Below, in pieces: positions 1 to 58,707 of a DNA stretch of 58,707 bases. The notes beneath the pieces are model-generated. The model worked only from the letters and a program-made list of their open reading frames with translations. It was not told where the DNA came from and ran no database searches. Made by a program: the position numbers and the translations under genes. How positions within the stretch are numbered: position 1 is the stretch's first letter; every line of letters begins with the position of its first letter. Origin of the DNA: Nocardioides sp. (GTDB lineage: Bacteria > Actinomycetota > Actinomycetes > Propionibacteriales > Nocardioidaceae); assembly GCA_025965125.1 (NCBI GenBank), contig JAOPXM010000205.1, positions 1 through 58,707 of the forward strand. Reading direction: 5' to 3'.

Positions 1-744
1 GAAGATGCCGCCGCCGTTGCCGGCCGCAGCCGTCGCACCACCTGTCGCCGTGTTGTTGCTCACGGTCACGTTGTTCAGCCGCAGGATGCCGGCCGGGGTG
101 GCCCCCGCCCTGCCGACGACGTACACCCCGGCGCCCGCACCCGTGAAGGCCGTCGCGCTCGCGGTCGAGGTGTTGCCGCTGATGGCGCCGCCGTTCATGG
201 TCAACGAGGAGTTCGCGGCCACGTAGGCACCGCCGCCGGCGGGGCTCTTGTTGCCCGAGAGCGTGACGTTGTTGGTGGTGAACTGACCGCCACCGATTGC
301 CAGGCCGCCGCCGGTGCCCGTGTTTCCGTTGCGCAGCGTCAGGTTGGTGAGCGTCACGGACTGGGCGGCCGGCAGGAGGCTGCCGATCGCGAAGCTCACG
401 TTGGACCCGTCGAAGATCGCGCCGGCGCCCGTGCCGACGACGTTGGCTCCCTTGGTCTGGAAGAGGGGACGGTCCACATACGTGCCCGGTGCGACGTTGA
501 TCGTGTCGCCGGCCAGGAACGCGGCCTTCGCGATCACGAACGTCACGGTCGCGCAGGGAGTCGCAGCCGCGAGCCCACAGGTCGCGGTGTTCGCGCCCGT
601 CGGGGTCGGCGCGACGAACCAGGGACCGGCGGCACTCGCCGGGGCGGCCAGCCCGAGGAAGCCGGCCGAGGTGGCGATCGCGACCACGACGGCGATCGCG
701 CCGCGGAGCCGGAGAGTGCGGGGACGGCGAGACGGTGCAGCCAT
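1..744 (-). CDS. Secreted right-handed parallel beta-helix repeat protein, 3' part cut by the window edge
   Basis: The reading frame starts at the ATG at 744 and stays open for 248 codons to the left edge, so only the N-terminal part is visible. The N-terminus is a clear Sec signal: a basic stretch (RRPRTLRLR), a hydrophobic core (AIAVVVAIATSAGFLGLA) and an ASAA-type cleavage site near residue 38. The mature part opens with a PTPTGANTATC...TPCATV stretch typical of secreted beta-helix proteins. It then has Asn/Thr/Gly-rich repeats such as NNVTLSGN and NNVTVSNNTATGG, one per coil of a right-handed parallel beta-helix. Such proteins are usually polysaccharide lyases or adhesins; no catalytic residues can be assigned here. 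It follows mfd on the same strand by 122 bp. Confidence 0.8.
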   Translation of the reverse strand, partial: MAAPSRRPRTLRLRGAIAVVVAIATSAGFLGLAAPASAAGPWFVAPTPTGANTATCGLAAATPCATVTFVIAKAAFLAGDTINVAPGTYVDRPLFQTKGANVVGTGAGAIFDGSNVSFAIGSLLPAAQSVTLTNLTLRNGNTGTGGGLAIGGGQFTTNNVTLSGNKSPAGGGAYVAANSSLTMNGGAISGNTSTASATAFTGAGAGVYVVGRAGATPAGILRLNNVTVSNNTATGGATAAAGNGGGIF

Positions 745-866
745 GGCGATGGATCCTCAGTGCCACGGTCACGGGCGGACGCCTGGCCCAGTGAAGTTAC
801 GTCGCCCCCAAGGAGGTGTCGACGCCCATCTAGCCCGCGTTTACCGGCGCGTAACCATCGCCGGAG

Positions 867-3800
867 TCAGGCGTTGCTGACGGGGTCGATCACGGCGTCG
901 ACGACCCCGCGGGCCCACTCCAGCAGGGCCACGCCGGTGATCGGGTGCGCACCGCCAACGGTGGTGATCGGGCGCGGCACCAGGATCGTGCCGAGCTGCG
1001 ACTTCACAATGCTCTTGGGGTACAGCCGCATCAGCCGGATCACCCTCGACTCGGGCAGGTCCACTGGTCCGAACCGCACGTTCTTGCCCGCGATCGTGAC
1101 CTCGCCGACGCCGGCGCTTCGGGCGCGAGCGCGGAAGCGGGCGACCAGCAACAGGCTGGAGACCTCCTGGGGCGGGTTGCCGTAGCGGTCGAGCATCTCG
1201 TCGCGCAGCAGGTCGACGTCCTCGTCGGAGCGCACCTCGGCCAGCCGCTTGTACATCTCCAGGCGCAGCCGCTCGCTCGAGATGTAGTCGTGCGGGAGGT
1301 GCGCGTCGATGGGCAGCTCGATACGGACCTCGTTGAGCTCGGGCTCGGCATCGCCACGGAACTCGTGGACGGCCTCGCCGACCAGTCGCACGTAGAGGTC
1401 GAAGCCGACGTCGGCGATGTGCCCGGACTGCTCGCCACCGAGTAGGTTGCCGGCGCCACGGATCTCGAGGTCCTTCATGGCGATCGCCATGCCACCGCCG
1501 AGGTCGGAGTGCTGCGCCAGGGTGGCGAGCCGCTCGTGCGCGGTCTCGGTGAGCGGTTTCTCCTGCGGATAGAGGAAGTAGGCGTAGGCGCGCTCCCGAC
1601 TGCGCCCGACCCGGCCGCGCAGCTGGTGCAGCTGGCTGAGGCCGAGGGTGTCGGACCGCTCGATGATCATCGTGTTGGCGTTCGAGACGTCCAGCCCCGA
1701 CTCGACGATCGTCGTGCACACCAGCACGTCGAAGCGCTTCTCCCAGAAGTCCAGCATCACCTGCTCGAGCAGGTGCTCGCCCATCTGGCCGTGGGCGGTC
1801 GCGACCCGCGCCTCGGGCACGAGCTCCCGGATCTTCGCGGCGGCCTTCTCGATCGACTGGACCCGGTTGTGGATGTAGAAGACCTGTCCCTCGCGCAGCA
1901 GCTCGCGGCGTACCGCGGCCACCACCTGGCGGTCCTCGTAGCCACCGACGTAGGTCAGCACCGGGTGCCGCTCCTCGGGTGGCGTGGTGATCGTGGACAT
2001 CTCGCGGATGCCGGTGATCGCCATCTCGAGCGTGCGCGGGATCGGGGTGGCCGACATCGACAGCACGTCGACGGACGTGCGGAGCCGCTTCATCTGCTCC
2101 TTGTGCTCGACGCCGAACCGCTGCTCCTCGTCGACGACGATCAGCCCGAGGTCCTTCATGCGGATGTCCGGGTTCAGCAGCCGGTGCGTTCCGACCACGA
2201 TGTCGACGGTCCCGTCGGCCAGGCCCGCGATCACCTCGCGCGCCTCCTTGTCGGTCTGGAACCTCGACAGGCCCTTGAGGTTGACCGGGAACCCGCTCAT
2301 CCGCTCGGCGAACGTCGAGAGGTGCTGGGTGACGAGCAGCGTCGTCGGCACCAGGACCGCTACCTGCTTGCCCTCCTGGACCGCCTTGAACGCAGCCCGG
2401 ACCGCGATCTCGGTCTTGCCGTAGCCGACGTCGCCACAGACCAGCCGGTCCATGGGAACGCTGAGCCGCATGTCGGCCTTGACCTCGTCCACGGTGCTCA
2501 GCTGGTCCGGCGTCTCCTGGAACGGGAACGCGTCCTCGAGCTCGCGCTGCCACGGGGTGTCCGGTCCGAAGGCGTAGCCCTGGGTGGCCTGCCGGGCGGC
2601 GTACAACTTGATCAGCTCGGCCGCGATCTCCCGGACGGCCTTGCGGGCCCGGCCCTTGCGCTTGGCCCAGTCGGAGCCACCGAGGCGGTCGAGGCTCGGC
2701 TGCTCGCCGCCGACGTAGCGGGTCACCTGGTCGAGCGCGTCTGCCGGGACGTACAGCCGGTCGGCCGGGCCGCCACGTTTGGAGGCGCCGTACTCGAGGA
2801 CGAGGTACTCGCGGACCGCTCCCCCGACCTCGCGTTGCTTCATCTCGACGAATCGGCCGACGCCGTGCTGTTCATGCACGACGTAGTCACCGGCCGACAG
2901 CTCCAACGGGTCGATCTGGCGCTTGCGGCGGGCCGGCATCTTGAGCATGTCGCGGGTCGAGGACTTCTGGCCCGAGATGTCTTCCCCGGTCAGCAGCACC
3001 ACACGGTTCGTCTCGTCGACGAACCCCTGGGCGATGGCGCCACAGGTGACCGTGATGACGTCGTCCGGCGGCGGAGCGCCCACGTTGTCGACCAGGCGCG
3101 CGGCCAGGTCGTGCTCCCCGAGCGCCTCGACCATCCGCTGGGCGGGTCCGTGGCCGAGGTGCACCACGACGACGCGGTAGCGCTCCTTGAGCCACTGCCC
3201 GACGTCGGCGATCGCCCGCTCGGCGTCGCCCCGATAGGCATCGACCGCGCGGGCGGACAGCGCCCGGCTGGGCACGGCACCCCTGAGGATGTCGACATCG
3301 GCACGGACGACATCGCCCAGGGAGTCGCGCAGCGGTGCGTCGACGGGGTCCTCGTCGTCGGCAATGCCGAACGGGCTCATCGTCCACCAGGCCAGGTCGC
3401 GCGCCAGGGAGTGCTCGCGGACATCGCCCAGGGAGCGGTACGACGCGGCGCCGAGGTCGATCGGTGCGACGCCGCCGCCCGCGGCCACCGCCCAGCTGGC
3501 CTCCAGGAACTCCTCGCTGGTCGCGACCAGGTCGTGGGCCCGGCTGCGCGCCCGCTCGGGGTCGAGGACCAGCACATGGGTGTCGACGGGCATCAGGTCG
3601 ACGAGCAGCTCCATCTCGTCGACGAGGGCCGGTGTGAGGGACTCCATGCCGTCGACCGCGATCCCGGCAGCGATCTTGTCGGTCATCTCCAGCAGCGCCG
3701 GATGCCTCCGCCCGAGCTCGGCGGCGCGCTCGCGCACGTCCTCGGTGAGCAGCAGCTCCCGGCAAGGCGGCGCCCAGAGGCGGTCCACCTTCTCCAGCGT

Positions 3801-4460
3801 GCGCTGGTCGGCGACCGAGAACGAGCGGATCTCGTCCACGTCGTCGCCCCAGAACTCCACCCGCAGCGGATGCTCCTCGGTCGGCGGGAACACGTCCACG
3901 ATGCCGCCCCGGACCGCGAACTCCCCGCGCTTCTCCACCAGGTCCACGCGGGAGTACGCCGCGTCCGCGAGCCGTCGTACGACATCGTCGAGCGGAGCCG
4001 TGTCACCGGAGGCCAGCTCGACCGGCGCGAGGTCGCCGAGCCCCTTCACCTGCGGCTGGAGGACCGAGCGGACCGGCGCTACGACCACCCGCAACGGACC
4101 GTTGCTCGCATCGGTGCCCGGGTGGCTCAGGCGGCGCAGCACCGCGAGCCGCCGGCCGACGGTGTCACTGCGGGGGCTCAGCCGCTCGTGCGGCAGCGTC
4201 TCCCAGCTCGGGTAGTAGGCCACGAGGTCCGGGTCCATCAGGTCACCGAGCGCCGAGACCAGGTCCTCGGCCTCGCGGGCGGTCGCGGTGACCGCCAGGA
4301 CGGTGCGGCCCGCGCGGACCAGGCCCGCGACCACGAACGGACGCAGCGCCTCGGGTCCGGTCAGGTCGAGCGCGTGCAGCTCGCCGGTCCCCGCATCCCG
4401 CATGGCGGTGGCGAGGGTCGGGTCGGCGAGGACGGCGTCGGCGAGGCCGGTCAGACTCAC
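867..4460 (-). CDS. mfd: Transcription-repair coupling factor Mfd
   Basis: This 1197-aa protein has the usual Mfd length and order. The N-terminal UvrB-like module contains YYPSWETLPHERLSP near residue 80. The RNA polymerase interaction domain lies around 520-590 (GDYVVHEQHGVGRFVEM). The SF2 translocase has a Walker A GDVGYGKTE near 677 and a DEEQ box (VVDEEQRFGV) near 775. The C-terminal inhibitory domain closes the protein (LPIDAHLPHDYI onward). Mfd is a cytoplasmic ATP-driven translocase that removes RNA polymerase stalled at lesions and recruits UvrA. The gene stands alone; the next upstream gene on the strand is a serpin 148 bp away, with a 65-bp palindrome 28 bp before the mfd start. 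Confidence 0.98.
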   Translation of the reverse strand: MSLTGLADAVLADPTLATAMRDAGTGELHALDLTGPEALRPFVVAGLVRAGRTVLAVTATAREAEDLVSALGDLMDPDLVAYYPSWETLPHERLSPRSDTVGRRLAVLRRLSHPGTDASNGPLRVVVAPVRSVLQPQVKGLGDLAPVELASGDTAPLDDVVRRLADAAYSRVDLVEKRGEFAVRGGIVDVFPPTEEHPLRVEFWGDDVDEIRSFSVADQRTLEKVDRLWAPPCRELLLTEDVRERAAELGRRHPALLEMTDKIAAGIAVDGMESLTPALVDEMELLVDLMPVDTHVLVLDPERARSRAHDLVATSEEFLEASWAVAAGGGVAPIDLGAASYRSLGDVREHSLARDLAWWTMSPFGIADDEDPVDAPLRDSLGDVVRADVDILRGAVPSRALSARAVDAYRGDAERAIADVGQWLKERYRVVVVHLGHGPAQRMVEALGEHDLAARLVDNVGAPPPDDVITVTCGAIAQGFVDETNRVVLLTGEDISGQKSSTRDMLKMPARRKRQIDPLELSAGDYVVHEQHGVGRFVEMKQREVGGAVREYLVLEYGASKRGGPADRLYVPADALDQVTRYVGGEQPSLDRLGGSDWAKRKGRARKAVREIAAELIKLYAARQATQGYAFGPDTPWQRELEDAFPFQETPDQLSTVDEVKADMRLSVPMDRLVCGDVGYGKTEIAVRAAFKAVQEGKQVAVLVPTTLLVTQHLSTFAERMSGFPVNLKGLSRFQTDKEAREVIAGLADGTVDIVVGTHRLLNPDIRMKDLGLIVVDEEQRFGVEHKEQMKRLRTSVDVLSMSATPIPRTLEMAITGIREMSTITTPPEERHPVLTYVGGYEDRQVVAAVRRELLREGQVFYIHNRVQSIEKAAAKIRELVPEARVATAHGQMGEHLLEQVMLDFWEKRFDVLVCTTIVESGLDVSNANTMIIERSDTLGLSQLHQLRGRVGRSRERAYAYFLYPQEKPLTETAHERLATLAQHSDLGGGMAIAMKDLEIRGAGNLLGGEQSGHIADVGFDLYVRLVGEAVHEFRGDAEPELNEVRIELPIDAHLPHDYISSERLRLEMYKRLAEVRSDEDVDLLRDEMLDRYGNPPQEVSSLLLVARFRARARSAGVGEVTIAGKNVRFGPVDLPESRVIRLMRLYPKSIVKSQLGTILVPRPITTVGGAHPITGVALLEWARGVVDAVIDPVSNA

Positions 4461-4488
4461 GGGGCTCCCTGGGTGAGGTGCACGCTTC

Positions 4489-4553
4489 CGTTCAATTGCT
4501 GGGAAAGGGACCGGGACCGGCTGAAATCAGGTCCCTTTCCCAGCAATTGAACG
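4489..4553. repeat. 65-bp REPIN-like palindromic element, copy 1
   Basis: Two 24-bp arms (4489-4512 and 4530-4553) are perfect reverse complements separated by 17 nt. The outer 13 bp read CGTTCAATTGCTG on the left and its complement on the right. The same 13-bp ends bound another element of exactly 65 bp at 47434-47498. It lies 56 nt past the stop of the serpin gene at 4609-5931, so its transcript would form a strong hairpin there and could also act as a terminator. Confidence 0.85.
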
Positions 4554-4608
4554 ACTACGCGCAACACGACAGCCCCCAGCCAGGGTTGGCAGGGGGTACG
4601 TCGTCACC

Positions 4609-5931
4609 CTACCCGCGGGGGTCCGACACCCTGCCGACGAAGAGGGGGGTTCCGTGTGCCACGTCGTGGATCACGAAGAGGAACGGCCGGTCGACGACGA
4701 CCGTTCTGTCGGGGAACCGTGCCGACGTGGCCCGGATCACGACCGCCGTGGCGGCGGCTGCTTCGGTGCCGTCCTCGTCGACCGCGATGAACACCTGGTG
4801 CAGGACGGCCGCGATCTGGAGGGGCTCGTCGGCCGTCATGGCGGAGAAGTCGGCGCCGTCGGTGAAGGCCGTGGGCATCCCGAGCGAAGCCAGGGTGTCG
4901 CCCAGCGGCGCCTGCGTGCGGAACGTCCACCGGGGCAGCGACAGGTCCACGGATGCGGGCTCCACCGAGGCAAGGACCGAGGGCAGGTCCCCGGATCCGA
5001 TGGTTGCTTCAAGGTCGGCCAACCGGTCCTGGTCCGGCAGGAGGACGGTCATCGCGAGCTCGTTGCCCGCGTAGGCCAGCCGCACCGCCTGCCAGCCGTC
5101 GCCGTGGCCGTAGCCCGCGCGCCCGAGCATCGCACGCATGGTCGGCACCGCGACTGGGCTGCCGTCGGCCACGTGGAAGGGCTTGGCCTGGGTCGCCCGG
5201 TCGTTGAACGGTTCTTCCCAGGGTGCCTTCAGGTACAGCGCGTTGACCAGGACAAGTCGGGTGAAGGTGTCCAGGACACCTTCGGCGATGAGGTCCTCGA
5301 TCCGGTCGTGGGTGCGCCCGGCTACCCAGTCGTTGATCCGCAACCGGGCCGCCTCGGCCGCGGACTTGAAGTCCACGGCCTGCAGTCCCGCGCCGTACTC
5401 ACGAGCCAGCGTGTCCAGAAAGCCCCGCTCCCACGTCTCGGTCTGCTCGCCGAAGATCGCGTTGGCACTGTCGAGCGCAATGGTGGCCTCGCTGCCGTCG
5501 CGACGCTCCTGCTTCCCGGCCAGCGACTCCAGGTGCCGGGTGAGGGAGTTCAGTCCGCCGTTCAGCTCGTGCAGGTCCCTCGTCGAGAGGACGGTCTGCA
5601 TCTCCTCGAGGGTCGCGCCCTTGGCGCCGTTGACCGTGAGCGCGAGCGCCAGCGCGACCGAGAACGGCGAGAGCGCCAGGTTGCCCGGTTGGCCGCGCAG
5701 CTTCCGGTAGAGCCCGGCACCCAGGGCCTGGATCGAGCCGACCACGGCGGGGACGGCGCCGGAGTCACCCTCGGCGCGGTCCTCGTCGGAGGACACCAGC
5801 GTGATGCCGTCCACCGAGTCCCCCTCATCCTTGTCGTCCCCGGAGCATCCGCCCAGCAGGTCCGCCGCCGCAACCGCGAGCACCGCCAGCGAGAGTCCGC
5901 GCATCAGGTCGCGACGCGTCAGCTCAGTCAC
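4609..5931 (-). CDS. Serpin-family protease inhibitor, lipoprotein (downstream copy)
   Basis: The 440-aa protein has a full serpin fold. The N-terminus carries twin arginines (TRRDLMRG), a hydrophobic stretch and a lipobox LGGC, so it is probably exported and anchored on the outer face of the membrane. Landmarks include ALALTVNGAKGATLEEM (serpin helix region), VLVNALYLKAPWEEPF and the C-terminal DRPFLFVIHD...PLFVGRV. The reactive-loop hinge EDGTEAAAAT has the small residues needed for an inhibitory serpin. Counting 17 residues from the hinge gives Thr-Ser as the scissile bond; counting from the C-terminal sheet gives Arg-Phe. The start is GTG at 5931, overlapping the upstream serpin by 8 bp, so translation is probably coupled. 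The target protease is unknown. Confidence 0.93.
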   Translation of the reverse strand: MTELTRRDLMRGLSLAVLAVAAADLLGGCSGDDKDEGDSVDGITLVSSDEDRAEGDSGAVPAVVGSIQALGAGLYRKLRGQPGNLALSPFSVALALALTVNGAKGATLEEMQTVLSTRDLHELNGGLNSLTRHLESLAGKQERRDGSEATIALDSANAIFGEQTETWERGFLDTLAREYGAGLQAVDFKSAAEAARLRINDWVAGRTHDRIEDLIAEGVLDTFTRLVLVNALYLKAPWEEPFNDRATQAKPFHVADGSPVAVPTMRAMLGRAGYGHGDGWQAVRLAYAGNELAMTVLLPDQDRLADLEATIGSGDLPSVLASVEPASVDLSLPRWTFRTQAPLGDTLASLGMPTAFTDGADFSAMTADEPLQIAAVLHQVFIAVDEDGTEAAAATAVVIRATSARFPDRTVVVDRPFLFVIHDVAHGTPLFVGRVSDPRG

Positions 5932-7267
5932 GAGGATCCACCACTCGTCCGACGAACAGCGGCGTCCCGTGCGCCACGTCGTGGATCACGAAGAGGAACG
6001 GCCGGTCGACGACCACGGACGCGCCAGGCAGCATGGCGGACATTTCGTCCATCGCTACTGCAGTGGCCGCGGCTGCCTCGGTGCCGTCCTCGTCCACCGC
6101 GATGAAGACCTGGTGGAGCACCGCTGCCACGTAGAGGTCGGCCTCGGTCGTCATGCCGGAGAAGTCCGCCCCGCCGCCGAACGCGATCCGCATGCCCAGA
6201 GCCGCAAGGGCTTCGTTGAGCGCCGTCGCGGTGCGGAACGTCCACCGAGGCAGCGACAGGCTCACCGAGGTCGGCTGGACCGAGCCGAGGATCGACGCCA
6301 GCTCACCCCCACCGACAGCCGCCTCGACGTCGGCGAGCCGGTCCTTGTCGGGCAGCACGACCGTCATCGCCAGGTCGTTGCCGGCGTAGGTCATCCGGAC
6401 CGCCTGCCAACCGTCACCCGTGCCGTACGACGTGGACGCCAGGCCAGCCGTCATGGTCGGCACCCGGACCACGGAACCGTCCTCGAGGTGGAACGGGCGA
6501 TCGCTGGTTGCGCCCTTCTCGAACGGCTCGAACCACGGCGCCTTGAAGTAGAGCGCGTTGACGAGCACCAGCCGAGTGCTGGGATCCAGGACGTCCGGCG
6601 GGATGATCTCCTCGATCCGGTCGTGGGTCCGGTCGGCGGTCCAGTCGTTGATGACACCCCGCGCGGACTCCGTCGCGGTCTCGAAGTCGACGGTCTGCAT
6701 GCCGGCGCCGTACTCCCGCGCGAGCGTGTCCAGGAAGTCCTTCTGCCAGTCGACTCCTCGCTGACCGAACAGGGCGTTCGCGCTGTCCAGGGCGACGTCG
6801 TCCGTGCTCCCGTCGAGCCGGCGGTGCTTGCCGGCCAGGGCCTCGACCTCCTGGGTCAGGGCGTTCAGGCCACCGTTGAGCCCCTCGGTGTCGTCGGCGG
6901 CGAGCACCGCGAGCATCTCGTCGAGCGTCGCGCCGCGCGCCCCGTTGAGAGTCAGGGCGAGCGCCACCGCGACGGAGTACGGCGACAGGGCCAGGTTGCC
7001 GCTGACCGAAGAGCCCTGGGCGTAGAGGCCCGCTCCGAGCGTGTGGATCGACGCGACGGCGTCCGGGACGGCCGCCAGGTCACCGTCCGAGCGCTTGACA
7101 TCGGAGGAGACGAGCTCGAGATCGGTGCTGCCGCCGGGGTCGCCGGGCCGTCCGGGGTCGTCGGACGAGCACCCGGCCACCAGGCCGGGGACGGTCACGG
7201 CCAGCGCGGCCAGGGACAGCGAGCGCATCAGGTCGCGGCGGGTCAGCCCGTTCATTCCACTCAGCAT
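5924..7267 (-). CDS. Serpin-family protease inhibitor, lipoprotein (upstream copy)
   Basis: A 447-aa paralogue of the next serpin, first gene of a two-gene unit. The N-terminus again has twin arginines (TRRDLMRS) and a lipobox VAGC. Serpin landmarks are ALALTLNGARGATLDEM, VLVNALYFKAPWFEPF and DRPFLFVIHDVAHGTPLF. The hinge EDGTEAAAAT is identical to its neighbour, but the loop after it differs (AVAMDEMSAMLPG). The predicted P1 residue is Met whether counted from the hinge (Met-Ser, as in human alpha-1-antitrypsin) or from the C-terminal side (Met-Leu). That suggests elastase- or subtilisin-like targets (inference). An internal ATG at 7255 is an equally possible start. Confidence 0.93.
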   Translation of the reverse strand: MLSGMNGLTRRDLMRSLSLAALAVTVPGLVAGCSSDDPGRPGDPGGSTDLELVSSDVKRSDGDLAAVPDAVASIHTLGAGLYAQGSSVSGNLALSPYSVAVALALTLNGARGATLDEMLAVLAADDTEGLNGGLNALTQEVEALAGKHRRLDGSTDDVALDSANALFGQRGVDWQKDFLDTLAREYGAGMQTVDFETATESARGVINDWTADRTHDRIEEIIPPDVLDPSTRLVLVNALYFKAPWFEPFEKGATSDRPFHLEDGSVVRVPTMTAGLASTSYGTGDGWQAVRMTYAGNDLAMTVVLPDKDRLADVEAAVGGGELASILGSVQPTSVSLSLPRWTFRTATALNEALAALGMRIAFGGGADFSGMTTEADLYVAAVLHQVFIAVDEDGTEAAAATAVAMDEMSAMLPGASVVVDRPFLFVIHDVAHGTPLFVGRVVDPRD

Positions 7268-7303
7268 GGTGGTCAGACGTCACGGTGCCCGGTGCCGTTC
7301 CGG

Positions 7304-7717
7304 TCAGTGCGGCGCGGGCGGCGGAGCGGCCGCCACCTCACCCTCGGAGCGCAGGATGCAGAACTCGTTGCCCTCCGGGTCGGCCAGCACCACCCAGGCC
7401 GTCCCCGGGCCGTACTTCCCGCGGTGGTCCTCCACGATCGTGGCGCCGTGCGCGAGAAGCGCGTCGAGCTCCTCGTCCCGGGTGCCTTCGCGGGGGCGGA
7501 GGTCGAAGTGGATGCGGTTCTTGGCGACCTTGGCGTCCGGGACCTCGATGAACAGCAGCCGGTGGCCGGTCTCGGGATCGAGGATCATGCACTCCTCGTG
7601 CCCCGGCAGGTTCGGATCGCCGTCGAGGTCGACATAGCCAAGGACCGGCTTCCACCACTCCGAGAGCTCGTAGGCGTTGGCGCAGTCGACGGTCGTGTGC
7701 GAGATGAAGGCGGTCAT
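7304..7717 (-). CDS. VOC (glyoxalase/bleomycin-resistance fold) family protein
   Basis: The 137-aa product shows the paired beta-alpha-beta-beta-beta modules of the VOC superfamily: an N-terminal half with HTTVDCANAYELSEWWKPVLGY and a C-terminal half ending VVLADPEGNEFCILR, the usual last strand with a metal-ligand Glu. Actinobacterial members of this type have an unassigned substrate. The start at 7717 was chosen over the ATG at 7753 because GGGTGGGG lies just upstream and the family begins at this point (MTAFISH). It follows the LuxR-type regulator by 97 bp and precedes the serpins by 36 bp, all on the minus strand. Confidence 0.85.
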   Translation of the reverse strand: MTAFISHTTVDCANAYELSEWWKPVLGYVDLDGDPNLPGHEECMILDPETGHRLLFIEVPDAKVAKNRIHFDLRPREGTRDEELDALLAHGATIVEDHRGKYGPGTAWVVLADPEGNEFCILRSEGEVAAAPPPAPH

Positions 7718-7814
7718 GGCCCCACCCTGTCGCCGGCACAACAGGCGCCACAACGGGGTTTGTCAGATCGTGACACCAGGCGGGCCGCTCAGCGGTAGCT
7801 CGCCGGCCCGGTCG

Positions 7815-8582
7815 TCAGGTGCTGGTCGACTTGGCACCCTCCTGCAGTCGACGAAAGGCGGCTATCGCAGCAAGCTGGGAGTTGACGTCGAGCTTGCGCA
7901 GGACCGCCTTCACCTGGCTGCGCACGGTGGCCTCTGACACGTCCAGGAGCACGGCGATGGAGCGGACGGTGTCGCCGGCGTACAGCAGGCGCAGCACTGT
8001 GCGCTCACGTGGCGTCAACGACCGCATGCGTACGAGCAACCGCTCCTGCTCCTCGCTGACCCGCTCCCACCGGTCCAGCACGTCGGCGCGCAGTCGAGGG
8101 TCCATGCCTCCACCTCCTCGGGCCAGGTCGTCCAGAAGTTGCTCGAGGTCGTCGAGGCTGGTGCCGGACGAGGTCACGACATCCGCGCCGCTCGCGAGCA
8201 GTGCCCCCCACAGGGCGCCGGGCGGTACGGACGTGAGCACGATCCACCTGCCGGGGCTACCCCGGATCAGGGTCTGGGCACGGCCCAGCTCGACCGGGGT
8301 GGCCAGGTCCTCGAGGAGCAGCACGACTGGTGCCTCGGCCTGTGACGCTCCCTCGGGCGATCGCGGCGCCGGGGGGAGCACCGCGGCCGAGACATCGAGG
8401 GTGACGACCCGGGCCGGGAATCCGCGGCTGGCCAGGCCGGCCTGAACGGATTCCGCTACCAGGGTCTGGTCGGACACGACCCAGACCATGGGGCGCAGGA
8501 GCGCCATGGGCGCGTCCATGTCCACCACCTCGTTCGTCAACGGAACCTCCGGCCCCGGCTCGTGGCCCACCACTTGGCGCAT
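7815..8582 (-). CDS. LuxR-family transcriptional regulator with a degenerate receiver domain
   Basis: About 255 aa. The C-terminal 60 residues are a LuxR/GerE helix-turn-helix (LTPRERTVLRLLYAG ... SEATVRSQVKAVLRKLDV). The N-terminal part has receiver-like spacing (VWVVSDQTLVAESVQAGL), but the phospho-acceptor strand reads VVLLLEDLATP instead of LLDLD and the conserved Lys is replaced in DVVTSSGT. It is therefore unlikely to be switched by phosphorylation. The C-terminus resembles the canonical regulator at 10513-11241, suggesting duplication and divergence. The start at 8582 has AGGAG 10 nt upstream; an ATG at 8519 after GAGGTGG is an alternative. It is divergent from the kinase-regulator pair and could act on the same promoters (inference). 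Confidence 0.85.
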   Translation of the reverse strand: MRQVVGHEPGPEVPLTNEVVDMDAPMALLRPMVWVVSDQTLVAESVQAGLASRGFPARVVTLDVSAAVLPPAPRSPEGASQAEAPVVLLLEDLATPVELGRAQTLIRGSPGRWIVLTSVPPGALWGALLASGADVVTSSGTSLDDLEQLLDDLARGGGGMDPRLRADVLDRWERVSEEQERLLVRMRSLTPRERTVLRLLYAGDTVRSIAVLLDVSEATVRSQVKAVLRKLDVNSQLAAIAAFRRLQEGAKSTST

Positions 8583-8622
8583 GCCCCCACGCTCCTGTCG
8601 GTTGAGGTGTCCAATCCACCAG

Positions 8623-8654
8623 GGTCCTTGAGGGACCAGAGTCTCAGGGCCTGA
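8623..8654. promoter_or_regulatory. Pair of inverted repeats upstream of the LuxR-type gene
   Basis: GGTCC-TTGAG-GGACC (8623-8637) and the perfect palindrome TCAGGGCCTGA (8644-8654) lie 41-72 bp before the regulator start. A CCCTGA half-site recurs at 8664-8669 and again at 8684-8689. These could be operators for autoregulation. The rest of the 495-bp divergent gap (8583-9077) shows no gene that I can support. Confidence 0.35.
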
Positions 8655-8683
8655 AGCGACGCCCCCTGAGTGGGAGTCATCTG

Positions 8684-8697
8684 CCCTGAAATTGGGG
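8684..8697. promoter_or_regulatory. AT-cored palindromic motif, degenerate copy
   Basis: CCCTGAAATTGGGG lies 102 bp upstream of the LuxR-type regulator start. It is a looser member of the CCCC-N5-GGGG family found elsewhere in the window (9006, 29167, 31153, 33161). Confidence 0.35.
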
Positions 8698-8962
8698 ATG
8701 GACACCCTCGCCGCAGCCACCGATGGTGGAGGTGGGGGTCACGAGACCGCCCACCAGTCGAAAACGAGCCGGAGAAGGGGAGGGAGGAAACCGCCCGCAC
8801 CGCAAGGCCCCCGAGTTGGGCGGGCGCCACCCCTGTACCTCGCCGGAGACCCACGTACCCGGCGGAGCCGTTTCGACTGGTGGGCTCTCCCTCCCCAGCG
8901 CATGTTTTCCCTCATATGTGGTATTGGTCGGGGTATCGTCCTGCGTAGGGGCGGCTGCGACC

Positions 8963-8968
8963 TAACTT
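8963..8968 (+). promoter_or_regulatory. Possible -10 box of the histidine kinase operon
   Basis: TAACTT sits 7 nt before an in-frame GTG at 8976. If it is used, the transcript begins at about 8976: either a leaderless mRNA starting at that GTG, or a leader of about 100 nt for the ATG at 9078. No good -35 box is visible. Confidence 0.3.
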
Positions 8969-9005
8969 TCACTTCGTGAGCAGAACTGCCGACGAGACAT
9001 CAGGA

Positions 9006-9018
9006 CCCCTATTCGGGG
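9006..9018. promoter_or_regulatory. CCCC-N5-GGGG palindromic motif
   Basis: CCCCTATTCGGGG, a strict copy of the recurrent motif, 60 bp upstream of the preferred kinase start. It differs at one position from the copy at 29167-29179. Confidence 0.5.
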
Positions 9019-9077
9019 GGGGTCGGCTTCCCGTCACTCGCTTCCAGCCTCCTACGTCGCGAGCTGGGGGGAAAGCG

Positions 9078-10538
9078 ATGGCGTTCGATCGGGTACCTGT
9101 CGGCGCCTGGGGGTGGAGATCCACGCTCCTGGTCGTCGCCATACTGGTGACTCCCCAGCTGCTCGTGCTGCAGCTGATCCCGGAGACGAGACGCCTCACC
9201 GAGGCGGCACAGGTCAACGACCTGCTGGCCTATCCGATGATGCTGGGGGCGGCCCTGTGCCTCTATATCTACTGGCACCTAGTCGGGCTCTCGAGCGCCA
9301 CCTGGCTGGTCGCCGCAGCCATCCTCTTCTCCGTGCAGGGGCTCGCCTACGCGGCCCTCCGGATGGCGCACGAGCAGCAGGTGAGAACCAGTCCCGGGTG
9401 GCACCTCATCATCGAACAGGCCGTTGCGCTGATCATCCTGGCGATGGTCGCCCAGGCGAGCCGTGGCCCGGCACCGACCGATCCGCTGACCATAGGCCTG
9501 TCGCTGGGTCTGCTGATCAGCGGATTGCGCGTGCTGATGTCGGAGGTGGCCCCTCAGTTCGCGCTCGACGGCCAACTGCTGGTCCTGATGGCCGCGTGCT
9601 TCCTGGTCGCCAACCTGGTCACGGCAGTACTCCTGATGCGGGTGGTCGAGCCACCTCGCTGGGCTCGACAACGCTTCGCCCTGGCGATTGCCCTGCTCGC
9701 CATCAGCCGCACGATCACGTATCCGACCCCGCGGGGGGACGTACGAAGCGTCATCGCCATCGTGGCCGAGCTGGGCGGCGTGTTCCTCATCACCGGGACC
9801 GCGGTGGCCCTGGTACGGGTGACGATCGGTGAGCACCGCCGCTGGGTCGGCTCGTTGCACGACCAGCTGGCGCGCGTGGAGGCGGGGCTTCGCGTCGACC
9901 GGGCCCGGTTGCACGAAGTCGGTAGCACCATCGCCGGCATCGCCTCGGCCTCACGGCTGATGCACGATGTCGCGAGAGTCAGTCCCGCGCGGCGTCGCAA
10001 GCTGGAGCAGACCATCGAGTCCGAGATGGCGCGGCTCGAACGCCTCATGTCGAGCCGGGTCGGAGGTCCGCTGCTCCCGGTCGAGCTGGACGGCACCCTC
10101 GAACCCGTGGTTGTCGCCCACCAGGCGCGGGGCCAGGAGTGCCTGTGGGAGCCGAGCGGACATTGGGCCCATGGACGTGCCGACGACATCGCCGAGGTGG
10201 TCAACATCCTGCTCGAGAACGCGGCCGAACACGCCAAGGGAACGGCGGTCCGCGTGGGCGTACGCCGCGTGAGCGACACCGTGAGGATCTGCGTCTCGGA
10301 CTCAGGACCCGGAGTACCGGACACCGTCCAGCACCGCATCTTCGAGTGGGGGGCGCGGGGGGACGGCTCGTCGGGTCAAGGCATCGGCTTGCACGTCGCC
10401 CATCGGCTCGTGGCGGACCAGGGCGGCGCGCTCAGCATGGCCCGGGCCGCCGCACGAGGTGCCACCTTCGTCGTAACCCTCCCCGCCGAGGCAAGCCCAG
10501 GAGTGCGGTCGCATGACCCACAAGATCCTCCCGCGTAG
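9078..10538 (+). CDS. Membrane sensor histidine kinase
   Basis: A 486-aa protein with about seven or eight hydrophobic segments over residues 10-255 (for example STLLVVAILVTPQLLVL and LAYPMMLGAALCLYIYW), then a cytoplasmic kinase. The probable phosphorylation His is in RARLHEVGSTIAG near residue 279. The N box is ILLENAAEHA (~376), G1 is DSGPGVP (~408) and G2 is GQGIGLHVAHRLV (~433), so the ATPase is intact. The many-helix sensor region resembles kinases that sense membrane or small-molecule signals; the ligand is unknown. The start at 9078 follows GGGGGGAAAG; an in-frame GTG at 8976 would add 34 residues and could be leaderless. Its end overlaps the response regulator by 26 bp, making a clear two-component pair. 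Confidence 0.9.
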   Translation: MAFDRVPVGAWGWRSTLLVVAILVTPQLLVLQLIPETRRLTEAAQVNDLLAYPMMLGAALCLYIYWHLVGLSSATWLVAAAILFSVQGLAYAALRMAHEQQVRTSPGWHLIIEQAVALIILAMVAQASRGPAPTDPLTIGLSLGLLISGLRVLMSEVAPQFALDGQLLVLMAACFLVANLVTAVLLMRVVEPPRWARQRFALAIALLAISRTITYPTPRGDVRSVIAIVAELGGVFLITGTAVALVRVTIGEHRRWVGSLHDQLARVEAGLRVDRARLHEVGSTIAGIASASRLMHDVARVSPARRRKLEQTIESEMARLERLMSSRVGGPLLPVELDGTLEPVVVAHQARGQECLWEPSGHWAHGRADDIAEVVNILLENAAEHAKGTAVRVGVRRVSDTVRICVSDSGPGVPDTVQHRIFEWGARGDGSSGQGIGLHVAHRLVADQGGALSMARAAARGATFVVTLPAEASPGVRSHDPQDPPA

Positions 10539-11241
10539 CAGCATCCGGGTCCTGATAGTCGAGGACCATGTGCTGTTCGCAGAGTCTCTCGAGCTGGCCC
10601 TGTCGATGGAGGGCTACGACGTACGGCGACTGGTCCTGCCCGAATCCGGAGGTTCGATGTCCACGATCCTCTCGGCGGCGATCAGGGCGCACCCTCGGAT
10701 CGTGCTCCTCGACCTCGACCTGGGACGCTTCGGCAACGGGGGGCACCTGATCGGACCCATGGCCGGCGCCGGGGTCAGCGTGGTCGTCATCACCGCCTCC
10801 ACGGACCGGGCCCGCTGGGGCGAGTGCCTGCGATATGGCGCGCGCAAGGTGATGTCGAAGACCGAACCCCTCAACGACATCCTCGCCACCGTGCGACGAC
10901 TCAACGAGGGACTCCCCCTGATGGCGCCGGACGAACGTGAGGAGCTCCTGCAGCTCTGGCACAGCGAGCGCCGGGATCAACAGGTCCAGCGGGCCCGCCT
11001 CGAACGGCTGACAAATCGCGAGCGCGAGGTGCTGGGCCATCTCGTCGGAGGCCGCACTGTCCGGGAGATCGCCAGGGAGGAGGTCGTGTCCGAGGCCACG
11101 GTTCGGACCCAGGTCAAGGCCATCTTGAGCAAGCTCGAGGTCTCCTCACAGCTGGCTGCGGTCGGAATCGCGCACCGGACCAGATGGCAGCCGCCGAGGG
11201 CCGAGTCATCAAGGGGCCAGAGGTCTCGGAGCGATCAGTAG
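10513..11241 (+). CDS. LuxR/NarL-type response regulator
   Basis: A 242-aa regulator with an intact receiver: the acidic pair in LIVEDH (residues 17-18), phospho-acceptor Asp in IVLLDLDLG (about 67), Thr in VVITAST and Lys in KVMSKTE (about 116). The C-terminal LuxR helix-turn-helix is LTNREREVLGHLVGG ... SEATVRTQVKAILSKLEV. It overlaps the upstream kinase by 26 bp and is presumably its partner. It converges with the sugar transferase at 11268-12728, with their stop codons inside the same short tandem repeat. It is the best candidate in the window for direct control of the polysaccharide genes (inference from position only). Confidence 0.93.
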   Translation: MTHKILPRSSIRVLIVEDHVLFAESLELALSMEGYDVRRLVLPESGGSMSTILSAAIRAHPRIVLLDLDLGRFGNGGHLIGPMAGAGVSVVVITASTDRARWGECLRYGARKVMSKTEPLNDILATVRRLNEGLPLMAPDEREELLQLWHSERRDQQVQRARLERLTNREREVLGHLVGGRTVREIAREEVVSEATVRTQVKAILSKLEVSSQLAAVGIAHRTRWQPPRAESSRGQRSRSDQ

Positions 11242-11274
11242 GCGATCAGTAGGCGATCAGTAGGCGATCAGTAG
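11231..11274. repeat. Four perfect tandem copies of an 11-bp unit carrying both stop codons
   Basis: GCGATCAGTAG is repeated four times without change (11231, 11242, 11253, 11264). Each unit contains TAG on the plus strand and TGA on the minus strand. The response regulator stops in copy 1 and the convergent sugar transferase stops in copy 4. Confidence 0.95.
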
Positions 11275-12728
11275 GCGCCGCGGTGGTCGAGGACCGCGCG
11301 GAGGGTGCGGAGCACGATCGCCAGGTCCAACCCCGGGGACCAGTTGTCGACGTACCGGGTGTCCAGGCGCACGGTGTCCTCCCACGACAGGTCGGAGCGC
11401 CCCGACACCTGCCACAGGCCGGTCAGTCCAGGCTTCACGACCAGCCGACGGCGCGGATCGACGTCGTACTCAGCCACCTCGCTGGGCAGCGCCGGACGAG
11501 GACCGACCAGCGCCATGTCGCCGCGAACCACGTTCCACAGCTGCGGCATCTCGTCGAGCGAGTAGCGACGCAGGAAGTGGCCCAGCTCGGTCACGCGCGG
11601 GTCCTGACGCAGCTTGAACAGCACCCCCCCGGTCTCGTTGCTGTCCGCCAGCCCCGCGAGCATGCTCTCGGCTGTCACACCCATGGTGCGGAACTTGTAC
11701 ATCGTGAAGGTGCGCCCCTGGAGCCCGACGCGTTCCTGACGGAAGATGGCTCCACCCGGAGACCCACGCCTTATCAGGAGGGCGATCGTCACGAGAACCG
11801 GAGCGACAGCGACGAGGACCAACGCGGCTGCGCTGCGCTCGGCGACGTCCTTCAGGAACCGACGAAGCCCGTGCAGCGGCGCAGGTGCGACGTGCACCAG
11901 CACCAGCCCCGCTGCGATCGCGTTCGTGCGGCGGAAGGGTGCGACGTCGACGAGTCCGGTGCCGAGGTAGATCTCGATGTCGGCTGCTTCCAGCCGCCAT
12001 TGGAGACGGCGCACCGAGCCCGGGTCCAGGAGGTGCCCGGGAAGCACGAGGACCGCGTCCGCAGACTGGTCAATGGCCAGCGCGGCGGCCGTGTCCACGC
12101 CACCGACGGCCGAGGGTGGCAGGTCGTCGACCCGGCCCGGCTGCGTGAGGCACACAGCGACCACCTGCACCCGCTGCGCCGCCGGTCGCTCGAGCTCGGC
12201 CAGCGCCCGTCGGACGTCCACCGGATGTCCGACCAGTACGACGCGAGCTGCCGTCGCCGACCGGGTGCCCGTGCGTCGCGTCGCCTGCGGCACCAACCGC
12301 AGGGCGACGCCGGCGGCGGTGACGCAGCCGGTGAAGGCGATGAGCGTGCCCGACGCCGGCGCGTTGAGGAACGCGGACCCGACCCAGCACACGAGACCCA
12401 GAACCATCCCGGAGTGCACCACCCGCCGGACCGCGGACGACGAGTCGTCGAGAAGCTGCCCTCGGGCATAGGCGCCTCGGGCCGCCAGCAAGAGCGGCCA
12501 CCCGAGGAGAAGCGCGAGACCCGGCTGGCGACCCAGGGAGGCGCCCTGGAGGCCGAGGACGGACAACGTGACGCAGGCTGCCAGTACGTCGCCCATCGCG
12601 GCGTGCGGGTGCCACCGCAACGCGCTGATGCGGCCCAGGCGTCGCAACGGTGCAGCAACACCGGCGTCGAGAACCTGGCCGGCGTCGGCGAAGGGATGTG
12701 GGGCAGCTGGCGCCAGGGCCTCGGCCAT
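11268..12728 (-). CDS. Polyprenyl-phosphate sugar-1-phosphate transferase (exopolysaccharide initiation)
   Basis: A 486-aa WcaJ/CpsE-type priming enzyme. The N-terminal half has several hydrophobic helices (residues ~30-135), followed by a CoA-binding-like domain (ARVVLVGHPVDVRRALAEL). A re-entrant helix near residue 293 precedes the catalytic bacterial sugar transferase domain, with YKFRTM, DEMPQLWNVVRGD (~389), LVGPRPALP, KPGLTGLWQVSGRS and LDTRYV. It transfers a sugar 1-phosphate from a nucleotide sugar to undecaprenyl phosphate at the membrane, the first step of repeat-unit assembly. The start at 12728 has GGGAGGGGGC 7-8 nt upstream. The main polysaccharide locus lies 10 kb away, so this is probably its initiating enzyme (inference). 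Confidence 0.93.
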   Translation of the reverse strand: MAEALAPAAPHPFADAGQVLDAGVAAPLRRLGRISALRWHPHAAMGDVLAACVTLSVLGLQGASLGRQPGLALLLGWPLLLAARGAYARGQLLDDSSSAVRRVVHSGMVLGLVCWVGSAFLNAPASGTLIAFTGCVTAAGVALRLVPQATRRTGTRSATAARVVLVGHPVDVRRALAELERPAAQRVQVVAVCLTQPGRVDDLPPSAVGGVDTAAALAIDQSADAVLVLPGHLLDPGSVRRLQWRLEAADIEIYLGTGLVDVAPFRRTNAIAAGLVLVHVAPAPLHGLRRFLKDVAERSAAALVLVAVAPVLVTIALLIRRGSPGGAIFRQERVGLQGRTFTMYKFRTMGVTAESMLAGLADSNETGGVLFKLRQDPRVTELGHFLRRYSLDEMPQLWNVVRGDMALVGPRPALPSEVAEYDVDPRRRLVVKPGLTGLWQVSGRSDLSWEDTVRLDTRYVDNWSPGLDLAIVLRTLRAVLDHRGAY

Positions 12729-12914
12729 GCAGCTCGCCCCCTCCCGGGCTCTCGACAACGATTTCGGGTGTGCCTTGAACTTAGGGAACGGGCGCCGTCG
12801 CGGCATGCCGCATTTGAGGCAAGTGTCCGCACGCCCCCGAGCCTGATCCGGGCGCGCTCCAACCCGGGAACCTGCTGTCCCTGTCGGGGCCTTGCGTGCT
12901 GCCCTGCGAGGCGG

Positions 12915-13112
12915 CTACGGCATCGTCACCGTCCGCCGGGCGGTCTTCGCCGAGACGTTTCCAGGTGGGTCCACCGTGGTGACCTGGTAGCCGTACGTGG
13001 CTCCATCGGCCCGGTGGGGCAGGACCAACACCGCGAGGATGGCTCCGAGGAGCGCGAGGACAATACCGATGGCGAGCACGGCGTACTGGCGGTGCGGGAA
13101 GTGGGTCGACAC
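12915..13112 (-). CDS. Small single-pass membrane protein of unknown function
   Basis: A 65-aa product, with one transmembrane helix (YAVLAIGIVLALLGAILAVLVL) after a short basic/His N-terminus and a Thr-rich extracellular tail (ATYGYQVTTVDPPGNVSAKT). I do not recognise a family. The GTG at 13112 is preferred because GAGGAG lies 9 nt upstream; an ATG at 13142 would add 10 residues but has no spaced Shine-Dalgarno. It lies 186 bp upstream of the priming sugar transferase on the same strand, so it may be a membrane partner of it or expressed with it. Confidence 0.6.
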   Translation of the reverse strand: MSTHFPHRQYAVLAIGIVLALLGAILAVLVLPHRADGATYGYQVTTVDPPGNVSAKTARRTVTMP

Positions 13113-13188
13113 GACGGCTGTCTCCTCAGGTGGTGACGACATCCTCGGGAGGGAGTCACGCGCACGAGCCGTCCGTCGGGACCTTTAG

Positions 13189-13198
13189 CCAAATTTGG
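13189..13198. promoter_or_regulatory. AT-cored palindrome upstream of the small membrane protein
   Basis: CCAAATTTGG, a perfect 10-bp palindrome 76 bp before the GTG at 13112 and 46 bp before the ATG at 13142. It resembles the CCCC-N5-GGGG sites but has only two flanking C/G on each side. Confidence 0.3.
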
Positions 13199-13265
13199 TC
13201 ACGGAGGTTTCTCGCGAAGCCGTATCCGCAGCTGGGGAGGGCGGCGACCGGGCACCTCGGTGCCC

Positions 13266-14066
13266 TCAGCCGGCGGAGGTGACCCCGTTGCGCTGCACGA
13301 AGTCGATGATCCGCTCGGCCAGCTCGGGACGACAGACGATCAGGTCCGGCAGGTAGACGTCCGCCTGGTTGTACGCCAGGGGCGAGCCGTCAATGCGCGA
13401 GGTGAACAACCCGGCGGCGCGGGCTACGGCGACCGGGGCCGCGGAGTCCCATTCGTACTGACCGCCGGCATGGACGTAGGCGTCGGTGAGGTCGCGGACC
13501 ACCGACATGACCTTGACCCCTGCCGAGCCCATCGCGACGAGCTCGGCATCGATCTCCCGGGCGAGCCCGTGCACGAACTCTGGTGGTCGGCTGCGGGAAA
13601 CCGCGATCCGCGGTCGGCCCGACGTGCTCGCAGGTACGACGGGGGGCCGGCCGGTGTTGAACGTCTCCCCGAGCGCGGGCTGGGCGACGGCGCCGGCGGT
13701 GAGGTCGCCGGACTGCCAGAGCGCCACGTGGACCGCCCAGTCGTCGCGGGGCGGCTCGGAGAACTCGCGGGTGCCGTCCAGGGGGTCGACGATCCAGACC
13801 CGCTCGGCCTTCAGTCGATCCACCTTGTCGCCGGTGCTCTCGACGGCTTCCTCGGACAGCACCGCGTCGCCGGGGCGGTGCTCGGCCAGAAGCTCCATCA
13901 ACAGCAGGTGGGCGGCCCGGTCGCCTGCGTCCTTGAGCTCGCGGCCCTCCAGACCCTCGAGCCGGACCTCGAGCAGCCGCTCCCCGGCGACCGTGGCCAG
14001 CCAGGTGGCCAGGACGTGGTCGTCGGTGGCGGCTGATGCGGGCGGGGTGCCGGGGTCGAAAGTCAC
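13266..14066 (-). CDS. cysQ: 3'(2'),5'-bisphosphate nucleotidase (CysQ-like inositol monophosphatase family)
   Basis: A 266-aa member of the Li+-sensitive phosphatase superfamily. Metal-binding motifs are visible in order: LSEEAVES, WIVDPLDGTREF and the C-terminal YEWDSAAPVAVARAAG. CysQ enzymes convert PAP, the by-product of PAPS-dependent sulfation, to AMP; related enzymes act on inositol phosphates. Four PAPS-type sulfotransferases lie downstream in this window, which favours the PAP role here. The start is GTG at 14066, 18 bp after the pth stop, so it is probably co-transcribed with pth and rplY. Confidence 0.88.
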   Translation of the reverse strand: MTFDPGTPPASAATDDHVLATWLATVAGERLLEVRLEGLEGRELKDAGDRAAHLLLMELLAEHRPGDAVLSEEAVESTGDKVDRLKAERVWIVDPLDGTREFSEPPRDDWAVHVALWQSGDLTAGAVAQPALGETFNTGRPPVVPASTSGRPRIAVSRSRPPEFVHGLAREIDAELVAMGSAGVKVMSVVRDLTDAYVHAGGQYEWDSAAPVAVARAAGLFTSRIDGSPLAYNQADVYLPDLIVCRPELAERIIDFVQRNGVTSAG

Positions 14067-14084
14067 CGGGTCACCCTAGATGAG

Positions 14085-14690
14085 TCAGGAGTTGAACGAC
14101 TGCTGGGTGCGCTCGAGGCCGACGACGATGAGCGACTCGACCGCGTCCGCGGCGCTGTCGACCTGGAAGGGCACGGTCTTGCGCTCGGTGGAGGAGTAGT
14201 TCGAGAGCACGAAGTCGGACACCTCCTGGCGGCCGGGAGGGCGGCCGATCCCGATCCGGACCCGGTAGAAGTCGCCGGTGCCGAGAGAGGACCGCAGCGA
14301 CTTCAGCCCGTTGTGGCCGTTGTCCCCGCCACCGAGCTTGACGCGCATCGTGTCGAACGGGAGGTCGAGCTCGTCGTGGATTGCGATGATCCGCTCGGGC
14401 GGCACCTTGTAGAACGTCGCGAGCGCCTTGACGGGTCCCCCCGACTCGTTCATGTAGCCACGGGGACGGGCGAGCACGACGCGGGGTCCGGCGGAACCGG
14501 GAGCGCCAAGGCGGCCCTCGACCACGTCGGCACGCCCGGACTTGTGCGAGCGGAACGACGCACCCATGCGGCGGGCCAGCTCATCGGCGACGAGGTAGCC
14601 GACGTTGTGCCGGTGGCCGGCGTAGGAAGGGCCGGGATTGCCTAGCCCGACCACCAGCCACACAGGCGTGCCTGCGTCCTCGGTGGTCAT
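14085..14690 (-). CDS. pth: Peptidyl-tRNA hydrolase
   Basis: A 201-aa Pth1 enzyme that cleaves peptidyl-tRNA released by stalled ribosomes. Signature stretches include [20 protein letters not shown] with the catalytic His, [11 protein letters not shown], and [20 protein letters not shown] followed by GHNGLKSL. The length and order are standard. It sits 42 bp downstream of rplY on the same strand, a gene pair conserved in many actinobacteria. Confidence 0.97.
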
Positions 14691-14732
14691 CGCGTCGGAG
14701 TCCCGGCCCTTTCTACGGAAGAACAGCGCGGA

Positions 14733-15410
14733 TCACTCGCCCTCGGTGGCCCCGGTGGTCTCCGCGTCCTCGGACTCGGCGGCCGCCTCGACGTCCGCGT
14801 CGGACTCCTCGCGCTCGATGCCGGCCTCGGCCTCGGCCTCGGCGAGCTCGGCCTCGACCTGCTCGGTCGTCTGCGCCTCGGTGATGTTGACGATCAGCGC
14901 GTCGGGGTCGAGCAGCAGCGTCGAGCCCTCCGGCAGCGAGAGCTCCGACGCCAGGATCTGGGTGCCGGCGGGCAGGCCCTCGATGGACACCTCGATGGAC
15001 TCGGGGATGTGCGTGGCCTCGGCCTCGACCTGGACGGTGTTGTTGTCCACCACGACGAGGGTCTCGCGCTGGGCGTCGCCCACGAGCACGATCGGGATGT
15101 CGACGGTGACCTTCTCACCCTGGCGCACCGCGACGAAGTCGATGTGCTCGAGGTGGCGGCGGATCGGGTCGATCTGCACCTGCTTGGTCAGCGCCAGCTG
15201 GCTCTTGCCTTCGATGTCGAGCTCGAGCAGGGCGTTCGCGCCGCCGTGCTTGAGCGCCATCATCGTGTCGTGGCCGGGCAGCGTGATGTGGATGGGGTCG
15301 TTGCCGTGCCCGTACAGGACGGCGGGGACCTTGTCGGCGCGGCGGATGCGGCGAGCCGCCCCCTTGCCGAACTCGGTGCGGGACTCTGCGGTGATCTTCT
15401 CGGCGGCCAT
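14733..15410 (-). CDS. rplY: 50S ribosomal protein L25, general stress Ctc form
   Basis: A 225-aa long-form L25 (Ctc): an N-terminal 5S rRNA-binding domain (ESRTEFGKGAARRIRRADKVPAVLYG is in this part) and a C-terminal beta domain (IEVSIEGLPAGTQI). It ends in a very acidic tail rich in Glu, Ala and Asp, from about residue 180, longer than in short L25 proteins. It binds 5S rRNA in the large subunit. The start at 15410 has GAGGAG 8 nt upstream. Confidence 0.96.
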   Translation of the reverse strand: MAAEKITAESRTEFGKGAARRIRRADKVPAVLYGHGNDPIHITLPGHDTMMALKHGGANALLELDIEGKSQLALTKQVQIDPIRRHLEHIDFVAVRQGEKVTVDIPIVLVGDAQRETLVVVDNNTVQVEAEATHIPESIEVSIEGLPAGTQILASELSLPEGSTLLLDPDALIVNITEAQTTEQVEAELAEAEAEAGIEREESDADVEAAAESEDAETTGATEGE

Positions 15411-15617
15411 GCTGACTACTCCTCGTACGTGCTGACGTCAGGAACTCGTGTGGCTGCCCCGAACCCGGCGACCGACATGACGAACGCCGCGCACCCGGTC
15501 TGAGTCGACATCGAGCAGCGCGGCGCACCATGAGGTCCAGCCGGCCCTGTCGATCACGGAGCGAACCGGAGTCAACCGGTGCTCCCTCGCCGAGGCAACC
15601 TACTGATCCTAGCGAGG

Positions 15618-15641
15618 GCGTTCGCTGAGCGCGAATCGCCG
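15618..15641 (-). terminator. Probable terminator after the ABC exporter operon
   Basis: GGCGTTCGC-TGA-GCGCGAATCGCC forms a GC-rich hairpin with one bulged base, 35 nt past the stop of the permease gene ending at 15676. There is no T-run, as is common in high-GC actinobacteria. The rest of 15411-15675 shows nothing else I can support. Confidence 0.45.
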
Positions 15642-15675
15642 CGGAGGGGCGTGGACACGCTGGCCTCCGGGAAAG

Positions 15676-16461
15676 CTAGGTGCGGTCGAGGGAGGCCCGG
15701 CGCCGGCTCTCGCCCTCGAAGAAGCGCAGCAGGGCCAGGCCCAGGACCGTGTAGATCGCACCGACCCCGATCTCGCGAGTCACCAGACCGGTGACGTCGC
15801 CCAGCGAGCTGTCGTCGGCAAGCAACCGGGCGGCCGCGATGCCGTGGGTCAGTGGCAGCCAGGACCCGACCGTCGCCATCCAGCCCGGCAGGTCGTCGAG
15901 CGCGACGTTGACCCCGCAGAACACCAGCAGGACGCAGAACAGCACGTTGCCGAGCACCGCGCTCTCCCGGACCCGCAGTGCGACCGCACCCATGGCCAGC
16001 CCCAGTCCCGTGCACGACGCGGACGTCACCACGACCACGAGCAGGATCGCCGGCCACGAGCCGCTCGGGACATGTACGTCGAGCAGCAGGACGCCGGCGA
16101 GCACGCCGACCATCGCGACGCCCCAGCCGTTGGCGATCACTGGCAGCGCCCGGCCGAGGAACAGCGGGATCCGGCGAGCGGGAGTGACGAGCACGATGCC
16201 CAGGGTGTGCCCCTCGCGTTCGCCTCCGATCGTTGCCCCCATCGCGAACAGGCACGGGATCGCGGCGTAGTTGAGCGCGTTGCCGATCACGTAGAACTCG
16301 TCGTTCCCCACGCCGGCGCTGCGGCCGATGTAGGCGAACAGCAGGATCTGACAGATCGGCGAGACGATGAGCGACGGGACCAGGATCCACGGGTTGAGCC
16401 AGCCGAACATGGCCCGGTAGCTCATCAGGCCACCGATGAAGAAGATCCGAAGCGACGTCAT
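15676..16461 (-). CDS. ABC-2 type transporter permease (second)
   Basis: A 261-aa integral membrane protein with about six helices (for example VVGVLAGVLL-like segments at 110-130 and VLFCVLLVFCGVNVAL near 175). It belongs to the ABC-2/DrrB type (MGATIGGEREGHTLGIVLV near residue 80 matches the family's ERE...GT motif). Its ATG overlaps the stop of the first permease as ATGA. The two permeases and the ATPase form one export unit; the substrate (drug, lipid or polymer) cannot be told from sequence. Confidence 0.88.
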   Translation of the reverse strand: MTSLRIFFIGGLMSYRAMFGWLNPWILVPSLIVSPICQILLFAYIGRSAGVGNDEFYVIGNALNYAAIPCLFAMGATIGGEREGHTLGIVLVTPARRIPLFLGRALPVIANGWGVAMVGVLAGVLLLDVHVPSGSWPAILLVVVVTSASCTGLGLAMGAVALRVRESAVLGNVLFCVLLVFCGVNVALDDLPGWMATVGSWLPLTHGIAAARLLADDSSLGDVTGLVTREIGVGAIYTVLGLALLRFFEGESRRRASLDRT

Positions 16462-17231
16462 GTGAGCGCCAGGGTCGCGTGGCGACGAGCGGACTCGACC
16501 AGCCGCCTACCCAGGTACGCCGCGACGACGGCGTACACCAGGCCGACAGCGACACACAGGCCGAGGTTCCCCCACGGGCTCACCCCGTTGGCGGCGTCGC
16601 GGACGGCCGCCATGGCCCAGGTCGTCGGGATCGACCACGACAGGGGGTGCAGCCAGTCCGGAAGCAGGTCCACGGGCACCAGGAACCCGCAGAGCAGCCA
16701 GCCGGGGTACTCCAGGGCCGCGCCCAGGGACCAGGACGTGCGGTAGCGCACCGCGGTCACCGAGAGGAAGAAGCCGAACAGCGCCAGGGTGAGCGCCGAC
16801 ATCAGGACACTCAGCACGAAGAGCGGCCAGCTCGCGATCTCGAGGCGGATGTCGAAGACCAAGCGCTCCCAGACGATCGTGGCCACCACGCAGTAGAGGC
16901 CGATGGTCGAGAGCGCCATCGTGATCGGCACCAGCACCCGCGACAGCGGTATGGGTGCGGCAACGAGGAGCTCCAGGGTGCCGGCCCAGCGCTCGCGGGT
17001 CAGCAGCGAGGACGCGATCACGCCCTGGCACGTCCACATGCCCATGATCGCGGCGCCCAAGCCGGCGTACTGCATGCCGTCGGGATCGTCCTTGATGCGG
17101 TAGACGAGCAACGCCGCCGTCGCGAACATCAGCGGGAAGAACACCGCCAGCAGGCCGTCGAACAGCGACGTGGACAGCACCCGGAGCTGGAGGAGGTAGC
17201 AGATCCGCTGCTGGCGCAGGTAGCTCCTCAC
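16458..17231 (-). CDS. ABC-2 type transporter permease (first)
   Basis: A 257-aa membrane protein with about six helices and an ABC-2 motif (LTRERWAGTLELLVAAPIPL). The GTG at 17231 overlaps the ATPase stop as GTGA and gives a normal family length (FVRSYLRQQ start region); the frame is open further upstream, but that sequence lies inside the ATPase gene. The stop overlaps the next permease start as ATGA. It pairs with the second permease to make a heterodimeric channel. Confidence 0.87.
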   Translation of the reverse strand: MRSYLRQQRICYLLQLRVLSTSLFDGLLAVFFPLMFATAALLVYRIKDDPDGMQYAGLGAAIMGMWTCQGVIASSLLTRERWAGTLELLVAAPIPLSRVLVPITMALSTIGLYCVVATIVWERLVFDIRLEIASWPLFVLSVLMSALTLALFGFFLSVTAVRYRTSWSLGAALEYPGWLLCGFLVPVDLLPDWLHPLSWSIPTTWAMAAVRDAANGVSPWGNLGLCVAVGLVYAVVAAYLGRRLVESARRHATLALT

Positions 17232-18199
17232 GAACCGGTCACCAGCTCGACGTAGGCGTCCTCGAGCGTGGGCTCCCGAGCGGTCACCCGGCCGACCCGT
17301 ACGTCGCCGAGCCGGGCCAGAACCGCCTGCGTCACCTCTGCGTCGCGCTCGCACTGGATGATCAGCACCTGCTGCTGGCCGCGCTCCTCGACGGCCACCG
17401 AGCGGATCCCGGCCACGGTGCCGACCTCGGCGACCGTCTCCTCGAGCACGCCGTAGGTCTCGACCTCGACGACCCGGCCCCCGGACACGCGACCCTTCAG
17501 CTGCGCCGGCGTGCCCTCGGCCACGATCTCGCCCTCGCGGATCACCGCGATCCGGTCGCAGAGCTCGTCGGCCTCGAACATGTAGTGGGTGGTGAGCAGG
17601 ACGGTCTTGCCCATCTCGACGAGGTTCCCGATCGTCGCGCGCAGCTCGCGGGCACCCACCGGGTCGATGCCGATCGATGGCTCGTCGAGGAACAGCACGT
17701 CCGGGTCGTGGAGCAGCCCGCGAGCGATGTGCAGCCGCTGGCGCATGCCGCGGGAGTAGCCCTCGACGCGCTCCCTGTCGCGCTCGGTCAGGCCGACCAG
17801 CTCGAGCAGCTCGTCGATGCGAGTGGCCTGCGTGCGCGGCGGCACGCCGTACAGCTCGCTGAAGTAGCGCAGGTTGTCCCGCGCCGACAGCCGCTCGTAG
17901 AGCCCGCGATCGCCACCGAAGACGTAGCCGATGCGGCGCCGGACCTCGCGGGTGTCAGCGACCACGTCGTGGCCGAGCACGCGGGCCGACCCGCTCGTCG
18001 GGAGGAGCAGCGTGATCAGCATCTTGATAGTGGTGGTCTTGCCGGCGCCGTTCGGCCCGAGCAGGCCGAAGAGCTCGCCCTGCTCGATGTGGAAGCTGAT
18101 GCCCTTGACCGCCTCGACGTCCTTGCGGGTCCGGCGGACCGTGCCGGTCGTGGTGCGGAAGGTTCGCCGCAGTTCGGTGGCTTCGACGGCGAGGGTCAC
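17228..18199 (-). CDS. ABC transporter ATP-binding protein (DrrA-like exporter type)
   Basis: A 323-aa ATPase. Walker A is LGPNGAGKTTTIKML, the Q-loop/DrrA-type stretch is RRRIGYVFGGDRGLYERL, the signature is YSRGMRQRLHIARGL, and Walker B is VLFLDEPSIGIDP, followed by the switch His (LLTTHYMFEADEL). A C-terminal extension of about 100 residues is usual for DrrA-type exporters. It drives the two permeases encoded next with 4-bp overlaps. These three genes sit between rplY and prs, which are often closer together in related genomes, so the unit may have been inserted (inference). Confidence 0.95.
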   Translation of the reverse strand: MTLAVEATELRRTFRTTTGTVRRTRKDVEAVKGISFHIEQGELFGLLGPNGAGKTTTIKMLITLLLPTSGSARVLGHDVVADTREVRRRIGYVFGGDRGLYERLSARDNLRYFSELYGVPPRTQATRIDELLELVGLTERDRERVEGYSRGMRQRLHIARGLLHDPDVLFLDEPSIGIDPVGARELRATIGNLVEMGKTVLLTTHYMFEADELCDRIAVIREGEIVAEGTPAQLKGRVSGGRVVEVETYGVLEETVAEVGTVAGIRSVAVEERGQQQVLIIQCERDAEVTQAVLARLGDVRVGRVTAREPTLEDAYVELVTGS

Positions 18200-18273
18200 C
18201 GGGGCAGGCTAGCCGCGCAGAGCCTCAGAACTCGCCCGACTTTCCAGTCGGACCTGGGGCGGCGACGGACGCG

Positions 18274-19254
18274 TCAGGCGTGCCCGTCGAACATCGAGGT
18301 CACGGAGCCGTCCTCGAACACCTCGCGGATGGCCCGGGCGACGAGCGGGGCGATCGACAGGCAGGTGAGCTTGTCGAACTCGCGGTCATCGGTGAGGGGC
18401 AGCGTGTTGGTGACGACCACCTCGGCGGCCGGGCAGTTCTTGAGCCGATCCACGGCGGGCTCGGAGAGGATCGCGTGGGTGGCCGCGATGATCACGCCGG
18501 CCGCGCCGTCGTTCATGCACGCCTCGGCGGCCTTCACGATGGTGCCACCGGTGTCGATCATGTCGTCCACGAGCACGCACATGCGCCCGCTGACGTCACC
18601 GACGACCCGGTTGGCGACGCTCTCGTTGGGGCGGTCGATGCGCCGACTCTTGTGGATGAACGCCAGTGGCGCGCCACCGAGCCGGGCCGACCAGCGCTCG
18701 GCGACCTTGATCCGGCCGGCATCCGGCGAGACGACGGCGAGCTGCTGGTGGCCGTACTTCTCCCGCACGTAGTCGGCCAGGATCGGCAGCGCCATCAGGT
18801 GGTCGACGGGGCCGTCGAAGAAGCCCTGGATCTGGTCGGCATGCAGGTCGACGGTGATCAGCCGGTCGGCGCCAGCGGTCTTGAACAGGTCGGCCATCAG
18901 CCGCGCCGAGATCGGCTCCCGGCCGCGGTGCTTCTTGTCCTGGCGGGCATAGCCGTAGAACGGCATGACCACGGTGATCCGCTTGGCCGACGCACGCTTG
19001 AGTGCGTCGACCATGATCAGGTGCTCCATGATCCACTCGTTGATCGGGGCCGTGTGGCTCTGGATCACGAAGGCGTCGCAGCCGCGGACCGACTCCTCGA
19101 ACCGGACGTAGATCTCGGAGTTGGCGAACTCGTAGGCCGAGGTCGGGACCAGCGGAGTGCCAAGCAGGGCGGCCACCTCGTCGGCGAGGTCGGGGTGCGC
19201 TCGGCCGCTGAAGACCATGAGGTTCTTCTCGGTGGTCCGCTTCATTCCGGTCAC
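18274..19254 (-). CDS. prs: Ribose-phosphate pyrophosphokinase
   Basis: A 326-aa PRPP synthase making 5-phosphoribosyl 1-diphosphate from ribose 5-phosphate and ATP. Visible motifs are MVFSGRAHPDLADEVA at the N-terminus, the ATP-binding PFYGYARQDKKHRGREPI, the metal-binding VDLHADQIQGFF and the PRPP loop VLVDDMIDTGGTI. The GTG start at 19254 is chosen because AGGAG lies 9 nt before it; the ATG at 19245 would be 18 nt away. It follows glmU by 34 bp, a conserved actinobacterial pair. Confidence 0.97.
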   Translation of the reverse strand: MTGMKRTTEKNLMVFSGRAHPDLADEVAALLGTPLVPTSAYEFANSEIYVRFEESVRGCDAFVIQSHTAPINEWIMEHLIMVDALKRASAKRITVVMPFYGYARQDKKHRGREPISARLMADLFKTAGADRLITVDLHADQIQGFFDGPVDHLMALPILADYVREKYGHQQLAVVSPDAGRIKVAERWSARLGGAPLAFIHKSRRIDRPNESVANRVVGDVSGRMCVLVDDMIDTGGTIVKAAEACMNDGAAGVIIAATHAILSEPAVDRLKNCPAAEVVVTNTLPLTDDREFDKLTCLSIAPLVARAIREVFEDGSVTSMFDGHA

Positions 19255-19288
19255 GGTGCCGTGCTCCTGGATCGCCGGAGGGGTGTCC

Positions 19289-20815
19289 TCAGGATTCTGT
19301 CTCACCCGACGGGTCGGACCCAACATCGGGCTCGTCGTGAGACGCCTCCCGTGCACCGGCCGGGCCCGCTCCGGCCGCCTCGGCGGCCCGGGCCTGGGCG
19401 GTGCCCGGACGCTTCGTGACGGCCCAGCCCTCGTGGTTGCGCTGGGGTCCGCCGCTGACGGCGAGCGCGCCGGGAGGCACGTCACGCCGTACGACCGTGC
19501 CGCCGGCCGTGGCCGCGCCGTCCCCGATCTCGACCGGGGCCACGAACGTGTTGTTCGAGCCCGTGCGGGCGTGCCTGCCGACGACGGTGCGGTGCTTCGC
19601 GACACCGTCGTAGTTGGCAAAGACCGTGCCGGCGCCGATGTTGCTGCCCTCCCCGATCTCGGCGTCCCCGACGTACGACAGGTGCGGCACCTTCGCCCCG
19701 TCGCCGATCGTTGCGTTCTTGGTCTCGACGAAAGCACCGATCTTGCCGTCCCTCCCGAGGACCGTGCCGGGTCGGAGGTAGGAGAAGGGACCGACGGTGG
19801 CGCCGCCGCGGACGACCGCGAGCTCGCCGTGGGCCCGCACGATCCGGGCCCCGGCCCCGATCTCGCAGTCCTTGAGCGTGGTGTCCGGGCCGATCACCGC
19901 GTCCTCGAGCACCACGGTCGTGCCGAGGAGCTGGGTGCCCGGCAGGATCGTGACGTCCTCGGCAAGCACGACGTCCGCGTCGATCCACGTCGTGGCGGGG
20001 TCCATGACCGTGACCCCGTCCCGCATCCAGCGGGTGACGATGCGCCGGTTCATCTCCCGACCGAGGTCGGCGAGCTGGGCCCGGTCGTTCGCGCCCTCGG
20101 TCTGCCTGACGTCGTCGATCGTGAAGGCACCGACGGTCAGGCCGGCATCACGGGCGATTCGCACGGTGTCGGTCAGGTAGTACTCGCCCTTGGAGTTGTC
20201 GTTGCCCAGCTTCGGCAGTGCCTCGACCAGGAAGGCGGCGTCGAACGCCAGGATCCCCGAGTTGATCTCACGAATCTCGCGCTCGTCGCGGCTCGCGTCC
20301 TTCTCCTCCACGATCGCCACGACGTCGCCGTCTGCGTCCCGGACGACCCGGCCGTAGCCGTAGGGCTCGGACACGACCCCGCTCAGGATGCTGACCGCCC
20401 GCTGGGCTGCTTCGTGCTCAGCGGCGAAGGCCCGCAGGCTGTCGCCCTCGAGCAGCGGGGTGTCGCCGTACGCCACGATCACCGTGCCCGACTCCGCAGC
20501 TTCATCCGCCAGCGCCTCCATCGCGACGCGTACGGCGTCGCCCGTGCCCTGCTGGTCCTCCTGGACCGCGAGCACGACGTCGGGGACGAGCGCGCGGATG
20601 TGGGCACCGACCTGGTCGCGCTGGTGGCCGATGACCGCGACGATGCGGCGTGGCTCCACCGCCTGCACGGCCAGCAGCACGTGGCCGATCATGCTGCGGC
20701 CACCCAGTGGATGGAGGACCTTCATGGTCTTCGAACGCATGCGGGTCCCACCGCCGGCGGCCAGGACGATGACGGTCAGGTTGTTCGTTGCTGCACGGGA
20801 CACGGTGTCACTCAC
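19289..20815 (-). CDS. glmU: Bifunctional N-acetylglucosamine-1-phosphate uridyltransferase / glucosamine-1-phosphate acetyltransferase
   Basis: A 508-aa GlmU that makes UDP-GlcNAc for peptidoglycan and polysaccharides. The N-terminal uridyltransferase has VIVLAAGGGTRMRSKTMKVL, QEDQQGTGDAV and YGDTPLL. The C-terminal left-handed beta-helix acyltransferase has hexapeptide repeats and FVETKNATIGDGAKVPHLSY and AGTVFANYDG. A C-terminal tail of about 50 residues rich in Ala and Gly follows. The GTG start at 20815 lies one base after the discriminator base of tRNA-Gln, and there is no free Shine-Dalgarno; a GTG at 20803 is an alternative start. Confidence 0.97.
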   Translation of the reverse strand: MSDTVSRAATNNLTVIVLAAGGGTRMRSKTMKVLHPLGGRSMIGHVLLAVQAVEPRRIVAVIGHQRDQVGAHIRALVPDVVLAVQEDQQGTGDAVRVAMEALADEAAESGTVIVAYGDTPLLEGDSLRAFAAEHEAAQRAVSILSGVVSEPYGYGRVVRDADGDVVAIVEEKDASRDEREIREINSGILAFDAAFLVEALPKLGNDNSKGEYYLTDTVRIARDAGLTVGAFTIDDVRQTEGANDRAQLADLGREMNRRIVTRWMRDGVTVMDPATTWIDADVVLAEDVTILPGTQLLGTTVVLEDAVIGPDTTLKDCEIGAGARIVRAHGELAVVRGGATVGPFSYLRPGTVLGRDGKIGAFVETKNATIGDGAKVPHLSYVGDAEIGEGSNIGAGTVFANYDGVAKHRTVVGRHARTGSNNTFVAPVEIGDGAATAGGTVVRRDVPPGALAVSGGPQRNHEGWAVTKRPGTAQARAAEAAGAGPAGAREASHDEPDVGSDPSGETES

Positions 20816-20816
20816 G

Positions 20817-20895
20817 CTCCCCGGGTAGGAGTCGAACCTACGTCGCTAGTCCTGATTCAAAGTCAGGCGGGCCCTGCCGGCAGACCAACCGGGGA
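20817..20895 (-). tRNA. tRNA-Gln (anticodon TTG)
   Basis: The minus strand folds as a tRNA: acceptor stem TCCCCGG/CCGGGGA with discriminator G, anticodon stem CCTGA/TCAGG around the loop CTTTGAA (anticodon TTG), and T arm GTAGG-TTCGACT-CCTAC. The D arm is GGTC/GGCC with one G-T pair. The variable loop is rather long (9 nt). CCA is not encoded. It sits directly before glmU. Confidence 0.9.
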
Positions 20896-20969
20896 TAGGA
20901 GGAACACGATAGGGCCCGGGACGTCATACATTCCGCTGGCTCTGTGCCCCAGCCCGTAGGACGTCCCGG

Positions 20970-22094
20970 ATGACTAGGCTCGACAACGTGGACCTGCCCG
21001 TGATGCCGCCCGTCCAGCCGATGCTCGCCAAGTCCGTGAAGGGGATCCCCGACCCCGACAAGTTCGGCGGGCTGAGCTTCGAGCCGAAGTGGGACGGGTT
21101 TCGCTGCATCGTCTTCCGCGACGGCGACGAGATCGAGCTGACCAGCCGCAACACCAAGCCGCTGACCCGCTACTTCCCCGAGGTGGTGGCCGCGATCCGC
21201 GAGCAGCTTCCGGAGCGCTGCGTGCTGGACGGCGAGCTGTTCGTCGCGATGGGAGACCGGCTGGAGTTCGAGACGCTGCAGGAGCGCATCCATCCGGCCA
21301 AGTCCCGCGTCGACATGCTCAGCGAGAAGACCCCCGCCGGCTTCGTGGCGTTCGACCTGCTGGCGCTGGGCAACGAGTCGTACGTCGACCGCCCGTTCGC
21401 CGAACGGCGGGCCGCCCTCGAGCAGACACTGGCCGGGCTCGACGGACCCTGCTACCTGACGCGCACCACCCGGGACGTCGCCGAGGCCGAGGGCTGGTTC
21501 ACGTCCTTCGAGGGCGCCGGGCTGGACGGCGTGGTTGCGAAGCCACTCACCGCGCCGTACCTGCAGAACGGCCGCACGATGCTGAAGATCAAGCACGAGC
21601 GGACCGCCGACGTGGTGGTCGCCGGCTACCGCGAGCACAAGACGTCCACCCCGGAGCGCCCGCTCCTGGGCAGCCTCCTGCTGGGGCTGTACGCCGACGG
21701 CAAGCTCCAGCACATCGGTGTCTCCGCGAGCTTCACCGAGAAGCGCCGGGCCGAGCTGATCGAGGAGCTGCAGCCACTCGTCTGCGCGATCGAGGACCAC
21801 CCGTGGGGTGAGTGGTCCGACTGGGCCATCGCCAACCCGGACCGCGTCCCCGGCACCCAGAGCCGCTGGAGCACCGGCAAGGACCTGTCCTTCACGCCGC
21901 TGCGCCCCGACCTCGTCGTCGAGGTGGCCTACGACCACATGGAGGGGCGACGCTTCCGGCACACCGCGCAGTTCCGGCGCTGGCGGACCGACCGCGACCC
22001 GGAGTCCTGCGGTTACGAGCAACTGGAGGAGCCGGTCAGCTACGACCTCGGTAGTGTTCTGGGCGTGGTCTCGAAAGGCTCGACCACCGAATGA
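20970..22094 (+). CDS. ATP-dependent DNA ligase (LigC/LigD ligase-domain type)
   Basis: A 374-aa ligase with the nucleotidyl-transfer motifs in order: motif I EPKWDGFRC with the AMP-accepting Lys near residue 42, motif III VAFDLLALG, motif IV EGAGLDGVVAKP and motif V MLKIKHERTADVV. The C-terminal OB fold ends with the family's VVEVAYDHMEGRRFRH stretch. It is a stand-alone ligase without Ku or polymerase domains, like actinobacterial LigC proteins, which act in minor repair pathways. It diverges from the tRNA-glmU-prs unit. The start at 20970 is weakly supported by AGGA nine bases upstream. Confidence 0.93.
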   Translation: MTRLDNVDLPVMPPVQPMLAKSVKGIPDPDKFGGLSFEPKWDGFRCIVFRDGDEIELTSRNTKPLTRYFPEVVAAIREQLPERCVLDGELFVAMGDRLEFETLQERIHPAKSRVDMLSEKTPAGFVAFDLLALGNESYVDRPFAERRAALEQTLAGLDGPCYLTRTTRDVAEAEGWFTSFEGAGLDGVVAKPLTAPYLQNGRTMLKIKHERTADVVVAGYREHKTSTPERPLLGSLLLGLYADGKLQHIGVSASFTEKRRAELIEELQPLVCAIEDHPWGEWSDWAIANPDRVPGTQSRWSTGKDLSFTPLRPDLVVEVAYDHMEGRRFRHTAQFRRWRTDRDPESCGYEQLEEPVSYDLGSVLGVVSKGSTTE

Positions 22095-22109
22095 CGGAGG
22101 CAGCAGCAC

Positions 22110-22646
22110 ATGAGTGACTACGACGTCGTACTCCTGATCGAGCAAGCACTCAGCCCGGCGGACGCCCGGCAGGTCTGCTCCTTGCACGAGAACATCGACG
22201 ACCCGGTGACCTACCACGTGCTGCTCCCGATGGAGGACGCCGCGGCCCGCATCGAGGCCGCGATGGGGTCGCTGTCGGGCGGCGAGATGCTCGCCACTCC
22301 CACCCTCGGCATGGGCGACGTCGACCTCGACGCCGTCCGCAAGGACAGCGAGGAGCGGTCCACCGCTGACCTCGAGCAGACGATCACCGCACTGCGGAAC
22401 GCAGGGGGGACGGTGACCGGCAAGGTCATCACCGGACCACCGATCCAGGCCCTGGCCGACGAGGTGGCTGCCGTCGACGGCCGTGAGGCGATCATCCTGA
22501 CCCGTCCGCACGTGGTCGCGGAGTTCTTCCACCTCGACTGGAGCTCCCAGGCCCGCCGCAAGATCGGCGTTCCGGTGCTGCACCTGCTCGAGCACGAGAA
22601 CTTCGACGAGCAGGCCGGCGGCGGCGAAGGCGTCACCGGTCTCTGA
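22110..22646 (+). CDS. Conserved hypothetical protein, possible universal-stress-like fold
   Basis: A 178-aa cytoplasmic protein, with no membrane segment or signal. It alternates beta-like strands and helices: SDYDVVLLIEQALSPADARQV, TYHVLLPMEDAAARI, GKVITGPPIQALADEVAAV, EAIILTRPHVVAEFFHLDW and IGVPVLHLLEHE. The pattern is reminiscent of a universal stress protein fold, but no nucleotide-binding motif is present. It starts 15 bp after the ligase gene, with GGAGG about 10 nt before the ATG. Confidence 0.8.
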   Translation: MSDYDVVLLIEQALSPADARQVCSLHENIDDPVTYHVLLPMEDAAARIEAAMGSLSGGEMLATPTLGMGDVDLDAVRKDSEERSTADLEQTITALRNAGGTVTGKVITGPPIQALADEVAAVDGREAIILTRPHVVAEFFHLDWSSQARRKIGVPVLHLLEHENFDEQAGGGEGVTGL

Positions 22647-22668
22647 CCGGCCACGGACCGGTATCCAC

Positions 22669-23565
22669 GTGAAGTTTGCCCGGCGCCGCGACGCCCCCAC
22701 CACTGAGGCACGCGACCCCCTCGAGGCTCCCGAGGACCCGGGACCCCCGCCCCCGCCGAAGCCCCCGCGCGGCGCTCCGGTGGCCGCGTACGCCGGGATC
22801 GTCGACGGCCAGACACTGTGGCTGGCGGTCGAGGCCGTTGCGGGTTCCCTCGCCATGCGGGCCAGCGAGTCCGGTGACGTGCTCGCCGTGCGCAGCGACC
22901 TCGCGGAGGACCAGCCTGCCTATCGCTCGATCCGCGTCGACCTCGGCGAGCTCATCGGCGATGGCCCCGCGTCGTACGACCTGGTCCTGGTGCCGCCGGG
23001 CGGGGGCGCGCCGAAGACCGTGTGGTCACCCCCGCTGCCCGAAGGCGAGCCGCTCAGGATCCCGCCGGCCCGCGACGGTCGGACGCAGTTCGCCCTGCAT
23101 CGCAGCGACGACGGGTTCCTGCGGGTCCGGCGTCGGATTCTGGCGCCGGCGACCGAACTGCGCGACGTCCGGCTCCACGACGCCGGGGTCGAGCTCACCG
23201 TGGACCCCGTGACCGACGGCCAGCCGACGCTCCTCCTGCTCGAGCAGGAGTCGCCGGAGGTCGTCGCCACCTGGCCACTGGACCTGACGGACGCGGGGTG
23301 GGCCGCACTGCTGACACTGGACCGGCTACCCCCCGGATCCGGTCAGACCCTGCGGGTGGGCGTTGGCACCGCCGAGCGCTGGGTCCCCGTCAGACGTCGA
23401 CGCAACGACCTGGCCGACCCCAACCGTGCCGTGCTGCTGCCCCCGTTGTCCGGCGACGACACCGACCGTCCGGCACTCCGGCTGCGCTGGTCGCGCGACG
23501 GGCTGCTCCAGGCCCGGCTGCCACAGCCGGCCCTCTCGGCGCCCGAAGCAGAGGACGACGCGTGA
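22669..23565 (+). CDS. Hypothetical protein leading into the glycosyltransferase-Stealth gene
   Basis: A 298-aa protein of unknown function, starting at GTG 22669. The N-terminus is basic and then Pro-rich (PGPPPPPKPPRGAP). The rest is beta-rich and charged, made of two or three related segments with Trp/Arg patterns (RTQFALHRSDDGFLRVRRR and DRPALRLRWSRDGLLQARL both read as strand-Asp-Gly-strand units). There is no signal peptide or transmembrane helix. Its TGA overlaps the next gene's GTG as GTGA, so it is translationally coupled to the Stealth glycosyltransferase and may assist it (inference). Confidence 0.75.
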   Translation: MKFARRRDAPTTEARDPLEAPEDPGPPPPPKPPRGAPVAAYAGIVDGQTLWLAVEAVAGSLAMRASESGDVLAVRSDLAEDQPAYRSIRVDLGELIGDGPASYDLVLVPPGGGAPKTVWSPPLPEGEPLRIPPARDGRTQFALHRSDDGFLRVRRRILAPATELRDVRLHDAGVELTVDPVTDGQPTLLLLEQESPEVVATWPLDLTDAGWAALLTLDRLPPGSGQTLRVGVGTAERWVPVRRRRNDLADPNRAVLLPPLSGDDTDRPALRLRWSRDGLLQARLPQPALSAPEAEDDA

Positions 23566-26258
23566 GGATCGCCTACCTGGTCTTCAACCTCGACGGCATG
23601 GGCGGCACCTCCCGCTCGGCCATCACCCAGGCCAACGCCCTCGCTGCGGACCACGACGTGCGCCTGGTCAGCATCACCCGCAGCGCCGAGGCTCCCCACT
23701 ACGCCATCGACGACCGGATCGACGTGAGCTACCTCGTCGACGTGCGGGAGGACGTCGGCCCGCTCCCGGTCCAGTCCGACCTGGCCACTCCCAAGGTCGC
23801 TGCGGCGCTCTTCGAACGTGAGTCCTCACTCATCCCGGCCCGGTGGGACGGGCAGTTCTCGGCCCTGACCGACGTGGCGATGGAGGCCGCGCTCCCCCAC
23901 CTCGACGTCGACCTGGTCGTCACGGTCACGCCCGCCCTGCTCGCCTCGGCCATCGAGCTGCTCCCCGACCCGATCGTCGTCGTGCACCAGGAGCACCGCT
24001 CGTCCTCGGACCGCAAGTCGGGCCTCGAGCCGCTGTTGACCTACGCGCCGCGAGCCGACGTCGTCGCACTCCTGACCCCGTCGGTGGCCGACTGGCTGCG
24101 CGCCCAGCTGGGCGAGGTCGCCCCCGAGATCGTGGTGATGCCGAACCCCCTCCCGATCGGGTTCGCGCCTCGGTCACGGCTCGACAACCCGCTGATCGTG
24201 GCCGCCGGCCGACTGGTCCCCGAGAAGCAGTTCGGCAAGCTGGTGCAGGCCTTCGAGCAGATCGCCGACCAGATCCCCGAGTGGCGCCTGAGGATCTACG
24301 GCGAGGGACCGCAGCGCCAGGAGGTGCTCCGCGAGGCACGCAAGTCGAACCTGTGGGACCGCGTCGAGGTGGCCGGCAGCACCACGGACATGCCCGGCGC
24401 CTGGGCAGCGGCGTCGATCTCCGCACTCACGTCGAGGGCCGAGGGCTTCCCGCTCGTCGTTCAGGAGGCAATGGCCGCGGGGGTCCCGGTGGTCAGCTTC
24501 GACTGCGCCTCCGGCCCGCGCGAGATCATCGAGCACGAGGTGAACGGCCTGCTCGTCGGGCCGGAGTCCATCGCGGGCATGGCCACTGCCCTGCTGCGGC
24601 TGGCCACCGACGACGACCTGCGCCGCCGGCTCGGCGAAGGCGCGGTCCGCTCGTCTCGTCAGTACGACGCCCATGCGCTGGCTGAGCGCTGGCTCGGCAT
24701 CTTCGCCGACGCCCGGGCCCGCCGGGTCGGTCGTGGCCGGGTCACCGCGCGGGCGACGGCCACAACGCCCCGTCCTCGGCCGGACGCCGCGCCCGCCGAC
24801 ATCTCCGGGATCACCCCCGTCCAGGCTCGACAGGCGGCCTTGTCCTGGGTCGTCGACAGCGCGCGGCGGGTGACCGACGAGTGGCTGGTCGTCCCGGCAC
24901 ACGAGGGGCCCAGCCACGTGGTGATCGTCCCGATGAAAGCCCGAGCTGCCTTCCTCACCGAGCTCGGCCGGGACGGCTGCCCGCCGTACCTCGCCCTGCG
25001 GGACCCCGCCCGGCACGGCTGGCACGAACGCCGCGGGCCCATCCCCGAGCTCGCCGCTGACCTGCGTCGCGGCATGACCTCCCTGATCGCGATCGAGCCG
25101 TGGCCCGAGATCGACGGCAGCCCCAGCCTGCTCGGGCAGGGCTGCACGGTGGACGTCGAGTTCTGGGAAGAGACCGTCGCGGGTGACCTCGCGTCGCCGC
25201 GGCCCAATCCTTACGCCCAGCGGATCCCCCGAGGGGCGGACACCGTGGACATCGACCTCGACGGGGTCACGGTCCCCACCTTGCCGCTGATGGCCCTGCC
25301 GACCGTCAACGAGTGCCGATTCCCTGTCGACGTCGTCTACACGTGGGTCGACGGAAACGACCCTGAGTGGGACCTCGGGCGCGAGCGACGCCTCGCGAGC
25401 ATGACCGGCACGGCACAGACCAAAGAGTCCAGCGGGCAGGCCAGGTTCGTGTCCCGCGACGAGCTGCGCTACTCGATGCGCAGCCTCCACCTGTTCGCGC
25501 CCTGGGTGCGACGCATCCACCTGGTGACCGCGGGCCAGGTCCCCGACTGGCTCGACACGTCCCACCCCGCGGTCACCGTGGTCGACCACAGCGAGATCCT
25601 GCCGGCCGACGCGCTCCCGACGTACAACTCACATGCGATCGAGACCGCGCTGCACCGGATCCCCGACCTCAGCGAGCACTTCGTCTACTTCAACGACGAC
25701 TTCATGCTGGGCCGCCCGGTGCGGCCGGAGGCCTTCTTCAGCCCGGCCGGCCTGTTCGCGACGTTCTTCTCCGCGAACGCAATCGGGCTCAGCGAGCTGC
25801 CGGGCGCGCCCGCCTACCTGAAGGCGGCCTGGAACAACCGCAACCTGCTCGAGGCGACGTTCGGCGCAGTCACGACCAACACGCTGGCGCACGCCCCCTA
25901 CCCGCATCGCCGCTCGGTCCTCGACGAGCTCTCCCGGAGGTTCCCCGACGAGGTCGCGGCGACCGCGCGGGCGCCGTTTCGCTCCGAGACCGACCTGTCG
26001 ATGCTGAGCTCCTTCGCGCAGCACTACGCACTGATGACCGGTACGTCGTACGTCGGTGAGGCCGACCTGGCGTTCGTCAACCTCAGCAACAGTGACGTGG
26101 ACTGGCAGCTCCAGCGGCTGCTGGCCCGCGAGCAGGACTTCATCTGTCTCGGTGACCACCACGACCATGCCCTGCGGACCGAGCGCCTCGACCAGGTGCT
26201 CGCGAACTTCTTCGAGGCCTACTTCCCGCAGCCGGCCCCGTGGGAGCGCGGCTCCTGA
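23562..26258 (+). CDS. Fusion of a GT4 glycosyltransferase and a Stealth-type sugar-phosphate transferase
   Basis: An 898-aa cytoplasmic or peripheral protein. Residues 1-390 are a GT-B family 4 glycosyltransferase (IAYLVFNLDGMGGTSRS, VVAAGRLVPEKQFGKLVQAF, SRAEGFPLVVQEAMAAGVPV). A linker of about 190 residues follows. Residues ~585-898 carry the four Stealth blocks: CR1 DVVYTWVDGNDPEWDLGRER, CR2 with RFVSRDELRYSMRSL and HFVYFNDDFMLG, CR3 around LAHAPYPHRRSVLDELSRRF, and CR4 DFICLGDHHDHA. Stealth enzymes transfer hexose 1-phosphate to make phosphodiester-linked capsules. The GTG start at 23562 overlaps the previous stop as GTGA and begins exactly at the GT fold. One polypeptide could add a sugar and a sugar phosphate in sequence. 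Confidence 0.93.
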   Translation: MRIAYLVFNLDGMGGTSRSAITQANALAADHDVRLVSITRSAEAPHYAIDDRIDVSYLVDVREDVGPLPVQSDLATPKVAAALFERESSLIPARWDGQFSALTDVAMEAALPHLDVDLVVTVTPALLASAIELLPDPIVVVHQEHRSSSDRKSGLEPLLTYAPRADVVALLTPSVADWLRAQLGEVAPEIVVMPNPLPIGFAPRSRLDNPLIVAAGRLVPEKQFGKLVQAFEQIADQIPEWRLRIYGEGPQRQEVLREARKSNLWDRVEVAGSTTDMPGAWAAASISALTSRAEGFPLVVQEAMAAGVPVVSFDCASGPREIIEHEVNGLLVGPESIAGMATALLRLATDDDLRRRLGEGAVRSSRQYDAHALAERWLGIFADARARRVGRGRVTARATATTPRPRPDAAPADISGITPVQARQAALSWVVDSARRVTDEWLVVPAHEGPSHVVIVPMKARAAFLTELGRDGCPPYLALRDPARHGWHERRGPIPELAADLRRGMTSLIAIEPWPEIDGSPSLLGQGCTVDVEFWEETVAGDLASPRPNPYAQRIPRGADTVDIDLDGVTVPTLPLMALPTVNECRFPVDVVYTWVDGNDPEWDLGRERRLASMTGTAQTKESSGQARFVSRDELRYSMRSLHLFAPWVRRIHLVTAGQVPDWLDTSHPAVTVVDHSEILPADALPTYNSHAIETALHRIPDLSEHFVYFNDDFMLGRPVRPEAFFSPAGLFATFFSANAIGLSELPGAPAYLKAAWNNRNLLEATFGAVTTNTLAHAPYPHRRSVLDELSRRFPDEVAATARAPFRSETDLSMLSSFAQHYALMTGTSYVGEADLAFVNLSNSDVDWQLQRLLAREQDFICLGDHHDHALRTERLDQVLANFFEAYFPQPAPWERGS

Positions 26259-26280
26259 GACGAACAGGGCCGAACCACGG

Positions 26281-27114
26281 CTACCAACCCCAGGACTCGC
26301 GGAGGCGGAATCCGAGGGTGTGTTCAAGAGCGTCGATCTCAGGTGCCAGTGCGGTCTGCACCGTGATGACGTCGTCCGGGGCGGGTCGCACCGCTCGACG
26401 GTCGATGGGGCGGTAGAGAGCTCGCTGGACGAGAGGGGAACGCTTGACCGTTCCCACCAGCTTCGCGCCGTCGTGCTCCCGCACCCAGTCCGCGCTGCGA
26501 CGGGCGACCGAGGCGACTCGGACCGAGCGGGCTCGGGCGGCGGGGAGCCGAGCGGCGAGATCCCTGGTCGCCAACGGCATCGGGACGAGGCCGAGAAAGT
26601 CGGTCACGGCGTCGATGAACCCCTGCGGGTCGGCCGCCAGATCGTCGAAGAGAGCGACGTGCACCATCTCGCGAGGGAACCGCTGGAGGAAACGGTCGAG
26701 ACCCGTGGCATAGCGGCCGTGGTCGAGGAGCTCTGGACGGCATCGCAGTGCTTCACCGAAGGTGTCCGGCCCGATCCCGTGCTTGCGCATGTAGAGGTAG
26801 GACGACCAGGCGCGCTCCACCGGGTCCCGCAGGCAGACCATGATCCTGACCGGACCGAGAGTCGTGCGGATCCGGGCCGCTGCCTCGGGACAGAACAAGT
26901 AGTCCTGGCACACCTCGCCGACGACTTCCTCGCTTCGCGCGTCGCGGAACTGGGAGGAGTACCACGTCAGTCCGCGGTCGTAGTAGCGGTCGAAGAAGTA
27001 CAGGTCCTTTGCGGGGGTCAGGTAGACGTCTGGGTGCTTGCGCAGCATCTCGTGGAGCCAGGACGACCCGGCCTTGTCAGGACCGACGTACAGGAAGTTG
27101 GGCAGGCGGTTCAC
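26281..27114 (-). CDS. PAPS-dependent sulfotransferase (ST1)
   Basis: A 277-aa carbohydrate-type sulfotransferase. The 5'-phosphosulfate loop is NFLYVGPDKAGSSWLHEML at the very N-terminus and the 3'-phosphate motif is VCLRDPVERAWSSYLYM near residue 100. The TPAKDLYFFDRYYDRGLTWY stretch is shared with heparan-type sulfotransferases. The GTG at 27114 overlaps the GT2 stop as GTGA and puts the PAPS loop at the N-terminus as expected. It is the last gene of a minus-strand unit converging on the Stealth gene. The acceptor is probably a sugar of the polymer made here (inference). Confidence 0.93.
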   Translation of the reverse strand: MNRLPNFLYVGPDKAGSSWLHEMLRKHPDVYLTPAKDLYFFDRYYDRGLTWYSSQFRDARSEEVVGEVCQDYLFCPEAAARIRTTLGPVRIMVCLRDPVERAWSSYLYMRKHGIGPDTFGEALRCRPELLDHGRYATGLDRFLQRFPREMVHVALFDDLAADPQGFIDAVTDFLGLVPMPLATRDLAARLPAARARSVRVASVARRSADWVREHDGAKLVGTVKRSPLVQRALYRPIDRRAVRPAPDDVITVQTALAPEIDALEHTLGFRLRESWGW

Positions 27115-28070
27115 GAGAGGCCTCGGCCGAGACGGCGTGCCGCCGAGAGCATCCGGCGGGGCTCGATGCCGGGACCGGCGACCGCGAGGGCGAGCCACGC
27201 GTGGGGTGCAGCGGGATAGCGCGAAAGCGCGCGGCCCGCGATTCGTGCCCCCCGGCCCCGCTGCCCGGCGGACGCCCGCGCGTAGGCGATCTGGCCCAGG
27301 ATCCGAGCGTGACCTCGTCGATGGTCCTGGAAGTCGGGGTGCTTCTCGAGCAGATACTCCAGGGCGGTGGCGGTGTTGAGCGAACGCTCCCTGAACCAGG
27401 AGGGGATGTCCTTGCGGATGTCGGCAAGGATCTCCAGAACCGCGCCGACCGAGCCGACCCGGCTTGCCCGCAGCAACCAGTCGTAGTCCTCGCCGTAGCC
27501 GTGCGGCAGCTCCTCGTCGTACAACCCGGCCCTGTCGAAGGCCGAACGACGCATCATCAACGTCGAGCTGTGCAGCTCCTTGACGCGGTTCTCGAGGAGC
27601 CGCTCGTGGGTGACGACAGTCTCGCGGGCTCGCCAGTCGACGTTGCCGCGCGCTCCCATGAGCAGACGTATCCCAGCGCCCACGGCCAACAGGGTGGGGT
27701 CGGCCAGGAGGCGTTCGACCTGCAGACGGACCTTGGCCGGGTACCAGAGGTCGTCGTCGTCACAGCTCGCCACGAAGGCGCCACGGGACGCCAGCACCCC
27801 GGTGTTGCGTGCGCCGCAGAGTCCGGCGGTGCGGGTGTTGACCATCGACACGATCTCCCGGTTCGAGCTGGAGAGACGGGCCAGGGTCGGGTCGACCTCC
27901 TCACGGTCGTGGACGACAACGACCTCCAGGGTGCCGGCGTAGTCCTGGCCGGTGATGGTGGCCAGGGTCTCCAGCAGCAGCTCCGGGCGGCCGCGGGTGG
28001 GGATCACGACGCTGACCAGCGGGTTCTTCGCTGCCAACGATCTTGCGCTCCCAGGTTCGGGTCCGGTCAC
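27111..28070 (-). CDS. Family 2 glycosyltransferase
   Basis: A 319-aa GT-A enzyme: VSVVIPTRGRPELLLETLAT at the N-terminus, CGARNTGVLASRGAFVASCD with the metal-binding CDDDD, and the acceptor-side GYGEDYDWLLRASRVG (ED motif). There is no transmembrane helix. It would transfer a nucleotide sugar to the growing lipid-linked repeat unit. The start is GTG at 28070, overlapping the stop of the sulfotransferase upstream; its own stop overlaps ST1, so three genes are coupled by 4-bp overlaps. Confidence 0.93.
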   Translation of the reverse strand: MTGPEPGSARSLAAKNPLVSVVIPTRGRPELLLETLATITGQDYAGTLEVVVVHDREEVDPTLARLSSSNREIVSMVNTRTAGLCGARNTGVLASRGAFVASCDDDDLWYPAKVRLQVERLLADPTLLAVGAGIRLLMGARGNVDWRARETVVTHERLLENRVKELHSSTLMMRRSAFDRAGLYDEELPHGYGEDYDWLLRASRVGSVGAVLEILADIRKDIPSWFRERSLNTATALEYLLEKHPDFQDHRRGHARILGQIAYARASAGQRGRGARIAGRALSRYPAAPHAWLALAVAGPGIEPRRMLSAARRLGRGLS

Positions 28071-29056
28071 GTGCTGCTCCTCGTCTCGTATCGGCCGGTG
28101 GTGACGGGCGCGGCGGCGATGGTCGTGGTCGCGGGGTAGCCGTACGCCTTCAGCAGGGGCAGCGTGAGCGCCGTGACGATCGCCCTGTCGGTGGTGGGCA
28201 TCTCCGTCGTCCATCCGTCGTCCCGGCGGAGCTCCACGGGCCCCAAGCGGAACCTCGCGGGGTTGCCTGCGAGACCGTGGCTGGGCCCCAGCAGGATCTG
28301 GCCGTCGTGGACAACCGGGAGGTCGGCGGGGGCCAGCGGAACACCGAGGGCGGCGGTCGCTGCGACCAGAGCTCCGACCGGGTCGGCGACGAAGTCCTCG
28401 TAGCGAAGCCGCGACGACCGGACGCCACCCAGTCTTGCGATGGCTTCCATCTCCAGCTGCAGGAGACTCCACTGAGCCGCCGCCCGGTGCACAGGGATCC
28501 GCCACATCTGCTGGGCGCCGGAGGTCGTGTGAGGCCGCTCGACGTGGCGTTTCCAGGACCAGGCGACGGCCCGGGGATCGCGGACGACGTTGATCATCCG
28601 CAGGTCGATGCCGGGCGCGCCGGCGAGCGCCTGTCCGAGGGCGGGCCCCTTGGAGGCATCGACGACCACGCGGGAGCCCGTCACCTCGGCGACCGCCAGG
28701 TAGATGCGGGCGTACGCCGCGCGCAGGTCCGTCAGCTCCCCCGACGGAGCACGTCGCGGACCGAGCAGTCCCGGCAGGTGGCGCTGACGTGCGGCGGCGC
28801 GCTGCAGCCGGGTCAGCCGATCCAGCACGTCCTCGGTCCAGCCACCGAAGGCAGCCTCTCCGACCTCGGTCCACAGGGGGCACTCGGAGAACGGCGTCCC
28901 GCACCCGCAGAGCTCGTCGGAGGGCGCGACGGAGCGGGCGAGATCGACGAGCTCTCCGACGTTGACCCACGCCTCCGCGGCGCCGAGCGTGCGCTCGACC
29001 AGGGTCGACCCGGAGCGACCGAAGCCCCCCAGGTACACGACGGTGATGCGTGACAT
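28067..29056 (-). CDS. PAPS-dependent sulfotransferase (ST2)
   Basis: A 329-aa protein. The PAPS loop is VVYLGGFGRSGSTLVERTLG and the 3'-phosphate motif is INVVRDPRAVAWSWKRH near residue 155. Between them lies a Cys-rich stretch CGCGTPFSECPLWTEVG followed by FGGW. The sulfotransferase at 33242-34231 has the same length and the same Cys motif, so the two are paralogues. The start at 29056 has GAGAGA 9 nt upstream. Its stop overlaps the GT2 gene as GTGA. Confidence 0.92.
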   Translation of the reverse strand: MSRITVVYLGGFGRSGSTLVERTLGAAEAWVNVGELVDLARSVAPSDELCGCGTPFSECPLWTEVGEAAFGGWTEDVLDRLTRLQRAAARQRHLPGLLGPRRAPSGELTDLRAAYARIYLAVAEVTGSRVVVDASKGPALGQALAGAPGIDLRMINVVRDPRAVAWSWKRHVERPHTTSGAQQMWRIPVHRAAAQWSLLQLEMEAIARLGGVRSSRLRYEDFVADPVGALVAATAALGVPLAPADLPVVHDGQILLGPSHGLAGNPARFRLGPVELRRDDGWTTEMPTTDRAIVTALTLPLLKAYGYPATTTIAAAPVTTGRYETRSST

Positions 29057-29166
29057 GTGTGCGTCTCTCTCTGTCCTCGGCCAGCTCGGCCGGGCGCGGG
29101 CGGCAGTGCTGCCCGCGCACAGACTCGCCGCCCCGCAACGCGCTCCGGGGGGACCGCCGCGAACGT

Positions 29167-29179
29167 CCCCCATTCGGGG
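29167..29179. promoter_or_regulatory. CCCC-N5-GGGG palindromic motif
   Basis: CCCCCATTCGGGG, a strict copy, 111 bp upstream of the ST2 start and just before the stop of the GDPD-like gene. It would serve the ST2-GT2-ST1 unit. Confidence 0.5.
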
Positions 29180-29210
29180 TAGGACCCGAGCGAGATCGGG
29201 CGACACGAGG

Positions 29211-29996
29211 TCACGCCTTGCTCCGGCACCACTTCAACCAGCCGTCGGGATTGTCCGACTGGACCGTCACCACGTTGCGCCTGATCCACGTATTCCAGCT
29301 GTCCGACCGGGCCTGTCGAGCCCAGACCCGGAACCCGACCCGTTGCCAGGCGGCGACCTTGGCAGCGGTGAACGCCAACCCCACCTGGACCCCCTCGACG
29401 GACAGGTCACGCGCCTGTTTGCGGGTGAACACCTCGTCGCTGTCCGGTCGGTAGATGGCGGTGATCCCGGCTGCCATCTTTGCGAGCGCACCCAGTGCAC
29501 CCCTGGTGCCGGTCAGGAACACCTGATCCTGAAGCCCCCGTGACCTGATCCCATTCACGAGAGCGCGCAGGTGCTTCGGGGTCCAGGTGGGCCAGTGGTG
29601 AATCTCGATCAGTGCGTGCCCACCCGAGGAGTCGAGGTAGTTCAATGCCTGCCGGAGAGTCGGCACCTGCTGGTGGTGGTCGGTGGTCCACAAGGTCGAG
29701 GCATAGGAGTACGTCGAGTCCTCGACCTTGCCGGAGCCGTTGGTGCCCTGCTCCCATCTGGTCTCGTGGAACAACACCGTCCCTCCGATGACGGCCGCCG
29801 CGTCCAGCTCGGACCAGGTGCCGCCGGAGGCGACATCACGCTTCATGCCCTCGATGGTGTTGTCGTCGTTCGGTCCAGAGCCGGCACGATGGTCAACAGC
29901 GCGGCACTGCCTGGCTGTGGCCGCGTCGCCGACGTCGACTGCCAGCAGGGTCAGCGGCAGCACGATGATCACTACGGCGAGCAATCGTCTTCTCAT
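29211..29996 (-). CDS. Secreted glycerophosphodiester phosphodiesterase-like protein
   Basis: A 261-aa exported protein with a signal peptide (MRRRLLAVVIIVLPLTLLAV, cleavage near GDAATA). The mature part has the GDPD layout: VDHRAGSGPNDDNTIEGMKR replaces the usual HRG..PENT, then WSELDAAAV (metal ligands Glu/Asp) and LFHETRWEQGTNG (second catalytic His). Later strands match the TIM barrel (HALIEIHHWPTWTPKHLRAL, GVQVGLAFTAAKVAAW). It would cleave glycerol-phosphate or similar phosphodiesters outside the cell. In a locus with a Stealth phosphotransferase it could trim phosphodiester-linked polymer (inference). Confidence 0.8.
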   Translation of the reverse strand: MRRRLLAVVIIVLPLTLLAVDVGDAATARQCRAVDHRAGSGPNDDNTIEGMKRDVASGGTWSELDAAAVIGGTVLFHETRWEQGTNGSGKVEDSTYSYASTLWTTDHHQQVPTLRQALNYLDSSGGHALIEIHHWPTWTPKHLRALVNGIRSRGLQDQVFLTGTRGALGALAKMAAGITAIYRPDSDEVFTRKQARDLSVEGVQVGLAFTAAKVAAWQRVGFRVWARQARSDSWNTWIRRNVVTVQSDNPDGWLKWCRSKA

Positions 29997-30004
29997 CGCT
30001 CACA

Positions 30005-30017
30005 CCCCCAATTCGGC
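30005..30017. promoter_or_regulatory. AT-cored palindromic motif next to the GDPD-like start
   Basis: CCCCCAATTCGGC, 9 bp before the ATG at 29996. It overlaps the region where the Shine-Dalgarno would lie (GGGGGTGTG on the minus strand), so it may be only a ribosome-binding site. Confidence 0.3.
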
Positions 30018-30584
30018 TCACAGGGAGGTTCGGTGCGGCCGACCCGGACGGTGCGGCCGAAGGGAGACCAGGTCGTCGAGCTCGGACGCAGCCCGGGCAC
30101 GGGCGGCGTCTCGGTCGAGTCTGGTCGTCGTGACCGCACCGGAGCCCGGAGCGCGCGCGAGGGCGTCGGCCAGCTCGTGGTCGAAGGTGTCGAGCGTCGC
30201 GATGGCGCGGACGACGCCGGCCGCTCCGACGACGGCGGCGAAGCGCTGCTGGTGACCGTCCACGTGCTCACCCAGGCGTGGGTCGCGGGGCAGGCACAAG
30301 GGCACGTGTCCGGCTTCTCGGGCCTCCATGATGGTGCCCGGTCCTCCGTGACACACCACCACCAATGCCTCCGAGAGCAGGGCGACGAGGTGGTCGTGGC
30401 CGAGGAACTCATGCCCTTCGGCCACCAGCGGCGGCCGCGCTGCCCCGTGCTGGATCAGGAAGTGCACGTCCCGGTGACGGACCGCCGCCGCGTCCACCCA
30501 TCGCACCATCCGTTCGAACGGGTGGTGGTCGGTGCCCGTCAGGGCCACCACGAGCGCCGTCACAGCACTGAACCGTTCGCTCAC
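30018..30584 (-). CDS. Alg13-like (nucleotide-sugar-binding) subunit of a split glycosyltransferase
   Basis: A 188-aa protein matching the C-terminal domain of MurG/Alg13-type GT-B enzymes: VTALVVALTGTDHHPFERMV, the donor-binding VVVCHGGPGTIMEAREAG with LCLPRDPRLGEHVDGHQQRF. The GTG at 30584 overlaps the stop of the Alg14-like gene as GTGA. The pair together makes a complete GT-B glycosyltransferase, as in EpsF/EpsE-type or PssD/PssE systems. It acts at the cytoplasmic face on lipid-linked sugar. Confidence 0.88.
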   Translation of the reverse strand: MSERFSAVTALVVALTGTDHHPFERMVRWVDAAAVRHRDVHFLIQHGAARPPLVAEGHEFLGHDHLVALLSEALVVVCHGGPGTIMEAREAGHVPLCLPRDPRLGEHVDGHQQRFAAVVGAAGVVRAIATLDTFDHELADALARAPGSGAVTTTRLDRDAARARAASELDDLVSLRPHRPGRPHRTSL

Positions 30585-31036
30585 AGCAACGGCCCCACAA
30601 GGTGTGCGTCGGGATAGAACTCCAGCTGGCTCTGCCACTGGACGATCCGGCGCGTCGTGAACGGACCGCACAGACGTCCGGTCAGCGTGGGTGTGTCAAC
30701 CCGGTCGTAGACCTCGATGAACGCGGTGGGAATGCGCAGCAGCCAGGCTGCCACGAAGAACGGCACCGCGACTCCCGCGCCGGCGCTCACGACCAGCGAT
30801 GGCCGCTCACGCCGCAGCAGTCTCACCGCCAGCACGCAGTTGCGCAGCAAGTTGGGCACGTTGCGGGTGGTCGGCGAGAAGGACCGGACCACACGCTCCC
30901 CGGCGAGCCGGTCCATGACGTCGGGAGTGTCCGGGCAGACCCAGATGCGGTCCTGACGCTCCCACCACACCTGCAGTGCGAGCAGGTGTGTCAGGTGACC
31001 GCCTTGCGTGCTCACCAGGAGTGCGGGGCCGGTCAT
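30581..31036 (-). CDS. Alg14-like membrane-anchoring subunit of a split glycosyltransferase
   Basis: A 151-aa protein. The N-terminal VSTQGGHLTHLLAL loop and SAGAGVAVPFFVAAWLLRIP followed by FIEVYDRVDTPTLTGRL are characteristic of the Alg14/PssD family, which supplies the acceptor-binding half of a GT-B enzyme and recruits the Alg13 partner to the membrane. The gene start overlaps a 21-codon reading frame upstream as ATGA, and its stop overlaps the Alg13-like gene as GTGA. Confidence 0.9.
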   Translation of the reverse strand: MTGPALLVSTQGGHLTHLLALQVWWERQDRIWVCPDTPDVMDRLAGERVVRSFSPTTRNVPNLLRNCVLAVRLLRRERPSLVVSAGAGVAVPFFVAAWLLRIPTAFIEVYDRVDTPTLTGRLCGPFTTRRIVQWQSQLEFYPDAHLVGPLL

Positions 31037-31098
31037 CTGCGCAGTCCGACCAGAGGAACCGGGCGTCCCCCGTCGTGGAGCAGGATCAAGGTCTTCAT
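31033..31098 (-). CDS. Possible 21-aa leader or small protein coupled to the Alg14-like gene
   Basis: An ATG at 31098 opens a frame of 21 codons (MKTLILLHDGGRPVP...) whose TGA overlaps the ATG of the Alg14-like gene in an ATGA. CATATC lies 6 nt before the ATG and could be a -10 box, which would make the transcript leaderless. The 4-bp overlap matches the style of the real gene junctions in this locus. The product looks like the first strand of an alpha/beta enzyme and has no recognised family. It could be a true small protein, a coupling leader or chance. Confidence 0.45.
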   Translation of the reverse strand: MKTLILLHDGGRPVPLVGLRR

Positions 31099-31112
31099 GG
31101 TCTCGATATGCT

Positions 31113-31135
31113 CACGAGGAACAAGAACGCTCGTG
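31113..31135. promoter_or_regulatory. Inverted repeat CACGAG-N11-CTCGTG
   Basis: Perfect 6-bp arms in the divergent region between the Alg14-like unit and the GH26-like gene, just upstream of the small frame at 31098. It is a candidate operator of the minus-strand unit. Confidence 0.35.
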
Positions 31136-31152
31136 GGCGACGAGTTCGTTTT

Positions 31153-31168
31153 CCCCTATTTTTGGGGG
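31153..31168. promoter_or_regulatory. CCCC/GGGGG palindromic motif
   Basis: CCCCTATTTTTGGGGG in the divergent promoter region, 55 bp upstream of the small frame and 117 bp upstream of the Alg14-like start. It has an AT core like the sites at 9006, 29167 and 33161, but with longer spacing. Confidence 0.45.
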
Positions 31169-31250
31169 CGTCTCGCCCTGTGGCAGCGCCCACCCCAGTG
31201 GAGACAGACGGGAACAGTCATCGGCGTGGGACCTCGGCCCGGCGATCTCT

Positions 31251-31263
31251 CCCCACTTTGGGT
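31251..31263. promoter_or_regulatory. CCCC-N5-GGGT palindromic motif
   Basis: CCCCACTTTGGGT, 54 bp upstream of the GH26-like start and 42 bp upstream of its probable -10 box. This is a position where an activator could bind. Confidence 0.4.
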
Positions 31264-31304
31264 GACCCGGCGGCAGCGAGACCGCCGTGACGTCCAACGG
31301 TGCC

Positions 31305-31310
31305 TAGGGT
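31305..31310 (+). promoter_or_regulatory. -10 box of a probable leaderless transcript
   Basis: TAGGGT lies six bases before the ATG at 31317, so transcription would start at or within a base of the ATG. No Shine-Dalgarno is present, which agrees with leaderless translation. Confidence 0.4.
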
Positions 31311-31316
31311 CGCGGC

Positions 31317-32318
31317 ATGGCGATCGCTCGTCGCGATCTGCTGGGCCTCGGCGCGGCGGTCGCGTTCTCTGTTGCGACGGCCTCCTGCAGTGACGAGCGA
31401 ACGCACGCCCGCCGTGCACCGATCCCGTCGTCCCCACCCGAGACGCCCGCCCCGTCCGCACCGTCAGCCTTCCCGGGACGCCCGGCGCCGGGGAGTCTCT
31501 ACTACGGAGCCTCGGTCCCGCAGAGCCGTTCACTGCCGGCGTGGGAGCAGGAGCTCGGCGCTCCGCTCGCAGTACACCGGTCCTACTTCACACCCGACCT
31601 CAACGAGACCGATCAGCTGATCCGTCGGTGTCACGACGACCTGGCTCATGGGCGGTTGCCGCACGTCTCGACCAAACCCCAAGGCACCTGGCACGACATC
31701 GCGACGGGCCAGGGCGACGACTGGCTGGCCGGGATGCTTCGCCCGATGGGAGCGGAGTCCGCACCCATCTTCCTCACCCTTCACCACGAGCCCGAGAACG
31801 ACGCCGGCCCCCCGGGAATGGAGCCGTCCGACTACGTCGCCATGCAGCGCCACGCCATCAGCCTCGCCGCCGAGCTGGCGCCCCAGGTCACCATCGCGCC
31901 GGTCCTGCAGCAATGGACCTTCGACCCGGCTCGCGACGACGTCGACCCGTCGGTGTGGATAGTCCCGGAGGCAGCCGTCGTCGGTCTCGACATCTACAAC
32001 CCCTGGTCGCCGACGAACGGGAAGGAGTGGCGCACCTTCGGCAGCAAGGGCGACGAGGTGATCGGCTGGTTCGGGGACACCCCCCTCGCCATCGGTGAGT
32101 ACGGCTGCCGGGAGGACCCGGCGAACCCCGGTCTCGCCGCCGAGTGGCTGCGCGACGCCGCGGACTACGCCAGGACGCACAACATCGTCTCAATGTCCTA
32201 CTTCAACTCGGGTGCGAACTCGCCGGACGGTTCATGGGAGCTCGTGGGCGACACCGAGGTGGCCTTCGCCGAGCTGCTCGCCTCCAACTGGGTGGTCCGT
32301 CCAGGTGGCTGGCGCTAG
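31317..32318 (+). CDS. Secreted GH26-like glycoside hydrolase (Tat lipoprotein)
   Basis: A 333-aa protein with a twin-arginine-type signal (ARRDLLGLG) and a Cys after VATAS that could be lipidated, followed by a Pro/Ala/Ser linker. The catalytic domain starts LYYGASVPQS. It contains FLTLHHEPEND near residue 160 (His-Glu-Pro, probable acid/base) and PLAIGEYGCR near residue 258 (probable nucleophile), the arrangement of GH26 beta-mannanases and related exopolysaccharide-degrading enzymes. It may trim the polymer made by this locus or release it from the cell. The TAG stop overlaps the convergent LamG gene by 4 bp. Confidence 0.85.
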   Translation: MAIARRDLLGLGAAVAFSVATASCSDERTHARRAPIPSSPPETPAPSAPSAFPGRPAPGSLYYGASVPQSRSLPAWEQELGAPLAVHRSYFTPDLNETDQLIRRCHDDLAHGRLPHVSTKPQGTWHDIATGQGDDWLAGMLRPMGAESAPIFLTLHHEPENDAGPPGMEPSDYVAMQRHAISLAAELAPQVTIAPVLQQWTFDPARDDVDPSVWIVPEAAVVGLDIYNPWSPTNGKEWRTFGSKGDEVIGWFGDTPLAIGEYGCREDPANPGLAAEWLRDAADYARTHNIVSMSYFNSGANSPDGSWELVGDTEVAFAELLASNWVVRPGGWR

Positions 32319-33181
32319 CTGCCGATCCTCAGGAACACGTCGTCCAGCCGGCCGTGGAACTGGTCGTCCTGGTCACCCACACCCGGGCTGCCGACGCGGA
32401 CCGGCCAGCTGCTGCTCACCGAGCCGGTTCGACCGGCCACCCGGTCAACCGTGTCGTCGACACGGATGCTGACGCCCTCCTTGTCCCGCCGGCAGACCAC
32501 GCGATGCCAGGCGACGTCCGCGATCGAGACGCTGGAGCGGACGGTGAGCACGTCGGTGCCCGACCGTACGACGCAGCTGGGCTCACCTTCGGCACTGTCC
32601 ACCTGCAGCTTCCACTGCCCGCCCGTCGTGCCGAACCTGCCCTTCTGCACGATGTTGGACCCGGTCGTCGTCTGGTCGGGCGACAGCCACACGCGTGCGC
32701 CGTACTCGAAGTCAGCTTCTCCAGGGTTGAGCGCCGGGGCCGGTATGACCTCCACCATCGCGCGAGGACACCCGATCGGGGCCGTGCACCTCGCGGGAAA
32801 CGCCACCGCGCGTCCTGCCCCGTCCGGTCCCGGAACCAGCTCGAGCTTTCCGTCGTTCGCGGTCACGACCCGGCCGGCGAATGGATGACCGAAGGCGTCG
32901 GGGTACTCCCTCGAGCCGTCGACTCCGACCGCGTCGGCCTCGAAGGACAACCACAGGTCCGCGTCGGGCGGGCCGGGTGTCAGCCGGGACGTGGGCTCCG
33001 GCTCCGGCAGCCGACCGTCCGGATCCGTGTCCGAGCCGGCACAGCCGCTCGCGCCTCCGACCAGCAGGACGGCGGCCAGGCCGACCCGCGCGATCAGGTC
33101 CCGCCCGCCGTGAACCTCGCCTGCTGCTCCGCGCAACACTCCTCCTCGAACTGCCGCATACCCCGTATTGGGGAGGGCCAT
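32315..33181 (-). CDS. LamG/concanavalin-A-like lectin-domain lipoprotein
   Basis: A 288-aa exported protein: a hydrophobic segment (IARVGLAAVLLVGGASGC) ends at a Cys that is a plausible lipidation site, then an acidic Pro-rich spacer and a jelly-roll domain from residue ~70 to the end (DLWLSFEADAVG, EYGARVWLSPDQTTTGSNIV, WHRVVCRRDKEGVSIRVDD, FHGRLDDVFLRIG). Such domains bind glycans or form polysaccharide lyase folds; the family's closing FxGxLDDVRI pattern is clear. The ATG at 33181 has GAGGTGGAC upstream. That start places the palindrome at 33161-33173 inside codons 3-7, so a start further in cannot be excluded. Confidence 0.82.
   Translation of the reverse strand: MALPNTGYAAVRGGVLRGAAGEVHGGRDLIARVGLAAVLLVGGASGCAGSDTDPDGRLPEPEPTSRLTPGPPDADLWLSFEADAVGVDGSREYPDAFGHPFAGRVVTANDGKLELVPGPDGAGRAVAFPARCTAPIGCPRAMVEVIPAPALNPGEADFEYGARVWLSPDQTTTGSNIVQKGRFGTTGGQWKLQVDSAEGEPSCVVRSGTDVLTVRSSVSIADVAWHRVVCRRDKEGVSIRVDDTVDRVAGRTGSVSSSWPVRVGSPGVGDQDDQFHGRLDDVFLRIGS
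33161..33173. promoter_or_regulatory. CCCC-N5-GGGG palindromic motif
   Basis: CCCCGTATTGGGG, a strict copy, between the divergent LamG and ST3 genes, 69 bp before the ST3 start. It overlaps the first codons of the LamG gene as annotated. Confidence 0.5.
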
Positions 33182-33241
33182 GTCCACCTCACCTCAGGCT
33201 GCCGCGAGGCACTTAATGTCGGGCGCCTAGCCAGTCCGACA

Positions 33242-34231
33242 ATGGACGGCGCGACCAGGACTCGAGTGGTGCGGGACGTGAAGGTGCTCTACATCGTGGG
33301 AATGGGCCGATCTGGCAGCACCTTGCTCGAACGCATGCTCGGCGCCGCGCCGGGGTCTGTCAACACCGGCGAGCTGAACGCGCTCTTCTCGCGGGTCGCG
33401 ACCCAGGACCAGCGCTGCGGCTGCGGTGAGCCGTTCTCCGCCTGCCCGTTCTGGACCGCAGTGGGCGACGAGGCGTTCGGGGGCTGGTCATCGGTGACCG
33501 GCCGGATCTCACACCTCCAGCCGCGCGTGGTCCGGCAGCGCTTCGTCCCCCGGATGGTGACCGGGATGTCGGGTACGACGTACCGGCGCGAGCTCGACGA
33601 GTACCTCGACGTCCATCACCGGCTCTATCGCGCCATCGCAGCCGTCTCCGGCGCCGACGTCGTCATCGACGCGAGCAAGTCGACCGCCCAGCTCTTCGCC
33701 CTGCGCCGTATCGACGGTCTCGACCTGCGAGTCCTCAACCTGGTCCGTGACTCGCGTGGGGTCGCCAACTCCTGGAACAAGGCCGGCATCCGCAAGCCCC
33801 AGTCCCTCGACGGCGCCACGATGGGCACCTACACCCCCCACCGGGTGGCAGTGCTCTGGGCCGCGCTGCAGCTCGAGTCCGCCATCCTCGGGGCGGCGAC
33901 GCCCCACGCGGCACGCGTGCGCTACGAAGACCTGGTCGCCCGTCCCCGGCCGACGCTCGAGGGAGCCCTCCGTGACGTCGGTCTGGCGCCCGCGGCAGGG
34001 GCTCTCGCCCACGTCGGTGAACGCAGCGTCAACCTCGAGCCGAGCCACGGGCTCGCGGGCAGCCGGACCCGGTTCACCGCCGGTCGCATCGAGCTGCAGC
34101 TCGACGACGCCTGGCGCTCCGCGCTCCCCGCAGGGGCCCGTCGGGTCGTCACCGCGGTGACCCTGCCGCAACTGCTCGGCTACGGCTACGTCGGACTTCG
34201 ATCCCGCGCCGTCCCTGCAGGGGCCGCGTGA
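33242..34231 (+). CDS. PAPS-dependent sulfotransferase (ST3)
   Basis: A 329-aa paralogue of ST2. The PAPS loop is VLYIVGMGRSGSTLLERMLG, the Cys-rich motif is CGCGEPFSACPFWTAVG followed by FGGW, and the 3'-phosphate motif is LNLVRDSRGVANSWNKA near residue 165. A TAGCCA hexamer lies 8 nt before the ATG and there is no Shine-Dalgarno, so the gene may be leaderless. It opens the eight-gene plus-strand polymerisation/export unit. Its stop overlaps the Wzy-like gene as GTGA. Confidence 0.92.
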   Translation: MDGATRTRVVRDVKVLYIVGMGRSGSTLLERMLGAAPGSVNTGELNALFSRVATQDQRCGCGEPFSACPFWTAVGDEAFGGWSSVTGRISHLQPRVVRQRFVPRMVTGMSGTTYRRELDEYLDVHHRLYRAIAAVSGADVVIDASKSTAQLFALRRIDGLDLRVLNLVRDSRGVANSWNKAGIRKPQSLDGATMGTYTPHRVAVLWAALQLESAILGAATPHAARVRYEDLVARPRPTLEGALRDVGLAPAAGALAHVGERSVNLEPSHGLAGSRTRFTAGRIELQLDDAWRSALPAGARRVVTAVTLPQLLGYGYVGLRSRAVPAGAA

Positions 34232-35595
34232 TGTCCTCGACTGCACTAGCCCTGCTGGAGCGTCCTGCTCCCACCACCCCACCGGGCCCGCGCTACCTCA
34301 AGCCCGGTTGGCCCCTGGTCGTGCTGTACCTCGGGTTCCCGTTGTGGTGGGCGCTGGGACTCGCCCAGGTGATCTTCTTCGTGATGGCGGCCGCGATGGC
34401 GGTGATCCTGCGTCGACAAGGACCGCTGCGCGTGCCACGTGGCTTCACGCCCTGGCTGCTCTTCCTGGTCTGGATGGTCGCCGGAGTGTTCCTCGTCCGG
34501 GCCACCGCACCGGGGACGGCTCCCGGCGGCGGAATCGGTCGGGTGGCCAACTTCACCGTGTGGGCGGGTTGGTACCTCGCGATCACGATCGCGATGTTGT
34601 ACGTGGCGAACACGGCCCGCCAGGTGTCGACGCAGCGGATCGTGAGGTTGCTGGCCTGGATGTTCCTGGTCACGACAGGTTTCGGGGTGCTGGCCGTGCT
34701 GGCCCCCACGCTGGAGTTCCAGTCGCCGATGGAGCTCGTCCTTCCCCACCGCGTGGTGTCGACCAACTTCGTCCGCACGCTGATCCACCCGTCTCTCTCG
34801 TCGTCCAGCGACTTCCTGGGATACGTGCAGCCTCGCCCGACCGCACCGTTTCCCTACTCGAATGCGTGGGGCAACAACCTCGCCCTGTACCTGCCCTTCT
34901 TCATCCTGGCCTGGTTCGGGCGCGACGCCGGCTGGCGGCGGAAGGTGGGGCCGTTCGTGCTGGTTGCCGCCATCTTCCCCATCACCTTCTCGCTCAACCG
35001 CGGGCTCTGGATCTCGCTGGCACTCGCAGCCGTCTACGCGGCCGTACGCCTCGCCGTCAACGGCCGTGGTCGGGCCCTCCAGGCGCTGGTCGCCGCCGTG
35101 CTCGTCGGAGGCATTGTGTTCGTGTCCTCGCCGCTGTACGACACGTTGCTCCTGCGGGTGGAGACCCCGCACAGCAACGGACGCCGTGCCGGCACTGCGG
35201 AAACGGTCGTGTCGGTCACGAGCGAGGGTTCCCCCCTCGTGGGCTACGGCACCACCCGGAAGATGCAGGGCAGCTTCAACTCGCTGGCCGGCGGCGAGAC
35301 CGAGCAGTGCCACCAGTGTGCTGCGCCCCCACTCGGGACCCAGGGATTCATGTGGCGCCTGGTGCTGACCACGGGGTTCGGAGGCACCTTGCTGTGCCTG
35401 TCGTTCTTCCTCGTGCAGTTCCTGCGGCGCGCGCGCGGTCCGGCACCGCTGGACGTGACGACCTGCACGGTCCTGCTGGTCGCCGTTCTCTGCTTCTTCG
35501 TCTACGACTCCCTCGGCTCGGCGATGTTCACGGCACTGATCACCATCGGGCTGATGGCCCGAGCCGACCAGCCGGAGAACGAGGTGGCCCCGTGA
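34228..35595 (+). CDS. Wzy-type polysaccharide polymerase / O-antigen ligase-like membrane protein
   Basis: A 455-aa polytopic protein with about eleven or twelve transmembrane helices. The large extracytoplasmic loop between the central helices (residues ~300-375, from SSPLYDTLLLRVETP to GTQGFMWRL) is typical of the Wzy_C/O-antigen ligase family and contains the conserved GYGTT motif. The loop also has a CHQC pair, possibly disulfide- or metal-linked. It would join lipid-linked repeat units outside the membrane. The start is the GTG at 34228 or the adjacent ATG at 34231; both overlap the ST3 stop. Confidence 0.88.
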   Translation: MMSSTALALLERPAPTTPPGPRYLKPGWPLVVLYLGFPLWWALGLAQVIFFVMAAAMAVILRRQGPLRVPRGFTPWLLFLVWMVAGVFLVRATAPGTAPGGGIGRVANFTVWAGWYLAITIAMLYVANTARQVSTQRIVRLLAWMFLVTTGFGVLAVLAPTLEFQSPMELVLPHRVVSTNFVRTLIHPSLSSSSDFLGYVQPRPTAPFPYSNAWGNNLALYLPFFILAWFGRDAGWRRKVGPFVLVAAIFPITFSLNRGLWISLALAAVYAAVRLAVNGRGRALQALVAAVLVGGIVFVSSPLYDTLLLRVETPHSNGRRAGTAETVVSVTSEGSPLVGYGTTRKMQGSFNSLAGGETEQCHQCAAPPLGTQGFMWRLVLTTGFGGTLLCLSFFLVQFLRRARGPAPLDVTTCTVLLVAVLCFFVYDSLGSAMFTALITIGLMARADQPENEVAP

Positions 35596-36830
35596 CGTCT
35601 GCACCCGCCGACGCGTCCCTGTCGTACGCCGCCGAGGTGGCGCGGCTCCTGTGGCCCGAGCCCTGGGAAGCGCCGTACGTCACCCGCAGCCGGCACCGCA
35701 CCGGGCAGCCGCACCGCGACGCCTACCTCTTCCCCAGCGAACGTTGCCCACGGCTGCTGGTCCCGGCTGGGCTGCCCGGCTCAGCGAGCATGCTCCAGCG
35801 GCTCGGTACGGACCGCCTCGGGCTTGCCGGCCCGATGCGTCAGCTCCTCGAGCGCTCCGTCCACTCGCGCGCCTTCGCACTGGCCCGGTGGCCGATGCTG
35901 CGCGTCCCCGGCACCGACCCGAGGGCCGACTCGATCGAGCACCACCTGGCGGGCTGCTTCGGCACCGAGGTCCGGGTCGGCGTCCTGCTGGGCACCAGGC
36001 GCGTCAACCAGAAACCGGTGCTGCAGATCTTCGACCTCGACGGAAGACTGAGGGGTTACGCGAAGGTAGGACACAACGAGCTGACCGCCGGGCTGGTGCG
36101 GCGCGAGGCGGCCTCGCTGGCCGCGATGGGCGGGCACGACCTGCGCTCGTTCCGCGTCCCGCGGCTGCTCCACCACGCCCAGTGGGCGGGCCTCGAGGTC
36201 CTCGTGATCTCAGCGCTGACGACCGACCCGCGACAGCGCGTGACCAGAGCCGTGCGGCACACCGCGATGCGCGAGGTGGCGCACCTCCGCGACACCACCA
36301 GCGTGCCGCTGGCCGGGAGTGGTTTCTGGGCACGGCAGCGCCACACCGTCGAGCTGCTCGCCGGTGAGCCGGCCGGCAGACGCCTCCGGGCCGCTGCTGA
36401 CGCGATCGGGCTGCGCCACGGAGACGATGTCGTGAGCCTGGGCGGCTGGCACGGTGACTGGGGCCGCTGGAACATGGCCATGGGTGACGGCACCCTGCAG
36501 CTCTGGGACTGGGAGCGCTACGACCCCGAGGTCCCGATCGGCTTCGACGGTCTCCACTTCGCCGCCCAGAGCGTCCGCCCCGGCGAGCCCGAGGAGCACC
36601 GCCAGGAGGAGCTGTTCCTCCGCTCGGTCCCCGAGACGCTCGGCGAGCTGGGCGTCCACTCGGACCAGCACGACCTCATCCTGCGCCTCTACCTGCTCGA
36701 GATCGCCGGCCGGTACGTCGAGGCGCTGACGCACGGTGAGACACCCACGCTGCGGCGGCGCACCTCCTGGGTGCTGTCGGTGCTGGAGCGATCGCACCGG
36801 CTCCCGGTTCCTTCGAGAGTCCGACCATGA
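35592..36830 (+). CDS. APH/choline-kinase-fold phosphotransferase of unknown substrate
   Basis: A 412-aa soluble protein. The C-terminal half has the aminoglycoside phosphotransferase-like catalytic loop GGWHGDWGRWNMAM (HGD....N) and the metal motif LWDWERYDPEVPIGFD (DWE) near residues 295-320. An N-lobe region QIFDLDGRLRGYAKVGHNEL contains a candidate ATP-binding Lys (YAKVG). It therefore probably phosphorylates a small hydroxyl compound or sugar. Such kinases are unusual inside Wzx/Wzy loci. The GTG at 35592 overlaps the Wzy stop and the TGA overlaps the next sulfotransferase, so it is firmly part of the unit. Confidence 0.78.
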   Translation: MTSAPADASLSYAAEVARLLWPEPWEAPYVTRSRHRTGQPHRDAYLFPSERCPRLLVPAGLPGSASMLQRLGTDRLGLAGPMRQLLERSVHSRAFALARWPMLRVPGTDPRADSIEHHLAGCFGTEVRVGVLLGTRRVNQKPVLQIFDLDGRLRGYAKVGHNELTAGLVRREAASLAAMGGHDLRSFRVPRLLHHAQWAGLEVLVISALTTDPRQRVTRAVRHTAMREVAHLRDTTSVPLAGSGFWARQRHTVELLAGEPAGRRLRAAADAIGLRHGDDVVSLGGWHGDWGRWNMAMGDGTLQLWDWERYDPEVPIGFDGLHFAAQSVRPGEPEEHRQEELFLRSVPETLGELGVHSDQHDLILRLYLLEIAGRYVEALTHGETPTLRRRTSWVLSVLERSHRLPVPSRVRP

Positions 36831-37696
36831 CCGTCCGCGCAGCTGTGCCCCACCCCGTCAAGACCATGGGGCGAGCCGTGTCGGTCCGCATGGGCACCGC
36901 CACCGCCGGTCGACGACAGCTCCCGTCGTTCATCCTCGTGGGCGCGCAGCGGGCGGGCACCACGTCACTGTTCCGGGCTCTGATGTCGCACCCGCTGATC
37001 CACTCCGCGAACTACCACAAGGGCGTGAACTACTTCGACGTCAACTACGCGCGAGACTTCACGTGGTACCAGGGTCACTTCCCGACGACGGCGCACCTGC
37101 GGAAGCGCACTCGGGAGATGGCCGGCGAGCCGATCACCTTCGAGGCCAGCGGCTACTACATGTTCCATCCACGCGCCGCGGAGCGGATGGCCCGTCACCT
37201 TCCGGACGTCCGCATCCTGGCGATGCTGCGCGACCCCGTCGAGCGTGCCTACTCCGCGTGGAAGCACGAGCTGGCGCGGGGCTACGAGACCGAGCCGTTC
37301 GAGCGTGCCCTCGAGCTGGAGGACGACAGACTGGCCGGTCAGGTGGACCGGATGATCGCCGACGGCGACTACCAGAGCTTCAGCCACCGCCACCACGCCT
37401 ACCTGCGCCGCGGTCAGTACGCCGAGCAGCTGGTCCGGTTGCACCAGTTCTTCGCGCCGGACCGGGTCCACGCGATCGACAGTGAGTCGTTCTTCGAGCG
37501 ACCAGAGACCACCTACGGCGGGGTCCTCGACTTCCTGGCGCTGCCCCCGGTCCTTCCCGACCGCTTCGACCGGTGGAACGGCCGGCCGAGCGCCCCGATG
37601 CCGGAGGCGACGCGCCTCCGGCTGCGCGAGCACTTCAGCAGCCATGACCGGTCCCTGGCCGCGCTGCTCGGACGGGATCCCGCATGGCTGTCCTGA
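36827..37696 (+). CDS. PAPS-dependent sulfotransferase (ST4)
   Basis: A 289-aa sulfotransferase of the heparan/NodH-like branch. The PAPS loop is FILVGAQRAGTTSLFRALMS near residue 36, followed by HKGVNYFDVNYARDFTWYQG and the 3'-phosphate motif LAMLRDPVERAYSAWKHE near residue 130. It is closer to ST1 than to ST2 and ST3. The ATG overlaps the upstream kinase-like gene as ATGA, and its 3' end overlaps the Wzz-like gene by 13 bp. Confidence 0.93.
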   Translation: MTVRAAVPHPVKTMGRAVSVRMGTATAGRRQLPSFILVGAQRAGTTSLFRALMSHPLIHSANYHKGVNYFDVNYARDFTWYQGHFPTTAHLRKRTREMAGEPITFEASGYYMFHPRAAERMARHLPDVRILAMLRDPVERAYSAWKHELARGYETEPFERALELEDDRLAGQVDRMIADGDYQSFSHRHHAYLRRGQYAEQLVRLHQFFAPDRVHAIDSESFFERPETTYGGVLDFLALPPVLPDRFDRWNGRPSAPMPEATRLRLREHFSSHDRSLAALLGRDPAWLS

Positions 37697-38547
37697 CCGA
37701 GCCCCCAGGGCTGCCCCTGTGGTCCGACTACCCCCGGTTCGTGCTTCGGCACCTGGCCCCCATCGCCGCGTTCATCGGCCTGGGGCTGGTGGCCGGCTTC
37801 GCCTGGTCCTTGCAGCAACCGCCCACCTTCTCGGCAACTGCGTCGGTGGCGCTCGTGCCGGTCCCCGTCTACGTCTCGACCTCGACCACCGAGGTCGTCC
37901 CGCCCGAGGTCAGCATCGACACCGATGCCCAGCTGCTGCACAGTCCGCGGGTGTTGAACGCCGTCGGGAACGTCCTCGGCACGGACGCGGACACCGCCAG
38001 CGAGCACCTGTCGGTGACCGCCTCGCCGAGCAGCCACGTCCTCCACGTGACCGCCACCGCTGCCTCCGCGAAGCTGTCCGCCGAGGCCGCCGACGCGGCG
38101 GTCACGGCGTTCGTCGACGTCCGCCGCAGGGCGCTCGGGGCGCTCAGGAGCAGCCAGCTGCGCCAGCTGCGGCTGCTCGTCACCAGCCAGGAGCAGCTGC
38201 TGGCCCAGGAGCAGGCCCACCGGGTGGTCATCCCCGCGATCGACGGCCTGTTCGCGCAGATCCTCGAGCTCCGCGACGCCCTCGACGAGCTCGAGGAGGC
38301 CCACAGCGAACCCGCCGAGGTGGTTCGTTCCGCCGTACCACCTGGCGCCGCGGACTACGCCAACACCGAGGTCCCGATGACGTCGGGGGCGATGCTCGGG
38401 CTTCTCTGCGGCTGCCTGCTGGGCTCCGCTCGGGACCGCGCCGGACGGCTGGGTCACCGGCCGTTGAAACCACGAACTCCTGCACACCCGTCCGGCGACC
38501 AGCCGGACGGCGTCAGCCATCACGAGGACTACCGCCATGCAGCCTGA
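37684..38547 (+). CDS. Wzz-type chain-length/tyrosine-kinase-modulator-like membrane protein
   Basis: A 287-aa protein with a TM helix near residues 25-45 (IAAFIGLGLVAGFAWSL), an extracytoplasmic region with the FSATASVALVPVPVYV strand of the Wzz family, a helical coiled-coil-like segment (RQLRLLVTSQEQLLAQEQA) and a second, weak hydrophobic segment near 237-250 (SGAMLGLLCGCLLG). A short basic tail follows. It resembles the adaptor half of a two-part Wzc system, partnered by the next gene, which overlaps it by 11 bp. Confidence 0.83.
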   Translation: MAVLTEPPGLPLWSDYPRFVLRHLAPIAAFIGLGLVAGFAWSLQQPPTFSATASVALVPVPVYVSTSTTEVVPPEVSIDTDAQLLHSPRVLNAVGNVLGTDADTASEHLSVTASPSSHVLHVTATAASAKLSAEAADAAVTAFVDVRRRALGALRSSQLRQLRLLVTSQEQLLAQEQAHRVVIPAIDGLFAQILELRDALDELEEAHSEPAEVVRSAVPPGAADYANTEVPMTSGAMLGLLCGCLLGSARDRAGRLGHRPLKPRTPAHPSGDQPDGVSHHEDYRHAA

Positions 38548-40150
38548 GCCCGCTCCGACCCCCCCACGCATCTCGACCTTCCAGGCGGTCCGGCACCACC
38601 TGGCCGTGGTCATCGTCTGTCTCGCACTCGGTGCCCTCGTCGGGTGGCTGTACGCCGCCTCCGTGCCGCCGAGCTACACCAGCACCAGCAAGGTCCTGGT
38701 GAACCCCTCGGTGGGGAACCCGTATGCGCCTACCCCGGCGTCGGTGCGCCAGGACCAGCTGACCAGCCTGGAGACCGAGGCCCAGGTCGCTCGTTCGGCC
38801 AAGGTGCTGGGCCCGGTCGCCAAGGCCTCGACGCTGACGACCAGCGCCATCGAGCGCGGGCTCCAGATCACGGTGCCACCCAATACCCAGATCCTCGAGA
38901 TCTCCTTCACGGCGCACCACGCGGTGGTGGCACAGCAGATCGCGGCTGCGGTGGCGACTTCCTATCTCGACAACCGCGTGGGGCGCTTCACCAAGGTGAA
39001 CACGGCGCGGATTCAGCGGGTGGAGACGCAGACCATCAGGGTGGTGAACGAGCTCCGTGCCGCCACCGCCGCCGCCCAGGTGGGCACCCCCGCCGAGCGG
39101 CTCTTCCAGGCAGAGCTGGCCTCCGCCCTGCGCAACGAGCTGGTCAGCCTGCGCGCGCAGCGGACGGCCCTCGAGAACCTCGACTCTCCTGCCGGCACGG
39201 TGGTCGCGCCTGCGTCCTCGCCCGCGACCGCCGGAGGCCTCACCACCATGATGCTGCCGGTGGGAGCCGTGCTCGCCGGACTCGCGCTCGGGTGCCTGCT
39301 CGCCGTCATGCTGGAGCGGTTCCGCGGAGCGGTCCGGTCCGCGTCCGAGGTGGAGACGATCGGGCTGCCCGTCGTCGCCGCCGTGCCGCCGCCCGGCTGG
39401 CGCGCCAGGCGGCTCGGCAGTGGCGGCACCGAAGCCTTCGACACCACTATCCGGCGGCTGCGCGCCACGATCCTGGACCTGGACCCGAGGCCGAACATCA
39501 TCGCCGTCGCCCCCGCTGGGGCCGGGCAGTCCGATGCCCACGTCTCCGAGGCCGTGACCGAGTCGTTCGCCAAGGCCGGCCACCGCGTGGTGCTCGTCCG
39601 GACCGAGGGGCACCCGACCACGGGCGGCCTGGGCATCGAGGAGCAGGGCCTGGCCCAGGCGCTGCTCTACGAGCGGCTGAACGTGCTGGGGCTCCTGCAG
39701 CCCAGCGTGGAGCCGCTGGTCTGCCTGCTCCCCGACGGTGGCTTCACCGCCCAGAGCCGTGAGCTCATCGTCGCCGACCGCCTACGCGCCGTGCTCTCCC
39801 CGCTGGTCGAGGCGGGTCACCTCGTCGTCATCCAGTCGCCGGGCCTCGACAGCGCCGAGGGCGAGGCCTTCGTGGCAGCCGCGGACCTGGGCCTCGTCGT
39901 CGTGACCATCGGACGGACCCGCCCGCAGGAGGTCGAGCAGGTCACGAAGCAGATGCGTGCGAGGGGAGCAAGGCTCGCGGGGCTGGTCGTCGGTCCGTGG
40001 GGGCATGCACATCGGGCACGACGGGCAACCCGGTCCAGCATGCTTCCGGGCGTCGCCGGCACTGCCGCGTCCGGACGCGAGGACGCCGACGTCGACTCGA
40101 GGCAGGAGGGGGCGGTCCAGCGAGACCCGCTGAGACGAGCGCCCCGATGA
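38537..40150 (+). CDS. Wzc-like polysaccharide co-polymerase with an apparently inactive BY-kinase domain
   Basis: A 537-aa protein: TM1 near 22-42 (HHLAVVIVCLALGALVGWLY), a Wzz domain (SYTSTSKVLVNPSVGNPY), coiled coil, and TM2 near 240-262. A cytoplasmic domain of about 270 residues has the shape of a bacterial tyrosine kinase (LRATILDLDPRPNIIAVAPA). The Walker A position reads APAGAGQSDAH: the catalytic Lys is Gln and the TT pair is lost. Walker A' reads VVLVRTEG with no Asp. The C-terminal tail has no tyrosine cluster. It probably regulates chain length structurally, without ATP-driven phosphorylation (inference). The stop overlaps the flippase start as ATGA. Confidence 0.87.
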   Translation: MQPEPAPTPPRISTFQAVRHHLAVVIVCLALGALVGWLYAASVPPSYTSTSKVLVNPSVGNPYAPTPASVRQDQLTSLETEAQVARSAKVLGPVAKASTLTTSAIERGLQITVPPNTQILEISFTAHHAVVAQQIAAAVATSYLDNRVGRFTKVNTARIQRVETQTIRVVNELRAATAAAQVGTPAERLFQAELASALRNELVSLRAQRTALENLDSPAGTVVAPASSPATAGGLTTMMLPVGAVLAGLALGCLLAVMLERFRGAVRSASEVETIGLPVVAAVPPPGWRARRLGSGGTEAFDTTIRRLRATILDLDPRPNIIAVAPAGAGQSDAHVSEAVTESFAKAGHRVVLVRTEGHPTTGGLGIEEQGLAQALLYERLNVLGLLQPSVEPLVCLLPDGGFTAQSRELIVADRLRAVLSPLVEAGHLVVIQSPGLDSAEGEAFVAAADLGLVVVTIGRTRPQEVEQVTKQMRARGARLAGLVVGPWGHAHRARRATRSSMLPGVAGTAASGREDADVDSRQEGAVQRDPLRRAPR

Positions 40151-41715
40151 CGTCGGTGTCGCCGCCCGCCACCGAACCGGACCACCGAGGCAACCTCGAG
40201 AAGTTCGCCAGACGGGGCACGGCGAGCGTCGTGGGCGCGGGGTTCAGCGCGGTCTTCGGCGTCGTTCTCGTCGCCATCGTCACCAACGGCTTCTCGCCGG
40301 CCCTGGCGGGCACGCTGTTCGCGGCCACCTCGACGTTCCTCATCCTCGAGGCCGTCGCGCTCCTGGGCACGGACACGGGGCTGGTCCGGTGCGTGCCCAC
40401 GCTGCTCGCCTCCGGCCGCGCGGCCGATCTCCGCCGGACCCTGGTGGTCGCGGCCATCCCGGTCCTCGGGTTGTCCCTCGGTCTCGCCGCGTGCCTGTAC
40501 GCCGGGGCCTCGTCGCTGGCGCCGTACCTGGTCGGCGCGGATGCCGCACCCACGATGTCCGTCATGCTGCGCGCGCTGGCCCTGGTCCTGCCGGTGGCCA
40601 CGCTCCACGACGTCGTGCTGGCCGGGACCCGAGGCACCGGATCCATGCGTCCGACGGTCGTGGTCGAGAACATCGGCCGTTTCGGGTTGCAGGCCGCAGC
40701 CGTGCTGGCGGTCCACCTGGCCGGAGGTGGAGCCCTGGCGCTCGCGCTGGCCTGGTCGTTGCCCTACCTGGTGGGGCTCACCCTGGGCGGCAGCTGGCTG
40801 CACGTCCTGGTCGCGCGCCGGGCGACGGCATCGGGCACGCCCACAGCCTGGGCCACTGTGGCCCGGGAGTTCTGGGCCTACACCGCGCCGCGAGCGATCG
40901 CCCGGATCATCCAGGCCGGGCTCAAGCGGTCCGACATCGTGCTCGTGGCGGCGTTGGCCTCTCCGGCCGATGCGGCGCTGTACACCGCGGCCACCCGGTT
41001 CGTCGTGCTGGGGCAGCTGTTCATCCAGTCCGTGCAGCAGGCACTCTCCCCCCACGTCAGCTCCCTGTTCGCACGGGGCGAGCGGAGCGCCGCGAACTCG
41101 GTCTTCCAGGCCGCCACGCTCTGGAGCATGATCGCGGCCTGGCCGCTCTACCTCGCGACGGCCGGCTTCGCGCCGACACTGTTGGGCGTGTTCGGCGACG
41201 GATACGCCGCTGCCTCCGACGTGGTCGTGATCCTCTCGCTGACCATGCTCCTGGCCACGGCGTGCGGGCCCGTCGACGCCGTCCTGCTCATGGCCGGCCG
41301 CAGCTGGCTGAGCCTCCGCAACAATGCCGTGGCCCTTGCCCTCAACGTCGGCCTCAGCGTGGCGCTGATCCCCGGGGCCGGGCTCCGCGGCGCCGCGATC
41401 GCCCACTCCGTCGCGATCGTGGTGCGCAACCTGCTGCCGCTCGTCCAGGTCCGCCGGCAGCTGGGGATGTGGCCGGTGACCCGCGCGACCGTCCGGGTAG
41501 GTCTCGCATCGAGCGTCTGCTTCGGCGGCGTGGCCATCGTCGCCGTCGCCGCCGGCTTCCCCGTAGCCGTCGATGTGGCACTGCTCGGCGCGAGCCTGCT
41601 GGTCTACGTGTACGGCGTCTGGTCGTGGCGCGCGCCGCTCGGCCTCGGCGCGTTCCGCTCGGCGCTTCGACGCCGCCCGGCACCCCAGACCCCTGGGCTC
41701 GCGGTGGAGGGATGA
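40147..41715 (+). CDS. Wzx/MurJ-type polysaccharide flippase (MOP superfamily)
   Basis: A 522-aa polytopic membrane protein with about fourteen helices. It begins NLEKFARRGTASVVGAGFSA, a typical flippase N-terminus, and contains FWAYTAPRAIARIIQAGLKR with DIVLVAALASPADAALYTAA in the middle, and FGDGYAAASDVVVILSLTML later, all characteristic of polysaccharide biosynthesis C-terminal domain flippases. It would flip undecaprenyl-linked repeat units outward for the Wzy-like polymerase. It is the last gene of the unit; the next gene lies 154 bp away with its own promoter region. Confidence 0.93.
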   Translation: MTSVSPPATEPDHRGNLEKFARRGTASVVGAGFSAVFGVVLVAIVTNGFSPALAGTLFAATSTFLILEAVALLGTDTGLVRCVPTLLASGRAADLRRTLVVAAIPVLGLSLGLAACLYAGASSLAPYLVGADAAPTMSVMLRALALVLPVATLHDVVLAGTRGTGSMRPTVVVENIGRFGLQAAAVLAVHLAGGGALALALAWSLPYLVGLTLGGSWLHVLVARRATASGTPTAWATVAREFWAYTAPRAIARIIQAGLKRSDIVLVAALASPADAALYTAATRFVVLGQLFIQSVQQALSPHVSSLFARGERSAANSVFQAATLWSMIAAWPLYLATAGFAPTLLGVFGDGYAAASDVVVILSLTMLLATACGPVDAVLLMAGRSWLSLRNNAVALALNVGLSVALIPGAGLRGAAIAHSVAIVVRNLLPLVQVRRQLGMWPVTRATVRVGLASSVCFGGVAIVAVAAGFPVAVDVALLGASLLVYVYGVWSWRAPLGLGAFRSALRRRPAPQTPGLAVEG

Positions 41716-41740
41716 CGCGGGCTTCGTCCGCGTGCCCCTT

Positions 41741-41754
41741 CCCTCATTTCGAGG
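41741..41754. promoter_or_regulatory. AT-cored palindromic motif upstream of the CotH gene
   Basis: CCCTCATTTCGAGG, 115 bp before the ATG at 41870 and upstream of a TAACGT hexamer at 41778 that could be a -10 box. It is a looser relative of the CCCC-N5-GGGG sites. Confidence 0.35.
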
Positions 41755-41869
41755 ATGTAGGCAAGGCCCGCACGACCTAACGTCAAAGGCCTCGGGGTGA
41801 CCGACCCGCGTTGGACATTCCGCTCCTGGTCAGCCGCGCAGCGACCGCAACCCCCACACGACGGACTGG

Positions 41870-44800
41870 ATGGACATGAGCTCACACCGATCGAAGCTCG
41901 CCGGACTGCTGGCGACCACGCTCACCCTCAGCGCCGCGGTCGCCCTGAGCACCGCACCACCAGCCGCCGCCGCATCCACCGACGTCATCATCAACGAGAT
42001 GATGTACCACGCCCTCTCCGACCTCGACGGCGACGACTTCCTCGAGCTCACCAACATCGGCACCTCGGCCGTCGACCTCTCCGGCTGGACGTTCAGCGGG
42101 ATCACCCTGACCCTGCCCGCCGGCACCACCATCGCTCCCGGCGGCTACCTCGTGGTCGCCAAGGACGCCGCCCAGTTCCAGACCACCTACGGCTTCACCC
42201 CTGCCGCCGTCTACGGCGGCAACCTGTCCAACTCCGGCGAGACCGTCGCCGTCAAGGATGCGGGCGGCGTCACGAAAGACACCGTCAGCTTCCTCGACGT
42301 CGACCCCTGGCCCGTCAAGGCCGACGGCACCGGCCCCTCCCTCGAGCTCATCGACGCCACCCTGAACAACAACGACTTCCTCAACTGGGCCGCGGCCACC
42401 AACACCAGCGGCCGCACCCCCGGCGCCGCGAACTCCGTACGCCGCACCGGCCTCGGCCCCCGCATCACCACGGTCACCGCCACCCCCACCACCCCGGCAG
42501 CCAACCAACCCGTCACCGTCACCGCCACCATCTCCATCGACCAGACCAGCGCCACCCTGCGCTACCGCATCGACTTCAACACCGAGCAGACCCTCACCAT
42601 GACCAGCAACGGCGACGGCACCTACAGCGCCATCATCCCCGGCGCCGCCGCCGGCCACCTCATCCGCTACCGCATCCAGGCCACCAACGCCAACACCACC
42701 ACCTCGTCCCCACGCACCGACGACACCATCGTCTACCGCGGCACCGTCGTGCCGCACGGGATCAGCAGTCCGATCCCCGTCCTCGAGTGGTTCATCGCCG
42801 ATGCCGACTACAACGCGATGGTGAACCAGCCCACCGTCGACATCACCCGGATCGCGGCGATCGCCTACGCCGGCCAGGTCATCGACAACGTCGAGGTCAA
42901 CATCAAGGGACACGCCTCCCAGAACGACCCCAAGGTCAGCTGGAAGTTCCACACCCCGCAGGGCCACGACCTCACCATGGCAGGGCTGCTGGTCGAGCCG
43001 GTCGACGAGTTCGACATGCAGGCGGACTGGAGCGACAAGTCGCACGGCCGGAGCATCCTGTCGTGGGAGGCCTACCAACGCGCCGGGGTCGTCAACCACC
43101 AGATGTTCCCCATCCGCACCCAGCGCAACGGCGCCTTCCAGGCCCTCTACAACCTCCAGGACACCTTCGACGGCACCTGGCGCAAGCGGGAGGGCTACGA
43201 CGACGAGCAGTTCTTCTCGGCCGAGACCAGCGCGTTCACTGCATCGCGACCGGTCAACGTGCGCTTCACGAAGGAGAACCCCGACGACAACGACTACACG
43301 CCCCTGTCGACGTTCCTGAGCTTCGTTCCTCTGACGGGGAATGCCCAGCGTGACAACCTGTTGGGCAGCGCCGACGTCCCGGAGATGATCAACTACGCGG
43401 CCGTCACCGCGATCATCGAGCACGTCGACTCGTCCTCGAAGAACTTCTACCTCTCGCAGGACCCGGCGACGACACGCTGGAGCATCATCCCGTGGGACCT
43501 CGACCACTCCATCGGCAACGGGTGCTGCAACGTCAACAGCAACTTCGTGACCCCGGCCGAGCCGGGGGACAACACCAGCGCACTGATGCGGGCCCTGCTC
43601 GCCGTCCCGCAGTGGCGGGACATGTACTTCCGTCGATTGCGCACCCTGGTCAACGACATCCTCGCGACCGGCCGCATGGAGGCGCTGTACGACGCCCGCG
43701 TCGGTCCCGCCCAGCCGGTTGCCACCCTCGACATCGCGGCCTGGCCCTACCCGTCGGGCTCCACCTACTCGACCTTCCGGACCCGGTTGTTCAACGACAT
43801 CCAGGGCCGTCGGACGGTGTTCGCTTCTGATGCGCGGGTGCCGGGCAACCAGCCCGCATCCCCGGACATCATGATCGACGAGATCCAGCACTCACCCACC
43901 ACCGGCGACACCGCCGAGTTCGTCGAGCTCTACAACCCCAACGGTTCGGCCATCGACCTGTCCGGGTGGACCCTCACCGGCGGCGTCACCATGACCATCC
44001 AGCCCGGCACCGTCATCCTGCCCCACTCGACGATGACGTTCGTCAGCAACGACCCCGCGTTCCGCGCCGCCTACAACCCGACCGTGTTCGTCGGCGACCG
44101 CTACACCGGCAACCTCGCCACCACCGCCACCCTGACCCTGACCCGACCCGACGCCACCACCGCTGACATCGTCACCTACGGCGGTTCCGGCTGGCCGGTG
44201 CCCACCAGCGGCCAGTCCCTCGAGCTCACCGACCCCGCCGCCGACAACAACAACGGGGCCAGCTGGACCCTGTCCACCGGGTCCGGCACCCCCGGCACCA
44301 GCGCCTTCAGCCCGCCCGTCACCGCCCCCAGCGCCCCCACCGTCGGCACTGCGTCTCCCGGCAACACCACCGCCACCGTCCGCTGGACCGCACCGGCCGA
44401 CGACGGCGGCTCGGGTATCACCGGCTACTCAGTCAAGGTCCTCAACAACACCGAGACCCAGGTCGGAGCACTCCGCACCGCCCCCGCCGGTGCCACCAGC
44501 CTGGTCGTCACCGGCCTTGCCAACGGCACCGCGTACCACTTCCAGGTCGCCGCCACCAACAGCGTCGGGACCGGGGCCTACTCCGCCTCGTCCAACACCG
44601 TCACCCCCGCCGCCACCACCGCCCCGGGCGCACCCAACATCGGGGCCCCGACCCAGGGAGCCGCCGGCGGAGCACTGACCGCCATCGCCCACTGGACCCC
44701 ACCCGCCAGCACTGGCGGCTCACCCATCACCGGCTACCGCGTCACCGCCCTGCGGATGAGCTCCAGCGCCAGCGACGCCACCGTGCTCTCCCGCACCGAC

Positions 44801-44938
44801 TCACCCATCCTCGGCGCCTCGGTCCGCCAGCGCTCCTTCACCCTCGCCGCCGGCAACTACCGCTTCGAAGTCGTGGCCATCAACGCCGTCGGCACCAGCC
44901 CACCCTCAGCCAGATCCGCCAACGTCGTCCCCCGCTGA
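41870..44938 (+). CDS. Secreted CotH-family protein with lamin-tail and fibronectin type III domains
   Basis: A 1022-aa exported protein with a signal peptide (LAGLLATTLTLSAAVAL, cleavage near AAAA at ~35). Domain order: lamin-tail domain 1 (~36-190, IINEMMYHALSDLDGDDFLE), an Ig-like spacer (~195-290), a CotH kinase-like domain (~300-650, VNIKGHASQNDPKVSWKF and SIIPWDLDHSIGNG), lamin-tail domain 2 (~663-815, IMIDEIQHSPTTGDTAEF), then two FN3 domains. The PWDLD motif is the metal site of CotH kinases, which phosphorylate secreted proteins or anchor spore-coat proteins. It may modify or cross-link surface proteins on the polysaccharide layer (inference). It converges on the GH26-like pair. Confidence 0.92.
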   Translation: MDMSSHRSKLAGLLATTLTLSAAVALSTAPPAAAASTDVIINEMMYHALSDLDGDDFLELTNIGTSAVDLSGWTFSGITLTLPAGTTIAPGGYLVVAKDAAQFQTTYGFTPAAVYGGNLSNSGETVAVKDAGGVTKDTVSFLDVDPWPVKADGTGPSLELIDATLNNNDFLNWAAATNTSGRTPGAANSVRRTGLGPRITTVTATPTTPAANQPVTVTATISIDQTSATLRYRIDFNTEQTLTMTSNGDGTYSAIIPGAAAGHLIRYRIQATNANTTTSSPRTDDTIVYRGTVVPHGISSPIPVLEWFIADADYNAMVNQPTVDITRIAAIAYAGQVIDNVEVNIKGHASQNDPKVSWKFHTPQGHDLTMAGLLVEPVDEFDMQADWSDKSHGRSILSWEAYQRAGVVNHQMFPIRTQRNGAFQALYNLQDTFDGTWRKREGYDDEQFFSAETSAFTASRPVNVRFTKENPDDNDYTPLSTFLSFVPLTGNAQRDNLLGSADVPEMINYAAVTAIIEHVDSSSKNFYLSQDPATTRWSIIPWDLDHSIGNGCCNVNSNFVTPAEPGDNTSALMRALLAVPQWRDMYFRRLRTLVNDILATGRMEALYDARVGPAQPVATLDIAAWPYPSGSTYSTFRTRLFNDIQGRRTVFASDARVPGNQPASPDIMIDEIQHSPTTGDTAEFVELYNPNGSAIDLSGWTLTGGVTMTIQPGTVILPHSTMTFVSNDPAFRAAYNPTVFVGDRYTGNLATTATLTLTRPDATTADIVTYGGSGWPVPTSGQSLELTDPAADNNNGASWTLSTGSGTPGTSAFSPPVTAPSAPTVGTASPGNTTATVRWTAPADDGGSGITGYSVKVLNNTETQVGALRTAPAGATSLVVTGLANGTAYHFQVAATNSVGTGAYSASSNTVTPAATTAPGAPNIGAPTQGAAGGALTAIAHWTPPASTGGSPITGYRVTALRMSSSASDATVLSRTDSPILGASVRQRSFTLAAGNYRFEVVAINAVGTSPPSARSANVVPR

Positions 44939-45006
44939 CCGACCAACCACCAACGGCGCTCTACCGACCGCGCAAGCGGCCGGCAGCGCGCCGTGGTGTT
45001 GGTCGG
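44939..45006. terminator. Bidirectional hairpin terminator between convergent genes
   Basis: Arms 44939-44959 (CCGACCAACCACCAACGGCGC is the left arm region) and 44988-45006 pair over about 19 positions with one or two small bulges. It begins right after the CotH stop and ends 21 bp before the stop of the convergent gene. There is no T-run. Confidence 0.75.
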
Positions 45007-45026
45007 CTGTCGGGGGGTGGTCTTGG

Positions 45027-45986
45027 TCAGCTGGTCTGCGCGCTGCGGGGGTCGGCGAGCGTCTGCTGGAAGGCGGCCAGCCGGTCGCCACTGAGCGTCA
45101 CGCCCTTGCCGCCGGTGGAGTTCCAGACGCAGCCGAACCAAACGTTCGGGGTGCTCAGCAGCGCGTCGCCGGCACCTGCGATGGTCGCGGCGCTGTACCC
45201 GTTGTACTCGCCCACGGCGATCGGCAGGCTGCCGTGGCCGCGCGACTTCAGGAACGACACCAGGGCGGGGATGCGGTCCGAGGGCTTGTGGCTGCCGGGC
45301 GACTGCATGGTCCCGGACTCGTAGGTGTCGAGGCCCACCCAGTCCCAGATCCCGAACAGCTCGTCCGGGCAGTACGACGCGAACGTGGACAGCTGGCTGT
45401 CCAGCAACCACCCGTTCAGAAGCGGGCCGACCCGCAGCTCACCGCGCTTGAAGATCGGCAGCAGCTGCTTGCTCGCCGCGGCGTACTGCGCGCCGGACAT
45501 GTCGCCGTACGGCTCGTGCCAGAACGTGACCGCGGTCGGCTTGCCGTACGACGCCAGTTTGGCCGCCGCCTGCTCGGCCACCGCGTTGTACTTGCCACTG
45601 GCGGCGCCCGCGACATCACCGCCCACCTTGTAGGAGATCACCGGCAACAACCCGGCCGCGTGGGCCTGCTCGACCAGCTTGATCTGACTGGTGGCACCGC
45701 TGGAGAGATCGGCGAAGATGCGGCGCGCCCCCAGACCCGCACCCACCTCGCGGACCCGCTGGGCCCACACGGCGACCGGAGAGCTCATCCCGATCAACGG
45801 GGTTCCAGCAGCCACGATCGAGCTCATGGAGGTGCCGACCGAGGTGGCCGCGGAACCGGAGGTATCTGCGGCGCGGCGGGCGAAGCTCGGAGCAACCAGA
45901 CCTGGACCAGCGACCACGGACGCACCCGCGACACCCGCGGCACCGCCAAGGATTCGAAGGATATGACGACGAGACATTGATGACAT
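45027..45986 (-). CDS. Tat-exported GH26-like glycoside hydrolase, copy A
   Basis: A 319-aa protein with a twin-arginine signal (SRRHILRILGGAAG, cleavage near SFARRA). The catalytic domain contains VTFWHEPYGDMSGAQY near residue 160 (probable acid/base Glu) and LPIAVGEYNGYSAATI near residue 255 (probable nucleophile Glu), with WDWVGLDTYESGTM between them, the order seen in GH26-type enzymes. It is strongly similar along its whole length to the next gene upstream, so the two are a tandem duplication. The start can be the ATG at 45986 or 45977; neither has a Shine-Dalgarno. Confidence 0.86.
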   Translation of the reverse strand: MSSMSRRHILRILGGAAGVAGASVVAGPGLVAPSFARRAADTSGSAATSVGTSMSSIVAAGTPLIGMSSPVAVWAQRVREVGAGLGARRIFADLSSGATSQIKLVEQAHAAGLLPVISYKVGGDVAGAASGKYNAVAEQAAAKLASYGKPTAVTFWHEPYGDMSGAQYAAASKQLLPIFKRGELRVGPLLNGWLLDSQLSTFASYCPDELFGIWDWVGLDTYESGTMQSPGSHKPSDRIPALVSFLKSRGHGSLPIAVGEYNGYSAATIAGAGDALLSTPNVWFGCVWNSTGGKGVTLSGDRLAAFQQTLADPRSAQTS

Positions 45987-46017
45987 GAGCGACGACCGTA
46001 GTCGAGAAGCGCTTATA

Positions 46018-46063
46018 CCGCTAATTGGCGTCTCATGTCCGGAAAACTCGGTCACAAATTTGT
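46018..46063. promoter_or_regulatory. AT-rich promoter region with two palindromes
   Basis: CCGCTAATTGGCG (46018-46030) and the perfect palindrome ACAAATTTGT (46054-46063) lie 32 and 68 bp before the copy A start. The whole stretch between the two paralogues is markedly AT-rich compared with the genome, ending with TATATTTTACTTGGGGG next to the stop of copy B. Confidence 0.4.
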
Positions 46064-46072
46064 AACTATATT

Positions 46073-47020
46073 TTACTTGGGGGCGGCGCTGCGGGGGTCC
46101 GCAAGGGTCTGCTTGAAGGCGGCCAGCCGGTTGCCCGTGAGGACGCGGCCGCGTCCTCCGGTGGAGTTCCACAGGCAGCCGAACCAGACGTCGCGCGTGC
46201 TGAGCAGCTGCTCGCCGGCAGCGGCGATGGTCCTGGCGCTGTAGCCGTTGTACTCGCCCACGCCGATGGGCATCTTGCCGTGGCCGCGCGACTTCAGGAA
46301 CGCCCTCAGGGCAGGAATCCGAGCGCCGGGCTTCCGGCTCCCGGGGTTCTCCATGGTCCCGGACTCGTAGGTGTCGATGCCCATCCAGTCCCAGATCCCG
46401 AAGAGCTCGTCGGGGCAGTAGGACGCGAGCACCCCACGCTGGTTGTCCAGCAGCCATCCGTTCAGCAACGGACCGACCCGCAGCTTGCCGCGCTTGAAGA
46501 TCGGCAGCAGCTGCTTGGTCGCGGCGGCGTACTGCGCCCCGGACATGTCGCCGTACGGCTCGTGCCAGAAGGTGACCGCGGTCGGCTTGCCGTACGACGC
46601 CAGCCTGGCCGCCGCCTTCTCGGCGACGGCGTTGTACTTGCCGCTGACCGCCCCCGCGACGTCGCCGCCCACCTTGTAGGAGATCACCGGCAGGATGCCG
46701 GCCTCGTGTGCCTGCTCGACCAGCCTGATCTGGCTCGAGGGACCACTGCCGAGATCAGCGAAGATGCGTCGCGCGGTCAGGCCGGGACCCACCTCCCTGA
46801 CCCGTTGGTCCCAGACACCCCTCGGGGAGCTCATGCCGACGAGCGGGGTGCCGGCTGCCAGGATGGACTTGATGTTGGTGCGCAGGGGCTCGGGGCGAGC
46901 GCCGGCTGCCAGGCTAGGAGCCAGCAGGCCGGGTGCCGCTACCGCGGAGACACCCACGGCACCGGCACCCGCGGCACCCCCGAACAGACGCAGCACGTGA
47001 CGTCGAGATATTGAATCCAT
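46073..47020 (-). CDS. Tat-exported GH26-like glycoside hydrolase, copy B
   Basis: A 315-aa paralogue of copy A. The twin-arginine signal is ISRRHVLRLFGGAAGAGAV. FWHEPYGDMSGAQYAAATKQ and MPIGVGEYNGYSARTIAAAG carry the two candidate catalytic Glu residues; WDWMGIDTYESGTM lies between. The two copies are nearly identical in the central 200 residues and diverge mainly in the signal peptide and the linker after it (residues 30-60). Copy B ends 86 bp before the copy A start, so each appears to have its own promoter. Confidence 0.86.
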   Translation of the reverse strand: MDSISRRHVLRLFGGAAGAGAVGVSAVAAPGLLAPSLAAGARPEPLRTNIKSILAAGTPLVGMSSPRGVWDQRVREVGPGLTARRIFADLGSGPSSQIRLVEQAHEAGILPVISYKVGGDVAGAVSGKYNAVAEKAAARLASYGKPTAVTFWHEPYGDMSGAQYAAATKQLLPIFKRGKLRVGPLLNGWLLDNQRGVLASYCPDELFGIWDWMGIDTYESGTMENPGSRKPGARIPALRAFLKSRGHGKMPIGVGEYNGYSARTIAAAGEQLLSTRDVWFGCLWNSTGGRGRVLTGNRLAAFKQTLADPRSAAPK

Positions 47021-47067
47021 GGGCGACGACCGTAGGGGACGAAATCACTCAGTACCGCCAGATGTAC

Positions 47068-47078
47068 CTCAATTTGAG
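47068..47078. promoter_or_regulatory. AT-cored palindrome upstream of GH26-like copy B
   Basis: CTCAATTTGAG, a perfect 11-bp palindrome 47 bp before the start. It sits in an AT-rich stretch (47041-47115) that also contains AAAACTGGGG. It occupies a position similar to the 46018 site of copy A. Confidence 0.4.
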
Positions 47079-47162
47079 TAAAAACTGGGGTAAAAACCGC
47101 CAAAACTGGTATTGACAAGTGGAGTCCGGCGTGCCCGACGCCGGGGGAAGCTCGATCTTCTA

Positions 47163-47433
47163 GGTGACGGTGACGTGGCGCGTGGCGACGGTCGTCCGGC
47201 CCCAGTTGTCGGTCACAGTGAGCGTGATCGTGTTGGTCCCGGCCACCGCCTAGGTGTGCGCCGCAGGCGCGGCTCCGGTGCTCGGCACGGCGGCGTCACC
47301 CCAGTTCCAGGAGTACCTGATCGCGTCACCTTCGGCGTCGGCGGTTCCAGCGCTGTTCATCTGCCACGTCGTGTACGTCGGGCAGCTGGTCGTGAACTGC
47401 ACGCTCGGCGCGGTGGTTCCGGGCGGCGGGAGG
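47163..47433 (-). pseudogene. Broken PKD-domain fragment
   Basis: Read on the minus strand, this encodes one PKD domain: TTAPSVQFTTSCPTYTTWQM, YSWNWGDAAVPSTG, then HT followed by a TAG stop where intact neighbours have HVYAAAGTY, and after it AVAGTNTITLTVTDNWGR to a final VTVT stop. The sequence closely matches the C-terminal PKD repeats of the large protein next door, whose own end is TDNWGRATTVTRQVTVT. There is no start codon of its own. Its upstream edge coincides exactly with the 65-bp palindromic element at 47434. Confidence 0.85.
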
Positions 47434-47498
47434 CGTTCAATTGCTGCGAAATGGCGACGGATCTGCGCCAACAGGCGCATTTCCCCAGCAATTGAACG
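47434..47498. repeat. 65-bp REPIN-like palindromic element, copy 2
   Basis: It starts CGTTCAATTGCTG and ends with the exact complement, the same 13-bp ends and the same total length as copy 1 at 4489-4553. The inner arms (GCGAAATGGCG and GCGCATTTCCC) pair imperfectly. It lies between the PKD fragment and the end of the large PKD gene, 100 nt past that gene's stop. Confidence 0.8.
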
Positions 47499-47547
47499 GT
47501 CGGCTGCACCCAGTGGGGGTACCTCGGAAGCGCGACGCCAGCACACA

Positions 47548-47587
47548 GGAGGAGGGCTGCAGACGAGTCGCCCGCAGCCCCTCCCTC
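47548..47587 (-). terminator. Hairpin terminator of the large PKD gene
   Basis: GGAGGAGGGCTGC (47548-47560) pairs with GCAGCCCCTCCCTC (47574-47587) with two bulged bases and a 13-nt loop. It starts 10 nt past the stop codon at 47598. Between it and the palindromic element (47499-47547) I see nothing. Confidence 0.65.
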
Positions 47588-47597
47588 TTCCTGACCG

Positions 47598-50500
47598 CTA
47601 GGTGACCGTCACCTGGCGGGTGACCGTGGTCGCCCGGCCCCAGTTGTCCGTGACCGTCAACGTGATCGTGTAGGTCCCGGCGGCCGTGTAGGTGTGCGAG
47701 CTGCTGGCCGTCGTACCGAACGCGGTGCCGTCGCCCCAGTCGTAGGAGTAGCTCCGGATCCCGTCAGGATCGCTGGTCCCGGTGCTGTTCATCGCACAGG
47801 TGCGTGCGTTGCAGCTCGTGGTGAAGGTGGCGGTCGGCGGGGTGTTGCCGGCCGGCTCGGGTTGCGTGGTCATCGACCGGGTGACCGGTGCACTGGTGTG
47901 CCCCCACTTGTCGAGCACTCGGAGCGTGACGGTGTAGGTGCCTGCGAACTGGTAGACGTGGGACGTGTTGGCCGTCGTAGCCGTCGTGTCCGGTGTGCCG
48001 TCACCCCAGTTCCACACGTAGTTCCTGATCCCGTCGCCTGCGGCGCTGTCGGGGTCGCTGCTCCCCGTTCCACTCATCGCGCAGGTCGTGATCGCGCTGC
48101 AGGCGGACGTCGTGGCGATCACGGCGGTCGGCGCGTTGTTGCTGGCCGGTTCGGTGATCGTCACGTCGTGGGTCGCGGTGCCCGCCTTGCCCCACACGTC
48201 GGTCACCGTCAGGACGATCGTGTACGTGCCTGGCGTGGCGTAGGTGTGCGACGGGTTGGCGGTCGTGCTCGCCGTGGTCAGGTCTCCCCAGGTCCACGAG
48301 TACTTCAGGGCGTCGCCCTGGGCATCCGTGGTCCCGGCGCTGTTCCCCAAGCAGACCGTGAACGAGCTGCAGGACACCGTGAACGTGACCGACGGGGCCG
48401 TGTTGTTCGCCGGCTCGCTCAGCGTCACGCTCCGGGTGGTCGAGGCGGACTTGCCCCAGCCGTCGGTGGTCGTGAGCGTGATCGTGTAGGTGCCGGCGGC
48501 GGCGTAGACGTGCGCGGCGGGCGCGGCGCCCGTGCTAGGCGTTGTCCCGTCGCCCCAGTTCCACGAGTAGGCGATGGTGTCGCCGGTGTTCGGGTCCGTG
48601 GTGCCCTGACTGCTCACCGAGCAGGTCAGGCCCTGGCAGTTCTGGGCGAACGTCGGCACCGGGGCGGAGTTGCCGGAAGGTTCGACGATCGTCACGTTCT
48701 GCGGTGCCGAGGTGTTCGTGAGCGTCCACTCGTCCCGCACCGTCAGGGTCACCGGGAAGGTGCCGGGGGCGGTGAAGGTCTTCGTGGGCAGCGGTCCGGT
48801 CGCCGTCCCCTGCGTCCCGAAGGTCCACGAGTACGTCAAGGAGCTCGCGTTCTCGTCGGTGGAACCGCGGCCGTCGAACGTGCACACGTTCTGGTTGCAC
48901 GAGTAGGTGAAGCTCGCCACCGGCGGGTTGTTCGGTGGCGTGGTGACCGTGACGCCGGTGGAGATGCGCTCCACACCGATCTGCTCGCGGACGTCGATCG
49001 GCCTCACCCTGACGGTGTAGGTCCCGGCCGGGATGACCGGCGTCGTGTACGAGTAGTTCGACCCTGCGCTGCCCGGGCTGTTGAGGAACGCCGTGCGGTA
49101 GCTGGCCGCGGTGCTGGTGAAGGTGCCCGTCGAGCTCATCCACTGCCCGGCCGAGTTCACGATCCCCACCTCGACCCGAGCGATGCTGGCGTTCGCGTCC
49201 GGCGCGTCCTCGGCGCGGCCGGTCACGACGATCTTGCCGTCGTTGAAGCTGGCGCCGCTCTGCGGCTGTCCCAGGGTGTCGCTCAGGGAGGGCGGGTCGT
49301 CGTTCGGGTAGAAGCGATAGGTCCCGGTCGCGCCGGTGGTCGAGGGGTCCTGTTGGCCGGTCGAGTCGTACGCGATGGCGGTGAAGGTCCAGTTCCCTGC
49401 CGTCGGCAGCGTGATTGCGAGCGACCAGGTGGTCGACGCCGCGCCCGGCGAGGCCAGCGTGGCGTCGCGGGTGGCGAAGGCGGCGTTCATGGTGCCGTTG
49501 GGCTGGAGGTAGCGCCCGGTGTCCCGGTCCTGCAGGGCCACCCGCACACTCGCGACACCCTTGTCGTCGGTGGCCGTGCCGGCGAAGCTCACGGAGAACG
49601 ACTCGTCGGTCGGGGCGGTGAAGCTCATCGTGGTGTCGGGGGCCAGGTCGCCGGCGTACTGGGCGTTGACGGTCAGCCGGCCCTGGTTGGTCGACGACGT
49701 CGTCAGGTCGGTGTCGTCGGTTGCCCGCACGGTGAACGCGTAGCTCCCCGCGGACAGGTTGAACGGCGTGGTGTAGGTCCAGTTGTAGGTGGACCCAGCG
49801 ATGTCGACCGGCGAGACCCGGTAGATGCCGGCCTGGCCGACACCCCACGTGCCGTCGTTGCGCAGCGCTTCCCCGGTGGAGGAGTTGCGCAGGGTGATCT
49901 CGACGTTCTTCAGGCCCTCGTCGTCGGCCGCGGTGCCGGAGAAGGTCAGCCTTCCGCCCGCCTCGACGGTGACCGCCGGGACGGTGAACGGCGGGGTCAT
50001 GGGAGCAGGCTGCTCGATCGCGACCGTCGGCGAGACCGCGTTGGAGTCGACCGTCCAGTCTCGTGTCGCGCTCCTCAGGTCGGCCTGACCGATGGTGTCG
50101 GTCGCCGTCGCGCTGCCACGCCACACGCCCTCGTGCGGCAGGGTCACCTCGTAGGACCACGTCGCGCTGGTGGCACCGATGACGTCGGGCGTCCCGCGGA
50201 AAGTGTTGAAGATCGGGCTCACCGTGCCGTCCGCCTGCAGGTAGCGCTGCTGCTCGTCGCGGAACCAGTAGCTCAGCGAGTTCACGCCCTTGTCGTCGTT
50301 GGCGGTGCCGGTCATCGTGAACGTGGTGGAGGTCTGGATGCCATTCGGGCCCGTGATGCTCGTCGTCGGCGTCTGGTCCTCGGTGCTGAACGACTCGAAC
50401 AGCTTGCTTGCGCGGGTCGAGTCGCCGGTCCCGCCGGTGGCGGCGGTGAACGCCTGTGCGTACACCCTCAGGTTCCGGTTCGTGGTGACGATGCGATTGT

Positions 50501-53078
50501 CCAGGTGCCAGTTCCGCGGCGTGGTCCCCGGTTCGAGCGTCGCGTTGACAGAGGTCGCGGTGCTGGTCCAGGTGTTGCCGGAGGTCAGGTACTGGCCGCT
50601 GTTGCGGTCCTGGATCTGCACCTGCACCCGGCCGACGCTGCCGGTGGCTACCCGCGCCGTACCGGTGATCGAGAACGGCGTGTTGTTCTCGACCACGCGG
50701 CCCTCGATGGGGGTCGTGATCGTGGTGTCCGGCAGCGCCGGTGGGAACGTCACCGTGTTGAAGTCGAAGAATCCGACGCGGCCGGTGCGCACACCGCCCT
50801 TGAACATGCCGTCGCCGCCGACGAACAAGCCGCGCGGCGTGGCCTCCATGGCCTTGTCACCCTCGAAGGAGTTGGACCCGTCAAGCGGGTACCACTCGAG
50901 CGACCTTCCGTCGGTGGGGTTCAGGGCCGCGATGTGGTCGCGGCGCACGACCTGGTCGCCGAGGCCGTAACCGGCCAAGCCCTGGCCGGTGCCGTAGCCG
51001 ACGTTGTCCAGGCCCGGCCACGGGTCGTCGGAGCTCGGCGACTCGATGAACCCGAAGTGCCCACCCACGTAGACCGCGACCTCGGTGATGGCCACCGAGT
51101 AGATGCTGTCGAAGTGACGGGCGATCCACAGCGGTTGGACGTCGGAGTCCTGGAGCGACGCGGCGTTGAGCGGGTAGGCGACCGCGGTGTCGCTGATCGG
51201 CGGCGCGTCGCCACCCGACCCACTCGAGACCACGAAGTACGAGTCGTCAGGGGCGATGTCGCCGGCGGCGATCCGGGTGACGCCACCGACGCGCGCCAGG
51301 TTGTTGTCCCACAGCTGGCTCCGCCAGGGCAGCAGTTGCTTGGTGCTTGTGTCGATGATGCCCATGCCGTAGCGGTCCTGACCGTCGATCTGCCGGCCGG
51401 TGTGCACGACGAGCAGCTTGCTGCCGTCGTGGGTGAGCTTGAGCTGCGGCACCCCGAGCTGGCCGTCGACGCCGATGCCTCCGGACAGCTGGTTGTCGAA
51501 GCTCTGGTCGACGACGCCGGACGCGGCGTTGACCGCAGCGAGGCCGGTCATGAGCGCGCCATTGATCCGCGTGAACCTGCCACCGACGTAGACGGTGTCG
51601 TTGCTGGCGGCCAGTGCGGTCACGGAGTTGTTGGTGCTGTTGGTGAAGCCGAACGTGGACAGCGGCGCACCGGTGGAGAGGTTCAGGCTCGCCACCTTCT
51701 GCTTGGCGACTCCGTTGACCGTGTTGAAGGAACCACCCACGAAGAGCTTGGTGCCGTCAGGGCTGGCCTCGACTGCGCTCACACCGCCGTTGAACGTCGG
51801 GCGGAAGCTGGTGTCGATCAAGCCAGAGGTGAGGTTGTACGACGCCAGGTTCGCCTGGTTGATGGTCGTCGTGGGGGCGATGGTGTTCGCGAGCGACGTG
51901 AAGGTGCCGGCGATGAACACGCGGTTCAGCGATGGCACGACCTCGATGTCCCAGATCTCGCCGTTGCTGATGCGCGGCGTGTTGTTCCGTGGCTTGTCCG
52001 GCACGAGGCGCGTGTGCCCCGGGACACCCTGGCCCCCGCCGCCGCCGCCGCCCACCGTCGGGTTGGCCGTCCGCGTCGCCGGTGCGGACGCGAGGCCCTG
52101 GTTGTCGGTGACCACGAGCGTGATCGTCTTGGCGCCGCTGGTGGCGTAGGTGTGGGTCGTGGACACGCCGGTGCCGGTGCCGCCGTCACCGAAGTCCCAC
52201 GCGTACGACGTGATGGTGCCGGGCGGGGTGTCGGAGGACCCCGACGCGTCGACCGTGCACGTCGCCTGTGGGCAGACGACGGTGAAGGACGCCACCGGCG
52301 CCACATTGGGGTTCGTCGTCTGGTCCGCCTGGAGCACGACGGTCCACATCGTCGCCTTGGCGGTCGACACCGCACTGGTGGCGGTGCGAGCGGTGGTCGG
52401 CCCGGTGCCCGACGGAGCGTTTGCGTCGGAGGCGATCGAGTTGATCCGCCCGGCCCCTGTTCCGGCCACGAAGGAGCGCTGGGTCTGCCCGGCCGGCAGG
52501 GCCCACCCGGTGGTCGTGCTCGAGGACTTGTCCGCCCAGTAGGAAACGACGTAGGAGCCTGCTGTCGCCACGGTGTCGACCGGGGTGGTGTGCGTGGCCC
52601 GGTTGACCGTCTCGGCGGCCGACGCGAACACGGCGACGGGGTCCGCCGCCGTACCGTCGTACGCCAGCAGGGTCAGCGTCGACTTGGTCGTGGCGGAGAA
52701 GGCGACGGCCGCGTTGGTCCCGGCGTCATTCGCCGCCGCGACCTTGCTGTAGAGGATGGTCTCGGTGTCGGTGCTCGACAACCGCGTGCCCTCGAGCGTC
52801 CAGCCCGCAGGTGCTGTTGTGACCGAAGCCAGGGCCTTGTTGCTGGTGACGAACAGCAGCATGCCGTCCGTCTCTCGGACGGACGCCGGGATGGTCACTC
52901 GGGCCGTGGGCTGGTTGAAGAACGCCTCGGCCGACGCGCGGAAGACGATGGTGTCGGCCGCGGCGGCGGGCGTTGCCGTCATGCCGACCACAGCGAACAG
53001 GGCAGCCACCATGGCGGCCACCGCCGCCACTGCCACCCTGCCGCACATCGAACGCGCGCCTGGCCCTGAAAGCATCAT
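47598..53078 (-). CDS. Very large secreted PKD/beta-propeller surface protein
   Basis: An 1826-aa exported protein. The signal peptide is VAVAAVAAMVAALFAVVGMT, cleaved near PAAAA (~41). Domain order: a module of about 210 residues (43-256) with SYVVSYWADKSSSTTTGW; one PKD domain (~257-340); a Gly-rich linker; a beta-propeller-like region (~360-790) with repeats such as KLFVGGSFNTVNG and VYVGGRFTRINGALMTGL; five Ig-like repeats sharing a RDxxTGRYLxxxGT pattern (~790-1370); and five PKD domains to the C-terminus (each with YSWxWGDG and GTYTITLT). There is no LPXTG or membrane anchor. It is probably an adhesin or matrix protein. Its upstream region (53079-53298) is shared with tauE-like transcription in the other direction. 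Confidence 0.9.
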   Translation of the reverse strand: MMLSGPGARSMCGRVAVAAVAAMVAALFAVVGMTATPAAAADTIVFRASAEAFFNQPTARVTIPASVRETDGMLLFVTSNKALASVTTAPAGWTLEGTRLSSTDTETILYSKVAAANDAGTNAAVAFSATTKSTLTLLAYDGTAADPVAVFASAAETVNRATHTTPVDTVATAGSYVVSYWADKSSSTTTGWALPAGQTQRSFVAGTGAGRINSIASDANAPSGTGPTTARTATSAVSTAKATMWTVVLQADQTTNPNVAPVASFTVVCPQATCTVDASGSSDTPPGTITSYAWDFGDGGTGTGVSTTHTYATSGAKTITLVVTDNQGLASAPATRTANPTVGGGGGGGQGVPGHTRLVPDKPRNNTPRISNGEIWDIEVVPSLNRVFIAGTFTSLANTIAPTTTINQANLASYNLTSGLIDTSFRPTFNGGVSAVEASPDGTKLFVGGSFNTVNGVAKQKVASLNLSTGAPLSTFGFTNSTNNSVTALAASNDTVYVGGRFTRINGALMTGLAAVNAASGVVDQSFDNQLSGGIGVDGQLGVPQLKLTHDGSKLLVVHTGRQIDGQDRYGMGIIDTSTKQLLPWRSQLWDNNLARVGGVTRIAAGDIAPDDSYFVVSSGSGGDAPPISDTAVAYPLNAASLQDSDVQPLWIARHFDSIYSVAITEVAVYVGGHFGFIESPSSDDPWPGLDNVGYGTGQGLAGYGLGDQVVRRDHIAALNPTDGRSLEWYPLDGSNSFEGDKAMEATPRGLFVGGDGMFKGGVRTGRVGFFDFNTVTFPPALPDTTITTPIEGRVVENNTPFSITGTARVATGSVGRVQVQIQDRNSGQYLTSGNTWTSTATSVNATLEPGTTPRNWHLDNRIVTTNRNLRVYAQAFTAATGGTGDSTRASKLFESFSTEDQTPTTSITGPNGIQTSTTFTMTGTANDDKGVNSLSYWFRDEQQRYLQADGTVSPIFNTFRGTPDVIGATSATWSYEVTLPHEGVWRGSATATDTIGQADLRSATRDWTVDSNAVSPTVAIEQPAPMTPPFTVPAVTVEAGGRLTFSGTAADDEGLKNVEITLRNSSTGEALRNDGTWGVGQAGIYRVSPVDIAGSTYNWTYTTPFNLSAGSYAFTVRATDDTDLTTSSTNQGRLTVNAQYAGDLAPDTTMSFTAPTDESFSVSFAGTATDDKGVASVRVALQDRDTGRYLQPNGTMNAAFATRDATLASPGAASTTWSLAITLPTAGNWTFTAIAYDSTGQQDPSTTGATGTYRFYPNDDPPSLSDTLGQPQSGASFNDGKIVVTGRAEDAPDANASIARVEVGIVNSAGQWMSSTGTFTSTAASYRTAFLNSPGSAGSNYSYTTPVIPAGTYTVRVRPIDVREQIGVERISTGVTVTTPPNNPPVASFTYSCNQNVCTFDGRGSTDENASSLTYSWTFGTQGTATGPLPTKTFTAPGTFPVTLTVRDEWTLTNTSAPQNVTIVEPSGNSAPVPTFAQNCQGLTCSVSSQGTTDPNTGDTIAYSWNWGDGTTPSTGAAPAAHVYAAAGTYTITLTTTDGWGKSASTTRSVTLSEPANNTAPSVTFTVSCSSFTVCLGNSAGTTDAQGDALKYSWTWGDLTTASTTANPSHTYATPGTYTIVLTVTDVWGKAGTATHDVTITEPASNNAPTAVIATTSACSAITTCAMSGTGSSDPDSAAGDGIRNYVWNWGDGTPDTTATTANTSHVYQFAGTYTVTLRVLDKWGHTSAPVTRSMTTQPEPAGNTPPTATFTTSCNARTCAMNSTGTSDPDGIRSYSYDWGDGTAFGTTASSSHTYTAAGTYTITLTVTDNWGRATTVTRQVTVT

Positions 53079-53193
53079 CCTTGAACTCCCTCACAACGGC
53101 GCCCATGGCGACCAGATGGGCCCTCTCAAGAGGGGCCTCAGATGCCGAACCTAGGCAGGTCCGGAGTGGGTCGAGATGGGTCGAGGACGCTTT

Positions 53194-53207
53194 CCCCGAT
53201 ATCGGTG
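53194..53207. promoter_or_regulatory. AT-cored palindrome in the divergent promoter region
   Basis: CCCCGATATCGGTG, with the perfect inner palindrome CCGATATCGG, between the large PKD gene (116 bp upstream of its start) and the TauE-like gene (91 bp upstream). TAGGTT on the minus strand near 53143-53148 could be the -10 box of the PKD gene. Confidence 0.35.
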
Positions 53208-53298
53208 AAGATGGGCCCGCAGGGGGCCACCGACGCTGCTGCTGCCGGTCAGTAGACCCACCCGGTCACTTCCGCAGCTCCGCAAATCGAAGGCAGTC

Positions 53299-54327
53299 AT
53301 GGGCCACCTCTTGACCACCACGTTCCCAGCCGTCCTGGCGGCGGGCTTCCTCGTCGGTGTCGTCGTCGGCCTCACCGGAATGGGCGGCGGCGCCCTGATG
53401 ACGCCGGCTCTGATCTTCCTCGGCGTGGGCGACGCCGCGACCGTCGTGACCGCCGACCTGACCGCGGCCGCCGTCTACAAGACCGGCGGCGCCCTCGTCC
53501 ACAGGCGCGAGGGGTCACCCAACATGGCGATGGCCAAGTGGTTGGTGATCGGCTCGGTCCCGATGGCGCTGCTCGGGCCGTACCTGATCAACTCGCTCGC
53601 TCCGCCCGGCGACCTCGACCGGACGCTCAAGCTCTGCATCGGCTTCGCACTGCTCTTTGCGGCGGTCACCTACGCGCTTCGCCTCTACGTCAACCTGCTG
53701 CGGATGCGCAGCGGGAACCACACGGACGATGACACCCCGACCGTCCGGCCTCTCCCCACGCTGCTCGTCGGCGCCGTCGGCGGGCTGCTGGTCGGCATCA
53801 CCAGCGTCGGCTCCGGCTCCGTCATCATGATCGCCCTGCTGATGCTCTACCCCGGGCTCTCGGCGGTGCGGCTGGTCGGCACCGACCTGGTCCAGGCCGT
53901 CCCGCTGGTGCTCGCGGCTGCGATCTCCAACATCGCGCTGCACGGGCTCGACTGGGCCGTCACCATCCCCCTGATCGCCGGCTCCCTCCCCGGCACGATT
54001 CTCGGCAGCCTGATCGCGCCCCGGGTGCCTCAGTCGATCATCCGACGCGGCATCGTGGTGGTGCTCACGATGTCGGGGGTAGCGCTCCTGGACAAGGCGG
54101 GCTGGGCGCCGCTGGGTGCGGGCGAGGACGACACCCACCCGCTCCTCATCGGCCTCGTGGGGGTGGCCATGCTGGCGCTGGTGCCCCTGGTCTGGGGGGT
54201 CGTGCGCCGCACCACCGGGCTGCCCATGTTCGGCTCGCCCACGGTCGCCCAGGTCGAGAATCCGTCGTACCGCCCCGGCGGGTGGCGAGTGGCCCCTGCC
54301 ACGACGATCAAGCCCGGAACCGGGTAG
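53299..54327 (+). CDS. TauE/SafE family anion (sulfite/sulfonate) permease
   Basis: A 342-aa membrane protein with about eight helices arranged as two repeats. Each repeat begins with the family's Gly-rich loop: VGLTGMGGGALMTPALIFLG near residue 24 and VGITSVGSGSVIMIALLMLY near residue 165. TauE/SafE proteins move sulfite, sulfonates or sulfoacetate, though many have unassigned anions. A 40-residue cytoplasmic tail ends the protein. Its presence beside a locus with four sulfotransferases could reflect sulfur handling for sulfation (inference; distance 12 kb). The start at 53299 has AAGG seven nt upstream. Confidence 0.9.
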   Translation: MGHLLTTTFPAVLAAGFLVGVVVGLTGMGGGALMTPALIFLGVGDAATVVTADLTAAAVYKTGGALVHRREGSPNMAMAKWLVIGSVPMALLGPYLINSLAPPGDLDRTLKLCIGFALLFAAVTYALRLYVNLLRMRSGNHTDDDTPTVRPLPTLLVGAVGGLLVGITSVGSGSVIMIALLMLYPGLSAVRLVGTDLVQAVPLVLAAAISNIALHGLDWAVTIPLIAGSLPGTILGSLIAPRVPQSIIRRGIVVVLTMSGVALLDKAGWAPLGAGEDDTHPLLIGLVGVAMLALVPLVWGVVRRTTGLPMFGSPTVAQVENPSYRPGGWRVAPATTIKPGTG

Positions 54328-54340
54328 TCGACTTCTGCGT

Positions 54341-54354
54341 CCCCAATTCTGGTC
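54341..54354. promoter_or_regulatory. AT-cored palindromic motif upstream of the second large PKD gene
   Basis: CCCCAATTCTGGTC, 110 bp before the preferred GTG at 54465. It is a half-strict relative of the CCCC-N5-GGGG sites (left half perfect, right half TGGT). Confidence 0.35.
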
Positions 54355-54464
54355 AGACCCGCTCGGGTATCTCCCACCGTCGTCGTCAGTGGTCTCAGAT
54401 GAACTCGGAATCCCGACCTGACGCTCCGGGAACTGGCCCTGCTCCTTCACAGCCTGGAGACACC

Positions 54465-57400
54465 GTGCAGCTACGACAGATCCTCGCCACTGTCTCGGGC
54501 CTTGCACTGACCATCTCGATCCTTGTTCTCGGGACCACCTACGCCGACGCGGGAGCAGCCGCCGCAGTTGCGGCTGCTCCTGCGGCTGATGCCCCGGTGG
54601 TCCCGCCGGCCGCCGACCGGATGCCCGGCGATGTCCCCACCAAGAAGACACCGTGGGTGCTCGACGGCGAGGTCACCAAGGTCATCCAGGTCGGAAACGT
54701 GATGATCGCCGGCGGCCTGTTCACCCAGGTGGCCGACCCGATGAACGGCACACCGTACTCCCGGCAGAACCTCTTCGCGTTCGATGCGACCACCGGTCTG
54801 GTGAGCCAGACCTTCAACCCCACTGTCGACGGTCAGGTGCAGCAGCTGCTGCCCGGCCCAACGGCCGACACGGTGTACGTCGCGGGTGACTTCACCAAGA
54901 TCAACGGCAAGGGCCCGAACCACCTCCAGCTGATCAACGTCAACACCGGTCAGGCCGTGACGTCGTTCAAGGCGCCGTCGACCGGCGGGGGCATCGAGAC
55001 GATGGAGCTGCTGCCGAACAACCGGCTGTTCATCGGCGGGTTCTTCACCACGATCGGCGCAGGCCCCCACGGTCAGCTGGCCACGCTCAACGCCACGACC
55101 GGCGCCCTGGACCCCTTTATGGACCTCACGGTCGCACAGCATCACAACACGGGCTCGGGCGCGAAGGCGCCGATCGGGCCACGCGAGTCAGGGGTCACAC
55201 CCGCGGGCGACCGCCTCATCGTGACCGGGAACTTCCGCACCGTCGGCGGCCTGGCCCGCGACCAGATCGTGATGATCGACCTGACCGGCGCAAACGCCAC
55301 CGTGTCGACGACCTGGAACACCACGCTCTACACGCCGATCTGCTCTCCCACCGCCTTCGACAGCTACATGCGCGACGTCGAGATGTCCCCCGACGGGTCG
55401 TTCTTCGTGGTCGCCAGCACCGGCGGCCCGCACAGCGGCACGCTGTGTGACACCGCTGCGCGCTTCGAGACGTACGCCGCCGGCACCGCACTCACCCCGA
55501 CCTGGACCGACACGTCCGGCGGCGACACCCTCTGGGGCGTCGAGGTCACCCAGTCGGCCGTCTACGTCGGCGGGCACCAGCGCTGGATGAACAACCCCAA
55601 CGGCTCCGACCGTGCTGCCCAGGGTGCTGTCCCGCGGCCAGGACTGGTGGCGCTGGACCCGCAGAGCGGCATCCCGCTGAAGTGGAACGCCGGCCGCAAC
55701 CCGCGGGGCGAGGCGGCGTATGAGATCTACGAGACCGACGCCGGCGTCTGGGTCGTCAGCGACACCGACTGGATCGGCGACCGCCGCTACCAGCGTCCCC
55801 GGATCGCGTTCTTCCCCTACAGCGAGGGCTCCAACACCGCGTCCAAGAACTCCGGCTCGCTTCCCGGCAACGTCTACATAGCGTCGCCCAACTCGAACGC
55901 CACCGTGCTCTACCGGGTCAACGCGGGTGGCGCGAGCATCGCCGCCACCGACGGCGGCCCGGACTGGGCGGTGGACACCAGCGCCGCGCCGAGTGCACTG
56001 CACAACACGGGTGGGGCGGTCGCGTCGTACAGCAGCAACGTCACCGGGACCGTCAACGTGCCGGCGTCGACACCGATCACGGTCTTCAACACCGAGCGCA
56101 ACGACCCCACCGGCGGCAACGAGATGCAGTGGTCGCTCCCGGTCCCCGTGGGCCAGCAGGTCCAGGTGCGGCTCTACATGGCCAACCGGGGCACGTTCGT
56201 CATCCCGGCTCACAAGTTCAACGTCACCATCGACGGCGTCGCGAAGCTCTCGAACTACGACCTCGCAGCTGACGCCGGAGGCAACAACCGCGGCATCATG
56301 AAGGCCTTCGACATCACCAGCGACGGCACCGTCAACGTCGACTTCGCCCACCTCCCTAGTGGCAACAACCCGTTGGTGAACGCGATCGAGATCGTCAGGA
56401 CCTCCAGCCTGCCGAACGCCACGGCGGCCAACGTGGTCAGGTATGACGGCACGACCGTCAACTCGCAGACCCTGACGGCGACCTCGAACTTCGACTGGAC
56501 CAACGTCCGCGGCGCCGTGATGATCGGCCGGACGCTGTTCTACGGCCAGACCGACGCGTTCTTGTACCGCCGCTCGTTCGACGGCGTGAGCTTCGGTGCC
56601 GCGACCCAGGTGAACCCGTACATCGACCCGCTCTGGAACACCGTCGAGACCGGCAGCGGCCCGGCCGGCCAGACCTACGTCGGCGTGCTGCCGACCTGGT
56701 ACAGCCAGCTGAGCACGATCACCGGGATGTTCTACTCCAACGGCCGGATCTACTACACCCGCACCGGCCTGAACTCCCTGTACTGGCGCTGGTTCTCCCC
56801 CGACAGCGGCATCGTCGGCGGCATCGAGAACACCGTGGCCGGCGGCAACGTCACGTGGAGCAGCACCAAGGGGATGTTCCTCAACGGGACAAACCTGTAC
56901 GTCGTCAACTCGACCAACGGACAACTGCTCAGGATCGGCTTCGTCAACGGCGCGCCAGCCGGCACGTCGACCGTGGCCGACACCACGACGGACTGGCGCG
57001 GCAAGGCGTTGTTCCTCGCGTCGGTGCTGCCCAACGCCGCGCCTTCGGCCGCCTTCACCTGGGACTGCAGCGGCATCTCGTGCAACTTCGACGGGACCGG
57101 GTCGACGGACACCGACGGGACCATCCAGTCCTACGAGTGGACCTTCGGCGACGGCGACGAGGCAGGCAGCGCCATGCCGCAGAAGGACTACCTGGCGACC
57201 GGGACGTACGACGTCACGCTCTCCGTCACCGACGACGGTGGGCTCACCACGTCGGTCACCCATCAGGTGTCCGTCGTGAAGCCCAATGTGCCGCCGAACG
57301 CTGCCTTCACCACGACGTGCACCTTCCTCGCCTGCGACTTCGACGCCACCACGTCGACGGACAGCGACGGAACCGTCGACAGCTACGCGTGGGACTTCGG

Positions 57401-58707
57401 TGACGGCGCCACCGGCACCGGAAGCACAGCGAACCACGTCTACCAGGACCCGGGCACCTACACCATCTCGCTGGTCGTCACCGACAACCAGGCGGCAACC
57501 GACGATGCCTCCTCGACGCAGGTCGTGGTGGGCGCACCGGTGGCCAGCACCGTGTCCTACGTCGGCGGTGCGGTCAACCAGGGCAACGTCACGACCCCCA
57601 ATGTGACGACGCCGCCCACGATCTCGGCCGGCGATCGAATGGTCATGGTGCTGACTCTGAACGCCAGCACCCGGGTGCTCTCCGACCCGACCGGGGTGAC
57701 CGGCTGGACCGTGCTCGGCACCACCACGTCCGGCAGCATGCAGACGCGGGTCTACACCAAGACCGCCACCGCGGACGACGCGAACAAGAAGGTCATCGTG
57801 ACCCTGGACGCGGCCGCCAAGTACACGATGACCGTGGCCGACTACTCGGGCGTGCGCGCCGGATCCATCGTCTACGCCGACTTCGCCGAGACGGTGACTC
57901 GAGCCGGCCACGCGACGCCGGTCGTCGACGCGCCCGCCGGCTCGTGGGTCGTGTCGTACTGGGCAGACAAGACCTCCACGACGACCGGCTTCGCGCTCCC
58001 CGGCTCGGTGACCGGCCGCCACGCCCTCTGCAGCACCGGCACGGGTCACGTCTGCAGCTCGCTGGCCGACTCCAACGGCGCGGTGCCGACGGGCCAGTAC
58101 GGCGGCCTCGTGGCCACTGCGGACACCGCCACCAACAACGCGACGAGCTGGTCGATCATCCTGCGCACGATCGAGGCGAACCAGGCCCCGACGGCGGCGT
58201 TCACCTACACCTGCGACGGCACGGACTGCGACTTCGACGGCACCAGCTCGAGCGACCCCGACGGTTCCGTGGTCTCGTACGCGTGGGACTTCGGTGACGG
58301 CGGCACCGCCGTCGGCGCGACCGCTGGCCATGACTTCCTGACCTCCGGGTCCCGCGACGTCACGCTGACGGTGACCGACGACGAAGGGACTCCGGGATCG
58401 GTCGTCATCCCGGTCTCGGTGGTGCGCAACAACGCTTCGCCGACGGCGTCGTTCACGGCGAGCTGCACGTTCCTCAGCTGCAGCTTCGACGCGAACGCGT
58501 CCGGAGACAGCGACGGCAGCGTCACGTCGTACGCCTGGGACTTCGGCGACGGTGGGACCGACACCACGACAGGTGTGTCGCCGAACCACACCTACGCCGC
58601 CGGCGGCCCGTACGTCGTGACCCTCACGGTGACGGACAACGACAACGGCACGGGCAGCACGAGCCGCAACATCTCGCCGGTCGCGGTCCGCCCGATCGCG
58701 TTGGTGG
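54465..58707 (+). CDS. Second very large secreted beta-propeller/malectin/PKD protein, 3' part cut by the window edge
   Basis: Open from the GTG at 54465 (GGAG six nt upstream) for 1414 codons to the edge; an ATG at 54399 would add 22 residues. A signal peptide (ILATVSGLALTISILVLGTT) is followed by a beta-propeller-like region (~50-470; VTKVIQVGNVMIAGGLFTQV and TVYVAGDFTKINGKG). A malectin-like glycan-binding domain spans ~482-645 (TDGGPDWAVDTSA ... FNVTIDGVAKLSNYDL). A second propeller-like part (~650-855) and two PKD domains (~859-1024) follow. Next comes the same ~210-residue module found at the N-terminus of the other large protein (~1029-1238; WVVSYWADKTSTTTGFALPG), then two more PKD domains. 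It is probably a cell-surface or matrix protein that binds polysaccharide. Confidence 0.88.
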   Translation, partial: MQLRQILATVSGLALTISILVLGTTYADAGAAAAVAAAPAADAPVVPPAADRMPGDVPTKKTPWVLDGEVTKVIQVGNVMIAGGLFTQVADPMNGTPYSRQNLFAFDATTGLVSQTFNPTVDGQVQQLLPGPTADTVYVAGDFTKINGKGPNHLQLINVNTGQAVTSFKAPSTGGGIETMELLPNNRLFIGGFFTTIGAGPHGQLATLNATTGALDPFMDLTVAQHHNTGSGAKAPIGPRESGVTPAGDRLIVTGNFRTVGGLARDQIVMIDLTGANATVSTTWNTTLYTPICSPTAFDSYMRDVEMSPDGSFFVVASTGGPHSGTLCDTAARFETYAAGTALTPTWTDTSGGDTLWGVEVTQSAVYVGGHQRWMNNPNGSDRAAQGAVPRPGLVALDPQSGIPLKWNAGRNPRGEAAYEIYETDAGVWVVSDTDWIGDRRYQRPRIAFFPYSEGSNTASKNSGSLPGNVYIASPNSNATVLYRVNAGGASIAATDGGPDWAVDTSAAPSALHNTGGAVASYSSNVTGTVNVPASTPITVFNTERNDPTGGNEMQWSLPVPVGQQVQVRLYMANRGTFVIPAHKFNVTIDGVAKLSNYDLAADAGGNNRGIMKAFDITSDGTVNVDFAHLPSGNNPLVNAIEIVRTSSLPNATAANVVRYDGTTVNSQTLTATSNFDWTNVRGAVMIGRTLFYGQTDAFLYRRSFDGVSFGAATQVNPYIDPLWNTVETGSGPAGQTYVGVLPTWYSQLSTITGMFYSNGRIYYTRTGLNSLYWRWFSPDSGIVGGIENTVAGGNVTWSSTKGMFLNGTNLYVVNSTNGQLLRIGFVNGAPAGTSTVADTTTDWRGKALFLASVLPNAAPSAAFTWDCSGISCNFDGTGSTDTDGTIQSYEWTFGDGDEAGSAMPQKDYLATGTYDVTLSVTDDGGLTTSVTHQVSVVKPNVPPNAAFTTTCTFLACDFDATTSTDSDGTVDSYAWDFGDGATGTGSTANHVYQDPGTYTISLVVTDNQAATDDASSTQVVVGAPVASTVSYVGGAVNQGNVTTPNVTTPPTISAGDRMVMVLTLNASTRVLSDPTGVTGWTVLGTTTSGSMQTRVYTKTATADDANKKVIVTLDAAAKYTMTVADYSGVRAGSIVYADFAETVTRAGHATPVVDAPAGSWVVSYWADKTSTTTGFALPGSVTGRHALCSTGTGHVCSSLADSNGAVPTGQYGGLVATADTATNNATSWSIILRTIEANQAPTAAFTYTCDGTDCDFDGTSSSDPDGSVVSYAWDFGDGGTAVGATAGHDFLTSGSRDVTLTVTDDEGTPGSVVIPVSVVRNNASPTASFTASCTFLSCSFDANASGDSDGSVTSYAWDFGDGGTDTTTGVSPNHTYAAGGPYVVTLTVTDNDNGTGSTSRNISPVAVRPIALV

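Follow-up and report, generated by a model that had tools for sequence, protein, structure and literature searches.

Palindromes recur between the genes of a 58,707-nucleotide stretch of Nocardioides sp. DNA (the window, analysed at its full length), and we consider it likely that they are operators through which an adjacent NarL-type two-component system would activate an exopolysaccharide and surface-protein regulon. The motif, its conservation, its promoter geometry and its co-occurrence with the response regulator were established by computation. An earlier note on this DNA had suggested a dedicated extracellular-matrix regulon with two adjacent LuxR-type regulators as candidates, a proposal that the analysis of sequences now supports. 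The link to these regulators is drawn from the conserved position of sites beside their genes, the co-occurrence of sites with the response regulator and its almost invariant recognition helix. The candidate system probably turns on sugar-coat and surface-protein genes in Nocardioides, a genus of soil bacteria.

An 18-bp dyad confined to intergenic DNA

The earlier note had defined the element as CCCC-N5-GGGG and listed 14 sites. Each string quoted there is present at its coordinate; the definition itself did not hold, given 4 occurrences in the window against 4.84 (sd 2.23) expected, and CCCCNWWNNGGGG with one mismatch was likewise at chance level (15 matches vs 18.3 expected). The corrected element is an 18-bp dyad, approximately nTcCCCAAatTTGGGgAn, with flanking T and A and an even centre; enrichment resides in position and in this extended shape, rather than in the bare CCCCN5GGGG string.

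The main matrix was built from 35 sites in divergent LuxR/kinase promoters of relatives. Scanning the window with it returned 12 distinct sites of at least 12 bits, all of them among the 4,625 intergenic positions, while none of the 54,065 coding positions reached that score (top coding score 8.1 bits), so that the refined motif is not as frequent in coding sequence as upstream of genes, an outcome that the earlier note had named as adverse to its proposal. As that note had also reported, no site (at least 12 bits) precedes mfd, prs, glmU, rplY or the ligase gene in the window. Seed motif discovery used 20 inputs, the window's own divergent region among them, and was rerun with that region removed; the 11 top-ranked window positions under the resulting window-free matrix (consensus aTaCCcaAATTtgGGtAt) were 11 of the 12 sites, the site at 31249 ranking 14 with 8.2 bits. 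The predicted operators are as follows, with any TANNNT −10 box given by its offset from the site centre.

8682..8699: site A, 99 bp before the LuxR start; 15.8 bits
8907..8924: site B, before the kinase gene; 16.6 bits; TAACTT at +47
12805..12822: before the sugar transferase gene; 12.5 bits; TAAGTT at +30
13185..13202: before a 65-aa predicted gene (12915-13112, minus strand); 15.6 bits; no −10 box at usual offsets
29165..29182: before a sulfotransferase gene (28067-29056, minus strand); 15.2 bits; no −10 box at usual offsets
31151..31168: between Alg14-like glycosyltransferase (minus) and GH26-like (plus) genes; 13.8 bits; no −10 box at usual offsets
31249..31266: before the GH26-like gene; 12.5 bits (8.2 with the window-free matrix); TAGGGT at +47
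33158..33175: between LamG (minus) and sulfotransferase (plus) genes; 19.0 bits; TAATGT at +47 towards the sulfotransferase
41739..41756: before the CotH/LTD gene; 16.0 bits; TAACGT at +30
47064..47081: before gene 46073-46996 (minus strand); 18.9 bits; TACGGT at +38, not a usual offset
53192..53209: between PKD surface protein (minus) and TauE (plus) genes; 14.9 bits; TAGGTT at +47 towards the PKD gene
54339..54356: operator-like site lying 240 bp upstream of a large predicted gene (54597, plus strand); 15.4 bits; no −10 box at usual offsets

Eleven of the sites listed earlier pass 12 bits (8684, 12806, 13189, 29167, 31153, 31251, 33161, 41741, 47068, 53194 and 54341), and three fail and were rejected as members: 30005 (6.1 bits), 46018 (5.6 bits) and 9006..9018, a supposedly strict copy whose flanks do not fit (5.9 bits). 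The site at 8907 was absent from that list and was found by the matrix. These three failures and the chance frequency of the literal CCCCN5GGGG string are what one would expect of palindromes that arise by chance or from the composition of AT-poor DNA and are picked by eye. That explanation is nevertheless negligible in view of column-permuted palindromic matrices, none of which reached 12 sites in 2,000 permutations (mean 0.17, maximum 3), and of the held-out loci, reversed-matrix controls and fixed −10 spacing described below; as an extended 18-bp element, the palindromes are real. The sole match of the window to RNA families in Rfam was a tRNA.

Regulators, kinase and candidate targets

Gene models came from a home-made codon-usage caller (the starts of genes 7815..8582 and 33266..34231 included), and the starts of 11268-12728 and 31317-32318 were set by hand. 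The regulatory genes and main candidate targets are:

7815..8582, minus strand: LuxR-type regulator with a degenerate receiver (pseudo-response regulator), divergent from the kinase; Pfam GerE
9078..10538, plus strand: membrane histidine kinase; Pfam HATPase_c
10513..11241, plus strand: NarL/FixJ-type response regulator, proposed main DNA-binding activator; Pfam Response_reg and GerE
11268..12728, minus strand: exopolysaccharide polyprenyl glycosylphosphotransferase (priming enzyme); TIGR03025 above cut-off
31317..32318, plus strand: GH26-like candidate target, so named in the earlier note; no Pfam match
32315..33139, minus strand: LamG-domain candidate target; Pfam Laminin_G_3
33266..34231, plus strand: sulfotransferase candidate target; Pfam Sulfotransfer_3, matched on the longer ORF 32144-34231
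41870..44938, plus strand: CotH/lamin-tail/fn3 surface protein; Pfam
47598..53030, minus strand: PKD-repeat surface protein; Pfam PKD_4

The 10513 protein scored above the Pfam cut-offs for both of its domains (Response_reg 39.9 bits vs 30.2, GerE 44.8 vs 23.5). Its receiver residues D18, D67, D69, T94 and K116 are kept in 98–100% of 83 homologues (D67 98%, T94 100%, K116 99%), across which the recognition helix SEATVRTQVK is nearly invariant. In 61 kinase orthologues H279, the putative phospho-acceptor, is conserved at 98% and N381, G433, G435 and G437 at 100%; no HisKA_3 family reached E 0.001 against the kinase in the Pfam search. A receiver joined to a GerE/LuxR helix-turn-helix, the Asp/Thr/Lys residues and an adjacent kinase with ATPase boxes together suggest a two-component system of NarL/FixJ type.

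The 7815 protein is homologous to the response regulator over its full length (36% over residues 13–225). Its 59 divergent LuxR orthologues mostly carry L/V/I/F where 10513 has D67, and K116 is not conserved among them, pointing to a partner regulator without a working receiver. The recognition helices of the two proteins are similar, that of 10513 being the better conserved. Overall, the predicted targets comprise the sugar transferase, glycosyltransferases, a Wzz-like protein, sulfotransferases and deacetylases, a set consistent with control of exopolysaccharide.

Conservation in relatives

The loci of relatives that were analysed include those of N. currus and N. furvisabuli. In 54 loci outside the training set, 139 intergenic and 0 coding positions scored at least 14 bits, compared to 1 position with the reversed matrix; each locus had at least one position of at least 12 bits, and 183 of the 186 such positions were intergenic. 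Loss of the sites at orthologous promoters, the other outcome that the earlier note had set against its proposal, was not seen before target-gene orthologues, where sites are kept. An upstream site was present in 60/62 LuxR, 50/58 kinase and 36/46 sugar transferase orthologues, as well as in 9/9 Alg14-like, 8/9 GH26-like, 3/3 LamG, 5/5 Wzz-like and 3/3 and 2/2 sulfotransferase orthologues. The corresponding counts for housekeeping orthologues were 2/22 (mfd), 2/23 (rplY), 0/11 (glmU), 0/10 (ligase) and 0/5 (prs).

Occurrence of the motif followed that of the regulator: TNCCNNAWWTNNGGNA had 89 matches in 27 genomes of the genus that carry it (reversed control 2) and 11 in nine that lack it (control 3). 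A site of at least 10 bits preceded 15 of the 25 best sugar transferase matches in regulator-bearing genomes (the other ten had none at 10 bits) vs 0 of 17 in regulator-lacking genomes, and none of the five sugar transferase paralogues examined, out of 23, had a site. In other genera of the family, ten loci with a regulator 38–42% identical (1e-32 to 1e-38) had one site of at least 12 bits in three cases and none in seven; with closer regulators, locus L143 (61%) had three sites and L142 (47%) one or two at about 12 bits. Palindromes of the TGCCCGAWWTCGGGCA type were rejected as the same motif, occurring also in regulator-lacking genomes and in other families, and are probably the site of another factor.

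Could the sites serve as operators for the LuxR-like 7815 protein only, while the canonical response regulator works at other places? Site A adjoins the LuxR gene, most LuxR homologues carry an upstream site as counted above, and the two recognition helices are alike. Sites were found, however, not only in 57 of the 59 loci that have a divergent LuxR gene alongside but also in 21 of the 24 that have none there, and it is the response regulator's helix that is better conserved, which makes this reading unlikely. Because the sites persist in those 21 loci, the response regulator is predicted to be the main binder.

Sites elsewhere in the genome

Across the window's own genome CCCCNWWNNGGGG gave 20 strand-matches (7 forward, 13 reverse) vs 12 for the reversed control, six of the 20 being three window places counted on both strands. 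With one mismatch, 9 of 40 matches fell within this 1.5% of the genome, and the 31 outside it equalled the reversed-pattern control (31). All 40 were scored and six stretches were inspected, in an assembly that is 92% complete; the one-mismatch pattern picks up just 9 of the 12 sites in the window, so that weaker, isolated ones may have escaped it. The best outside match with an annotated setting (L132) lies 55 bp before a gene that, by eye, starts like a GntR regulator. Another match (L128, on contig C140) is probably from a contaminant, because its surroundings have 40.5% G+C and no genes under our gene model. Outside matches of at least 12 bits were also present on contigs C173, C99, C250, C13 and C49. 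Among the matches inspected, convincing sites were found only in this cluster.

In a few relatives, strong sites do occur well away from the cluster, upstream of a sigma-factor gene and of genes for other secreted proteins, and a paralogous regulator might therefore share the motif. Such off-cluster sites, including seven strict pattern matches across the G023 chromosome, would also be expected if the motif belonged to a global regulator with no relation to the two-component system next to it. This is very improbable, as motif abundance tracks the response regulator and, in the window's own genome, matches concentrate in the cluster while those outside it do not exceed the control.

Promoter geometry and proposed mechanism

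A TANNNT −10 box recurs at two fixed distances from the site centre, about +30 and about +47. Of 367 oriented site–gene pairs, 22 carry it at +30/31 and 52 at +46 to +49 (~0.6 expected per offset), and half of the 12 window sites have one at precisely +30 or +47. It is missing at the usual offsets from the other 6 window sites and from most of the 367 pairs, and no −10 offset stands out for the LuxR gene promoter. The two offsets match the layouts of activator promoters, of class II and class I respectively. Lying near the −35 region, a palindrome might also block RNA polymerase, as expected of repressor operators keeping matrix genes off; yet sites at two separate distances from the inferred start, about −42 and −60, are characteristic of activators, and a site at −60 is not normally able to block polymerase, so that repression is quite improbable.

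We infer binding, phosphorylation, activation and the partner's role as follows. As activator operators, the sites would be bound by the response regulator 10513, which would recognise the 18-bp dyad after phosphorylation by the membrane kinase 9078. Activation would be class II-like where the site lies at about −42 and reaches into the −35 region, as at the sugar transferase and CotH genes, and class I-like where it lies at about −60, as at the kinase operon and the sulfotransferase, GH26-like and PKD genes. The LuxR protein encoded divergently (7815) probably modulates the response regulator from these sites, perhaps by forming heterodimers with it, and the system would activate its own operon together with the nearby exopolysaccharide and surface-protein cluster.

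Comparison with known systems

In the cited accounts of the enterobacterial Rcs phosphorelay, the NarL-type response regulator RcsB, with the auxiliary LuxR-type RcsA, controls capsule genes through the RcsAB box TAAGAAT-ATTCTTA (PMC7298118, PMC4125116), and WcaJ has a sugar-transferase role in the Rcs-controlled capsule (PMC4361858). As far as these accounts go, the likeness includes a NarL-type regulator with an auxiliary LuxR-type protein, exopolysaccharide or capsule targets (predicted here), a 14–18 bp palindrome with an AT centre, and a sugar-transferase step as target, WcaJ-like here. The half-sites differ (TnCCC...GGGnA vs TAAGAAT), and a single kinase gene stands beside the regulator, Rcs using an RcsC/D/F phosphorelay. 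RcsB orthology was rejected (20.1 bits for 10513 and 22.6 for 7815 vs a model cut-off of 235), as was identity with the RcsAB box, the derived motif being nTcCCCAAatTTGGGgAn or aTaCCcaAATTtgGGtAt.

The Streptomyces regulators BldM and WhiI are described as heterodimerising partners, with a 16-bp BldM palindrome, TCACcCgnncGgGTGA (PMC4125116); from that description they resemble the present pair as actinobacterial NarL-type proteins with a palindromic site and a partner regulator. They are, however, orphan and atypical and serve sporulation, whereas here one receiver is canonical and has an adjacent kinase, and the site centre here is A/T. The best structure matches were solved NarL-family proteins of the same domain order (VraR 5hev, DesR 4ldz, NarL 1a04, DevR/DosR 3c3w), with E-values of 7.6e-12 at best, which indicates the same superfamily and not orthologues. 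Membership of 10513 in the MadR family (NF047785), likewise of NarL-type response regulators and its third-best NCBIfam match, was rejected at 57.9 bits vs a cut-off of 300.

More speculatively, and with the balance somewhat against it, the system might be an independently arisen actinobacterial Rcs-like capsule switch, in which a canonical regulator and a divergent pseudo-receiver partner would act on one 18-bp operator, singly or as a heterodimer, at two promoter classes set by position. One kinase signal would then jointly call up the priming of the polymer, its decoration by sulfation and the large surface proteins, and in some species the regulon would have shifted towards adhesins and secreted glycoside hydrolases.

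Among the papers listed by full-text searches, none, judged by title and displayed abstract, describes such a system in Nocardioides. For control of the extracellular matrix in this genus, the present analysis supplies an operator derived from sequence, a probable activator and a list of predicted targets. With the motif, matrix regulons can be predicted for one genome after another, and the pairing of a canonical with a degenerate regulator offers a Gram-positive comparison for Rcs and BldM/WhiI.

A palindromic motif upstream of regulatory and predicted target genes

The earlier note had reported a recurrent CCCC-N5-GGGG palindrome before polysaccharide, surface-protein and regulator genes. 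The palindromes quoted are present in the window, but the literal pattern occurs at chance frequency (4 versus 4.84 expected); what is non-random is their placement and extended form. A palindromic 18-mer was prominent in 20 divergent regions at kinase homologues (log-likelihood 116.5, with letter-shuffled controls at 24.0 to 31.5); of these regions, 19 belonged to relatives (18 of the 20 loci fetched) and one to the window. Most of these regions carried two sites, one by the LuxR gene and one by the kinase gene. The kinase and response-regulator genes and the divergent LuxR gene constitute one module:

7815..8582, minus strand, LuxR-type regulator
9078..10538, plus strand, membrane histidine kinase
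10513..11241, plus strand, NarL/FixJ-type response regulator

Scanning with a matrix of 35 sites taken from relatives only (14.9 bits) revealed 12 distinct window sites of at least 12 bits, all intergenic; the highest coding-position score was 8.1 bits, and 12 sites were never reached by 2,000 column-permuted matrices. The first seed model had included the window's own divergent region, and discovery was redone without the window: the 11 top-ranked window positions were then 11 of the 12 sites, with 31249 falling to rank 14. The matrix confirmed 11 of the 14 sites proposed earlier, failed three and added one that had been overlooked.

At 11231-11277, an 11-bp unit, GCGATCAGTAG, is perfectly repeated in tandem (4.3 copies), spanning the end of the response-regulator gene. 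The large predicted gene at the window end (54597-58706) has no NCBIfam match, and its coding strand is uncertain because a 1,133-aa ORF, without Pfam match, lies opposite.

Conservation in held-out loci and orthologous promoters

In 54 held-out loci (77 named loci minus 18 overlapping training loci and five further redundant ones), the matrix returned 226, 183 and 139 intergenic positions and 6, 3 and 0 coding positions at 10, 12 and 14 bits, respectively; the reversed matrix returned 11, 4 and 1 intergenic and 4, 1 and 0 coding. Every held-out locus had at least one position of at least 12 bits. At 10 bits, the set of 20 loci from relatives in which the training promoters lie yielded 82 intergenic and five coding positions (reversed control, 2 and 1).

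The comparison of orthologous promoters took in genes having 60 bp or more of upstream space of their own, from 74 loci of relatives, at a cut-off of at least 10 bits. Sites preceded LuxR genes in 60/62 cases and kinase genes in 50/58, counts that are not fully independent since these regions were partly used in training, and response-regulator genes in 21/26. Among target homologues, sites were found before the sugar transferase (36/46), Alg14-like (9/9), GH26-like (8/9), LamG (3/3), sulfotransferase (3/3 and 2/2), Wzz-like (5/5) and PKD (1/1) genes. Other homologues gave 2/22 for mfd, 2/23 for rplY, 3/7 for inositol phosphatase and 1/2 for the GT2 gene 27111, and no site reached 10 bits before relatives' homologues of glmU (0/11), the ligase (0/10), prs (0/5), gene 7304 (0/14), the ABC ATPase (0/5), peptidyl-tRNA hydrolase (0/2), sulfotransferase 36827 (0/2) or gene 35592 (0/1). 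Genes without window homologue had an upstream site in 96/344 cases, and the reversed matrix gave 13/672 over all genes. Further predicted targets in relatives comprised glycosyltransferases, PIG-L and polysaccharide deacetylases, a nucleotide-sugar epimerase, a sulfotransferase, an acyltransferase, adhesin-like proteins and glycoside hydrolases.

Promoter geometry

Offsets from the site centre were counted over 262 sites, which gave 367 oriented site-gene pairs. In these, TANNNT started at +30/31 in 22 cases and at +46 to +49 in 52 (about 0.6 expected per offset). Sugar-transferase promoters had it at +30/31 in 13/22, and kinase promoters at +46 to +49 in 23/69, with seven more at +35. Window boxes lay at exactly +30 for the sugar transferase and CotH, and at exactly +47 for the kinase, GH26-like, sulfotransferase 33266 and PKD genes; the remaining six of the 12 sites had no TANNNT at either offset. 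With the hexamer set at -12 to -7, the sites are centred near -42 and -60, where class II and class I activators sit; mainly because of this match the sites are read as activating.

Co-occurrence with the regulator

A response-regulator homologue (E 1e-60 or better) was present in 27 of 36 same-genus genomes, and every one of the 77 named loci retrieved with an alignment to this protein bore a Nocardioides or Marmoricola title. The strict pattern TNCCNNAWWTNNGGNA had 89 matches in the 27 regulator-bearing genomes (reversed control 2), 11 in the nine lacking it (control 3) and 51 versus 30 control matches in 21 genomes from other families of the order. In eight regulator-lacking genomes, most matches were of the TGCCCGAATTCGGGCA-like G-C-inner type. 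Another palindrome, TGCCCGAWWTCGGGCA, recurs independently in many genomes (e.g. G025:C1:4414457), among them regulator-lacking ones and members of other families of the order.

Of the 25 best sugar-transferase matches in regulator-bearing genomes, 15 carried a site of at least 10 bits, and 11 of the 25 had one followed by a -10 box at offset +30 or +31; such sites preceded 0/17 homologues in regulator-lacking genomes, and a site preceded none of five paralogues examined (of 23 listed). Among 113 family genomes outside the genus, two had a close regulator and ten one that was 38-42% identical, the motif being mostly absent from the latter. One relative's locus (L033, genome G006) contains two response-regulator copies within about 4 kb, each with a divergent regulator homologue nearby, and represents a tandem duplication of the module.

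The receiver of the response regulator is canonical, and the recognition helix of this protein, SEATVRTQVK, is nearly invariant in 83 homologues; the kinase retains its His and ATPase boxes. The divergent LuxR proteins (n = 59) lack the receiver Asp and Lys, and the T, V and R of the helix are common to 97% each. Upstream sites were present in 57/59 loci with an adjacent LuxR gene versus 21/24 without, a comparison that favours the response regulator as the probable binder and leaves the LuxR partner a possible modulating role. None of the three proteins reached the cut-off of an NCBIfam model among the matches listed (25 of 64 for the kinase), and membership of the RcsB or MadR families was ruled out by score.

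Extent of the proposed regulon

Contig C113, which is the window, belongs to a 3.98 Mb genome that is 92% complete. Of 40 one-mismatch places in this genome, nine lie in C113, and the other 31 equal the reversed control (31); the stretches fetched outside the window, covering part of the outside matches, held no convincing matrix target. Contig C140 of the same assembly (4.85 kb) is probably contamination, given its 40.5% G+C and lack of genes by codon model.

Some relatives have sites far from the module. Strong sites in genomes G023 and G003 (loci L146, L148, L151 and L153) stand ahead of RTX, GH16, GH6 and IgGFc/CshA adhesin-like genes, and in G023 a 24.5-bit site (L152:3552) lies 41 bp upstream of a gene of the sigma-70 family, with matches to Pfam regions 2, 3 and 4; the regulon there may reach another sigma factor. 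Elsewhere in G023 (L048:9817-13107), the regulators adjoin a type II/IV secretion ATPase gene, preceded by a site, rather than a sugar transferase.

Relation to known systems

The nearest parallels in mode of working are Rcs, with its RcsAB box TAAGAAT-ATTCTTA (PMC7298118), and BldM/WhiI (PMC4125116). In a transcriptome study of Nocardioides simplex (PMC7807495), KstR and KstR2 motifs are discussed, and the words LuxR, exopolysaccharide and palindrom are absent from the main text. No description of such a system was found in the literature searched, subscription journals being mostly outside its coverage. This previously undescribed regulon, as far as that search extends, is of a known kind of system, and it is real and genus-wide, with a function predicted from sequence.
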